Source: Echinarachnius parma (Eukaryota; Echinodermata; Echinoidea; Clypeasteroida; Echinarachniidae). Taken from it: DNA of 64,000 bases. The notes below the pieces were generated by a model. The model saw nothing but the letters and a program-made list of their open reading frames with translations. It did not search any database and was not told where the DNA came from. The stretch is from contig JBAMJV010003820.1 in NCBI GenBank assembly GCA_037951105.1, forward strand, positions 124,001-188,000, in the 5' to 3' direction. The translations under genes and the position numbers were made by a program. Of this stretch, positions 1 to 64,000 are shown piece after piece. Every line of letters begins with the position of its first letter. Within the stretch, counting starts at the first letter, position 1.

Positions 1-179
1 GACTGATCAACGCATTGGCAGTCTCTAATACTTATTCTAACGGTGCTAAAGGTCACCCATTCGTCTTGTCCCGACTTGACACAGCCCGTGTATCACTCGT
101 GACCCGAGACACAACGAGGGACTAATTCCCCTTCCCTTTGATGTCGTACGCATACATGCACACACGTACGCAGAACCGC

Positions 180-620
180 GCATGCTTTTAACCCTTTGCA
201 TATATATAGTGCCAAAACTAATACGTGTATGCAAAATGCACGATAAAAATTATCTTAATCAAATTTAAGGGTTAATAATTACGGTTCTCGCTAGCTATTG
301 TCCCCTTCATAAATGCACGCATAATATGCAGACCACACATGACTTTAACCCTTGACGTATAGTGCCCAAAATAATACATATAATGTACACTGCGCTCGTG
401 TCCACGCAAAATACCTGATAAAATGATTTTAATCAAATCAAAGGGGTTAATAATTCCGTTCACGCTTGTAACCCACCCATGCCTTTAACCCTCTGAACAC
501 GTTGCCTAACTTATACATTATAATGTACACTGTGCTGGCGTCTATGCAAAATGCATGATAAAATGATTTGTAATCCAATCTAAGGGGTTAATGCGCCGGT
601 TCACGCTGGCTGTTGCCCCC
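180..620. repeat. three-unit tandem array, ~140-158 bp period
   Basis: Units start near 181, 338 and 479 with CATGC/ACTTTAACCCT. Each carries a CGCAAAATAC-like core, TGATAAAATGATTT and a GGGGTTAATAATT-like end. Units are diverged but collinear. Confidence 0.75.
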
Positions 621-989
621 TTATCATGAATGGAAAGTGCCGGTCCGAGAGCGACCCATCAATAATCGGCGTGTTAGAATCGGCAGGGGCCTAATAAGAC
701 CGTATCTGCTGCATACAGATTCGAGCTAGAGCGCTGATGATGATTTCTGGCCGAGTTACGTGTGACGATGAATACAAATTTGGATAAACATCGCCCATAA
801 TAGGCATGAAATGTTATTACCCCCACCGACACTAAACTTTCCTTAAACCCCATCTTTTTATTTCCTGATTTTTTATTCTGTTTCTTTGCCATGAAAAATG
901 GAATCTTAATATTATCAAGTGTCTGGGTCATAATAGCTTCTGACCATCACAAACATTGAAATTGGTTTCATGGATGAACAACCATTACT

Positions 990-1060
990 AGAGCTTTTTA
1001 GCTCAGTTGGTGGAGCAAGGGTCTAGCAATCGGCAGGTCTCGGGTTTGTATCCCGGGTGA
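990..1060 (+). repeat. tRNA-like relic (SINE head or tRNA pseudogene)
   Basis: Contains an A-box-like TAGCTCAGTTGGTGGAGC and a T-arm with 7-nt loop (CGGG TTTGTAT CCCG). The acceptor stem halves do not pair and the anticodon arm is poor, so it is not a working tRNA gene. A second minus-strand A-box relic occurs near 9010-9030. Confidence 0.5.
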
Positions 1061-1960
1061 ACCCTATTTTCTTTGTTCCTTCTCAAAAATATCATCAAAT
1101 TATACCTTAGAATGTTTTTAATTCCTGTTAAACAATTAGAGACCTCCAAAGTCTGGTCCCCAAATTTTTCATGCTGGAGTATTATAGATTGAGAATGCAT
1201 GTTAATAAGTGTAAAAGTTAACAGGCCATGTCTCACAAAAAAAGTTATGCTCTATTGCTTATGTGATATGCTCCAAGAACAGAACCCTCTCCAACCAATT
1301 AGCATCTAATATTTTGTGCGCTATGCACGGTTGCTTTTTCGAGCAGCAGGGGTCACGGTCTGAAAAGGCATAGTATTTCATTCTTGTTCCTCATGATCAA
1401 GTATTGGAGAGGCCTTCCACCCCCTCAACCTGAAAATATTTAAATCAATTATAAGCAGTGCTCAGACAAGTACTGTAGATCAATTTCACGTTTTACAGCT
1501 GAGTATTAAAACAATATCGCATAACTTTCTCAAATTTCCCTTTCTCTTGTACTTGACTCGGATCCTCTTTCCTTTCTATGAAAATGCATTTGTATAATAT
1601 ATGTATTTTATTATAAATTTAATTTTGTATCTCGTTAAAGCCGTACAAATTTCAAATAATTGTCTTTACCTTTGAATTATTGATGTCGTTCCTGAAGGTT
1701 TGAAATACAAGTTAAACATTCCATGATAACTAACGTTACGATGTACCTGAACACTGTATGTCTTCATCTTCAGTGAGCTTATATTTAATGTCTGCATGCA
1801 ATTTTAAAGAAGACTCTAAAATCAAGAGTTTTTGAACTTAAATAATAATTCTCCTGTTTCTCAATTGGTGCCCTTTTTAATTGATTTGATTCCCAGCGAA
1901 ACCAATTTTTCCTTGCTCATTTTCATGTGTTCAATATATTTCTAGGCAGTTTTCTGTATG

Positions 1961-2041
1961 TTTTAACCTTTCCCTTCAAGTTTCTGAAATCCCCATAGAC
2001 TTAGTACACAACCCACCTGGTTCCCGTAGTCAAGGGGTTAG
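1961..2041 (+). repeat. copy of ~80-bp dispersed element (family R1)
   Basis: It runs from TTTTAACCTTTCCCTTCAAG through CCCCATAGACTT to CACCTGGTTCCCGTAGTC and AAGGGGTTA. Many close relatives occur in both orientations across the window, for example 17821-17901, 27737-27816, 34045-34127 and 53356-53433. Confidence 0.8.
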
Positions 2042-2744
2042 TTTAAAAAGACTAGGTATCAACACATTTTGCCCATTTTAACCCATTCAAGACTATTTGA
2101 TTTTGGTATAACATGCATTCTCCATAGACAACAGCCAGAGTATTCTTCAGAATCAGTTCAAAACATTGATTTTACTCTGAATTACTGCCAAGGCCATGAA
2201 CAGTAAACAACTACCTCTTTAACGAGGGAACAAAATTGAAATCGACAATAATGATGACGCAGGTTCCAAAAGGAATCAATCAGAATTGGTTTCCCTCATT
2301 TCGTTAGCAGTGTAGCCCTAAATCGGCTGGCACTTTCACATTCAGAGTTAGACCAGCATTAAAATGGTCCCGAAAAGGTCTTAACTTTGATATGAACGCT
2401 GGTCTCATTAAAAGGAAACTGGTCTTATAATGTTTTATAAAGTTTATAATGAGCCCATCTAGACCACTTGTGGTCTATGGAATAGATACAGAATGAATGT
2501 TAGACTAAAATCAAACTGATTTGAACAGGTAAATGAAATTGCATCGTCTTTAAAATCTTCTGCCATGATGCGAAGAGGGAAAGTCTTGCAATCTCTAATT
2601 TTCGTGAGCAGAGCTGCTCGCTAGCGAGCGGAGCGGCTCGATCCTACTGTTCAAGCCACAGAGGTCACTCGAGGTCATCATCTGTTAGCCGGAGGTGACA
2701 AGCAAGACCCTGCGCCCCACTAAAGGCATAGGTATGGGTCAATC

Positions 2745-3005
2745 AACATTCCTTGCGCCCCCCTTCCTCCTTCTCATCAACAAGTTGAAATTGGTGGATT
2801 TCGGAAATCTGTTACAATCTTGTTGAGATGAGAAGAATTTAAGCATTTATATGCAAACAACTGATAAAGATATTGTCATTACAACATTCCCTGCACCACC
2901 TCCCACTTGATTTTCATCAACGAGTTGAATTTGTTGGCTTTTAAAAATCTGTTTATTTTTGTTTAGGATGAGAGGAATCAAAGGGATTTGATGCACAACT
3001 GGATA
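2745..3005. repeat. two-unit tandem duplication, ~140 bp
   Basis: Units starting near 2747 and 2885 share CATTCC.TGCRCC, TTCTCATCAACAAGTTGAA, a GGxxTTxxxAAATCTGTT block and a GATGAGA.GAAT block. Confidence 0.7.
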
Positions 3006-4625
3006 TACATGTAGGTACTTCTACTAATTTGGGACAATTACAACCTCCTGAAAACGATGAACAAAATCAGAAACTATGTTGCAATTTGAATCTTTTCTTC
3101 AAACTCTAGTTTCATATAACAATGACTCATGTGTCATTTTAAAGGACGGCAATTTGTATTTTCATGATGTAATTTTTAGAGAAAATATATACTCTGAAAA
3201 TGTGGTTCATACACGTAGCTCTTTTCTGTATTCTTTAAAAAGGTTTTATTTTGTTTTGCAATGTCTCTTTCTTCATCCAAGTATGTCTCCAATGATTGAA
3301 AAAAAGAAAGAAAATGTTTTGAAGTGTAGTTCATAGCTCCAAGATATTTAGTATTCTTTTGGGCGCATATTTGGGCTGTGGTATTTGGATTGGCATGAAA
3401 AGAGCGCTTTCTTTCATTTTTCCAAGCCTATTTTCTCCCACTTTTCTCGCAAGACGTGCGCCCGCCAGGCATGTAATTGTCCATGAAATTTTATGGTAAC
3501 AATTTTCCCCAACCTTATTCAGTTAATCCCTGGTGGTATTCCACATAAATAGCTGCTTTTTCAATACTTTCTTTGCCTGAAATTGCAAAATTTCCACCAG
3601 AAGTGTAAACATTTTGTTCAAACTTGAAACATGCGCTATTAAAATTAAATTGTGTAGCCTGGTTTTCTTTTATAAATTAGACTTTATAGGCTAAGGCAAT
3701 GTTGAGATAGTTACATTTGGTTCTCGGAGACTGAATACAGTTCTTTCAAAAGGCTCTTGCAGGGAATATTTTTTACTGATGTGCCATGAAAGTGGTCGTT
3801 GTCAAAATGATTTTGCTGAATGTTTTCATTCCAAGATTGTTTGTTTGTTGGTTCACTTGTTTTTTTTGTGTAAAATGTGAACTTCTTTCACAGAGGACAT
3901 CTTTGATTGACTTCATGAAATAAAGGGACAGTTTTATCTATCTCTGGACAGAATATTTCAATTCAGACTACTATCAGTTTAGCTAGAAAAACAATGCAAA
4001 ATCCCATTAACTTAAATTAAGAAGCTAACATTAAATCTTGCAAATATTCTTCTATAATATCTATGAAAATACACATTTAATTTCTTAACAACTTTTGAAA
4101 AATTCAATTCAATTGATATTTTCTTTCACAAAACAAGGTAACCAAATAAACAGGCATATATACAGCAAAAATATGCACGGTCCTTCACCTAAACACAGGT
4201 AATTTCACCTAACACATAATAGTAAAAAATAATGAAAAAAATAATAATTTAGATTTTTATGGTGCATAATAATTACTCATAAATTCTCCATGTGGGTATT
4301 GAATTCACCTGACATTCCGACATGCGGGACTGAGCGCTGCGTGTCGACCCTCCCCGAAATTTACAACTCCGCTGGGGTCATGCGACCCTCAACATTCAAT
4401 TTCTCGCTCCCCAGAACGTGACATCACATATGATTTCATGCATTGGTAAAATAGAGGTTTTGTGTTCACTTGGTCTACATCCATTTGGTCTAAACCTATC
4501 TGGTCTAAACCCATTTGGTCTAAGTCTCATCTGGTCTACTTTATAATCCCTAATACTTTCATACATGATTTCATACATTGGTTAAGTAAAGGTTTTGTGT
4601 TCACTTGGTCTAAACCCATTTAGTC

Positions 4626-5792
4626 TACCGTATTTGTCGGTGTATTAACCGCACCTTTTTTCTCAAAAAAAAGCTCCAAAAAGGGGGGAGCGGTTAATAC
4701 ACGGAGATAGGAAAATTGTACACGCAAATTGCCTAGCCAGCGCCGGGCCCTAATACGATGCGGTTAATACACGGAGATAAGATTCACAAGTGACCAAAGT
4801 CCACCTCAGCAAGGCATTCATACTCGTACGATGCACGGAAAATACAAGTATATTCCCCCCAAAACAAGTCATGCAGTGTCTTTTATGTTTCTCTTTTACC
4901 TCTTCCTAAATATTGCTCGTTGTTGCTGCGAAAGCAGCTTTGAAGATTCACGATCATTGCTTCGATCTTAGTACGAATCCTAACATGCACCCGGCCGCGC
5001 GACTGGCACTTGGCCGAGCATGCAGGCGGGGATTCTCTTTCCCGACCCCCGGCCGCCGATGCTCCAATACAGCCCGCCATATCACTCATATACTTTGCGT
5101 GCAGGTTATCGGGTCTATTTTGTTACGCGAGATCCATCCGCCGGGGATTTCCCCAATTCCCGGCGGATGGATCTCGCGTAACAAAATAGACCCATAACCT
5201 TCACGCAAAGTGTATGAGTGATATGGCGGGCTATCGGAGCATTTGTTTAGTACCGGGCGGACTGGATGTCAACGTTTGAGAATCGTTTCATCCATGTCGA
5301 CGATCGACGACGATCGTATGCCGTATTACTCGCTATTATTACTTACTATTTCTGAAACAGTTTTCAAGAGTAGATTCAACATAATTTGAACTAGAAAGAA
5401 GGAATAACATTAAGGTACATTTTTTTTTAAATCTCCGTTCTGATTGTTTTATTGGTGAAATCTTCGTTTTGTTGTCTAACGTTTTATGTAGTCCCATGTG
5501 TAGTGATCCGTGTGGCAAATTCAACAGAAGTTATAGATTCTTCTGCTGTGAAGAAGGCCTGATAATTTTCTTTATTTACTTCGGAGACTTCAGTAAATAA
5601 AACAAAATTCATATGCAAAAATTCTCTGATAGATAAGCTATTTTTGGTACCTTTCCTAAGAAAATGCTGACCATCTAAAGACTAAAAATCAAGAATTATA
5701 CTATCAAATTTTTTTTTTTTTCATGGAAAAACGGCCAAAGTTGGGGGTGCGGTTAATACATCGGAGCGGTTAATACACCGACAAATACGGTA
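4626..5792. mobile_element. TA-flanked terminal-inverted-repeat element, non-autonomous
   Basis: The left end TACCGTATTTGTCGGTGTAT (then TAACCGC) and the right end, GCGGTTAATACACCGACAAA then TACGGTA, are exact inverted repeats. Both ends sit directly in TTTGGTCTA repeats, so this is an insertion. The terminal TA could be the target duplication, as in Tc1/mariner-like elements (inference). GCGGTTAATACACGGA motifs recur inside at about 4690 and 4760. No transposase frame was found. A long hairpin occupies 5060-5241. Confidence 0.75.
5060..5241. repeat. long near-perfect inverted repeat (hairpin)
   Basis: Arms of roughly 75-85 bp. The left arm includes ATATCACTCATATACTTTGC and GATCCATCCGCCGGG; the right arm is its reverse complement (CCCGGCGGATGGATCTCGCG ... 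GTATGAGTGATAT). The loop is about a dozen bases around GATTTCCCCAATT. A few mismatches and small indels occur near the outer end. Confidence 0.9.
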
Positions 5793-7034
5793 TGTCCTAT
5801 TTGGTCTACACCTATCTGGTCTAAACCCATTTGGTCTACACCTATTTGGTTTATGTCTCATCTGGTCTACTTCTTGATACCTAGTACTTTCATACATGAT
5901 TTCATGCGTTGGTAAAATAGAGGTTTTGTGTTCATTTGGTCTACACCCATTTAGTCTATGTCTCATTTGGTCCACATCCATTTGGTCTGTCTCATTTGGT
6001 CTGTCTCATTTGGTCTACATACATTTAGTCTACACCCATTTAGTCTATGTCTCATTTGGTCTGTCTCATTTAGTCTACACCCATTTGGTCTGTCTCATTT
6101 GGTCTACATCTATTTGGTCTAAGTACAACCATTGGTCTATACCAATTTGGTCTACATTTGATTCGGTCTACTTGATGATGACTTAAACTTTCACACATGA
6201 TTTAAAGCTGTGGCTAAATATTTGAATCATGTTTACTTGGTCTACAAGCATTTGTTTTACTTCATGATGCCTAAAACTTTCACACATTATTTCATGCGTT
6301 GGTAAAATGGAGGTTTTGTATTCGCTTGGTCTATACCCAATGTACATACAAACGGTGAAGATTTTAAGAATACAAGCCACATACTCTGCATCTACATTGT
6401 AGGATTTAATGAGTTAAACAGAAATATCATAAACTTGAAATTCTAATGCAATTGCCCTTAATCTCAACTCCTTTTTTTGTTTTTCTTATCAGCTATCATA
6501 TTACCAGTTGATTGCAAAGCTTTATGAGTCTGCTCGCGGCCTAATTTGTACCTGAAAAATTGAGGTTCAGATAAAACTAAAAGGGTTCATAAAAATGAGG
6601 ATAATTCACATAAAAAAACGAAAAAACAAAGATAAAAAAGAGTGGATTTTGCAGTTGATAGTACGGCAGTAATTCCTTCTCACTTTTACTAATACAATAA
6701 CATGCATGGAGTAAACACAAATTTTGTTTTAATAAATGTCATATTGAATTCGGAGGGGTAAGAACAGACTACAGAAACTGTTCATTGTAGAACTTGGCTG
6801 AAGTTTTAAAGGAGAACAAACTTGCACACATGTAGATACAAACAATACTCAGATATTTTTTCTAAATAAATCACAACATTTTTAGAAAAACTCACTATCC
6901 CTTTAATACTAGCAATGGCAAAAGCATTGGGGAGGGGGGGGGGGGGGGGAGAAAGTTGCCCTTAAAAAAGCTGCAACTTATCAAAGAATTTTTTTTCTAA
7001 ATCATTACAAAATAATATTGTCAAATTATTGTCA

Positions 7035-7095
7035 CTTAGCAAGGGTAGGTTGTTGGATTTGGTAATGGCAGACCTGCGACAAAACTGTTTATTAT
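7035..7095 (-). pseudogene. most decayed partial copy of the eya Tyr-rich exon
   Basis: Matches the 3' half of the 7364-7523 exon (TAGCAAGGGTAGGTTGTTGG on the plus strand) with many substitutions, including loss of the Ser/Gly frame and of the GTAAGT donor. It lies about 156 bp from the better copy at 7191. Confidence 0.75.
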
Positions 7096-7190
7096 AGAAT
7101 ACAGACTTGTTTTTTTTGGAGAAAGTCATACTTCGTAAGAAGCTGAGACCCAAGGACATTTAAAACCCCCCAATATATTATTTAATCTCG

Positions 7191-7260
7191 CTTGGCAAAG
7201 GTGCTAGCTGGTAGGTTAATGTGTTTGGTAACGGCGAGCCGGCACTATAACTGTTTGTTA
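7191..7260 (-). pseudogene. partial copy of the eya Tyr-rich exon, donor lost
   Basis: Collinear with the 3' half of the exon, 178 bp away. The minus strand still reads HSITNSYSAGSPLPNTLTYQ then LAPLPSE in the exon's own frame. GACA|GTAAGT has become GAGATTAAAT, removing the donor, and the frame reaches a stop at once. No acceptor was found on its 5' side, so it is unlikely to be a working exon. Confidence 0.85.
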
Positions 7261-7363
7261 TAGAATGAAGACCAAATTTATTTTGGGGAGAGAAAGCTGT
7301 GTGGTGTAAAGAGCTTCAAATCAAAGATACATTTAAAACAACAAATAAATAAATATTACTTAC

Positions 7364-7523
7364 TGTCGCTTGGCAAAGGTGCTAGCTGGTAGGTTGTTGT
7401 GTTCGGTAACGGCGGGCCGGCGCTAAAACTGTTCGACATAGAATAGGGACTGTAGTTTTGTGAAGCGTAGTACTGGTTGAAGCCTGTCTGACTGTATGCC
7501 GTATACGAGCCATAATCTACACC
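7364..7523 (-). CDS. eya: eya exon: conserved Tyr-rich block
   Basis: A 160-nt exon (phase 0 in, phase 1 out), acceptor CAAACCTAG and donor GACA|GTAAGT. It encodes GVDYGSYTAYSQTGFNQYYA, SQNYSPYSMSNSFSAGPPLP and NTTTYQLAPLPSD. The first part is the most conserved piece of the EYA N-terminal half (vertebrate DYPSYPSFGQGQYAQYY), and TTYQL matches vertebrate ATYQL. It is the last exon of the gene in the window; the next must start in phase 1 and would carry the SPSTPIKD linker or the HAD domain. Two decayed copies of its 3' half lie downstream at 7191-7260 and 7035-7095. Confidence 0.94.
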
Positions 7524-7903
7524 CTAGGTTTGGAAAAGATTAAATGAAAATGTTGGTTATAATAAATGTATAAATCAGGAAGAAAAACACAATTCTTCAA
7601 TAATATTTCAAGAAGAAAAACACAATTCTTGAATATTTCAAGTAGAAAATGGTTCTTCAATAATATAAAAAAACACACACAATTCTTCAATAAAACTTCA
7701 AGCAGAAAAAACACAATTCTTCATTTAATTTCTTAACAATTTGAAAATTTAGCTTGACATGTCACAAATAACATCTGAATTTGAAAACAACTAAAGAAAA
7801 ATCCAACAAATAGCAGTTCTAGCTTCTTTTCAGGAATGGTTGATTTTGCTGTAGCCCTAATATTTTCAAGACCAGTCTTAAATAGGTTCAGGATGCAATA
7901 CAT

Positions 7904-8175
7904 CGTCGGTGACATTACGTACCGGCGAATCTTCAAATTTCGGTTTAGATTTTGAGTTTTTGGCATATTTTTGATGTCTATACCCAACTCTATCACATAT
8001 CTGAATTTCAGTCTTCAAAATTCACGATATCATTGAATTTCAGAAATTGATATTCGAAAATAGAGACAAAATTGTGATAGAGTTGGGTATAGACATAAAA
8101 AATATGCCAAAAACTCAAAATCGAATAATCGACCGAAATTTGAAGATTCGCCGGTACGTAATGTCACCGACGACA
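7904..8175. repeat. large inverted repeat with ~98-bp arms
   Basis: The left arm (7904-8001) GTCGGTGACATTACGTACCG ... CCCAACTCTATCACA is repeated in reverse complement at about 8073-8174 (GTGATAGAGTTGGGTATAGA ... TACGTAATGTCACCGAC), with a small insertion in the right arm. The short frames IELGIDIKNMPKTQN on both strands are the same arm read twice. It lies in the 840-bp intron between the 8549-8467 and 7523-7364 exons. Confidence 0.9.
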
Positions 8176-8176
8176 T

Positions 8177-8445
8177 GTAGGCAAGCCTCCACACTACATT
8201 TGCTCTGTACTGGCGCGTTCAGGCAAGTAAAATCATCAATTCCGACATTTGACTTGCCCTTATATAAAATTTACTTGCCCTCTTCTTCTCTCAAGAGATT
8301 TAAACGTATGAAATGTCATTGTTCTCTCAAAATTATTTAGTTGCCCAATCGGGCAAGCAAAACTAGGCAATTTGTTAAATTGTACTTGCCCGACACTAAT
8401 TTTGACTTGCCCCGGGCAAGCGGGCAAGAGCTAGAGTCGAGCCCT
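8177..8445. repeat. dispersed repeat rich in CTTGCCC/GGGCAAG
   Basis: Multiple GGGCAAGT/ACTTGCCC motifs, including TTGCCCAATCGGGCAAGCAA. A related copy in the opposite sense is at 35092-35335; weaker relatives are at about 28248-28450 and 57375-57480. Confidence 0.7.
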
Positions 8446-8466
8446 GATATAGGGTTGAATAATTAC

Positions 8467-8549
8467 CTGATGTGTACTGTTGAAACCCTGTGAGTTGGTG
8501 GTGGTATTGCTGGTCGAGGGATATGTGTAGCCTGCCGTCGTAAACGAAC
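8467..8549 (-). CDS. eya: eya exon: Ser/Thr/Asn-rich SFTTAGYTY segment
   Basis: An 83-nt exon (phase 1 in, phase 0 out), acceptor TTCCCTAG and donor CATCAG|GTAATT. It encodes SFTTAGYTYPSTSNTTTNSQ then GFNSTHQ. This aligns closely with vertebrate EYA1 [20 protein letters not shown] followed by FNSSQQ. The preceding G from the 9210 exon completes Gly. The exon is short and would be missed without using phase and homology. Confidence 0.9.
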
Positions 8550-9209
8550 CTAGGGAAAAAAGAAAAAAAAATATCAAAACAACCCTAACAAAATAATTAT
8601 GCATCATTTTAAGTCAAATGGGTCAGCAATAAAACCAAACCAAATACAAGAACAGATCGAACAAAAATTACAAAGAATGAAAACATGTTTTAAAACACAA
8701 TTTAATTTGGATTTGGTACTAATGACATACAATTGTCAAACACAATGACATTCATAACAAAATATATAAAAATTATGAACAAAATATAATTATGTTGAAA
8801 CATTTACCAAATGTTTGTTGAACCTATTAATTAAAAATGATAACAGTGTCTGATACAGTGCATACAGTATGTTGGCATGTTTTGTTTGTCTGAATGTGTG
8901 TTTGAAAGTATCTTTTCTCCTTTTCTATCATCTCTCCAAAAATAGCAATACTAGTAATTGGGATTAGTTTGAAACCAGGAACCTCTTTAATTAAGGTTAA
9001 AATTCAAACCTGTTCTACCAACTGAGCTAATTTGGATATAAACTGCCTAATGGTTGTACCAATTGAGCTATTTTGCTCTAAACCACTTTAAGGCTTTATA
9101 AACAACTGAGCTACTTTTTGCTCTACATCGCCTAATGCTATATTTCTAATGTTTTGGTTTTTGTTTTTACAGCTAAATTACAATTGAATGGTCAATAGAG
9201 GGCCCATAC

Positions 9210-9338
9210 CTTGCATTCCGTAGTATGGACTCTGCGCGGGTTGCGGACTCCCCGTAAAACTCGAGGAGCCGTAAGGACTAAGGTACGTTCCCTGGCCCTG
9301 TAAGGACGCAGAGTCGGTGGATTTTAACGACTTTGCGC
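9210..9338 (-). CDS. eya: eya exon: Tyr/Pro-rich SPQPAQSPYYGMQG segment
   Basis: A 129-nt exon (phase 1 in, phase 1 out), acceptor CTCCACTCAG and donor CAAG|GTATGG. It encodes AKSLKSTDSASLQGQGTYLS then PYGSSSFTGSPQPAQSPYYG and MQ. The end is the counterpart of vertebrate FSTPQPGQAPYSYQMQG. Position, order and both phases agree with its neighbours at 13209 and 8549. Confidence 0.92.
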
Positions 9339-9995
9339 CTGAGTGGAGATATAATGGAAACGCGTTAAAAAACAGGTGCAATGCAATCACATCATTATGG
9401 AATTCAATTTCAAAGTGATCGATAGAAATTGTTGAAAAATGCTTACTGAAGCTAACATGAATGTGAAAGATGCAGATGAGTTATTTCAGATTGAAAATCA
9501 TGCTATTTTAATTGTTCTGCTTTAACATTTTTTTCGTTTAACGTAGAGGATTTAGCCATTAGATCGCAGTGGATTATTAGAAATGCATGTTCTACCAAAT
9601 TCAAATTGTCTACAACAAGTCATTAATAAGTGAGTGACAGAAAAGGAGAAAAGCTGCTAAATGCAATTGAAAGATGATTGTGCATTAGTGATGTACTGCT
9701 GAATGAGAGATTATTTTTAATAGTGCTTCTTTAATTTTACCCCAAAAATGATCATTTGAAGTAATTGTTAGGAAATGAGAAAGGATGCAAATTCATTAAG
9801 AATGATTGTGCCTGAGAAAAGGTGCCCTTTTAATAATACAATTTTCTTTACGAAGATAGTATGAAGAGGAAAATGGAATAAAGAGAGAATATGCTAAATG
9901 CATTCTTCAGGTGATTGTGCATGAGCAGTGTAGCTAGTAAAATTACGCCCTCTAGAGAAGAAAACATAATGATATACTCCTTGAAATCATCACAT

Positions 9996-10237
9996 ATGTG
10001 ACCGGCTATAGCAAAACCCTGCACTTGTTTTGAAGAAATGGGCATTTTAAGTTCTCATAATGTTTGTAAAAGACGTATGATTGTGAAATCGAAACAATCA
10101 TATCTTCGCCAATTATTGACCAATTTGTTAGAACAAAGCATCAAATGAAAGCTTGTGATGCAGCCTTTCTAATGGTATGAACATATACATTTTGATTTTT
10201 ACAGACAAGTGCAGGGTTTTGCTATAGCCGGTCACAT
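9996..10237. mobile_element. MITE-like element with ~33-bp terminal inverted repeats
   Basis: The ends read ATGTGACCGGCTATAGCAAA followed by ACCCTGCACTTGT and, at the other end, its exact reverse complement. The ~240-bp interior has no coding capacity. It lies within an older degenerate tandem array marked by GATGATTGTGCA motifs near 9674, 10301 and 10378. Confidence 0.8.
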
Positions 10238-10416
10238 TTAACAGATTTGTTAACTTTAAGTGATTTGAAGGAAATAAGAATAAATGCTAGCTGAATCTAA
10301 GATGATTGTGCAAAAGTAATATAGCAAAGTTGAATTCTGAAATGAACATTCTTGTGATAATTACATTATGATAAAAGATGATTGTGCACGAGCGATGCAG
10401 CATTCAAAATATGGCT

Positions 10417-10563
10417 CTTCTGTCAAATTTCACCAGGATATAACTTAGCCAAGTACAATGTTGTTCTAAATTAATTAAATTGTTTATTTTCATCTATTTT
10501 TCTAGATGAAAATGGACTACATTGTACTTGGCTAAAATATATGCTGGTGAAATTTGACAGAAG
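10417..10563. repeat. 147-bp palindromic element
   Basis: The left arm CTTCTGTCAAATTTCACCAG ... TTAGCCAAGTACAATGT and the right arm ACATTGTACTTGGCTAA ... CTGGTGAAATTTGACAGAAG are reverse complements, with an inner ATTTTCATCTA/TAGATGAAAAT stem. Confidence 0.85.
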
Positions 10564-10988
10564 TGACACATACATGTACATACCTTGTAAGACTGAAATT
10601 ACAATGCATTTAAACAGACAGTGCACAAACATCCACACAAAACAAACACAAACATACACATACACACAAACGCACACAAACAGGCACACACTTGAACATT
10701 TTTTTTTAAAGGGTGCTTTCCAAATAATACAAAACTGAACAAAAAAAATATGCATAAGAAGACAAGTGAAGTCTTTTGTTTTTCATTGAACTCTATGCAA
10801 ACTTATGGGGTCTATTTTTGGCATGGGGGGGGGGGGGGGGGGCTAATTTGCGATTTGCTCTGAGCCCCCATGTATTTTTGTCACTGCCAACAGAGGCGAA
10901 AACGGGACGTTGAAGAAGTGCATGCCAGTATCCATACCACAGGGAGCACCCTGTATTTGCATTGCTCTTGTGCAGTTGTCCTTTTGAT

Positions 10989-11110
10989 CACTTCGATCAC
11001 ACCACAATTCAAGAGTCAGTAATCATTTACTTTGACAGAGTGGAGTCACTTCGATCACACCACAATTCAAGAGTCAGTAATCATTTACTTCGACAGAGTG
11101 GAGTCACTTC
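10989..11110. repeat. 58-bp tandem repeat, about two units
   Basis: CACTTCGATCACACCACAAT followed by TCAAGAGTCAGTAATCATTT and ACTTTGACAGAGTGGAGT is repeated almost identically; a third unit starts and then diverges. Confidence 0.85.
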
Positions 11111-13009
11111 GATCAGACCACGAGCTAAAGACTTCTAAATGCATCAGACAGTATCTACATGTATCTAGTCCATGGAACCACAACTAGTTGGAACTTCAAC
11201 CGAGGAGTATGGTCAATATATACACAGAGACTTTTCCAGAGGCATTTTACAGTGACCATATTAGTCTTTCTTGCTCACTGCCATCACACCGCAAGTGCCA
11301 AATTTATAATAATTTAAAAATGAATAAAGAAAGAATGTACTGTTCAACAGAGTATTCTACTGAACTGGCTTTTATAAATGACAAACTTCACATCTTATGT
11401 TGATTAGGTACAAAATGATAAAGAGCATAACTTTTAATCTGATGCAACTTTGGCAACAAAAAGAAAAGTGGTCTAAATAATATGAAAGTAAAGTACAGAT
11501 TTTCTGATAATTGTATCTGGGAGTGCCAATTTTGTAAAAGAAATGAAAATATTCAATAAATGTACTTTAACATAATTCACCAGGACAAAATGATCGGTGA
11601 AACTGTTTTTGCCACAACAAAACATCCATTTGAATACATCATACTAAAACTGCTAACTACTATTCAATTCAGTTTATTGGTATCTTTAAAAGGCACAATA
11701 TTATACTATACAATCAAATGTATCAAGGGAACCACAATATAATGAAGCCAATGGCTCGGGAAACTATGAAGAAGCATAAAAGCACGAAGCCGGCTCCTAT
11801 AAAGCTAAAACCCTAGCTCTCCTCTAGCGCCAGATAAAATGGACGGAGGAAATGGGTTTGAATGGACTCTTGGAGATGTATCAGTTACGAAAATGAGAAT
11901 CCACTGGCCGTCTCATCTTTCCCGCTCATTTCCTCTTGTTCTCCATCTATCTTTCTCATTTCCTTTCCTTTTTGCCATTTTTCTTTCTACTCTCCCTTTC
12001 CCCAATTAATTTCTTTTTACATCTATATTTCATATCATTATTAGATTTTCTTTTTATATCGCTTATTTCTTTTCTTGTGACATTTGTGTAAATGTCCCTT
12101 ACTTTTGCTTTTCAATCCTTTCTTTGAGCCTTTTCCCTCTCCAACCCAAAATAAAATCTTCCATCTTAATTTTATCAATTTCTCCTCACTATTCTCAATT
12201 TTAAATGATTTTTTGGCCACATTTCCGTCTTTCCCTCCCATACCACTAATGAGACATATTCTTTATAATAAAACAAGGAGTCTGTAATTTTTCATCATCT
12301 TTTCTGACTTCACTCCTCAATTCTTTCCATGTCTCTTTTTCAATTTGCACCAATTTTTTTTTTTTATTTCTTAGAGAGTATCAATTTCACAAGAATTAAG
12401 GGACCCCATTACAACTTATCTTGAGTATACTCTCTTTTATATAGCTCTGCCAGTCTGTATGGCATATCAGCAAAAAGCTACTAAGTGCTGATAGGGTTAC
12501 AACTTCCAAGAGTGAATATCAAATGCATACATTTATGAGTGCGGTTTTAGTGTTTTTAGTGTGTGTGTTCGTGTGAGGCTGTTTTGAAGACATGTTATTG
12601 TAATTCATGTGTACCCATAGTAGAAAGAAACTTGTGTGTTTTCTTCTAGACACCTCCATTATACGAATAATTACAAGTAAGACCATCACTATTTACAAGA
12701 CATAAACACCAAAATCGTCATGAAACACTTACCACAACCCTGACTTATCATAACATACACTACCTACCAGAAAATTACACCCAATAAAAGACTATTGCAC
12801 CCAATGAAAGACCATTACACTCAACAGAAGAAAAAAAACATCACTGACCAAGCATCATTTACATAAAACACAAAACATACTACAAACTACAAGAAGCACA
12901 ATACACTGGACACAAAAACATAACATCAAGCACAAGAATGAATACACGTTTCATAAGAACATTACACCATTCAAAAGATCATTACACCTATCACAAGACA
13001 ATTACACCA

Positions 13010-13081
13010 AACCAAACCAAACACAAGTTGTAACACTCACCATAAGCCTGCCTGACCAGCCCAAATGGTGTTTGACCAGAC
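13010..13081 (-). pseudogene. partial copy of eya YPHIL exon: 3' end plus donor
   Basis: Lies about 171 bp downstream (minus sense) of the matching part of the real exon. It still reads SGQTPFGLVRQAYG and keeps the GTGAGT donor and the following intron sequence (TGTTACAACTTGTGTTTGG). No acceptor was found. It could act as a decoy or alternative donor. Confidence 0.85.
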
Positions 13082-13208
13082 ATTGTACATGTCATTAGAC
13101 AATAACACCAAACCAAACAAGAGTTGAAACATTACATCATTCAAAAGAAGATCATAACACCTACCACAAGACAATAACACCGAACCAAACACAAGTTGTT
13201 ACACTCAC

Positions 13209-13372
13209 CATAAGCCTGCCCGACCAGCCCATATGGTGTTTGACCCGACTGCGCCGTGTACGGGTAACTGGAGGCTGTCTGAGAGCCGAACGTCCCCTGT
13301 GATTGGGAGACGACCGGCTGGAATTGACTCCCTTGCGCCGTCGGTGTTGGCAAGATGTGAGGATAGGCTTGA
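13209..13372 (-). CDS. eya: eya exon: YPHILPTP / Gln-Tyr-rich segment
   Basis: A 164-nt exon (phase 2 in, phase 1 out), acceptor TTGCTACAG and donor TTATG|GTGAGT. It encodes QAYPHILPTPTAQGSQFQPV, then SQSQGTFGSQTASSYPYTAQ and SGQTPYGLVGQAYG. YPHILPTP is a hallmark of EYA proteins (vertebrate PYPHILPTPSSQ), and the repeated Tyr-Gln-Ser pattern is typical of the EYA transactivation region. The exon is GC-richer than its introns. Partial copies carrying its donor (13010-13081) and its acceptor (about 13462-13531) lie in the flanking introns. Confidence 0.93.
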
Positions 13373-13461
13373 CTGTAGCAAGAGAAAAGTACAGGAATAG
13401 TCACAAGGGTAAAATGATAATTATAGTCATTATAATGATAAAATCATCATGTTCTTTGAGT

Positions 13462-13531
13462 CTTGAAGTTGGTCTGCCATCTTTCTTGGCAAGATGTGAA
13501 GATAGGCTTGACTGTAGCAAGAGAAAGGTGT
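13462..13531 (-). pseudogene. partial copy of eya YPHIL exon: acceptor plus 5' end
   Basis: About 140 bp upstream (minus sense) of the real exon start. It contains CTCTTGCTACAG then TCAAGCCTATCTTCACATCT and diverges after TTGCCAA. The acceptor is intact. A more decayed third copy may exist near 13700-13720. Confidence 0.8.
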
Positions 13532-14455
13532 ATTAATAATAATACTAAAAATACTGATAATTATGATGGTGAAACTATTATCATATCAAATATAAAATTA
13601 TATAATAACATAAACAAATGTAAAAAACTGCTAAAACATAAACATAAACATAATTTCCTTTGAGACTTGTGGAGAAACTGTGCTGTTAGATGTTAGGATA
13701 AGCTCACATATTTAACGATATAACAAAAGGGTGAAACATTACCAATCTAGGAGGAAGATACAATAACATATATATTTACATTAAAGAGAAACACAATTTC
13801 TAAACAAAAACAAAGAAAGTTCTTTCTTTGCACAATTTTCTTGAATGTACTTCAATTGTTTTCTATCTCATCAACTCCAATGCGACCATTCAACAGAATC
13901 ACAATTTGATCTTCGTTATCTAGCACAACTGTAACAAGTTGCCAGAAAAAATAAACCATGGACCCATAATAAGGCACGTCTTTGTTTGTCCGTAGCCAGG
14001 GATGTGACAAAAAGCTAACCAAATTCTGCCAATCTTGTCTTCAATTCGATTCCCAAATGTTCTGGGCGAGAAATTTCACCAACATTTTTGAAAAAAAAGG
14101 GATAAGCAAAATTTCCTCAATGCCTCTGTCTGTAGACCTCTTACCTAAGGCAATGCACAGCAGGCAGGCGTCGACTGAAAACAATTTGAAGGTTAGAGCA
14201 CGAGCAAAATAAAAGAAGAGCAATTTCTTTCCTCCATTCTTTTTGCTGTCACCCAATCAGTCTATTTCCCACTAATCAGGGAAGACTTCATACGCAACAA
14301 AGATTTTATAGAGACTTCATTTTGTCATGAAAGAGAGATTATTTGTTCAATTTGTTACTTCTAGATGGTGTGTCTGGATTCTGGAAAAAGATCCTTGGGT
14401 TACAATCTGACAGTTATTAACAGATTTCTTGGGCTGATAAGTCAAAGTTTTCTTC

Positions 14456-14655
14456 ATATCTCTTCACTGACATCAGCGATAATAATTTTGGGGGTGCAAA
14501 TTTCTCCCTTTCCCCCATATCTTGTCACTTAAATCACTGATAACAACAATATTGGGGTGCAAAATTCTTAATTTTTCCATATGTTGTCACTTACTTCACT
14601 AATGATAATTTTTGGGTGCAAATTTCTTCCTTTTCCCCATATCTTGTCACTTTAA
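14456..14655. repeat. three-unit tandem array, ~70 bp
   Basis: Each unit has TTGGGGTGCAAATTTCTT-like, CCCCATAT.TTGTCACTT and TCACTGATAATAAT-like blocks. Confidence 0.75.
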
Positions 14656-15259
14656 TCACTATGAGTATGAGTATGGACCAAACAAAACCGATTGCAAAAG
14701 TTTGTTTGTAATTTAATAATCTTTTGATAAAAAACTATGCTTTATAGGTGTGTCAAAGTTCAAGTCTTATTCAATGTCCAAGTTTTGCAGAAGAAAAGGA
14801 ACTGAAAGGAAAAGTGGGGCAGAGCGAATTTTTTCTCACAAAAACAACCACAACTGGAAAACAATGACCTAAATTTGTGTTATTCTTTTTAATCCATACC
14901 AGCCCTGCATCCGTCCACTTTCAAACAACACATATATTCTTCACTTTTCTAAAAAAAAACCGGAAAAGGTGTTTTTAAAAATACATGACCAGGTGTGGCT
15001 TTTTTATCTTCAGAAAAGCAAGCAAATAAAGGTGTTTTTTTGTTGTTGGTTTAAAGACAGATATGAGGGTGTTTTCTTGGTAGTTCAAGCTATAACAATT
15101 TTTGTTCATCCAATTTTTAAAAAGAAAGGTGAATTTTCTTGTTTGTTATATAAAAGATGCATACTTCCGACCGGTTCACTAGGTGTTGAGGAAGTCTTAG
15201 GGCATGGTTAAGGAAGCTTGTTGACATCCTCTTGGTATTCATAACCCTAACTCCACTTC

Positions 15260-15568
15260 CTGGGGGGTGTTTCACAAAGATCCTAAGTTGAACTTAACTC
15301 TAAGTTGGGCTTAACTATTATGGAAAGCCATTGGAATACAATATATTCAAAAGCAGCAAAGCAAGAATTTTAGACTTTTCATAGAGTTTACATCAAGAAC
15401 ATGAAATCTCCTTGATAATAGAAAATATTAATGGTTTGAATCAACATTTGATGCCTTTGAAAAAGGACTATTCCAACAAGTGTTCAAAGAAACTAACGGC
15501 TTTCCATACTTTTTAAGTCCAATTTAGAGATAAGTTCAACTTAGGATCTTTGTGAAACACCCCCCTGG
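15260..15568. mobile_element. MITE-like element, ~309 bp
   Basis: The terminal inverted repeats are about 40 bp: TGGGGGGTGTTTCACAAAGA followed by TCCTAAGTTGAACTTA, and its reverse complement at 15524-15568. A second nested pair (GGAAAGCC/GGCTTTCC) lies further in. No coding potential. Confidence 0.85.
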
Positions 15569-15622
15569 TCTTTAAGCTTTCATTCTTAATTTTATTTTTA
15601 TTTTTAAAATAAAAATTCAGAG

Positions 15623-15797
15623 TACCGTATTTGCTGGTGTATTAACCGCACCTTTTTTCAAAAACAAAAAAAACAAAAAAGGAGGTGCGGTTAATACACG
15701 ACCGTATTAACCGCACTTTTTTTTATTTTTTTAAAATTTTTTTTTTAAGGGGTGCGGTTAATACACCGGAGCGGTTAATACACCGACAAATACGGTA
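15623..15797. mobile_element. compact TA-flanked inverted-repeat element, same family as 4626-5792
   Basis: Ends TACCGTATTTGCTGGTGTAT/TAACCGC and GCGGTTAATACACCGACAAA/TACGGTA. Two further internal repeats of the GCGGTTAATACAC end sequence surround A- and T-rich spacers. A lone related end lies at 34885-34940 (TTATACACGGAGTTTTACGG). Confidence 0.8.
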
Positions 15798-16152
15798 ACC
15801 CTGTCATTATCAAAGACGCAATTTGTGTATAACTTCTCATTAGACTTTGTAATTGCAAGGTAAAGGCAGAGGTAATTTTTAGACCGAAATAAAGGTGAGC
15901 TTTCATTTCACAAATTTTCAGAGAAACAACAGCGATTTTTTGTCAACAAGAAAAGGAAAAACAATGGGCTGAAAAAGAAGCCAAAGAAAGGAACACAAAA
16001 GTTTGTTGTGGATTAAAGAAATATAAAGAAATCTAACTTATGGATACAAAAAAACTAACCTGCCTGTGAACTACCAAACATTTCCTGTTGACTGTTAACA
16101 CAAACGTAGGTCATTGAACTTATTTCTAATCTTTCATCACATGGAAAGAAAC

Positions 16153-16725
16153 TTAAAGGGATAGTTGAGTTCTGGTAAAGAGAGTACAATTTTTGTCAAA
16201 CTGAATTTTAGTAACCAAAACCTGCACCATTACATTAAAAACTAATAGTTATAACTCCACCATGCTCGAAAAGAATACAAAAATTACAAATAACTAAGTA
16301 AGAAGCCTGTTATCATTCAAAAAGAGCCGTTAAAACTCAAGAGGGCACTCTCTAAACACTCATTGGTTTCAACCATTTTAGATAAAATATTGTGCATGTG
16401 ATGTTTTGTTGAAATATTGATTAGATAGACAGATAATCAACAACAATTTAAAAACCTATTAAGTAAATTATTCAAAAGAGTAAGCATTTTTCAATTTTGT
16501 TAACGGCTGGTTCAAAATTATAGAATAATTGTGGGGCCCCACACTTATTACAAATGGTTATTTTATGGATATTTCAGCCATTTCTGAACCGATTTTGATA
16601 AAATAAAGTTTATTCTGTCATTAAAATTGTATGCTCTTTCGAATTTGACACTCAGTTTTTCATTATCTCGCAAACAAATTATTTTGTGTAGCGCCCTCTA
16701 TACCAAAACTCAACTATCCCTTTAA
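16153..16725. mobile_element. MITE-like element, ~570 bp
   Basis: Terminal inverted repeats TTAAAGGGATAGTTGAGTT and AACTCAACTATCCCTTTAA. The interior has no long frame. The TTAAAGGGAY ends resemble those of the ~380-bp family (24538-24914), suggesting a common superfamily. Confidence 0.85.
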
Positions 16726-17284
16726 GGATTGTTATTTGAAAATAAAATGATATAGCACAGATTTACAGAAAGACTCATGTGTTGCAAGAAAATTTAAGTT
16801 CATGTTGTGTGATCTCACTTGAAAAAGTGAAGATTAAAACATAAATGAGATAAAATAATTAATTAAGACTAAGGAACATATTTTCTTTGTACATATATGG
16901 AAAGAATATTTGTATGGTCCCTCACAGCAATAAATATTATTGTAAAATAAAACAATTATTTCACCAGATATTTCTCAAGGACTACTAATTAACCTTCATT
17001 TCCTGCTCATGTGTATTATATCCTCTGGTAGTTGGTTTCCGCCTATAACTACCTTTAGGTACATGAATATTTACAAACTGTATGAACTTTTGAAATCTTG
17101 ATACCTACAGGATTAAGGGTTGACAAAAAAGGGGAGGAAAATTCCCCCATCACATGCATCCTCTTATACCGGACATATTTTTGAAAGTAAATAACGACAA
17201 AAACACTTCCACTTTTTGATACAGGAAGACCAACATCCTTTCACGCCTCACATAGGATCATATAGTTATCGGCTTAAAATATAT

Positions 17285-17700
17285 ATAACTATCCACCTTT
17301 TAAAATTTATTTGTCTTCATTGAAATTTGAAACGTTCTCTTCATTTGTGTTTATCACTGTTTAGTCCACACCCACACACACACCCACTCAGCAGCATTAG
17401 TGAGAGTCGATCAGGAGCTACTTTTTTAATTTGAAAAATGAATTAATGTATCAATGTTCATGATTCACCACACTTTGATGAAACTTACATTATAGCTCCA
17501 TATAATAATCTAGTTAAAATATAACTATCCACCTTTTAAAAATATTTTTCTTCATTGAAATTTGAACCATCATCTTCATTTGTGTTTATCACTGTTTAGT
17601 CCAACACACCCACTCAGCAGCATTAGTGAGAGTAGTTCAGGTGCAACTTTTTTAATTTGAAAAATGAATTAATGTATCAAGGTTCATGATTCCTCTCACT
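17285..17700. repeat. ~236-bp tandem duplication
   Basis: ATAACTATCCACCTTTTAAA ... CACTCAGCAGCATTAGTGAG ... GAAAAATGAATTAATGTATC occurs twice, starting at 17285 and 17521. Confidence 0.85.
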
Positions 17701-17820
17701 TTGTTAATTTATCTCCTTTTTTGAAGAAAGTCTGATGATTTATAATAACGTACAATTGAAAATTGAGACTTGCAGAATCCAATAAAAATGTGTATGTTCT
17801 TCTTTAAACTATAATGATAC

Positions 17821-17901
17821 GGTTAACCCATTCCCTTCGAGTTAGTGAAATCCCCATAGACTTTGTATACAACCCACCCGGTTCCTGTTGTCAAGGGGTT
17901 T
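17821..17901 (+). repeat. copy of ~80-bp dispersed element (family R1)
   Basis: TTAACCCATTCCCTTCGAG ... AATCCCCATAGACTTTGTAT ... CACCCGGTTCCTGTTGTC ... AAGGGGTTT. Near-complete member with opposed TTAACCC/GGGGTT ends. Confidence 0.8.
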
Positions 17902-18451
17902 AGACAACTGTTTACAATGTCAATTTATGTGATAAAGCTAAACAACGTTATGTCAAACTGTTGAAATTTGTTTTAACATTTCAGCTTACTTATAACATAG
18001 TAAGATAAAGCCAATATACACATAGACAAAAGAAAACAAAAACAAGACTTTGACAGAAGAGTATATACAAACAAATTATACTGACATCAATGTTGTAATA
18101 ATTAGCCTAATGCCTGGTTTTGTCTGTCATTTTTCTTTTGACAAGAATATACAAACTGGCTTTAGTTACCATCATTTTCCTTGTTTTTGTTCTTTACGCA
18201 ATCAAGTAACATAACAGAAGAAGGTACAACTTCTGTCAAAAATTATTTTCAATAGTCAATTGGACAAAAAATGAATACGAATAGATTTGTCATCGTCAAA
18301 ACTTACTACAGGTAGTTATTGCGTCGCGATGGTGTCATATATATTTTCCTGATATAATTAGCAAACAAAAATCGACATAAATTATTAAGTACACATCATG
18401 ATAAGAATTTTGATGATTTTTGTTTCTCAAAATAGATTATTTACTACTCAC

Positions 18452-18492
18452 CTTGCCGTGGCCGCTAAAGCATTTAACGTAACTGCAGTCAT
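18452..18492 (-). CDS. eya: candidate alternative first coding exon of eya
   Basis: Inference. On the minus strand an ATG at 18492-18490 opens MTAVTLNALAATA and ends at a strong donor (GGCAAG|GTGAGT) in phase 2. Phase 2 is exactly what the downstream exon at 13372 needs: AG plus T makes Ser, giving ...ATASQAYPHILPTP. An in-frame TAG lies 15 nt before the ATG, so the frame begins here. Read as an internal exon (acceptor GACTGCAG, 31 nt) it would shift the frame, so a first exon is the better reading. It would yield an EYA isoform lacking the IKSEP and SSSGQ segments. A short upstream ORF (MYYCVLYTSY, 18549-18517) would lie in its 5' UTR. No transcript evidence is available here. Confidence 0.55.
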
Positions 18493-18880
18493 TCTTGCTA
18501 TGGTCTATTAACGTTTTCAATAACTCGTATATAACACACAGTAATACATACTTATTATGCACGTAAGAATACAACTCGCTAACAAAATTCACGTAACCGA
18601 AAAGGGTGTACGAAATTCAAAGAACTGGATTGATACTGCAGATCAAATTCAAAGAAATCGAGTAGTATCACTGGAAAATGTGAATGAAATTCAACGAAAT
18701 AAAGTAATACCACTGAAATTTTGAAAGTATCAAATACAGAATAGAAATTCAAGATGAAAATTCAAGAAGATATTGCGCTCTTTTTGACAGAACTCAGTAA
18801 CCGAGGACCAGAAAAGTGATACGCAGAGACGCCTGCCCGCTTTTTAGGTCCAGCTTCACTCTGCTACTTATCCTCTTACT
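18493..18880 (-). promoter_or_regulatory. candidate internal promoter / 5' UTR region for the short eya isoform
   Basis: The stretch upstream (minus sense) of the 18492 ATG is free of recognisable repeats, unlike most of the intron. It holds a GC-richer block at about 18780-18870 (GCGGGCAGGCGTCTCTGCG within it). I see no TATA box at a convincing distance. The start site is not determinable from sequence. Confidence 0.35.
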
Positions 18881-19656
18881 GGAAACTTTATCCTCCACTA
18901 CCAGGCACAAATATGGAGAGAGAGATAAACATATGGAATCTACACTTTTTATATGAAGGAAATAACAGTATCATTTACTCAAAGCCAAGTCCATTTTTCT
19001 ATTTTCTCTTGGTAGTGCAATTTGTTTTGATGTTTTTGTTTCCTTGTTAGTTCATGCGCTAGCTATTTTATTGCCAAGAAACATGAGGTGATCGAGGCAT
19101 TTGCATAAAATGCTTGTTAAATTTGGTTTCTTTTCTTTCATTTCCTTATCAATGCTATCATGAAGTGATTATTTATGTTATTCCTTATAATCAAATGTAG
19201 GGTATTACCATTCAACTCCTATTACCTTCTTACATTTTTTCTTCAACTTTTTGACAACTAAAGGAGGATATATTTGAAAAGGAATATTTATATTATGAAT
19301 GACATTTGCATAAAACTCATTTCTCATCAACAAATTCAAAAGGTAGTTATTTCATTGACAAAAATATAAGGTGATGCACTAATTTACATACAATTAAATG
19401 CATATTCATAAGAAAGCATTGTATCTCTCCTCTCTGATTGGTTCATTGACAGATCATAGTTCATAGACAGTCACCTGACATGAAATATACCTGCTCTTTG
19501 AAGGTTTCCTGTTTATGAAAATTTTTAATTTCACCACCTAAATATGATATTATTTTAATTTCCAGTATCACCTGATGAATCTTGGCAAGGGGATACAAAA
19601 ATATTGCTTACTTCAAGTAAAATAAAAATCAAGCTTTGTAAATTACAGTTTCTTAC

Positions 19657-19732
19657 CTATAATACTGAGAAGGAAACTCTGATTTTGGCTGACGAAGGTT
19701 CATGTCCAATGAACTTTGCCCCGAACTCGATC
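19657..19732 (-). CDS. eya: eya exon: SSSGQSSLDMN segment
   Basis: A 76-nt exon (phase 1 in, phase 2 out), acceptor CTATGCAG and donor TATAG|GTAAGA. The first Gly codon is completed across the junction (FPG|SSSGQ), and it encodes SSSGQSSLDMNLRQPKSEFP then SQYY. It occupies the place of vertebrate [20 protein letters not shown], just before the conserved YPHIL motif. It is too short for an ordinary open-reading-frame search and was found by searching for a phase-1/phase-2 exon between its neighbours. Its final AG joins T of the next exon as Ser. A second KSE tripeptide occurs here. Confidence 0.85.
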
Positions 19733-21479
19733 CTGCATAGGAAAGACAAAATAAAGAAATACATTCAATTCAATTTTATTTTCACATCTCTCTCTAAAAA
19801 AAAAGAGACTTTCTAATGCCTCCTTGATAAAACATACATAACACAAATAAATTAGACTCCATACCCATCAAGGAACTATCTCTGAATTTGAAATGATTTT
19901 TATTTATGACACATGAACTTTGCCCTCAAACTGATTGTGTGCGAAAACAAACAACTTAGTAAAAAAAATATATATATATATTTTTTCCAATTTCAGAATT
20001 AATTGAGGAAAATAACGACCTCATTTATCATTTTGAAACGTACCATGTGCAATGATTTTCATTTTTTTCCTTCAGATTTTGTGTGAACAAAATATAACCT
20101 TTGTGATTTTCATTTCCATGATCAGACAAAACAAGAAAGAAATAGTTAATTTCTACCATTGCAGCGAGCGTGTTGTTTCATATGTATAAATCACATCTTA
20201 ATTGGAGCGGACACATTGTGGCCTACATAGATGGACTTTCCCTTAATTATGTTGCAACACCGCAGTGAATTAGGACATCATTAATGCGATTATCCAAGCA
20301 TGTTCACACTATACCTCACACCATGCAAATGACATATACATGTATGAGCTATGTTGACCCATTCAGGAAAAAAAAACTGGACTTGGGTCTATGGAGAATG
20401 CATGTTTGTACTTTTAATAAATTGGAAAAAGTCCTGAATGGGTTAATTCTCACATTAATGTAAAGTACATGATGCTAATTAGACCTTATGAATGAATTAT
20501 GCCCAATAAACGCTTCATGCACCTGCGGTCAATGGTTCAATGATCTTACAAATTCTAACCTGTTGTAATTATGACATGAGGTACTTGTAAATTTAGTTAA
20601 GTACAATGTACATGTCAATCATCCATGGATCTTGATTGTCATGCTATATTTACATGAATTTCACTTGAAGTAATTAAACACACAATATCATTATGACACA
20701 GGTGTTTGTTTGGTCGCACTTGACAGCTTGAATACACTACAAATACAGTAGTCTTAGCTTAATTGGATGGGCATATATGCTATTATGCCAGGTATATTGC
20801 CCCCCCCCCTTTAACAGGTGAATCCAATTCAGTTCTGAAAAGAGCATTGGCATAAATGTAGCTTGGAGGGGTGTGGGGGCACAAGCTACTCAATAAATTG
20901 ACTGAAATTAAAAAAACATTGGGGGTAAAGTTCTTATCAAAAGAAATACGAAGAGTGTATACAATGAGTCCCGAATGTATTAGTCCAGCCATGCTATACC
21001 CCTGACTCTAGATCTCTAGAGGCACAGTAAATGGTATGATCTATGAAACTGTAGACGCTTGAAAAGTCATTAAAAATATGAAATGCAAACACACAAGCAT
21101 AGACAATATGGTTCAGGGAACACAATTTGAAAAATGCAACATAGGGTGCAAATTGGTAATCAACAAGTTAATAAAGAGAATATAAAGAAATCAAGACAAA
21201 AAAGAAAACAATAGAGTGCAAGATTGTGATGTCACAACTATTCATTGGCATGGGTGCAAAACAATGTCAGGCAAGCCAGATGTTTCTGAGTGAGCGGTTG
21301 CTAAGAAGGCATATTGTCTGGCTCCAACCCACTACCAAAATCGAGAATCAAAAGACAAGTTTATTTTGTTCAAAATTAAAAAGAAGGAAAGCAAACATTA
21401 CTCTAGATAGCGAAGAACAAGCAAAAAGGATGAAGAATAAACGAAAAGGAAGCAAAATAGAGTTTAAAAAGCAGCTCAC
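19733..21479 (-). other. eya intron, 1.7 kb
   Basis: Contains a partial exon copy at 19906-19950, a member of a ~100-bp dispersed element at about 20346-20450 (ends ACCCATTCAGG and CCTGAATGGGTTAA), a short (TA)n stretch near 19970 and poly-C at 20800. No further exon seen. Confidence 0.7.
19906..19950 (-). pseudogene. partial copy of the eya SSSGQ exon 5' end
   Basis: Plus-strand CATGAACTTTGCCCTCAAAC/TGATTGTGTGCGAAAACAA parallels the exon edge CAATGAACTTTGCCCCGAAC/TCGATCCTGCATAGGAAAGA, about 200 bp upstream in the minus sense. The acceptor AG is degraded. Short match, so moderate confidence. Confidence 0.55.
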
Positions 21480-21563
21480 CTGGGAAGCTTTCTAGCAAGG
21501 AAGCGCCATAGCTAAAATCAGACGCACATGGGGTTACACTACTACTACTGGGTTCACTCTTGA
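21480..21563 (-). CDS. eya: eya exon: IKSEPSSSS segment
   Basis: An 84-nt exon (phase 1 in, phase 1 out), acceptor ATCCATAG and donor CCCAG|GTGAGC. It encodes KSEPSSSSVTPCASDFSYGA then SLLESFPG, corresponding to vertebrate EYA [20 protein letters not shown]. The KSEP core fits the ψKxE SUMOylation consensus when preceded by the junction Ile (IKSE); this is a motif match only. The pyrimidine tract before the acceptor is unusual: after the short ACGCTCCATCC stretch it is a pure C run belonging to a three-unit minisatellite (about 21579-21845). Confidence 0.9.
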
Positions 21564-21578
21564 CTATGGATGGAGCGT

Positions 21579-21845
21579 GGGGGGGGGGGGGGGGGGAGTG
21601 AAGCAGGGTGTTTATGAGTGAAGAGACATATTCAGGTGGGGGAGGGGGGGGGGGGGACGACACAGGATATGTAATAGAGCATGGGGGTGGGGAGAAGTGA
21701 AGCAGGGTGTTTATGAGTGAAGAGACATATTCCGGTGGGGGAGGGGGGGACGACGCAGGAGATGTATAGAGCATGGGGGTGGGGAGAAGTGAAGCAGGGT
21801 GTTTATGAGTGAAGAGACATATTCCGGTGGGGAAGGGGGACATGG
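21579..21845. repeat. ~95-bp minisatellite abutting an eya acceptor
   Basis: Three units of GTGAAGCAGGGTGTTTATGA/GTGAAGAGACATATTC followed by GGTGGGGGAGGGGG, with pure G runs at 21579-21596 and about 21645. The proline-rich frame on the minus strand is an artefact of C-rich codons continuing into the real exon. Confidence 0.9.
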
Positions 21846-24537
21846 GGGAATGAGTGATGGGAAATATATATATATTTTTTTTGATGGAACATAAACATAA
21901 AGAAAAGTGAGAGAGAGAGAGAGAAGCAAAACAATAAGAAATAAGTAATCAATCACTCAGAAGCACACTCAAAAGCAGCAAATCAAAAACATTAGTGTAA
22001 AAAAAAACAATACAAGAAATATTCAATCTAAAACAGCAGAATAATACTTTAAAGAAGAAGATTAAACTCTAAATTCAAACTAGGTAAGACCTATCCTGTG
22101 ATATATATTACCAAAACATTGCTGCCAACAATTAAACAAAACATGTGAAAAACTCAGCAACAAATCCCAGATTTAAAAAACATATGATCTATCTCCCACC
22201 TTTTTCTGCAAGGCAGTGATAACAAAATTCAAATTAAAACTGGAAATAACCCAGCCCATCCTTAAATGAAAATATTGTTAAAAGAGTGACAAAGAACCAA
22301 TAAAAAAAATCCCATTCCCCTTTCAATTGCAATTTATAAACTGTCTTTGTTTGTTGAGCAAACATAGAGTGCTTTAGAATACAAACACAGCTAAAGCTTG
22401 GAGGCACTTCGGCAAAAATCAATGTCAACATAATGTTGATGGTATGTCAACATTAGGAATATATATATATACACACCCACACATATATATCGTTTATTTC
22501 CAACGCAATTAACTTCCACCTCATATTTTTTGCGAGGTTGGCTTTTCTACTAAAGTAAAGTGGTTATATTTGCTTTCTAAAGCGATGATATTGAAGTTTT
22601 TATGAGGAATAGAAAGGAAAATAGATATGAGAGTTTGACGTTTATGATGGCTTGCGCCCTGCACTAATAGAGCGATGTGTGTGCTCTGTTAGGAACTGCA
22701 AACATTAAACTTAGGAGTGAAATTCTAATTGGAAATATGCCCAAAATGGCAATTCTTCACTTTCTTATGATGGTGTAGTAATAAATTGTCTCACGTACGC
22801 CTCCTTTATTTTGTCTAATAAATGTCCCTTTAAAATAAAAATGTGTATTTTTTCAGTTGGCTGCATTATGTTTTCCAATATTTAGTTAGTGACTACAATG
22901 TTCATGTGGTGATAATGTTTCACATGGGCATTTAATAAGAAATATGATCTTTTAGAAACAATCATCGAGCAGAAAGGCTTGATCAAAAGTAATATAAAAA
23001 AGTATCTTTTTAAATTTGGAGTAATACATACAAATAATATGGACAGTCATATTTTAAAAGGGGTGTGTACTACAGACAGTGAGCAAAGAAGAAATTACTT
23101 CAATGTTTGTTTTCATGAAAATCTTGTCATTTCAGTCTTTCAGAAAGGCGAGTAATATGTTGTCTATAATATGCTATGATGCCTTTATCTGTGTCTTTCT
23201 ACACCCTCAAATAATCCCTACAGTGCACAACAGTTTAACACAAGAGTTGTGTTTATGCATTAATGAAACTGCATTAAAATGATTGTATGTGCAAAAAAGT
23301 ATTGCAGAAAATCCATAAAACTGCACGCACAATTTGGGACAAAAAAGGTTGCATCACCTGATGGTGTTAAGTGCATTAAAATGGATTGGATGCCCCAAAC
23401 CGTGCCAGAAATCCTAAAAACTGCATAAAAATCAACCAATTCAATTGTCTCATCTACACATATGGCGTAAACAGCTAGGGTATGGTAAAAAAGCAAATTA
23501 ATGTGCATTAGCCGCGCCACATAATCATGGTGGCGCATATCATAATGACGCCTTTTGCGCCTCTTTCTCCACCTCTTTCTCCGCCTTTTGGTCAATGTTT
23601 GGAAGCGTTTTCAGAGGAAGGGTAAATATTGGTCTTCCATCGTCCGCTTCAAACGTCCACTTTCACTCCACGTTTTCCCTTCCATGTCTCGGCCTTCGTC
23701 TTCGCCCTCCTTTTTTCTTCCGCCAATAATTTTCTTCCTTTTTGGGGCCAATAATTTTGTCTTCGTTTTTGTGAACATAATTACAAATTTTCCTCTTTCT
23801 CTCTCCTTTTCCTTATTTTTTTCTTTGGCTTTCTCTTTTCCTCTTCCTTTCTAAATTTATCTCCCTCTTATACATAAATAATGAAATATACATTAAATTA
23901 CCTACTATAATTTGCAATCCCCATAGAGTTAATACAGGGTCTACCAGGTAAATATATGACTATAATAGTGAACATTAAGTTTAATGTTATATGTTGTATA
24001 ATGTTATGACACATTCAGAAAATACCTTCAAAATCTTATTTGTAATATTTTATGCACACCAAATCCTTCTTGAAAACAGAAATACCAATTTGCTATAATA
24101 TGCATTATCCTTAGACCCCAGTCAGAGTATTTCGGCGGGCAATGCCCATGAACAGTTTAATGCAGAATTGAATCACCATCTCTGGTAAAGAGAAGTCAAT
24201 GGTTGTAAACCACTAAACCACAGCCACTTTCTAGTATTGACAAAGCTGTCCTGATACTTGAAGAGGTATCGCTATAGAGCAAAGAATCAATGTTCAAAAA
24301 GTCAACACCTAAATCTACAAAGCCCAAGAATACACCTTGACAAATCTTGTAAGACAACTTTTGTTTTTGTAATCACTATTTACTAGCAAAGTCATATGGT
24401 TTTATTAAAAGTGACCTTCAAAAGATGGTTCGATACATTTCATACACTTTTCCTTTTTAATGTAATGAAGAAGTGATATTCAAATAGCCTAGCTAATGCA
24501 CTCTCTTAAATGCCCACTTTTATAGAACAGCCACATC

Positions 24538-24914
24538 TTAAAGGGATCTAGTAACTTTGTTGACATGTGCAAAAAGTGATGAATTGTTGATGCAATGTAT
24601 ATTGTTGTTATCTCATATGTCCACAGGGTATTGTGTGAAAATTTCAAGTCAAATGGACATTGTATGGCCAAGTAATGAGCAAAAATGCAAAGTGATATTC
24701 AGTAACTCACTGCACTCACTTTGTACACAGAAGAAAAACTCGCCCGGAGTTTTATACTTCAATCATACATATCTTTGTAACGAAAGGGAAATTTGAAAAA
24801 CCGAAACCTGTCCTGTGATTTTATTGTTAATACGAATACAACAAGGTATAAGGGAACCGCTAGAATGATAATTTTATTTTGAGGATTTGGACAATGTTAC
24901 TAAGTCCCTTTAAA
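24538..24914 (-). mobile_element. ~380-bp MITE, copy 1 (inverted relative to copies 2 and 3)
   Basis: Ends TTAAAGGGATCTAGTAACTT and CAATGTTACTAAGTCCCTTT. The interior includes TTGTTGACATGTGCAAAAAG and TGGCCAAGTAATGAGCAAAA. No coding capacity. Confidence 0.9.
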
Positions 24915-25309
24915 GAGTAGATTGTTTGTATTCATTCTACTTAAACCAATATTGATTGTACTCGTTACTTGAGGAAGTACAGGAAGACAAGACTTGTTCA
25001 ACTAGACTCACAAATGCCTTCTCTAAAAATGCATTCTTGGGCTTTAACTGCTAGCCTCATCTTAAAAATTGGGAAATTATGATTTTGAATCAATATTCTG
25101 TACTCATACTTGCTATTTAAAGCTGATTAAAAAGATCAGCAAAAGAAGCTTTGTTCAAATAGCCTTGCAAACGCCTTCTCTTAAATGTCTTCTGGGCTTA
25201 TACTAACCACATCTTTGGATGCCCAAGACTACCTTGATGGGCGAGCGATGAATGATGCCCACTCTCATCGAGGTATTTGGGGTTTACAGCGCTACTCAAA
25301 CAGTAGTGG

Positions 25310-25885
25310 GGGCTATTTAGAAGCAAAGCAAGACAAGAATATTAACCCTTCTGGGACGATTTGAATTCAGTATAACACCCACTTTCCATAGTGTCCACGT
25401 AGGCTCATCAAGCTTTCTCTGGCTAGATTCAAATCTGGAGGTTTGGAATAGCTAGGAGATGGCTACGAGGGTCAGTCGGGGGAAGATCAGAAACGATTCA
25501 AACAGAGTGCCAGTTAAGTGATTGGAATGGTGGTAAGAGATAGGTGTTAACTCTCTGAACACTACCAAGTACATCATTTCTGTTAACTGAACAGCTTTGT
25601 CATGGCTTGCACTACTACATACTAAGTGTTTTAACTAAGGGATAAAGCCCATGCTGAATCAGTAATGGGGCGGTTTAGAAACAAAACCGATGTTTAGTAA
25701 CCAGGGATGGTTACAGGGGTTAGGGAAGGATAGATTGGAAATAATTCAAATGAAGTGCCAGCTAAGTGATTGGAATGGTGGCAAGAGGTGGCAAGAGTGT
25801 TTTAACTCTCTGAACACTATGAAGGGTTTAAATGCAAAACCGGATAATACCATTTTTAAAATTCAAGATAATTGCGATTAAACCT
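25310..25885. repeat. ~265-bp diverged duplication
   Basis: AAGTGATTGGAATGGTGG ... TTAACTCTCTGAACACTA with flanking GGGATGGTTACAGGGG-type sequence occurs at about 25440-25570 and again at 25700-25825. Confidence 0.7.
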
Positions 25886-26023
25886 GCTGTAAAACATTGA
25901 AAATAATAAGAAAATGTCCAATACTTTTAATCATATCTTCACAAATATACTTTGAAATGCAATGAATAAGCCAGGTATCATTTTAAAGACAATATTTTGT
26001 GTTACATGATGGTTCCTTTATCC

Positions 26024-26409
26024 TTAAAGGGACTTAGTAACATTGTCCAAATCCTCAAAATAATTTTTTCATTCTAGCGGTTCCCTCATACCTTGTTGTA
26101 TTCGTATTAACAATACAATCATGGGACAGGTTTCGGTTTTTCAAATTTCCCTTTCCTTACAAAGATATGTACAATCGAAGTATTCAGATAAGAAAAACTC
26201 CGGGCGAGTTTTTCTTCTGTGTACAAAGTGAGTGCAGTGAGTTATTGAATATCACTTTGCATTTTCGCTCATTACTTGGCCATGCAATGTCCATTTGACT
26301 TGAAATTTTCACACAATACCCTGTGGACATATGACATAACAATAATATACATTGCATCAACCATTTATTACTTTTTGCACATGTCAACAAAGTTACTAGA
26401 TCCCTTTAA
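26024..26409 (+). mobile_element. ~380-bp MITE, copy 2
   Basis: Reverse orientation of copy 1 with the same ends (TTAAAGGGACTTAGTAACAT ... AAGTTACTAGATCCCTTTAA). Copies 1 and 2 form an inverted pair 1.1 kb apart. Confidence 0.9.
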
Positions 26410-26859
26410 CATTACCAGAATGGTGTTGAACATTTCCTCCCATATGGTCCCTTCACATTGTCATGGTGTGCATGTGTGTGTGTGTGGGAGGGGGGGGGGG
26501 GGGGGGGGGGGAGGGAAGGGGGGAGAGTTCCAACATTTCCAAACTCTCACCTGGGTTACCTGGTGGGGGTTAAGGACAGGAAAATATTTGTTAGACAGGT
26601 GAGATAAAACTGCATAGCTTTCAACTTTTAATCACACATTTCCAAACAGCAAAAGTTCACAACTATACCACCAAGATGCAATAGCTCCCCACTCTCCTCC
26701 CAACAAAACACTTAAAGACTGTCATGCATGGTAATGTAGAGGGCACTGTTCGTAAATGCTACCCTGCAGTTTGCCATTTTGAACTAGGCTAGTTTCCATA
26801 CGCTGCATAACACTGGGCCAGCATTGATTTATGAATACCAACCACATTTAAGTACGAGA

Positions 26860-27180
26860 AAATGACGGAAAAACTAGAAAAGGTGAAGTATCCGTCGGGC
26901 ACAGTGAGAGCAATCTATGATAACAATTAGCAAGGCGTTCACAAGATCGCACTGACCATCTCATGTGTAAATCAAAACCACCTTAAACAAGAAAAATGAC
27001 AGAAAAGGTAGAATAGGTGAACTAGCGAGCAGACACACTGTGTGCAAGGTGTACGCTAGATGGCACTGCACATCTCATGTATAAATCGAAACCACCTCAA
27101 ACAAGAAAATGAGAGAAAAACTAGAAAAGGTGAAATAGCCGTCAGGCACAGTGAGAGCAACCTATGATAACAATTACTCG
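26860..27180. repeat. ~125-bp tandem array, about three units
   Basis: Units share ACCACCTTAAACAAGAAAAA, AGAAAAGGTGAA.TAGC, CAGACACA/GGCACAGTG and CACATCTCATGTATAAATC. Confidence 0.7.
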
Positions 27181-29180
27181 AGCAATTATAAACCAGAGAG
27201 TGGCCCTGCTGGTTATAGAAACTCTCAGGAATTTGAACCGCTTTTGTCAGATCTGCACTTTTTTGTGTTCCCGCAAGGGGGGAAGAGGTTTTGAAGCATT
27301 GCAGCTGCACACGGGATCGCCACTTTTGATGTGTGACAAGTTTATCCAATTTATTTTACTTTATAGTTTTTAATCTCTCTAGATAGTCCCTGCCAACAGA
27401 ACATTTCTCTCAAACTAAAATTTTCAACATGTATATCTTCAACCCATTCAGCACTATTCTCCAAAATAGTCCTGCTCTTTATCTGTTCTCATTCTCCATT
27501 AACCCCTTGCCTATGGCTATATAGATGTTAACCTGGTGGGTCCTGCATTTCTCTATGGGAATTGCGAATTCTAGTAGGGAACCGGTTAAATGAGCCCTTC
27601 CTCTTCAGTTACCCCCACTCCCCCACCGGCCTTCCCTCATTAGCTGTTATTTTCACCAAATTTCCCCCCCCCCCCCCCGCTTGGTGGACTATGTATCTAT
27701 GGGTCTATGGGTATTCCAGAATCTGGAAGGGATTCTGTTAACCCGTTCCCTTCGAGATTCTCAAATTCCCATAGACTTTGTACATAGCACACCTGGTTCC
27801 CGTAAGTAACAGGTTAAATGAGCCCTTCTATTGAGTTTCCCCACTCCCCCACCCTTCCCTCATCAGCTCGTTATTTTTCACCTTGTTTTCTCCCAGTCTG
27901 CTTGGTGTTTTAAGCCTGCCCTTGGAGCTCCATGTAACAACAAGATGGGTGTGATGTTAACCCCGCTTTGTGTTTAGATGGGGATGGGCGATGTACCCCA
28001 CCGCAAAGGGAACGATCCTAGAATCCTCTTTGATGTGGCATTCTCTCTGCGAAAAAGGTAAAGGATTGTTTTCTTTTCCTAAACTCTTCTTTGTCCACAC
28101 CTTTTTGTTAATGTTTTATATTTGTCTTTCTCTGTTCCCTCCTTAATATTGATTTTTTTTTCTTCTTCTTTCTAGCGTCCAGAAGCTAAATATATATCAG
28201 TAATCAAGTATTTTGGGGACCAGTCCTAATACACTGCTCAAAAGTAGCATAGGTCCACTGGCCCCCAGGGCCACTAAAAATTAGCTCCGGGCCACCAAAT
28301 TTCATTGATCCTAAATTCTACTGGCCCTTTCGGGCAATCAAATTTAACAGAAATTGTTATGTTTTTCTTTGTATGGGCTACCAGATTTAGGTTACGGGCT
28401 ATTCAAAGTTGAACAATCTTGTTTTTACTTGCCCGACTGGGCACCAAGGCAAAAAGGTTAATTTCTAGCATTGCCTAGGCTAATAGGTTTAAAGATTGTC
28501 AAGCGTGGGGATGCTACGCAACGGATCTCCATTTTGAACTAGGCTAAGTTTGTTTGCAATGCCTAATACTGAGCCATTGTGTAGTACGCACCGTGCAACA
28601 GGGCGTTCGCAAGGTGGCACCACGCATCTGTGTTATATAATAATAATAATACATAATAATACATAATATTTATATAGCGCTTCGTACTGATGTTTCTAAG
28701 CACATTACAAACGAATCCAAACTACCTTTAAAACTGAAATTCTGAATGAATATCATGTGGTCTGAAATGTATGAAAATATTATAGGTTGCTAGACATCAT
28801 TTTCACCTAATTTTCCCTGTCTGCTTGCATGGTTAAGCCAGCCCTCAGAGAGAGATCTAACAACAAGCCGGGTGTGATCTTAACCCCGCTTTGTGTTTAG
28901 ATGGGGACAGGGCACTACCTAGCCACTTCAAACGGTTCGGCTGCAAAGTAAATGCTCCAAGGAATGGTTCGTCAATGATACAGAAATCTAAACGAAAGGT
29001 GAAAGAATGAATTATTTTGTCTCTTTCTTTCTTTTTCTATTTAGGCGGGGGTGGCCCCAGACTCGATTCATACTTGCGGCAAAAAGAGAAAAGCAACAAA
29101 ATGGGTTTGATACAGTTACCATCATTCTCTAGGCTGAAAGAATTTTCTTTTCCAGGCCCATTTTCTATTTTTCCCTTTTC

Positions 29181-29562
29181 CTTTGGACTTAGTAACATTG
29201 TCCAAATCCTCAAAATCCAGTTGGAGTTCTAGCGGTTCCCTCATACCTTGTTATATTCGTATTAACAATAAAAGCATGGGACAGGTTTTGGTTTTTCAAA
29301 TTTCCATTTCGTTAAAAAGATATTTACGACTGAAGTGTTCAGATGTTAAATTATCCACTGGACCATGAAAACTGTGTACAAAGTGAATGCAATAAGTTAG
29401 TGAATATCACTTTGCATTTTTGCTCATTACTCGGCCATATAACTTCCATTTAACTTGAAATTTTCACACAACACCCAGTGGACATATCAGATAACAATAT
29501 ACATTGTAACAACCACTCATCATTATTTTGAACATGTCAACAAAGTTACTAGATCCCTTTAA
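29181..29562 (+). mobile_element. ~380-bp MITE, copy 3
   Basis: Same orientation as copy 2 but more diverged. The GACTTAGTAACATTGTCCAA end lacks the outer TTAAAGG; the other end (AAAGTTACTAGATCCCTTTA) is intact. Confidence 0.85.
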
Positions 29563-29929
29563 TGGTTTAGCATACAAAAGGTAGGTCTCAAAATCTCCTG
29601 TGATCTGTCCAAAAGGTACAATTTGTCTTCTTCTTCTTCTCGTTTTCCATGTCTCTCCTCCACTTATTTTGGTTTCTTTTTGATCTTGCCTTCTAGACCC
29701 AGCAGTGAAATATCTTCATGACCAAGACTTCTTTTTTATTTTTTATAAAAGAATAACAAAATATCCCTTTCATTTTCGACTCTCTCAATCATCACTTTTA
29801 TTTTTCCCGTTATCTTCCACTTTAATATTTCCCCCTTTTCCTTTGAACTTTTATTCTTCCTCTTTATCCCCTTTTTCCATCTTTTTAAATTAACCCTTGT
29901 TTTCTTTATTCCTTCCTTTCAGCATTCTC

Positions 29930-30440
29930 TTTCTTTCTTTATCAATCTCTTACACTCACTCACTCTTGCTTGCAGTACATATCTCCCTTGATGGTGAGAA
30001 ATTGAACTTTGCTATTCAATGAAATTGAAATTAATTTTGAATTATCCCTTTTCTTCTTTATGCATACCTTTCACCATTATTCTCTTTCTATCTTCATCTA
30101 TAGCTTTCACTACCTCTTCTTCTTCTTCTTCTTCTTCTTCTTCGGGTTAATCTGCCTCCTTCAATCCTGAAGATTCTTGCAGATACCTCACTCTTGCTTG
30201 CAATATATCTCCCTTTACTCTCTCATTTATGTTGATGGCAAATAAATGAACTTTGCTATTGAAATTCATTGTTGAGTTATCCCTTTTCGTCTTTATGCAT
30301 ACCCTTCACCATTCTCTTCCTATCTTCATTCATTTCTTTCTTTCACTCACTCACTTGCGCTGGCTATATATCTCTTTGTAGTAGTTTTTTTCTGTCATGT
30401 TGATGGTGAGAATTTGAACTTTGCTACATTCGCAGGTAAG
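29930..30440. repeat. ~180-bp tandem array, about three units, with (TTC)n
   Basis: CACTCTTGCTTGCA.TA, TATCTCCCTT, TTGATGGTGAGAA and TTTGAACTTTGCTA repeat, with TTTATGCATACCTTTCACCA in between. A pure TTC run is at about 30115-30143. Confidence 0.75.
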
Positions 30441-31004
30441 GATTAGGAATGTGGAATCCAAACAAGAGGCGCAGCAGACATAACATACCTCTCTAGACTC
30501 TAACCTTTTGTATGTAGATCGTTTCAACAGTAGAATATTACTGGAGGGTTTAACCCTCCTGTGCCCCAAATCAGAAGATTAAATACTAAGATAAGCTTGC
30601 ATGGTGTCTGCTTGTTTCATATACATGTATGTATTAAAGCCCTACCTCTCTGATCATCAAGGTGTCCGAATGTTTCCTAATGCACGAACAGATTGGATCA
30701 AGACATGCAATGAATGCTGTTTGCTACTAGATTTCAAAATTCCCATATATATTTAATACAGGACCCACCAGGTTCCCATAGGCAACAGGTTTATAATCCA
30801 AATATATTCACGGATAAATATAACTAGTAACATATCTATATACAGATTTGTGTCAAGGTGGTTTATATACATGTACAAGAATTGTTGAGGCATCTTTGAT
30901 GAAAGTAATATGGAGTGGCAGCAAGAAATGAGGATCTAACAACAACAAAAAAAAATCACCATTATTATTCCATTGTCTATGACTATAGCTAGTATGGAAG
31001 AGGT

Positions 31005-31345
31005 TAACCCATTGCCTACAGGAACCTGGTGGGCCCTGTATTAACTCTGTGGGGATTGCACAATCTAGTTGGGAACAGGTTAATCCATTGACTACAGGAA
31101 CCTGGTGGGTCCTGTATTAACTCTATGGGGATTGCAACATCTAGTTGGGAACAGGTTAACCCAGTGCCTACAGGAACCTGGTGGGCCCTGTATTAACTCT
31201 ATGGGGACTGCAACATCTAGTTGGGAACAGGTTAACCCATTGACTACGGGAACCTGGTGGGTCCTGTACTAACACTATAGGGACTGCAACATCTAGTAGG
31301 GAACAGGTTAATCCATTGACTATGGGAAGCAGTAGGACCATGTTA
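31005..31345 (-). repeat. tandem array of R1 element, four to five ~78-bp units
   Basis: Head-to-tail units of GTTAACCCATTGCCTACAGG/AACCTGGTGGGCCCTGTATT/AACTCTATGGGGATTGCA then ATCTAGTTGGGAACAG. The unit is the same element that is dispersed singly elsewhere in the window. Confidence 0.9.
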
Positions 31346-31814
31346 TAACTCTACAGGATTTACAGATCCTAGGAATGATGCACTGGATGAATCCGTATCA
31401 AATATCAATCATTTCAGAATCTCTTTTCTACATCTCCATCAATTTTAACTCATATATATGTGCCCTCACAAATTAAACAGAACATTTATATCGTATCTGG
31501 TTTCTCTGAATATAACAAAAGAGTTGCAATTTATCTTTTACAATCAGAGAAATTGCAGAAGACCTTTTGTCTCAAGTTCATTTTTCATGAGTTGATATAA
31601 CTGATGGACCAACCAAAGTACTGCACATGTTTCATTAACTTCTACATTTCTATAAACGGGATGGACAGATGGACGACCCAAAACAAAATGCCTCTGGCCA
31701 CTTTATCGGCATACAAATATTCTAGAAGCTAAGATGAAGATCTTGGCTTGTAAGGGAGATCTCCGAAATGTTCATGAAACAATGAAAGATATACTGTATA
31801 GATATATCACTTTT

Positions 31815-32290
31815 ATATGTTTGTAAGAAATGATGAGAGACATACCAGGAAGATGTGTGTTCTACTTTTTACATTTCACTTTTCCATATTTGCAAGTAAT
31901 ATCGAAGGAACATTTATAGAAAGATGCAGGTATCGATTTCTCCAACATGTACTTTTTTTCCTTCAAATTGCAAGAAATTATAAAAGAAACACTAGCCAGA
32001 TGTGCATTTCACTTTTTACATTTACTTTTCTATATATACAAGAAATTATGAAAGAACATTTATAGAAAGATGCAGGTAACGATTTCTCCATGCATTTTTT
32101 TCATTTTGCAAGTAATTATGAACGGAACACTAGAAAGACGTGTGTTTCACTTTCACAATAACCTTTATAGATTTGCAATGTATTGTGAAAGAACACTAGA
32201 AACATGCTTGTATTATTTTCTCCAATCGCCTCTTTTTAATTTGCAAGAAACTATGAAAGAAACCCTAAAAAAGGCTGTGTGTTTCACTTT
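31815..32290. repeat. tandem array of ~70-75 bp units, about six
   Basis: Each unit has GAAATTATGAAAGAACA, TAGAAAGATG(C/T)(G/A), TTTCTCCA or TTTCACTTT, and TTTGCAAG. Open frames here follow the repeat period and are not taken as genes. Confidence 0.75.
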
Positions 32291-32519
32291 CTTTATCAAC
32301 TCATCTGTATGGTACTTCTTTGGGGAGGGCATGTTCCGCTATTGTTTTCCAGAAAAATTTTCATTACGGAAAAATTGTGATAGCCGCTAGCATTGCAAGA
32401 TGGGAATGGGAAATTATGAAACTGAGAAGGGGGGTAAAAGGAAAGGAACCTTGGGGGGGGGGGGGGGGGGGGTAGCCCAGGGGGGCTGTATTTCCTGCCA
32501 TTAGCACATGATACCCAAC

Positions 32520-32660
32520 ACTGTTACTTCTTCGGGGGTCTCAGCCTGATTAGGTGTCCGTTAATACCGCGCCCGACACGGCCGCTTTTCCTGCGCCGTT
32601 ACCGGGCACCGTCCGAGATTTCCTGATCATGTCGCTGCCAATTTGAAACATGCAAATCAA
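32520..32660. promoter_or_regulatory. candidate non-coding regulatory island
   Basis: A CpG-richer, non-repetitive block (TACCGCGCCCGACACGGCCG then CTTTTCCTGCGCCGTTACCG) in AT-rich intron. It includes a CTGATTAGG homeodomain-like motif and GTTAATA. No coding frame fits. The regulatory call is inference. Confidence 0.3.
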
Positions 32661-33339
32661 CTGAAAAAAGTGGAGAATGAAAAATCTGCACTTATGCTCG
32701 CTCGGATACTTCCTAAAAGTATCTTGCCCTCCAAATCAACACATGCCTATAAGAACATTGTTTCAAGCAAGATTACAGTGTCTGAATCCCGTTATAAGTG
32801 TATTGTGGAACACGTTTTGTCACACATTTGTTGTTGTTTTCAAATGTACATTGCAAAGTTATCAATAAAGAGGCATTGTTTGAACACTGATTCAAACATT
32901 CATGTACAAAAGTTCCTCTGCAAATAAAAGACAAACAACACTATCTATCTACCTTATGCAGATAAATAAGTGTGAGAATGCGGTAACATTAAGGAAAGGA
33001 AAATACGAAGAAAAGAGGTATTTGAGAGAAGAGAAAACAATGAATGTAAATTAAGATCTGAACTAGTATTGAAAACAAGAAATATAAAATAAAGTAAGGC
33101 GGATGGAGTAATGAACAAAATGTGAGGTTGATGGTAAACCGCTTGCAAATGATGCAGAAATAACAAACGTGATTAATACATTATTTTAAAACATTTCAGT
33201 TGTATTTTCTTCCCAGGACCCATACATGACCTCATGTCCAACACATAAACAGGCCATAAAAGGGTGAAGTGCATGGCAAAAGGTCCATAAAACTAACCTC
33301 AAAACATATCAATATCTCAAACCAACAACTACAGAAAAA

Positions 33340-33600
33340 GCTGTAAGTCTATTAGAAGGCGCTAAATAAAGCTCCCAGGTTGCGGTCCCGGGAAAGGCGC
33401 TAATGAGAACAGGGCTATCACGCTGGACCATAATTCTCGGCGCCCGTAACGGGCAGGCGGGGAAATGAGAACAATTTCTGGCAATGTTCTGCATGAGTGG
33501 CTAGGAGGAACAGCTAGGCGACGAACTGGGGACGTTTCTTGTTACTCCACGCGCACTTGACACTGAATTTCCCCCCACGCACAGACTCAAGGTTTTTGAT
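33340..33600. promoter_or_regulatory. candidate non-coding regulatory island
   Basis: A non-repetitive block of balanced composition with paired GGCGCTAAATAAAG and GGCGCTAATGAGAA motifs and TTGCGGTCCCGGGAAAGGCG. The frames present have no recognisable family. Confidence 0.3.
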
Positions 33601-34044
33601 GGGTGCCATTGTACGGTAGGGGGGGAAGTCTCTTCCACCGCATGTCTGAACTTATTGGGGTGTGAATATACTGAATGTTGCCTTATTTCTATAGTTGCTT
33701 GTTGAAAGATGTTCTAAGCGGACAATTATGGGTGTGGGGTTTGGGTAAGGAGGGTAGAGCTATATAGCAGAGCATTCATTAAGACAATAATAATAATAGC
33801 GGTTCTTTATATAGCGCTATTCCCATGAGGATCATAGCGCTTCACACTATTATTATTAGTTACCCCAGTCAACCTGTTCCCCAGGTTGCCTGAGAATCTT
33901 GGTGAAATTGCATCTTAATTACACCAAGAAAATACATGATGACTTGATAAAATTGGAATGATTAATTGCAATTCAAATTTGTATCCCTTAACAAGAGTTA
34001 GACCTAGAAGAAATCAGCTCAGAGTATTTTGCTCCACTCTTTCT

Positions 34045-34127
34045 TAACCCCTTGCCTACGGGAACCGAGTGGGCTATGTACAAAGTCTATGGGAACTTCA
34101 GAATCTTGAAGGGAACAGGTAAATGTG
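34045..34127 (-). repeat. copy of ~80-bp dispersed element (family R1)
   Basis: TTAACCCCTTGCCTACGGGA/ACCGAGTGGGCTATGTACAA/AGTCTATGGGAA ... TTGAAGGGAACAGGTAAA; an almost intact member in reverse orientation. Confidence 0.8.
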
Positions 34128-34814
34128 TAAATATTGCATAAGGAACTGACGCCTTGAAAAACACTGAGGATATCGTGTACTGCTGTTTTAGATGGAGAAT
34201 ATGCGTAAATACCACTTTTTTATGAGGAAACTGTGCAACCATAGCTCAATTATAACCAATTTCCCTTACCCCTTTCCATCAATCGTCACATTAGTTATAC
34301 CGGTAGTTTGTCTAATGGAAATCATCCTAGGATTATCATGCCACCTTTTTCAAATGCTTGTACAGTTTATGCCACAGGTTGAGAAAGAGAAGGGCAGTAT
34401 GTCGCTCCTTATACTACAGAGATAACCATGTTTAAAGTTTGGGAAAATTATCAATTATCATTATGTACGAATTTGGCTTGACATACATGTAGAGCAGGCT
34501 CTGACCTATAATGCATATTAAACTGGTCTAGGGCATGACAAGAGCTTGATATAAGGGGGAACATTTATCAAAATATATCTTTTTCCTACATAAATTATAG
34601 TGGTTAGCAAAACAAAATGCAAGTTTTTAAGCAGTAACACTGCTACTAATTGAATATTCAGATATTCATGAGTAGCAGCACTCATTTAATATTCAATTTT
34701 CTAAACAGTGGTTATACATTTTTCTCTACAAAAAAGTTATTAATGAATTTAGTATTTTGCATATTTAATGAGCATTGCTACCTCATGAATATATGAATAT
34801 TCATGAAAAAAAAT

Positions 34815-34853
<39 letters not shown>

Positions 34854-36839
34854 TTTTTTTTATTTATTTTGAATTTTTTTATAGAAAGTTGGGGGTGCGT
34901 TTTATACACGTGTGCGTCTTATACACGGAGTTTTACGGTATGTCTCGATGGGTCAGTTTAATGCATGGTTGTATGCATCCATTGTATGCATTTAGGATTG
35001 AATCAAGTAACAATGAGGCTCTACAATTATTTTGGCTTGAGCACTCAGAGGGTTAAATAATACTCATCGGTTCCATAATTATACAAATGCTAGGTCTCCA
35101 CACCAGTACTTGCCCGGGGCAAGTACAAATTGGTGTCGGGCAAGTAAAATGTCATTAATTGTCTAGTATGCTTGCCCAATCGGGCAACTTTAATTATTGT
35201 TCAACTTAGAGAGAACAATGTAATTTCATATGTGTAAATCTCATCTACGAGTAAGAGGGCAAGTACATTTTGTATCAGGGCAAGTAAAATCTGAAAATTG
35301 ATGCTCTTACTTGTCCAAATGGGCCAGTACAGAAACACAGATAGTGTCTTGGATCATGTGCATTGGAAAGTCTGCATATTGAGCATCATGAGTTGGGATT
35401 TTTTTTTGGCAAACCCCCCCCCCCCGCAAAGCTAGCTAGCCCGAGTAATCATCGTTTTTGTTGAGAGATTAGCAGCAAGTTTTCCTCCTCGGTGGGATCA
35501 AAGTTGTCAACTAATTACCTAGTTCTTACAACAGATGTAGCACAAATAATTCAACACATCCACCCCTTTTACGATGAATTCTCATTTTAAGAAATTAAGT
35601 GGCTTTACACTTAAACCATTAACCTATTCCGGACTGGTCCCCTAAAATACTTGGGCAAGGATCTATATAATATGGAGATTGCATGTTATTCAGTAATCCA
35701 GCCTTGAATGGATTAATTAAGACAATTTGATTATGGTGCAACGCAACATTTTCCATAGTCCGTAATCAAGTAGTCTTGACATAATTTTCTAACATAAATA
35801 TAATTTATGCTGATGTAACATACAATTAACCAAATGTTAAATGAAGACAATTGATTTTTGTACAACATGCATTTTCCATGGACCCTAGTTTATAGATTAT
35901 CTAGATCAGTTCTTCATGGGTCAATTTTATTTTCAAGAAGAAAAAAACGTCTATATAAACCCAATTGTTACTTCTGACAAATCCTACCAGAAAGTTTGTG
36001 ATTTAGGGGCGCTAAGGAATTGTCTCCCTTATTCATTGAGAGGTTTTAACGAAAGGAAGAGGGGGACTGCAGTTTTATCCCTTTCAATCTCCACTGGCTA
36101 TCCGACATAAGAGAATTGGCGCTTGGGAAAATTACTGCAGATGATTCTGATGAAAGGTGAAAGCATTAAAGGCAAATACAACTCAAGATCTAAGGAGACG
36201 GAATCTGTACACCGTAACCATATCGGTTTTTAGTCTATTGTTAATAACACAAATTTGTACTAATTCACAAGAAAACCCTGCCTAAAGGGAGGCACTTGTG
36301 ACAAAAATATTTTGTGTTAATTGTTATCGTAGTAGCCATACTACCCATAAACTAAAGTAATATAGCTTAGCTGCAAGCATTCTCTCCAGTACAGTGACCA
36401 TTTCACCTGTAGTGCAGGTGATTCTATTTGTAGTAATTTTAAAATCGTTCAGCAGTTGCTGCTCACCTGTGGACAAAACTGCTGGACACTTGAGACTATC
36501 CACATGTTACCAAGACTCCCAGTGGATTAACCCCATGCCAACAGGAACCTAGTGGGCTATGTACAAAGTCTATGGGGATTTCACAATCTCGAGAAGTACT
36601 GGTAAGGTAGTGATTCAACAAATATGTTTAGCGTTCCAGACTTCAGACGTCGTATGTAAGATGCAAGCTACATGGACATGGTGTTGCAAGATTGGTAGAG
36701 TGTACACTTTCCACTCCTGGTTTGAAGTCACTCTATAAACATCATCTTTCCACATGTTTATACAAAGATGTGAGCATTGTAGATAAGTAGATGAAATTAA
36801 AGGAACCCTGAAAGACCTCTATTTAAAAGTACATGAGCA

Positions 36840-37106
36840 GCAGGAAAATGTATAGCAACATTGAAAAATGAATAGATGATGATATATATAGGAACATCCA
36901 AACAAAGAAAAGGACATAGAGGAGTAAGGAACGAGAACATTGATTGAACTAACTGTCTGTTCCGTTTAAAGTCACTATAAAGCAGTTGTTGCTTTACGTA
37001 ATAACTCGCAAGAACATGGACAGATGATGAAAGGTAAAGCAACATTCAAACAAAGAAAAGGACATAAAAGACGTTAAGACAAATGGGAGGAGAACATTGA
37101 ACTTAC
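36840..37106 (-). repeat. ~155-bp tandem duplication covering the 3' edge of an eya exon
   Basis: Plus-strand AACAAAGAAAAGGACATA ... GAGAACATTGA ... ACTGTCTGTTCCGTTT(G/A)AA ... AGCAGTTGTTGCT occurs once with the real exon edge and once at 36880-36995. The distal copy (36951-36995) has donor GTTAGT in place of GTAAGT. Confidence 0.85.
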
Positions 37107-37231
37107 TGTCTGTTCCGTTTGAAGTCACTGAGCAGTTGTTGCTATCCGGGGAGTTGGCATGCTGGGGCGAGCTCCCGTTTGCGTTCGACACTTGGCTGTG
37201 CGGACTAGACAGCTGCTGAATTTCTAGAGAC
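37107..37231 (-). CDS. eya: eya exon: N-terminal Ser/Asn-rich segment
   Basis: A 125-nt exon (phase 2 in, phase 1 out) with acceptor TGCTTGTAG and donor GACA|GTAAGT. It encodes SLEIQQLSSPHSQVSNANG, then a Ser/Pro/Asn-rich stretch ending TSNGTD. This aligns with the EYA N-terminus (vertebrate SMEMQDLASPH...NGTE). The last base, A, joins TC of the next exon to make Ile in NGTDIKSEP, matching the vertebrate NGTEVKTEP junction. The reading frame stays open into the intron side (MSMSICSACR), so this could in principle be a first exon, but the pyrimidine-rich TGTAG border and the EYA gene plan favour an internal exon. Partial copies of it lie on both sides (36951-36995, 37381-37440, 37572-37624, 37691-37756). 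Confidence 0.88.
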
Positions 37232-37380
37232 CTACAAGCAGAACATATAGACATAGACACAAAAGGTTAAAATCTGGTTTAAGATAGTAACATTTTGGTT
37301 AAAAATAGACATTTTGTAGAATACATTAATTAATTATTGAAAAGGTTTCCTAGTTTAAGAAGATTTTAATGTGTTCTTGT

Positions 37381-37440
37381 TGCATTCGACACTTGGCTGT
37401 GCGGACAAGACAGCTGCTGAATTTATAGAGACCTACGGCA
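37381..37440 (-). pseudogene. partial copy of eya N-terminal exon (acceptor side)
   Basis: 203 bp upstream (minus sense) of the exon. It has acceptor TCTGCCGTAG followed by GTCTCTATAAATTCAGCAGC; the CTAGAA to CTATAA change creates an in-frame stop. The flanking intron sequence (AAACGGTTAAAATCTGG) is duplicated too. Confidence 0.88.
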
Positions 37441-37571
37441 GAAGAAATAGACATATACACAAACGGTTAAAATCTGGTTAAAAATAGACATTTTGTAGAA
37501 TACATTCATTAATTAGTGGCAAGCAATTATTGGTAAAATGTTTTACATCTAGTTCGAAAAAAGATTTTACA

Positions 37572-37756
37572 GTGAGCTCCCATTTCTGTTTGATACTTGG
37601 CTGTGCAGACTTTACAGCTGCTGACATTTTGTAGAATACATTCATTCATTATTGAAGAGGTTTTACATCTAGTTTGAAAACAAAATTGTGATGAGCTCCC
37701 ATTTCTGTTTGTCACTTGGCTGTGCAGACTTTACAGCTGCTGAATTTCTAGAGACA
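37572..37756 (-). pseudogene. two further partial copies of the eya N-terminal exon
   Basis: Copies at 37572-37624 and 37691-37756, about 118 bp apart, both with GAGCTCCCATTTCTGTTTG and ACTTGGCTGTGCAGACTTTA/CAGCTGCTGA (plus strand). They share substitutions with each other, so they arose from one another after the first duplication. Neither keeps an acceptor. Confidence 0.85.
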
Positions 37757-38469
37757 AAAATGCATAAGAACATAATTTTTAACTTTTTTTACAGCAAAAA
37801 TGCATGCAAAGAAATAACAATTTAATTACTTTAAGTGTTTACCTTTCCAGGATATATCCAAATTACAAATGACGATAACAACATCTTTAGCCCACGACTG
37901 CCTAACTGTTATATCACAAGATATAATTTGTTTCATAACATGCATCCACCCATTTTACTCTTGACTATAAAAATAAAGACAGAAATAAACATGCCAACAA
38001 ATGATATACAGTATGCAGAATTTGTGCAGAGTTATACACACGAGTCATTGGTTGGGCATAGAAATACACCCATATGCCATTAAGCCTTACTGACACAATC
38101 TATTAGAGGACTAAGGCTGCTGCAACATGAAAAAGGAAAAGGTCCCGCTGATAGACCATTAAGACCCCCTTGTTTCAATGGAGCAATGCATTGCAACACA
38201 ACCATGCTTCGGCGACCTACTTTTGCGCAAGACCAGAAGAAATAGCCCGAATTTCATGGCCTAGATATCGCCATGTATCTCATCAGCAACGAGGGAGGAA
38301 AAACTAGTTTCTCGTTCCACTTCATTTCCTCACGTATGGCCTTTGAAGTTAACCTACTCCGTCCTAGAATTAGCAAGCCCAATAGATTGTATACGCAGCA
38401 CACCAGCTTTCCAGGAGCAATGGTTTAACAAAGTAACAAAAACAACTACCAGTGCACTGCATGTGTTAC

Positions 38470-38930
38470 ATTAAGGTGTTCCATATTTCTATTTGACGTT
38501 TGGAGCTTGTCAGAAAAATGTCAAATTGCTCTTAATAACTTCTAATAGAATTTATGCAAACACACTTATGTAGAACAGTAAGTGCAAGCAACAGGCATAA
38601 AAGAGTTCTACATACATACATTTCTGATTGACATTTGATGTTGTCACAAATGTCAAACTGCTCTTAATAATAGTAATTCTCATTTAATTTTCCCAAACAA
38701 GTTGAACATACCTCAGTAGCAATATAGGCTCACCTACACAACTGTTTATAAAGGGCGTCCCAAATGCCAAGCAGCCAGCGACAACCCCTTATTTAATTGA
38801 AACAAACTTCCAAAGCAGTGTGCCAGTGTTATTTCCATTTGGAGTTGATATTTGTGGCTAGTTGCAAAATGTCAAATTGACTGTAGCAGCTTTTAATTTG
38901 ATTTACACTTTTCATTAGCGGAATAAGTAT
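38470..38930. repeat. diverged tandem array, about three units of ~150-200 bp
   Basis: Recurring TTTCTATTTGACGTTTGGAG / TTTCTGATTGACATTTGATG / TTTCCATTTGGAGTTGATAT followed by AAATGTCAAATTGCTCTTAA-type sequence. Confidence 0.65.
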
Positions 38931-40329
38931 AAGGGCATACAAAGCATGCATACCCGTGTCCTTTCGTTCTGACTGGCATTTCACGTGGCTGTTTATAAAT
39001 GTTAATTTGTTTGAGTAACATGAATGTAAAGATAATTCACACTAACACAATACAGTATTAACAATAGTACGATAATATGCCAACGGTCTGTACTTACATT
39101 GGTAGAAAAAAAGGACAATATAACATGCAGCTGAGTTCTAAAGCCTCTAAGAACCATATCATTGAATGGCTAAATACTTGAAACAACTATTGTGTAACAA
39201 ATTAAATGAATACAAAAATAATTTTTCGTCACAAGTGCCTCTGTAATTAATACAAATTTAATGATACAAAACAGGGGAATCTGAATATTTCTAACATAAA
39301 TACAGACCTTGTAGATCTGAAGTACAGTCATATCTGTGTAAAGTGACTTCCTAAAGCAAAGAAGAAAAGTGGCCTCTATAGACAGGTTCCATAACATTAA
39401 TTATTATATTGCAAGGGATCACTTGTGGTGGCCACTATAGGCAGGTTGGCTGCTAAGACAGGTTTGACAGTACTTGTTGAAAGTTGTTCACTGATTTTGG
39501 CTCTGCATTATAAGTCGTTCCCTTATGACATACACTAATAGGATCAAAGCACAGCCTAAACAATTGACCATAAAGCAAATAATTGAAGGCCTTGCAGAAA
39601 CAATTGAACTCAAACTGTACTTTTAACAAGTCTATAAATCTTAACTCGTCTTCCTTATCTGATGACAGTTTATTCTTTCATAAGAAGGAAAGTTTGTTTC
39701 TGGTGCCGATGGCCCAATTACCATGGCAACGCAGTCCTTTATCAGATTTTGTGAGGAAATCTCCAATGGCTGCAGAAACCATAGGGATTTCCATAGATAT
39801 GGTTGTAATATTTGTGATCTCCTTGTCTGCAAGAAAGTGCTCTGACGCTGGCACTAATTTTGTAAAATCTACGATATTGCAAAATTTGTTGTAATTTTTA
39901 AAAAATCTACAATCAAACACAAAATATTTCACGAATAGATAGAGAAACTGAATACATGTTCCTTGAAAATATGTTTCTTGTCTTAATGAAAGTAAACAGC
40001 TTTCCCAATACGACTTAATAAAAAAAAATCACAACCTTCTTTTTTTTATTTACTTTTCCTTAGAAGGCTTAGATTGAAATCTTCTAAAAATTAAACATAA
40101 AATAGAACATTACATAAGTACACATTCCAACGAGGAGATGACCTTTTTCACACTCATTTTCGGAACAGGTAACAAATAAGACATTTTTCACCATGGGAGT
40201 AACAGACAACCCATTTTTAGTTTACGATGTCAAAGAACAATCGAAAGCAAAGATTTATCACATGTACGCAACACATTAAAAGACCATTTGATGAACAAAT
40301 TGCACCCTTCAGAGTGATTTAAATATTGA

Positions 40330-40700
40330 GGCACAGCCTAAAGATCATCAGCGGGAAGAAAAAAGTGAATGAAGAAGCATACCTTTGCAATTTCGCCGCG
40401 GACATGATTTACGGTGAATGGAATTGCACTTTAATTTACAAGCTCGTCGATCCACAAGTTCAACAAATATACTTTAGGAGGCAATTTGCCAAATGGCACG
40501 TCCAATTACACCCTCTCTTTGTGAGGACAAGCAAGCAATTTTTTTTTGATTGGCCGCATAAATTTGCCGCCCCGAACTCTGACAGCTTTATCTGTGACTT
40601 TAAGACAAGAGTAAACGTTGTCTCACCCATTGTCACCCTTGTAAAGTTGCGAACCCTCTGACCTTTGACCCCACTGCCAAATTGTGCTCAAACTTTGCCG
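40330..40700. promoter_or_regulatory. candidate conserved non-coding island
   Basis: Repeat-free sequence of balanced composition (TTTCGCCGCGGACATGATTT, GATTGGCCGCATAAATTTGC). A 111-codon plus-strand frame (40326-40661) crosses it but contains no family I recognise and no splice context. Reading it as regulatory DNA is a guess. Confidence 0.3.
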
Positions 40701-41140
40701 GCCACAAGGGAACGTAAAAGTGCAAATATGAAACGATGCACATACATTATTATACTTAATAACTGAAAATACACAGAACTTTAATCACCAGCCCTTGCCC
40801 CGGGATATGACAAAAAATACATCATACCTGTCCCTGAGCCATACTTTTCTCCCCTAATGATTACCAATTACCTCGCAATAAACTTCATTTTTTTTATATC
40901 GTACCATTATGCATAGGTATATGACTTGCAAAAAATGAAAATATGAAACACTATTATCAAACTGTCTTTTTTTCTAGAGAAAAAATATTCAATACCAGTC
41001 AACAGTATTTAGTCAAACTCAAATGATTGCTGTAAGAAATGGTTAATCTTCTTAATATGCGGTGTTATGTACATGGGGACCCTATCTTGGTGTGATATGC
41101 AATATACAAGAACAGTTTATTATTATTAATCTGGAAGTTT

Positions 41141-41505
41141 GGATGTGGTGTGGCAAGATTGGTAGAGCGCTCGCTTTATGAGCGGGAGATCCCGAGTTCT
41201 AACCCGAAGTATGACCATCGCGTTTGTCCTTCAGCAAGACAATTAATCCACATTGCTGCCCTCTACCTAGGTGTATAAATGGGGACCCTGTAGGTGGTGA
41301 AAGCCTTTATGTGAACGATCTTCTCAATGCCCATGAGCCGCTTGGAAGGAATGCTCCCCAGTGAGTGGAGATGGTGCACACAATGTGTGCTGGTTTGCAT
41401 TGTATCCTATGACCGGGGTAATAATATCATTGTAAAGAGCTTAGAGATGGTTATCAATCATATTTGGGCGCTATATAAATCAAGTATATTATTATTATTA
41501 TTATG
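41141..41505 (+). mobile_element. tRNA-derived SINE, near full length
   Basis: tRNA-like head (TGGCAAGATTGGTAGAGCGC, TCGCTTTATGAGCGGGAGAT, B-box-like GAGTTCTAACCC), then the conserved body TGTCCTTCAGCAAGAC ... GGTGTATAAATGGGGACCCT ... CCTATGACCGGGGTAATAAT, and an end GCGCTATATAAATCAAG plus (TTA)n. From memory this layout is widespread in echinoderm genomes. Related 3' ends occur near 28640-28720, 33785-33860 and 46920-46990. Confidence 0.85.
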
Positions 41506-43839
41506 TGAAAGGGGCTCTAACTCTCTTCTCCCCAAACTCTCCACCAGTGACCTTTGACCTCACATCAGAGTACAGTGGGACATAAATCTAGGTTAAGCAA
41601 TTTAGAGGAGAAGTTCAACCCTGTAATGAGGTTTGGTGGAATAAATGACATCTTAACCCTACAAAATATGCCACACCAAGAAAGAAAGAAAATAAGCAAC
41701 AGAAAGTGAAGGAAAAAACAGGCATATAATTGGCCTTTTCATATGTCACTTTCAACTAATCATTCATTGCCAGGGCAAGAAATATTTTTATTTTCAACTT
41801 CTCCTTTCAAGCCTAGTGATTTAAAAGCGAGTTATTTCTTGGGGATTTATGCAAGAAAAGTTAACTACAAACTCGAGGTCAATGGTTAAAAGGGCCCTGG
41901 TGATCGAGGATTGGATTGACAGCGAGAGGGGGAAATTACTTGCTTTGATCTCTGAAATCATGATGATTGGGTAAAAGTGGTGATGAGTGCTTATGAAATT
42001 GTTCCGCGAAAAATATAAACTTGTCACTTTTTTTTGTAGCTCCATACAGCACAGAATATCAGGACATTTTCAATTTTGGTTGTTAGAATCTCAAATTGAA
42101 TAGCCGCAAAACAAAGAAAAGCAAAAACAATTCTGTTTCTCATGGTTTCCAAAAGGGGCAAGTACAATTTTGAATCAAATAAAACACAAAATTGGTTGTC
42201 TGAAGCTCAGTTATAGTAAAATAAGGCTGAAATATTTTGATTAAGGGTAGCAGCAATGTAAGAGAGTCAAACACACACGTTAAATGCCCGACTGCCTGAA
42301 CAGTTCATAGGTAGTCTCCACACAATATGAAACTCCATACCCCACACAAGCGAGAACATTTTGTCAACACCTTTTGTGTCTGGGCCAATCCCTCGCAAAA
42401 TATGGGGGTAAACTCTCCCCTCTCTCTAGGTTCAAAGTCGGGCCGTAAATCCTCAGATCCATACATCCTTTGCTCCACCGAGATGAGACTTGGCGATACA
42501 ACTACTAGATTTTGGCTTGGGCTCGGCTTTTCTCGAGTTCATGGACGTGGGCAACCCTGAGCAACCCACTGGCAAACTAGCGCTTTTCTTTTCACCATGC
42601 ATTGTGACATTAGTAGACGGGTGGTTTACCCCCATCCTTCACTACCCCCCCCCCCCCCCCCCCCCCCCCGCCCCTCAAAACAAAATAATCCCTTTCATTC
42701 TCATTCACACTTGCCTAACTAAGGACTCTTTTGGTAATGCCATAACAAAAGGTGCGAGGTCAAATGGGGTCAAACGAGGAGAGGTTCATTAAGGGGCCAT
42801 CATTCACTCTCACTTTCAAGCTCCCATAACCCGTTAAAGGTTCTAGCTCCAGTTCGAGTTCTGCGGTAATACTCATCAATGCCTGTTCAACATCTTGACG
42901 AATGCTTGTTGCAGTTGAGATTCATAAATCAGATGGCGGTGCCATCTTGCGAAAGCCTTGTGCAGTGTGCGAAATACACTCTGGCTCAGTGTTATGCAGT
43001 GTTGGGAAGCTATTCATGGGGAAATTTTTATTCTGATTATTAGATCTCTAATCCTGAGTCTAACCCCGCCACAACCTCCCCTAAAATGACGGGTGAGTCT
43101 AACCCCGCCCCAACCTCCCCTAAAATGCATGTTACCCATCATCTGACTTACTTTGTTTTTTCAAACGCAGGCCAGAAGACTGGTGTTATCTTAGCAAGAA
43201 TCAAGCGCCAGTTGCATCTCGCTCTGCCATTGCGATATCTGCACCGTCTTTAGGGTACCTTTTAATCGTCTGTTTGAAAACAAAACATGGCCCAGTTTTT
43301 GTAGCGACTTGTCCGCTGCTTGATTCATCAGGCTCTCTCAAACTTGGCACATATATAGTTTCTTCTATCACTTTCTCTTTTAAGTCTGCCTTCAAGCCTG
43401 GCAGAAATATTTCCTCCTATCACTATCAGATATATTAAATTTTCCTTTTTTATTAGTAGTTTACAGCAACACACCCTCTAGTAAATGAGGCTGAAATTTG
43501 TAAAATAAAATCAACAAAACATTCTACTACAATACAAATATTTTGTTGTCATTGTATGTAACGCTATTTTTTCATACATGAAAATACAACCAGCTTGGCC
43601 ATTTCTCTGCTGGCAAGAAATCTGTAAGAATTAGAATAAAACCAAACAACAAAACCCACAAGGATAACTACTATTGACTTGTGCTCTCTCCACCTCTCTT
43701 TCTCGATGTCTATCCCTGTCTCTAACACGATGCTATGGATGATATACTTTGGTTGCGCCTGGGTTGCTCTGTGGTCAGGCACGGGGCCTGGCAAGCCTCG
43801 GAGAGTATCCCCCCAGACGGAACGAGGTGCTGACAGACA

Positions 43840-44280
43840 GAGACTATTGGTGTACCCCCATTGCTACACCCCTTCCCTATTGTGAAAACCCCCATCCATA
43901 ATGCTACCCCCCCTTTATCATAATGGGTGACAGAAAGGCTATTGGTGCACCCCCTTACTACACCCCATCCCTACATAATTGCTAGGACCCCCTCCTTTAT
44001 CATATGGGGTGGCAGACAAGGACTATTGGTGCACCCCCTTGCTACAACCCTTCCCTGTTGTGAAGACCCCCGTCCCTAATGCTACCCCCTCCTTTATCCT
44101 ATTATGAGTGATGGACAGGCTGTTGGTGTACCTCCTTGCTACACCCCTTTCCCAATTGCCTAGACCCCCCTCTCTTTATCATAAGGAGGGGGTTCCTTGC
44201 TTTATACAGATGCCTTCTCCCACCCTTCAAAGCCCTGTCTCACTGTTTAGACCCCCTATCATGAGTCCCTTTTTACAAAA
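43840..44280. repeat. ~90-bp minisatellite, four to five units
   Basis: Units of CTATTGGTGCACCCCCTTGC/TACACCCCTTCCCTATTGTG/A then CCCCCATCCATAATGCTACC and TTTATCATAATGGGTGACAG. Confidence 0.85.
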
Positions 44281-44419
44281 GATCCCCTACTTCTGCAATA
44301 TATTGATGATGTGACTTCCAGAATTGACATTTTGCCTGTTATCTGAACAAAAGACAATAACCCAGTTAATTATAATTAAGATTATTTAATCAACTATAAA
44401 GGGGTGTGTGTGTTGTCTT

Positions 44420-44640
44420 GTATGCATGTATATGGGAGGGGGCAGAGACATGAAAATATAGGGACAGGGTGAGGAATTCAAACATCTCTTGATTATTCCC
44501 CCTCCCTAAATTAGCACCACACAGCATCAGTGGGGAGGGACCTGAAAAAATAGGGACAGGCTGGGGCATTCAAACATCCCTGCGACTCTTGGGATTTCCC
44601 CCCTCCCCAAATTGGCACCACGCAGAGTCAGTCAAAGGAA
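44420..44640. repeat. ~115-bp tandem duplication
   Basis: ATAGGGACAGG(G/C)TG ... GCATTCAAACATC ... CCCCTCCC(T/C)AAATT(A/G)GCACCAC(A/G)CAG occurs twice. Confidence 0.85.
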
Positions 44641-45519
44641 ATTGCAGACGGCTACGTAGAAATCTGTCTTGGCCAGTCGTACCGTGGCGTGGGGAAGGTT
44701 CGACATTGCGATTGTCCCCTGATTAGGGGGCCTGGCAACCTTGGCTTTGTATTATGAGAAGGAAATGAAGAAGTCCCAAGGAGGTTAGGAATGGTAATTT
44801 CACAGACATAAACAAACCCCATTTGTCACAAATTTGAACTCTTGTCTACACTTCAATACCGTCAACACCACTAATGGTAATTGGCTAATTATTACAATTA
44901 TTTATTGTCTTGTCTTGATATCGCTATTCAACCAGTTTTTACAAACAATTGTGTCACTTCCACAATATTGCCCTTTTCAATAAATGACAAAGTTATCTTG
45001 GTTGATCCTTCAGTTTTTTTTTACATCGAAGGAATTGAGGTCAAGGATACTTTGTATTGAATTTTGAAACCATTTTGTTAATTAGGATATGAACAAATTA
45101 TTAAGAAAATAAGCCATGTCTGATACTCTGATCTTCCATTTATACCATTTGTATATGACAAACATTACTAAGAAAAGGGTAGTTTTTAATATCTGGTAAA
45201 ATCAAAATGACTTTAAAGTTATATTGCACAATAAATTACACAAGGTGCTACAAACATAAACATGCAAATACCTCTTCATAATTTTATTCTACACAAAGTA
45301 CTATACAGAGACTTGAGGGCAAAGATTGTTGTGGACAAAGAAAGAGTCACGACCTAGAAAGACTGTTCAATATTCAACGAGACATGCAAATTTAAGCACT
45401 CCAGTTACAACATACAAGTTCCCTGAAACAGTACAAATCGAGGGTAGTTGAATGGTTCTAGAAGGATTTTCTCAGCTTAATATGAACTAAATTCATGTAA
45501 CTTTTATCAATGCCATTAC

Positions 45520-45760
45520 GACTGCATGACAGAAGCGAGCGGGTGTCTTTAAACTTTAAGCGGTTATGAGCAGTTGAGTATTTGAGAGCGGTAGAGCGGC
45601 AAGCAGCATGGCAAAAGGACCCACTCTCTGCTGGAACACCTCCCCTGAGGCTCTGGCTGAGTGAGGCGATGACAGCAGCCCAGAATGGCTCTCAGACTCA
45701 AGCAGCCAGCTAACAAATTGTACCATCTTCACTCGGCCTCCTGTGGCTGCATGCTTGCAC
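45520..45760. promoter_or_regulatory. candidate regulatory island
   Basis: Non-repetitive GC-richer block with repeated CAGC/GCTG (AGCGGTAGAGCGGCAAGCAG, GATGACAGCAGCCCAGAATG). No frame of note. Inference only. Confidence 0.25.
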
Positions 45761-46629
45761 TTAAAGGCCTCTCATCACTACTAGCGGTAGCTTAAAGGCC
45801 TCTCTCAACTTGTTAACATATTGTACAATCTTCGTGGCCTCACGTAGCAAGTCTTAGGAATCGCGAACCCAACTAGTAGATTAAAAGCCCTTCTAGAGTT
45901 TTTACTCTCAATCCTAATTACTAGGGCTGGCTTAACCTGTTCCCTACTAGATTTTGCAATCCCAATATAGATAATACAGCGCCCACCATGTTCCCATAGT
46001 CACAGGGTTAAAACCAAATTGTCAGAAAATTCTGCTAAAATTGTCAAAGAAAAACAATCCAAATCACCTAGTTAATAAGTTATAAATCATAAATGCATCT
46101 AACAAGAAAATCATAATGCTGTGAAAGAAAAAGTACATTGTTCTATTCTTAATTTGAAATAAGTATTGTATTAAATGACACTCACTCATTTCTGTGTGAG
46201 CATTCAGTAATTCCATCGGAGTACTGAGCAATATAATTCTTAATGATTTAAATCTAGTTTCGATCAATCCTCTTTCTTAATCCTTGTTCTCTCAAGATTC
46301 TCATCATATCCAAATGAGGGCTCGTCTACAAGCTTTGTGATATTAATCAAGGTTCTCATCTTCTCCTATTGTTTGACATTGAACTATAAATGTACAGAGA
46401 GTGCCGGCAGCCATTCACAATAACTAACAGTGACACGCAATCTTGAAATAGTCACTGAGTAAGATAAGTACCTTCCAACTGAGCACCGTATTTTATGAAA
46501 ACGCAAGACCATTTGTTTCCACTTATAACGACTCAAACGTTTTATCTCTGCACCTCGTTAAGTTTTCAACTTTTGAATGCACTTGTGTTTAACCAATTGC
46601 TTACAAGATATCATTATTCCCATTCTCTT

Positions 46630-46860
46630 AATACATGGTATATCGGGTCCCAGTAATCTGCCCCATTTGTGATCTCGTCCTTTTCATGCAAGTCGTAACA
46701 GTTGACTGTCCCCAAAGTTTTGTCGTGTATGCCCCAGAGTCGGCATCATCGTGTCCGCACCGAAAATATCCCCTCGGCCTTAATTCGATTGCGGCTCGCG
46801 ACGGTTGCGACCCAATTTCTGACATTCTTGGCCAATAAAGACAAAAGGTCGGGGAGGTTA
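46630..46860. promoter_or_regulatory. candidate regulatory island
   Basis: CpG-richer, repeat-free sequence between AT-rich DNA (CCCCTCGGCCTTAATTCGAT, TGCGGCTCGCGACGGTTGCG, TTCTTGGCCAATAAAG). Frames on both strands of about 65 codons overlap exactly; neither looks like a known protein. Confidence 0.3.
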
Positions 46861-48772
46861 AGCTTTTAAGAGTGATTGCAATGAGGGGGGATTAATGTCT
46901 TGCAGGCTCCCCAGCAAATATAATAATAATATATAGCGTTTATAGAGCGCCATGCATTTAGGTTCCCTATTTAGAGGGCGCATTATCATTATCCTTGCAT
47001 GGTCATCAGGTACAGTTCAAACCTGCACAATTATCTGTATATTGACTTTGTACACATGATTTCTGATTCATTGTTAAATGATTTCGCCCGCTACCAAACG
47101 AAAGAGGAGCAAAAATAGGTGGATATCCTACAAGTTAAAATACGTAGGATATACATACAGGATGGAATGATTTCCAATCCTTGCACAATATTTTCACATA
47201 TATTACAAAACAATATACTAGTGCACCCCCAAATGATATGCACATCACAGTGACCCATGATGATGACCACCAAATTTTACTGGGCAATACAAATTAAACA
47301 ACTTCATTGTTTTTCTTTGTTTTGAGACTATGGAATTCTTGTTTTGGGTCACCAAAATTTGAAGTCTTGATTTTGATTGACTGAAAGGGCCATGGGGTAT
47401 AGAATTATTATCTAGCATTACATAATTTGCAACATATACTTCCTAAACCCACTGGCTGAATAGCACATTTCATTCATCAGGAAATTTGCAATTTTATTAA
47501 CAATACATCAGGTATTTTGTATGCAATAAACAACATTTGAGGGGTTTCTTGGCAGTTTGTGTCAATTAACACATTTCTACAAACAATTACTCAATGACAG
47601 CTTTAGTTTCACCACATGAAACCTGTCCTATTGGTAATGATTAACAGCCTGTAATATATATCACAACCTGACATCTATCAAACCCTCCCCTCACAACTTT
47701 TGTTTTAATTTGAGATTGATGGGTAAAAGAATGGAACCCATAAATCATTCACATACTACTTCCTCCCTAACATCACCCATCCCTCCCCCTGTCTTGGCAG
47801 CAACACATTTGAGAAATGTAGACCAAACCCTGTTTATTGTCATTCTCTGAGGGCATTTGGACCCATAGGGATAGGTCCAGGAACCATGCTGTTAGGTCAG
47901 GATACCCTGCTGGGTAGTCCAGGTACTGAGTTTGGACCCATACTGATATGGTCTGACCATGGACTGACTAGGCCCAACTGAAATGGATGACCACTGGTGA
48001 CAAATGTTTATCCGACAGTTCCTGAAGGCCGAATCATTGAAATGATAGCCGAGCAATCTTGGAATGCTTTGTGATCTACTAATCCCAGACAAGAAATGCA
48101 TACAACTTTCCATACTTGGACTAATACAGAAGTAGTTCAGAAGTCAGCAAGAAAATGGAAAGAATATGTAATAATCTTTTCAAGAAAAAACAAATTTTGA
48201 TTGATTTAATGGAACCAATTCTTTGAGGCATTCAATTGATATGTGATTAAATAAAACAATGTTCTGCAATATATATTGTGTTAATACACAAACCAAATAC
48301 AATCAAATCACCACCTAACATACAATACAACACATATCATTGCTAGTGAAGACTATAAAATAAAGGAGACTGGAAGCTAGACTAGTGTAGGGGGCTTGTA
48401 TGATAGCATGGTGGAGAGCCGCAGGGGGATTGTCAAGGAGGGTCTGCAGTTGAGATGTTTTCACTGCCCCTATCTTGGAATGGATCTTGAAAGGATGGAT
48501 GGATGGATTGCTTGGTGGATGGAGTGGGCAGTGAAGCAAAATGGAAACAATTGGTGTGTTCACATTTCAAGAAATACAATAATGTTAGAACCTTAATTCA
48601 TTTAATTTTACAAAGTTCTGTATCCCAAATTATTTACTATAGGCTATAGCACCTAGGCATTACCTGGAGTACACAAATTTGGTATGCCATGATTTTAATT
48701 TGTATAACCATAGACCTACTGTATAACAGATAACTGAAACTAAGAAATCTATAGTGGTCTAAATTGGCCTTG

Positions 48773-49083
48773 GTGAAAGTGTGAACAAAATCACAAAACG
48801 TTAGCAAAGAGATGAGAAGAGAAACAGTGATGCCTGAAGCTGGAGTCGTCTGGCAGCCTGTATAAACACACCTCAATGAGCTGACAATAGGCCTTCGGGA
48901 AGTTAACTAGACTGGGCTCCTATGGGAGTGAAAGTGTGAACAGACCACAAAACGTTAGCAAAGAGATGAGAAGAGAAACAGTGATGCCTGGAGCTGAAGT
49001 CATCTGGCAGTCTGTATAAACACACCTCAATGAGCTGACAATAGGCCTTGGGGAAGTTAACTAGGCTGGGCTCCTATGGGAGT
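48773..49083. repeat. 157-bp tandem duplication, two near-identical units
   Basis: GTGAAAGTGTGAACA ... CACAAAACGTTAGCAAAGAG ... GCAG(C/T)CTGTATAAACACACC ... GGCTCCTATGGGAGTG is repeated at 48773 and 48929 with few differences, so the duplication is fairly young. Confidence 0.9.
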
Positions 49084-49639
49084 GGAAGTAGGGGGTCAGC
49101 AGAGAAAAAGGCTTTGGGGTGTGTGATGTCCACTGTCTGAGCTGTTGGCACACACCTGGGTCTGGATACTAGACAGGGTAGGGCCCCCCAGGGTGTGGGG
49201 TGTTGTGGGTGGTGAGTGGGGGGGGGGGGGGGGGGTAATCTGTTCAATGTTACATATGTGGAACACAACTTGTGACATCGGGTAGGAGTAAGCTGTAGGG
49301 GTGCTGTTTGCTCTTTTGGACATTACTCAATGAACCATGTGCCTTTAGCCCACCACACACTACACAGTCCAATTCTGATCTGACTATTACAACGGTGTAT
49401 CTGAATTAAAACAAGATATATGCATATTCAAAGCATGTATTATAGTTCAAATACCTAATGTGCAGTGGCTGAGCGAGACCAAACAGGGTTAGAAGTGGGG
49501 GTAGGGTAGGGGAGAGAAAGCAGTGGAAATCAATTGGACATTCCGCTAACTAGCTGGACATGAACCTCAAGGAGCTAGGAGGGTGGGGTTGGAGAAGGGA
49601 GGGGAGAGGGCTATCCATGGGGTGTCCACACTAACTAGG

Positions 49640-50220
49640 GCATAGGTGTGTCTGGAATGCAGTACACCTGAGGCAACCAAGGAGGTAGTCTAGGTTTCTG
49701 GACTCTTTATACTCCGTTCCCCCATATATCGCACGACTGATAGATCGGGCGCGATTCATTGAACGGAACGCCCGGTGAATCTGAACCCCCTGTGAATCTG
49801 TTCGGCCAAATCGATGATGTTGCACAGAACTCTCGTTGGCGCGCGGCGCTATAGGGGGATAAGGGTATACAGTTCAGGATCTAAACTACCAAGGAGGCAA
49901 CGCTCGACCATGGCTACACATGAGGAGAGTTCTTTAGCCTCATTCCAAGGCGCAATCTATTTTTGTATGGCACTTTGATCAGGAAGGTAGGGCTGTCTTT
50001 GTACGTACGTTGTCATTTTCCGGGCGCGCGAGTTAGGACGTGCGTTCACTACGAACCGCACGTGTTGACAATCAATACACACTGTGGTATTAATGCACGT
50101 AAGCTTGAATTTTCCCTGGTGCGCGATTAATTGCGAGGGGGCGCCAACGACCGGATGTTGATTGCCAACTTCTCTCGTGGGAGAGAAGGGAATGAAGAGC
50201 GATAAAATCTTCAATCTTAT
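49640..50220. promoter_or_regulatory. CpG-rich island, possible promoter or enhancer
   Basis: The longest CpG-dense stretch in the window (TTGGCGCGCGGCGCTATAGG, TTCCGGGCGCGCGAGTTAGG, GTGCGCGATTAATTGCGAGG, GGGGGCGCCAACGACC). It has a CACGTG E-box, GATTAATTG homeodomain-like sites, and on the minus strand a GGAGTATAAAGAG TATA-like motif near 49712. An 85-codon minus-strand frame (49957-50214) is unrecognised. It could be the eya 5' promoter region, but no downstream first exon with phase 2 was identified. Confidence 0.35.
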
Positions 50221-51719
50221 TTAGCCCATGCGTTTGTCATAGAATTAGCGTGTAGCCAGGGTTTGACACCAGCACTTGTTCAATGGCCCGACAAAAATAA
50301 TAATTCACAAAATGGTAACAACATGATATCACACCAGGCTTTGAACTTTGAACAAATCTGAACCCATTCCAGATGAGTTGAATTCCCTATAACATGCATT
50401 TTTCATAGACCCCAGTCCAAGCATTTTGGGACCAGTCCTGAATAGGTTAAATACAAATATAAAACATGCACTCAATGCAGGAATTGATTTTTAATTTTAG
50501 GGGGCTACTTTTTCAATCTGATGGATAACACAAAATATTTCACATAATACTGTATGGTAATTTTAGGGGCTACCTACTGATTTCAGGGGGCTATTTTGAA
50601 AATTAGGGGGCAAAATCGCCCTCAGCCCCCTATATTTCCTACCCTGCATGCACTTCAACCCGCATCTTAATGTCACTACATTCATGTACTAGAGAACTTT
50701 AATGTTAATTTCATAGTTTTGTATTTGATTTATTCCCATCTGTAGGGTAATCCTATACACTGAGGATATCACTTTCATTTTAACTTTCACTGTTTAATGA
50801 ATGTGGGGGTGGATGTGGTGACAAATTGACACTAAAATTAGCCAAACAAATTTAGATCTTTATCAGAAATGTATGATTAGTTAGATTATAGTGAACTGTT
50901 CGCATAAAGTGGATGAAATGTACTAATTAGTTATCCTATTTATGTAGGCATGCATGGGTCAAAGAACAAAAATGAAAATATAAGATTGAAAAAAATGCAA
51001 AAAAGGGACAAAAAGAGATATTCAGAGAGAGAGAGAGATGGACAATAGGACCTTTTAATTAGGAAATCCACCACATTTATATTTAGGGATTGTACTTATT
51101 CAATTACAGCTCAAAGCATCCGAATATTTTCATTTGAGAGAAGAAAAAAAAAAGTTTGCCAAAAAAGCTGTGACTAACAACACATATTAATCCAACCAGC
51201 ATTACCAAATAAGACGTTATTAATCCTGTCACTCAATACACAATTAAAACATTCATAATTCCGCACAATTAATGTCATATAATATGGAGACAGAGATTAG
51301 CCAAAATGGCTGTTGCTAAATGCGTATAAACCACACGGGGGATTACGAAATGTGTGAAAGATTATTGCAAGTATCAAAAACCACATTAATATTAAATACA
51401 TTTTAACAATCCCTCCCAAATTCTGTTCCAGTTCCTCCAAAGTTCATTCCACAACTTTTCAAATTTCAATGCCCTGTTACAATAAACATAACACAAATAA
51501 TAGACTGTATATGATCACCACCTTCAAACAGACTCAATAAACATACAAAATACACTTACATATTGACATAATTCATAAAAGCACAACTGCAATATGTTTT
51601 TAAAAAAAATGAGAATTAGAGTTGTTCTTGTAAATATGCCAAAATGAAAAACTAGAAAACATAATGACAGAGGATCTTGAAAGGTTGAAGGTTGTCGGAT
51701 GGTAGGCAGGAACAAATAA

Positions 51720-52655
51720 TAATTGACTAGCAATACAAATGCACATCTTCTTTATTACCTCTCTTTCGTCTTCATCTTCCTTACTATTTTGGAAGTACTT
51801 TCTTTTCCCTCCCCCTCCCCAAGAGATCCCGCCGAATGCAAATGTGACACAAGATTACGCTGGAAAAAAAAACAATAATTGACTGGGAAAAGAAATGCAC
51901 AACATCATCTTCATTTTCTCTCTTCTTACTCTTCCTATCATGATGAAACTCTCCGGTCTCTCCTTCCCTCTCTCTCCCTATTTTCTTCTTATTCCATCCC
52001 ACTTTTTTCTTTCTTTTCCCCTCCCCATGAGATCCCATCCGTATGCAAATGTGACACAAGATTACGCAGCAAAAAAGTAATAATTGACTGGAAATAATAT
52101 GCACAAATTCATCTTCATCTCCTCTCTTCTACATTTGCTATTATGAAATCCTCCCTCCCTCTTTCCCATTTTTCTTCTTATTCACACTTTTTTTCTTCTT
52201 TCTTTCTTCATTCAAGTCCCTTTCCCCCACAAGATCCGGCAGAATGAAAATGTGACATGAGATTAAGCAGCAAAAAAGTAATTATTGACTGGAAATAAAA
52301 TGCACATTATTTTCATTTCCTCTTGTCAACTCTTCACATTATCATGAGATTCTTCCTCTCTTTTTACTATTTTTTTCTTATTCGATCCCATTGTCTTTCT
52401 TTGTCCTTCCCCACTGAGATCCGGCCAAATGCAAATTTGACACAAGATTGGTCAGGAAAATAACAATAATTGACTGGAAATAAAATGCACATAATGACAA
52501 AATCATCTTAATTTCATTCCCCGTTATTATGAAATTCTCCCTCCCACTCTCTCATTTTCTCCTTCTTCCAAACCATTTTCTACTTTCTTTCTTCCTTCTT
52601 TCGAGTCCCTTCTCCCCACGAGATCCGGCCGAATGCAAATGCGACACAAGATTAG
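51720..52655. repeat. five-unit tandem array, ~180-200 bp period
   Basis: Each unit has AATAATTGACTGGAAATAAA/ATGCACA, a pyrimidine-rich middle, then CCC(C/A)A(C/T)GAGATCC(G/C)(G/A)CC and GAATGCAAATGTGACACAAG/ATTA. Units begin near 51718, 51876, 52077, 52282 and 52468. Confidence 0.88.
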
Positions 52656-52760
52656 AGCCGGGAGGACGGCTCCAAGGGCTCAGCGTTGCCACGGCGACGC
52701 AGAGATTAGCACGCCGATGGCCGAGGTGTGAGGATGAGGGGGAGATAAGAGGGAGGATGA
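52650..52760. promoter_or_regulatory. GC-rich block with X-box-like motif
   Basis: GAGCCGGGAGGACGGCTCCA then CAGCGTTGCCACGGCGACGC. GTTGCC-AC-GGCGAC is one base off an RFX X-box half-site pair. It sits immediately at the end of the five-unit array. Regulatory role is inference. Confidence 0.25.
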
Positions 52761-53355
52761 GAGGTGGGTTGATGAGCTGTTGTGAGGGGTATCTCTGGGT
52801 ATCTCGTTGGATGAAAGGCTTTTAAGATATGATAAGTGGGCCAGTGTACATGTGCACAGGGATACAAGGGAGGCACTCGTCTTATTTTATTTGGGTGGTT
52901 TTTTTTTAGGTTTGTGCGATTTTTATCATTACGTTTTCGTTGTATCCTTAAAGATTGTCATGTGGATGAAGAAAGTGGTTTGAACATTCTTAACTCCTTG
53001 AGTGCCAAGCTAGTTACAATACACACAAATGCCATAGAGCATTAAAATCCCTGGCACGTTAAGAGTTAGGTAACATTCCTAACTAGGCTAGATCCTACAC
53101 ACTACATTACACTTTGGCCAGTGTACATGGAACAGATAAAAAGGGAGCAACTTGTCTATATTTTACTAGGGCTTTTTATGGTGTGTGATTATGATCATTA
53201 CGTTTCCGTAGCATAACGATTGTCATGCAAAAGGATGAAGAGGGCTGAATATTCCTACCTAGCCCAACCAAAAAAAAAAAGAGGAAATACATAGATCTAT
53301 TTTATTTGGATTTTGTTTGGTGTGTGACTTTGATCATGCCGTTTCCAAAGTATCT

Positions 53356-53433
53356 TAACCCGTTCACTACGAGATTCCGAAATCTCCATAGACTTTGTAC
53401 ACAACCCACCCGGTTCCCGTAGTCAAGGGGTTA
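53356..53433 (+). repeat. copy of ~80-bp dispersed element (family R1)
   Basis: TTAACCCGTTCACTACGAGA/TTCCGAAATCTCCATAGACT/TTGTACACAACCCACCCGGT/TCCCGTAGTCAAGGGGTTAA. The best-preserved copy, with opposed TTAACCC/GGGGTTAA ends. Confidence 0.85.
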
Positions 53434-53454
53434 AAAGCAATTCAGATTCGGAAA

Positions 53455-53595
53455 TCTGATGCACGGTGCCATCATGCTAATGCCTTGCGCACGGTGCACG
53501 ATACACACTGGCTTAGTGTTGTGCAGTCCGCACAAACCAGCCTAGTTCAAAATGGCGACCCATGGTGTAGCATATCCACACTTGACAATCTTTAA
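53455..53595 (-). repeat. dispersed ~140-bp repeat
   Basis: GCACGGTGCCATCATGCTAA ... CACTGGCTTAGTGTTGTGCA ... CCAGCCTAGTTCAAAATGGC ... CACACTTGACAATCTTTAA. Reverse-complement relatives lie at about 28495-28632 and 26750-26840, and a same-sense one at 42935-43010. Confidence 0.75.
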
Positions 53596-55274
53596 TGATA
53601 GTAATGCGTGTGGAAGTAAATGAAATGTAAAATATTTAGTTTCCCCCTTTTTAAATAAACATCTATCAAAAATTACAATGTACAAACACACTATTGTGAA
53701 GACTCAAAGGTGTCTTCTTCATCTGGAATGAAAAGGGTTATAAAAGTTGTCCAGATCAACTGGAAATTTGCAATTTTTTTCTTATAAATTCTATATCAAA
53801 ATAATTAATGCACATTATTTGAAAAAAATAAAGCACACTATATGGATGGAATTGTGGTGGATGTTGCATGCATGCATGCATCCCAGCTGTCTACAGCTTT
53901 CATTATACATGTATGACATTATGATGGGTACATATTAGATTTCACTCTCATCCTTATTTCCATGGCAACACATTCTCTCTCTTTCCTTCTCTACTTTTCT
54001 TCATCCTCATCTCTCTCTCTTTATATTGTTGGTTCTCTTTTACTTTTTGAGTTCTAGAGACCTTGCAGTGTCCTCTCTATAATTTAATGAAGCTTGCATA
54101 ATGAAATAACATTATCTGTAGATATTATGAAGAAGAAAAAAAATGCACACAAAACTTCCCAAAGACCACTCGTGTTTCCCTTCGTTTGCAGAACGTCTTG
54201 TCAACAATGTTAACCCCTTGGAAACTATATCACATTTATACCATACAGTTCTATATATTCATCACAGCCCAAGATATGGCCTGGTAGTCTGTGGATTAAC
54301 TATTTTTATAATATAACTTTTTCAAATGTATGTATGAATAGCTAACACTCATTATTACATAATGCACAGTACAACACAAACCCGCGAAGAAATGATTAGC
54401 ACTACAAAAGGACATTAAATATCAGAAAATTATTACATATACTGTAGTTGCATTCTGGAAAACTTCACTATTCATGCATTTGTCTATAGTATAGATGTGC
54501 TACGAAATTTAGGATCTGTTATTCCATATCAAAGTAAAGTCATGTGATGGTCACTCGGAGCTTAGATATTGTATGACTAAGAGAAAATGAACGAAGTGCC
54601 AACAAAAATCCCACATCCAAATGACGAAGAAGAAAAAAATGCACAAAGACGGGAAGGGGAGTTATAAGAGGGATATAAAGGAGAGAAGTACAAGTATTCT
54701 ATTTTGCACGTACTCTGCTGCAAAGGCAGTTCATGAATAAATGCATTTTTATCTCGGCCTAAGATCACTTGAATAATCACTTAAGTCCCGGGATAATGAA
54801 GGCGGGATTAACATAGATCGGGGAAATGTGACATTGTCACTTCACCCTGCCAAAAAAAAAAAAAAAAAACTTTTAAAAAAGGAAAAAGAAATTAGAAGGG
54901 AGTGCAAAGTGATAGAGAAAATAGAGAGAGAAAACGGAACACAGATAACCATCTTTTCCCCCTTTTCTATCGATCATCACTGCTCTTCTTTCATCTATTA
55001 TTCCCTCGTAAACATGACATTTTCTGTTACAAACTGAACACTATCTCTTTTTCTTTCCCCCCCCCCCCCCCCCCCCCTCTTCCTATTTTCTATCTTTACT
55101 CTTCAATACCGTCTCACCAACTTACCCCATTGCATACTGCAACCTGGTGGGTCCTGTAAACACTATGGACATTTCAATATGTATTAGGAAAAGGTTATGT
55201 TGCCTCTTCTTGTTCACCCTCTCTTTTTTCTTTTATCAACTCTTTACTCTTCTGTCATCTTGCTATCTCGGTGG

Positions 55275-55395
55275 CTGCAAAATTTCAGTATATATCTAAC
55301 AGTTGTACAGTGAAATACATTTCCTCATACAATGCGTTACAAAATTTCAGTATATATAAATGTTGTACAGTGAAATACATTTCCTCATACAATGC
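55275..55395. repeat. ~61-bp tandem duplication
   Basis: CAAAATTTCAGTATATATCT ... GTTGTACAGTGAAATACATT/TCCTCATACAATGC occurs twice with high identity. Confidence 0.88.
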
Positions 55396-56639
55396 TTATA
55401 GGCTGGAATCATTCACCAAGGGGGGTTTAAACCATATGGTTTAGAACTATGAAGTGACGCTTGGTTGTACCAAAATCAAATAATCTTTAATAGGGTAGGA
55501 TGTATAATGATGGTATGGTTCATCTGTGAAAGAAAATCAAATTCACTCCATTCAGGACTGCATGGTTCCCCAAATTCTAAGGCTTGATGGAGAATGCAGG
55601 TTATAACAAAATCAAATTATCTTCAACTGGATAACAGTTCTGTTAAAATAACTCTTTGATACAAAATTAAAAAGAGTATGAGTATCAATACATCTGCCTC
55701 ATATTGCACAATGATGGGATGGTGCATCTGTGCGCAGGACTCTTCCAACACAGTAGAGGGTGTGGTTCTGGTTCATCAATTGTGGTTTTTAATTTGGTCA
55801 ATGCAGGTATATTTACAGAGATGCCACCCTTTACATTCAGCATTCAGGGAGGATTCATTCAGAAATCAGGGAGGGTTCTATGCAGTGCATATATGTGAAT
55901 GATGGGAATAATCTTTCAAAAACAATCAGGGATGCACTTAAATTTGTGTGGAGGACATATTAAACAAAACATAATCTGTAATGATGGGTGTGCACTCACA
56001 GGACCCTGGCACACACACATCAATTGTATTGGGTGGGGCATGTGTGTTTTAAGGGCGTGTGTCGTGCGGGAGTTTGACTTTATGGTCCACTAACTGATGC
56101 TCAATAGTTCATTATCAGTTCATTGATTTCCTTTCTTACCTAGGGATTGGAGATGTGTGTTGATTAACATCAGTACATCAACTGTATGATGTGTGGTACA
56201 TGTGTATTTTCTGGGAGGTTAGTGTCAGGATTCTTTATTTGGTCCAGTGATGCATATGGTTCATAATCAGTTCATTGATTTCTGTTCTTATTTGTGACTT
56301 TGTAATCTACAAAGTGCATGTCTCCTTTTCTGAATGTATGGTTCGGATTAAGTTTCAATTGTGAATTAAATAAAGTATTTTGGGAACAATTCCTAGCTGA
56401 TGATTACAGCAAGGGAGAATAAACAAATCTTTGTGTCCCGACAGTCAGCCATTTTCTTCCTTTGTTTAGCTTACCATACACACCCAGATTAGGATAGAAA
56501 CAAAGCAGGGCCTTCCTTTACTACAATGTATAGTTGCCTGTGCCTATTGCATTTCCCCTTGTGTTTCTTCTTTCTTCTCTCTCTCAAACCCCTTTTCTCT
56601 CTATAAAATGTAATAGTTCCTTGTTTGTCTACATGTTAA

Positions 56640-57060
56640 CATCATATGTTGATACTTATCCTTGATTATCATTTTGCCTGTATATTTCTGTCTTGTTGGT
56701 TTCCGATCTGTGATTTAAATTTCAGACCACCAGTCTCATTTGTCCCTGTTTGTTTTTGTCAAATCATTTTTATATCCTTGATGACAATATTAAGAACATT
56801 TAATTCCTCCATTTTGCATATAAATGTATGCCCTTATGTAATTTGCATTCTGTGCCTTTATGTTTTTGTAAAATCATTCCTAGTCCTCAATTAACATTTT
56901 AAGACCATTGCATGCCTCCCATTTTGCATATAAATGTATGCCCTTATGTTTACAATCCTAGATTATTTACTACATTTGTCAAATGATTCTTTATCCTCGC
57001 TTAAAATTTTAAGACCATGCCTCCCCATATGATATGCCCTTATGTCTATGATCCTTATCA
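56640..57060. repeat. diverged tandem array of ~100-150 bp units
   Basis: Units share TTTTGCATATAAATGTATGC/CCTTATGT, TTTTTGT(C/A)AAATCATT and ATCCTTGATTA-like segments. Confidence 0.7.
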
Positions 57061-58089
57061 ATTACACATTTATTGTAAACAATAAATAATAAAAGGCATT
57101 GGTTTCTTTGTTTTCCTTGCATTAAATGTGTTTAGGCCTGGTTGTTTACTAGCCTTGATCACTATTTAAGACCCTACACTAGACCGGCCAGATGTGGATC
57201 TACTGGTAGGCTTTCATAACGTCTCCCAAGTACTCATTCCCTTTGAGATTCTGAATTTCATCAGTGAACTTTTACTATTCAAAATATCACTCTTTCCTGA
57301 TCAAACCTGTGATTATAGATGAGGCATGACATGAAAGAAAACAAGATTTTTTTCTTCTAATTTTGTCAATGTCAGGTTGAAAATCTGCTTGCCCAATCAG
57401 GCCACCAAAATATGACTTTTATACATTTTTGCTGGCCCGAAGTGCAATTTCTCTGGCCCCGGGCCAGTGCAAGTGCCCTGACATTTTAAACCCACCAGGT
57501 TACTGCAAGCAACAGGTTAAGTCAAACATACTGATGGCGCCTAATTAAAAAATTTATTGCCAGTACATAAAACTGCCGGCATAATGACGGTGTGTGTTGT
57601 TTTGATTCGGAAACAAAGAAATCTGAATTAAGAAACTTGCTCAAGCAAATATTACAACTGAAATATAGGAAAGAAAAACAGCTTCTAAAAGTACATGCGG
57701 TATGTAACAAGTGATTGATATCATTCCAAATTACTCTGAATTAATTAATAAAATTGCCTTGAATGATTGAAAAGAGTCGGACAAAGAGAGCATTATAAAC
57801 AAACGCGTCATCTGATGAACTATATATATAACTGGACTGAATCAACATCCGTCCACAAACCCAACCGAACTAATACAAAACTCTAAAAACAATTGGTGGA
57901 ATATTCAGTAGAGGACCTACATTTGAAAGAAAATGGAAAGTAAACAACAGAAGAGGGTTTGAGAATAGAGATAATGATGAAATTGCACTTCCAACACAGA
58001 TTGGGGACAAACAATGATGGATAAAAAAAGTATGCAATTCTTCTTCATAATGTATTAAAACAAAAGAAAGTGGCGTAAATGATCTGAAA

Positions 58090-58320
58090 TTTAAAAAAAG
58101 GATGCACCAGCAGGCTGGAATGAACTATTTGCTCCATTGGCTGCTAGTAAAGCATGGCTAGCTATAAAAGCCGACGCAACAGGAAAACGGGACTGGGGTA
58201 AGGGAAAAACCAACCACGGCGCGGGAGATGGGCAAGATTGAGCGAGTGGCGGGGCGGCAGTCGTAATTGATGGGATTTAGGGGGACGCAGATTTATTAGG
58301 GCTATTACTGCAGACTACCC
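58090..58320. promoter_or_regulatory. candidate regulatory island with TATA-like motif
   Basis: Plus-strand GGCTAGCTATAAAAGCCGAC followed by a GC-richer stretch (ACCACGGCGCGGGAGATGGG, GAGCGAGTGGCGGGGCGGCA). The TATA motif points along the plus strand, away from the eya direction. No open frame follows. A similar CTATAAAGCCGGCGGCAGC lies at 60125. Confidence 0.3.
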
Positions 58321-58976
58321 ACTTTCCTTTTGTTGACTGTTTGGCCGCTCTCTGTACACAGTCCATTCAATCATCCCCTCTCCCATCAAACGGCCCAGAC
58401 TGTCCTCCGCGCTTGCACTCTAGCCTCCATTCAAAGCTGATAGACAAAACACCACCACTGAATCAAATCATGACTATTAAAGAAGTAACATATCGTGCTT
58501 GTCGCTATTACATTATTAAAGGGAACCACCACGCAGAGAACAACACAGGCTTATATGTGTTCATTATTGGTATCGTTGTTTGAAATTAAATAGATATTTA
58601 ATAGATATCCAACACTTTGCAAAGGGTTGTTTAATTCATAAGCAATGCAATTAATCACCAAAACTTACAGAACCAATAGGGGCCTTTGGTTCCTTATACA
58701 CGCATTATCCATAAATACAACGTAATCAAATACCTCAGACTAGTTCAATTTAAGGAAAGTTGGAAGCTTTATGCATTGCAGGAATCATCCCGGTACAAAA
58801 GAAGATAACAAATTATGTCTCTCAGCCTTGAAAGTAGTCTAGCCAAAGATTCCTTGCTCGGAAATAAATGAATGGAGAAGATGCAGGGAAGGGGGATGAT
58901 TGAACAGGTTGTGTATGCCGGTAATTTGACAAATTTATACAGCCCTGATGAATCGTAGGCTCTTTAGGCAGAGGAG

Positions 58977-59480
58977 GGGAACTACAAATTGCTTTCATTA
59001 TTCGCATAAAGTGATTTTTACACAATGAGCGCAATCACCATCAATTTTGATAAATCAAGTCTGATAAATTCTAAAGTGTTTGCAAATTGTTCTACAAATT
59101 GCTTGCATTATTCGCATAAAGTGATTTTTACACAATGAGTGCGATCATTATCAATTTTGATAAATCAAGTTTTTGCGATTATATACATGTAGCTCTGTTT
59201 ATTGTATGATCTTTAAGTGAAAAAGGAAACTACAAATTGCTTAACTAATGCTATTGGCAATAAGTGATTTTTACACAAAGATTAATGCAATCACCATCAA
59301 TTTTGATTTAAAAACATATTCACAGATCCAAATTGTTAGCAAATAGTGCTTTACGGCATCTTTAGGGAAAATTACAAAATAATATTTTATTTAAAGCTAT
59401 TTCAGAGAACTTGTTTACACAATCTGTGCAATTATCATCAATTCTGATGGTTACAATCTTTAGAATTGTATAGCAGGCTC
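58977..59480. repeat. tandem array, four units of ~118-130 bp
   Basis: ACTACAAATTGCTTTCATTA/TTCGCATAAAGTGATTTTTA/CACAATGAGCGCAATCACCA/TCAATTTTGATAAATCAAGT recurs near 58980, 59095, 59227 and, more decayed, 59370. Confidence 0.85.
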
Positions 59481-59787
59481 ATTACAATCCAACTTATTAT
59501 GAATACATTTTTAGATAATACCCTTTAATTTACCATAGGTAGCACTGATGATGTACAAAATAATGTATCATTGCTGCAATACGTGAGAAAACATGCATGT
59601 GTCCTGAATAATAAAAAAACACACACATTAATTTATGTGCTCACAGTAACATAATGGAACAATCTATTATATGACAAAGCATTTATTTGTGCAGAAGTTA
59701 TTACACACAAATACAAACAAAAATGGAACAATTAAAAAACATAATCAGTTAATCAGTTGTCTCGCACGGAACCATGGATGGTTGGAC

Positions 59788-59870
59788 AAAATAGGGGGAA
59801 AAGATGGTTATCTGTGTTGCGTTTATATTTTCTCTCTATTTTCATGTTCTTTTTTTTTTTCAAAGCAAAA
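59788..59870 (-). repeat. repeat inverted relative to 54894-54980
   Basis: GGGGGAAAAGATGGTTATCT/GTGTTGCGTTTATATTTTCT/CTCTATTTTC is the reverse complement, with few changes, of AGAGAAAATAGAGAGAGAAA ... ACACAGATAACCATCTTTTC at 54894-54980. Confidence 0.75.
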
Positions 59871-59999
59871 AGTGAGAATATATTTTGTTGAAGTTGATTT
59901 GGACAATTAATGCAAAATTTAGGTAGCACCTTTAAGCGCCTCCAGACCTCCTCTACCAAATTCATTTTTTGTTCATACAATTAATGCATGAAGTGAGAG

Positions 60000-60190
60000 C
60001 TGCAGTTCAATGGTGCAAGGCGAAGACAAAGACACCCAGCTTGCTGCTACATACAGAGGCAGCCCCCCAGCACTGGCTGGTCTGCCGGGCCAGCAGGTCA
60101 GGCAGGCTGGCATCAGGGGGATAGCCTATAAAGCCGGCGGCAGCTACTTGAACGGTGTCTTGAGTGAGCTTTAGCAAGTCTACCACCGCT
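60000..60190. promoter_or_regulatory. candidate regulatory island, GC-rich
   Basis: GCCCCCCAGCACTGGCTGGT, CTGCCGGGCCAGCAGGTCAG, CTATAAAGCCGGCGGCAGCT. Repeat-free and GC-rich compared with surroundings, containing TATA-like and GC-rich motifs on the plus strand. No protein recognised. Confidence 0.3.
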
Positions 60191-60599
60191 TGAAAACATA
60201 TTCCCCTTCCCCCGTCCCTGCCCTGTGTGGAATAATAATGAGGCGTTGCATACAGCTAGCATACACAGGAACCGCTACGTGTTTACACATACATTGGGCC
60301 ATTTCAACACAATGCTCTACACCCCCCCCCCCCCCCCAATATTTGTACGTTTCTAGTGCAGTGAATACAATATAGCATTTCAACTTGGGAATATTATGCT
60401 ATTGAAAACGGGGAGAAAATATGAGCTACTGTAGTATACCTGTACATCTAAACACAGCCATAATGTGTTCATACACGTGTGACCATCTATTTTCTACCCA
60501 TCCCGAAGTGCCCCCCCCCCCCCCTCTACTTCGCGTACGTGATACCTACTGACATATTGTCTATTTCCCCAGAATAATAGTCTCTGCATGTACAGTATG

Positions 60600-61250
60600 A
60601 ACACATAGTCACACCGACAGTGTTGATACATATCTAAGCAATATGTTGCATCTGCCCAATCTCTATACTTTTTCTCCTCCCCTATGTACAGTACCCCATC
60701 CCTTCCTGGCTTCCCCCTGAGGACCCTTTCAACTCTGCCCCTCCCATATGCCCACTTCTCTCTATCCGGAACAACATGAGTTTTTGCATGTACAAATAAA
60801 AGTCATATGATGTTTACAAATGTGTATATTGGGACTGCATACCCCTCCCCTTCCCCTACACCTCTCCATATCTCATGTTGTACTCATCCCGGTCCCATCC
60901 CCTCCCCTCCCAGATCCCATCCTTTCAACATCCCCACATTGCATGGAAGAGCTTACAATATCTTAATACATACATGTAGATGTGTATGCTGGGACCACAT
61001 CCCCATCCTCCCCTTCCCCATCCCTATCCCCTACACCATCCTTAATCTCCTACCCATCCCTGACCCACCCCTCCCCCAAGGCCCTCCCGTCTCCTTTCAA
61101 CATCCCTACAGTGCATGGAAGAGCTGTGTATGCTGAGACCCAGCAACTATACTCCTACCCATCCCCTCCCCCAAGGCCCTCCCGTCTCCTGTCAACATCC
61201 CTACAGACAGTGCATGGAGGAGCACACACTATCCTACGCACACATGAGTA
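60600..61250. repeat. C/T-rich diverged tandem array
   Basis: CCATCCC.TCCC blocks alternate with TTTCAACATCCC.ACA.TGCATGGA and AGAGCTGTGTATGCTGAGAC-like segments (about three to four units of 130-170 bp). The long proline-rich plus-strand frames (60807-61428) derive from this repeat. Confidence 0.7.
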
Positions 61251-62649
61251 CATCATGCATGGCTGTAGTGGTGAAAGAAAAATAAATGGGAGTGTGGAGG
61301 TGGATTTTGGCATTCTAGCCATCTGGCCACAGATTTGTGTAGTCTGCTACTGTTTTCAACACTTGCACTTCTTAATAATAATAGAAATTAATTTGTCATA
61401 CTTGGTTGAAAATATAAGTTCTATATAATTTCATTCTTATTTCCATTAAAAACATTAAATTAAAACATTTCTTTTAAATAAGAAATCATGACATTCTATT
61501 CTATTTCATGCATATTTATTTCATGCAATTTCCTCATTTATTTCTTGATTCCAAAACAAACAAAAGTAGTACAAAATGCCTAATGTCCCCTTCCTGTAGA
61601 TGACTCATACAAACTTGTACATTCTGCATCTTGTAAAAAACAGATCCTGTTTCCCCAATGAGCACAATTCAATTCTAATTCTGATTATACTGAATTCTGA
61701 CCAATTTCAAAATATAGTATTTCAAGAATTAGAATCAATAAAGATTATTACATTTATCAAGTGGAACAGGCCCCTGGTAAATGAAATTTACAATTTACAA
61801 TTTAGGTATGCAGTCCTTGAATGTACATTTTGTAGGTCACTGGAATTTACAGGAATTTACAAGAGAAACATACAAGGACTTTACAAGTGAAATATTCAAG
61901 AACTTTACCAGAAAATCTACAACTTGTAGGAATTAACAACACAAATTTACAAGGAAGTAGAATGAAAAATGTTATGTACAAAGATTTTCAAGAAGGAATT
62001 AAGAGAAGTTTGACTGATTTCTGATACTGTATCTGAAATTATTGTTATCATTTATATTTCCCCCATAAATAGTATGCACAATGCACATTAATCCATTCAG
62101 GACTGGTCACTAAAATACTTTATTATAGCCCGGTCACATATCAACGGATTGCGCAAACGTATGTCAAACGGAAAGCTAAATTTTCCATCCGTTCTATGCA
62201 TTTCTTGTCCGGTGATGTACGTTGTTCTATGTTTTGTACATGAAGCAATGGAGACGACTTTCATCACCGGATAATTTAATTTCGCAAATTGTCTATTCGT
62301 TGGGCATACGTTTCCGCTATCTGTTGATATCTGACCGGGCCATAAGGTCCTTGGAGAATGTGTTTTACTGTGGCTTGTAACAGTTACAAACCAAATCCAA
62401 TAGTATTGAATGTGTTAAATTCAACTCACATGATGTAGGTCTTTAATTACTTTTCTTCTGTATAAACGAATGTCATTGTAAATGTTCCATCAAAAGCATT
62501 TAAAATCACACTTGTAATTGTCATTTTCACACCAAAAGGGAGAGACAAATCCATTCGTGTGAATCCTTTCCCAGCCCCAGTCTGGGGAGGGGTGAAAATG
62601 AGAATAAAATCACAGTATCAAAAAGACTCAATTATCTATTGTGAGGGGG

Positions 62650-62880
62650 CAAAATGGGCATAATTGCAAAGCCACATGCGAGAGCCCGCAACTATTAACG
62701 GCCCATCGCAGTTAATGGAGCGTAGATGCTGGCGCGTTGCCCCCCTATTCTTTGCGCTCACGCTAGCATCCTCCCCACAATGGCCGACCTCTAATTGCAT
62801 TAGCACCCCTCAAGAGAAGAGTGGTCTGCCTTTTCTCTCTCTCGTGGCTTGCGCCGTGTTTACATTTACCAAATTAATTT
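62650..62880. promoter_or_regulatory. candidate regulatory island with homeodomain-like sites
   Basis: Repeat-free, CpG-richer sequence with ACTATTAACGGCCCAT, GCAGTTAATGGAGC, GATGCTGGCGCGTTGC and GACCTCTAATTGCATTAGCA. The ATTA-core motifs are dense compared with the flanks once AT-rich DNA is set aside. The role is inference. Confidence 0.3.
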
Positions 62881-63489
62881 CATTTTGAAGATGAGGATTC
62901 AAGGAGATTCCTTTAAGACTAGATTTTCTTTTTTGAAGATGAATATTTCTTGGGGAAAAGCATGTTTTTTGGGGGGAGATTCTTTAACTCCTTTGACACA
63001 TGTGACATTTGAAGAAGTAGCAAGTACATTCTATATAGATGCAACCCATTCAGGACTGATTCCCAAAATACATGAGCTCAGGTCTATGGAGAATACGTGT
63101 TTATATTTTTAAAACCAAAATCATATAGTTTTCAGTTTTCACCACATTTAATGTACTGTGATAGGCCAAAGAAACCAAACGTTTTGTATGTTCAAAGTAC
63201 ATTTTGAATGAGATGTAAACAAAATATTAAAACAATAGGACTTGTTTTATGAAGTGTATTTTTAGACCTTTGTTTGACATTATCCACTCTATAAAGTGTT
63301 TATTTCTCTCAAATATTGAGTGAAAGATAGTTCTGTACTCTACACGGTCTACTATGGTCTCTCTAATGTAGCTAATGTAGAAACTATATTATAATCATTT
63401 AACAATTAATGAAATATTAACACAATGTCGCCATAATAAGAGTAGAATAAAACATTTGTTAAGCATTATAATTGAGAGTATTGACACAG

Positions 63490-63556
63490 AAGGGGGTGGG
63501 GGAGGAGGGGGAGGAGGAGGGGGAGGAGGGGGAGGAGGGGGGGGGGGGGGGGGGGG
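63490..63556 (+). repeat. G-rich simple repeat, potential quadruplex
   Basis: GGGGGAGGAGGAGGGGGAGG-type units run into an uninterrupted G run of about 18. Length is likely unstable and may be under-called in assembly. Confidence 0.9.
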
Positions 63557-64000
63557 CTCACCAGAGCAGATTTAGCGATAATTCAATTATGACTCATTAA
63601 CCAAACTTCAATTACTTGGGTGTGAAAGCGTCATTAAATTACTTGACACAATTTCATCAGAACCGAGCATACAAACCGCAGAGCAATGAGTGAATTCTTT
63701 TATTCTGTTGCTTGCCAAATCCTTCATTTGTAGTGAATTCTCTCCCTTATTTTCCATAATTCTTCATCATGAAATTCATAAAATGATTGAGGATAGAAAA
63801 AAAAAAAAGTTTTTTATAGGGGTTAACCCCACCCCCTCTGGCAATAAATCTATCATTTGGACGAGTTTGAGACTGTGATTGATTGTTCATTCAATGGCTT
63901 TCATTTTCTCAATGTTTTCTTCATTTTTTCCGCATTCAATCTCTAAATCAAACAAGCCTGAAGTTTAATCACATTTCTCAGTCATTTCAGGGGTCAGTGA

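Follow-up and report, generated by a model that had tools for sequence, protein, structure and literature searches.

Partial copies of eya exon borders in the adjoining introns of Echinarachnius parma, probable leftovers of short local duplications

In a contig of the echinoid Echinarachnius parma (JBAMJV010003820.1), partial copies of exon edges lie in the introns next to the exons of a predicted eya gene. How did they come to be there, and are exon borders copied more often than the DNA around them? We addressed both questions in a stretch of 64,000 nucleotides (positions 124,001 to 188,000 of the forward strand), hereafter the window.

The minus strand of the window carries part of eya: seven exons with AG and GT borders join into a single open frame of 273 residues (Table 1), and this intact frame needs no extra intron between the border copies. 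Local alignment of the product with an N-terminal stretch of human EYA1 scored 394, whereas 2,000 shuffles of the product averaged 94 and never exceeded 145. N-terminal EYA sequence is thus present in collinear exons of a minus-strand gene. A query with the phosphatase (Eya) domain found no convincing counterpart in the window; the gene presumably runs on past base 1 of the window, where its C-terminal domain would lie. Pfam returned no family for the 273 residues up to E 1, and Rfam (at gathering scores) and a tRNA scan returned nothing across the whole window. A plus-strand reading of 37050-37800 was rejected: it matched no Pfam family, and the gene sits on the minus strand. Six peptide patterns used to find protein relatives yielded no confirmed match among 5 in viral_contigs and 51 in genome_contigs, a weak test of relatives because both collections are mainly viral and prokaryote DNA and some patterns cross exon joints.

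Table 1 Exons of the predicted eya gene, copies of their edges and a neighbouring array (positions within the window)
Feature	Positions	Strand	Lag (bp)	Remarks
eya exon A	37107..37231	-		highest coordinates of the seven; TTGTAG before, GTAAGT after
eya exon X	21480..21563	-		exon-joining frame
eya exon B	19657..19732	-		exon-joining frame; claimed copy at background level
eya exon C	13209..13372	-		exon-joining frame
eya exon D	9210..9338	-		both borders without significant copies
eya exon E	8467..8549	-		both borders without significant copies
eya exon F	7364..7523	-		exon-joining frame
Exon A acceptor-border copy 3	37693..37774	-	524	border AG lost
Exon A edge copy 2	37574..37629	-	405	short of border in local alignment
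Exon A acceptor-border copy 1	37380..37518	-	201	AG before 37432 kept; in-frame TAA
Exon A donor-border copy	36865..36993	-	148-153	donor GTTAGT after 36954 (real: GTAAGT)
Tandem array by exon X	21584..21839	-		units of about 92-99 bp; stops about 20 bp short of the X acceptor
Exon C acceptor-border copy	13486..13529	-	139	42/44 bases identical; CAG before 13511 kept
Exon C donor-border copy	12958..13081	-	168-170	
Exon F donor-edge copies	7044..7266	-	166-178 and 344	two further units

Comparing 80 bp around each of the 14 exon borders with 1 kb of its intron side, against 300 shuffles and under two scorings, we found five borders within significant local direct repeats, namely the donor and acceptor of exon A, the donor and acceptor of exon C and the donor of exon F. 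Each of the five border-spanning matches exceeded all 300 shuffles under both scorings. Border-spanning copies accompany three of the seven exons, with A and C affected on both sides, and neighbouring border copies are spaced 119-204 bp apart. The acceptor of exon X showed a significant short match in a G-run that does not span the border, and the 1-kb intron-side comparison gave nothing significant at seven other borders (X donor, B donor, both of D, both of E and F acceptor). At exon B, a match at lag 204 reached P = 0.014 and P = 0.002 under the two scorings (5,000 shuffles, uncorrected for 14 borders), but equally good matches occurred on one side at 6.4% and 4.4% of 2,000 repeat-free window positions, controls in which the match was free to miss the centre. 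Such a background amounts to 0.6 to 0.9 chance matches over 14 borders, and we rejected the exon B copy because 4-6% of repeat-free positions score as well.

The original prediction had placed copies at four of the seven exons, 118-203 bp apart. It is borne out for exons A, C and F, at the slightly different spacings given above, and fails for exon B; the objection it had raised against itself, that the matches are no better than chance, is contradicted at the five borders and applies to exon B. The location of the gene on the minus strand and the presence of copies at both borders of C and A were absent from it.

All eight aligned copies are partial, and several contain stops or have lost splice sites. 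Six of them span the border in local alignment: the nearer exon F copy (F1), the C donor and C acceptor copies, the A donor copy and A acceptor copies 1 and 3. The farther exon F copy (F2) attains the border only under gapped global alignment, and A copy 2 falls short of it. The copies had been proposed to include, or once to have included, the splice site; the GT or AG is kept in four of the six border-spanning copies (C donor, C acceptor, A donor and A acceptor 1) and lost in two (F1 and A acceptor 3), and in F2 the GT has become AT. The four intact sites are candidate decoys, as had also been suggested, and their use by the spliceosome is putative. None of the eight is a whole second exon that has an open frame and a splice site at either end, as in mutually exclusive tandem exons. 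The idea that such copies supply raw material for exons is possible in principle, but extending an exon to any of the four intact sites would add a stop codon.

We then considered how the copies have diverged. They differ from the exon by about 5-28%, plus indels. Exon-versus-copy differences fall at 12/142 first, 16/138 second and 22/140 third codon positions (chi-square P = 0.17), and the 50 exonic differences, each taken singly, comprise 19 synonymous changes, 30 nonsynonymous changes and 1 stop. Synonymous changes make up 38%, compared with 23-28% expected in the absence of constraint (P = 0.011 or 0.075, according to the transition weight chosen). This mild excess is as expected for one constrained lineage (the exon) and one free lineage (the copy), and is also compatible with some of the copies being under weak constraint. 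Pooled divergence is alike in exon parts (50/420) and intron parts (34/277), which counts against the simple reading, since a constrained exon predicts lower divergence in the exon part; a lower value is clear only in the A donor copy (2/37 versus 15/85 in its intron part). A acceptor copies 2 and 3 have changes in common, so the eight aligned copies are not independent. Taken together, the copies resemble DNA that decays neutrally next to an exon under constraint.

Local direct repeats are common throughout the window. Aligning it with itself at lags of 15-600 bp yielded 74 local direct pairs with a score of at least 40, which cover 9,674 of 64,000 bases (15.1%); five shuffles that kept dinucleotides in 500-bp blocks yielded zero. 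The pairs fall into 32 clusters; the lags of the best pairs range over 62-277 bp, with a median of 143.5, and their identities run from 70.5 to 95.7%. The five border clusters, at lags of 139-201, lie inside the range of the other arrays, in agreement with what had been predicted. With low-complexity sequence masked, 73 pairs within 600 bp were direct versus 7 inverted, and 4 of the 7 inverted pairs consist of one dispersed element against one array. Eight pairs at score 40 overlap exons; all of them are local and direct, and none is distant or inverted within the window. Direct orientation, together with the lack of distant exon-edge copies in the window, argues for local duplication rather than a mobile element. 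As a separate observation, the window contains a dispersed element of about 80 bp and, at 30989-31357, a 76-bp tandem array to which this element is related.

The geometry of these duplications varies. In 20 of the 32 clusters the best match extends over at least 0.7 of the lag, which places the copies head to tail or almost so; in the other 12 it covers less than 0.7, and many clusters therefore lack a clean head-to-tail layout. The array at exon F is head to tail: its match is 1.34 times the lag, and 7267-7350 and 7100-7180 are homologous (P = 0.001). The spacer of the C acceptor copy shows no homology (P = 0.72) despite the near-identity of the neighbouring copy. The spacer at the C donor (P = 0.44, or 0.035 when compared with the stretch preceding the copy) and the spacer of 19 bp at the A donor (P = 1.0) likewise showed little or no homology. 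The mismatch between copy and spacer at the C acceptor could be accounted for by a duplication that was short and spaced, by an insertion that later separated the copies, or by selection acting on the copy.

On this sequence evidence, we consider it probable that the eya border copies are leftovers of common short direct duplications, of which one copy is kept while the others decay in the intron. DNA here would gain short direct duplications, at lags of 62-277 bp, in many places, and the duplicated stretch would sometimes take in an exon border. The gene would be unharmed as long as the spliceosome uses the border that has stayed attached to the exon body, so that the old protein is made. The outer copy, now inside the intron, would lose its reading frame and later its splice site and decay, and repeated duplications would leave a fringe of decaying border copies. 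Splicing would then use the inner sites, with the decoys silent. The window does contain such repeats, in direct orientation; the border copies do lie on the intron side, have lags like those of the other arrays, contain stops and many nonsynonymous changes, and have in some cases lost their splice sites. On these grounds the earlier proposal, in which local duplication gives rise to the copies as by-products and one of each is kept, is upheld. Duplication of a full exon followed by loss of its middle was rejected by reasoning, as the order acceptor copy, exon, donor copy misfits one event.

Exon borders might instead be preferred sites of duplication, beyond what array density predicts, for example because of the step from GC-rich exon to AT-rich intron or through breaks linked to transcription. 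Repeats hold 255 of 821 exonic bases, compared with 3,603 of 29,047 intronic bases, and when clusters were placed at random, 5 of 32 touched a border versus 1.39 expected (P = 0.011), or 5 of 16 versus 1.42 expected (P = 0.010) when placement was restricted to 7000-38000. Rotating the exon set through the window gave less: at score 40, five borders versus 1.94 expected (P = 0.058) and three exons versus 1.38 (P = 0.146); at score 60, P = 0.051 for borders and 0.123 for exons; and at score 80, P = 0.099 for four borders and 0.071 for three exons. Random placement of exons gave P = 0.071 for borders and 0.145 for exons. All of these P values are post hoc, the locus having been picked for this very feature, and clusters around one exon may be dependent. 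A duplicate with a partly frozen part also stayed detectable 1.14 to 1.35 times longer in a toy simulation, which weighs against a preference for borders. The excess over array density is suggestive and unproven, so that the word 'repeatedly' in the original prediction, if meant as a preference, goes further than the counts do, and we think preferential duplication of borders unlikely.

Selection would offer another account of the better preserved copies, above all those of exon C, if they act as decoy splice sites, alternative or regulatory, and so lower or tune the output of eya by way of transcripts that contain stops. The donor of the C donor copy, after 13041, matches the real one at each of 18 bases; the C acceptor copy has its tract and AG intact beside a spacer that cannot be aligned; and the pooled copies carry a mild excess of synonymous changes. 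Youth alone may explain the high identity, however, and nonsynonymous changes together with the stop make up 31 of the 50 exonic differences; the splice dinucleotides of F1 and A copy 3 are lost, and A acceptor copy 1 has an early stop. Such a role for the copies seems to us improbable. Still less credible, and very improbable in our judgement, is that the copies are assembly artefacts, or that they belong to a mobile or satellite element that is dispersed and overlaps the exons. A dispersed element related to an array does exist in the window, as noted above, but the exon edges have no distant or inverted match there at score 40, and a mobile-element origin of the exon-edge copies, judged within the window, is unlikely. 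The divergence of about 5-28% and the indels of the border copies also speak against artefacts, as haplotype duplication would not normally be expected to yield them. Local duplication followed by decay remains the reading that we prefer.

Related events have been described in other systems. A tandem genomic duplication across an intron-exon boundary of the potato RdRp gene is reported to have produced a new intron (PMC4974935). As at eya, the duplicated segment crosses one intron-exon border, with a putative branch site, tract and 3' splice site; unlike that case, in which the new intron arose at the duplication, the eya copies seem to decay inside an old intron. Work on tandem exon duplication (PMC9013439) likewise deals with exon-like sequence in an intron near its parent exon, and is framed on duplicated exons as splicing alternatives, whereas at eya only edges have been copied. 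The same work gives the share of exonic bases that have a homologue at a minimum of 80% identity as about 2% in human, 0.08% in fly and 0.06% in worm, reaching almost 15% in human UTR exons, and cites a study that found duplicated exons in about 10% of animal genes (PMC9013439). The eya counterpart of these base counts is 130 of 821 coding bases, a value from one chosen gene and a different method. Duplication by way of an exon-internal AGGT (PMC4974935, PMC2809761) resembles the eya case in that local duplication makes surplus splice sites, and differs in that the surplus sites at eya copy existing borders. The eya border copies are a good example of an already known kind.

The locus offers a worked case of how duplication at an exon border can do no harm: the gene would retain the border attached to the exon body, and the outer copy would turn into intron. 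A wider reading, which we hold doubtful and put forward tentatively, is that short direct duplication in this genome is so frequent that a large share of exon borders have intronic shadows, some with intact sites, that splicing fidelity must work against a standing load of decoys, and that borders are duplicated more than other DNA. If harmless border duplication of the kind proposed for eya held genome-wide, the birth and loss of splice sites could be timed, and the cost of decoy sites could be measured.

The acceptor of exon C in the minus-strand gene eya is separated from its intronic copy, 95% identical, by a spacer that shows no homology to the sequence following this copy. This case thereby differs from plain tandem duplication. 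At exon X of the same gene, the acceptor is preceded on the minus strand by a C-run tract, which adjoins a G-rich tandem array whose unit is similar to the tract itself.

Several other repeats were observed in the window. An element of 380-390 bp is present in three copies, and one of ~80 bp, to which a 76-bp tandem array is related, is scattered over the window. A 15-bp motif around CATTTGGTCTACACC forms degenerate arrays, in which higher-order units of ~30 and ~89 bp are also present.

Coordinates of the spacer, tract and repeats within the window
Feature	Position	Remarks
Exon C spacer	13391-13485	
Exon X C-run tract	21566-21600	
15-bp motif arrays	5789-6339, 4424-4627	
380-390 bp element, copy 1	24535-24916	orientation reference
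copy 2	26021-26412	inverted vs copy 1; 92% identical
copy 3	29185-29562	inverted vs copy 1; 83% identical
~80-bp element, listed positions	34042-34124, 1963-2040, 17823-17904, 27684-27732, 27738-27817, 30717-30791, 36527-36605, 45932-46011, 53355-53434	both orientations among all copies
76-bp tandem array	30989-31357	4.3 copies
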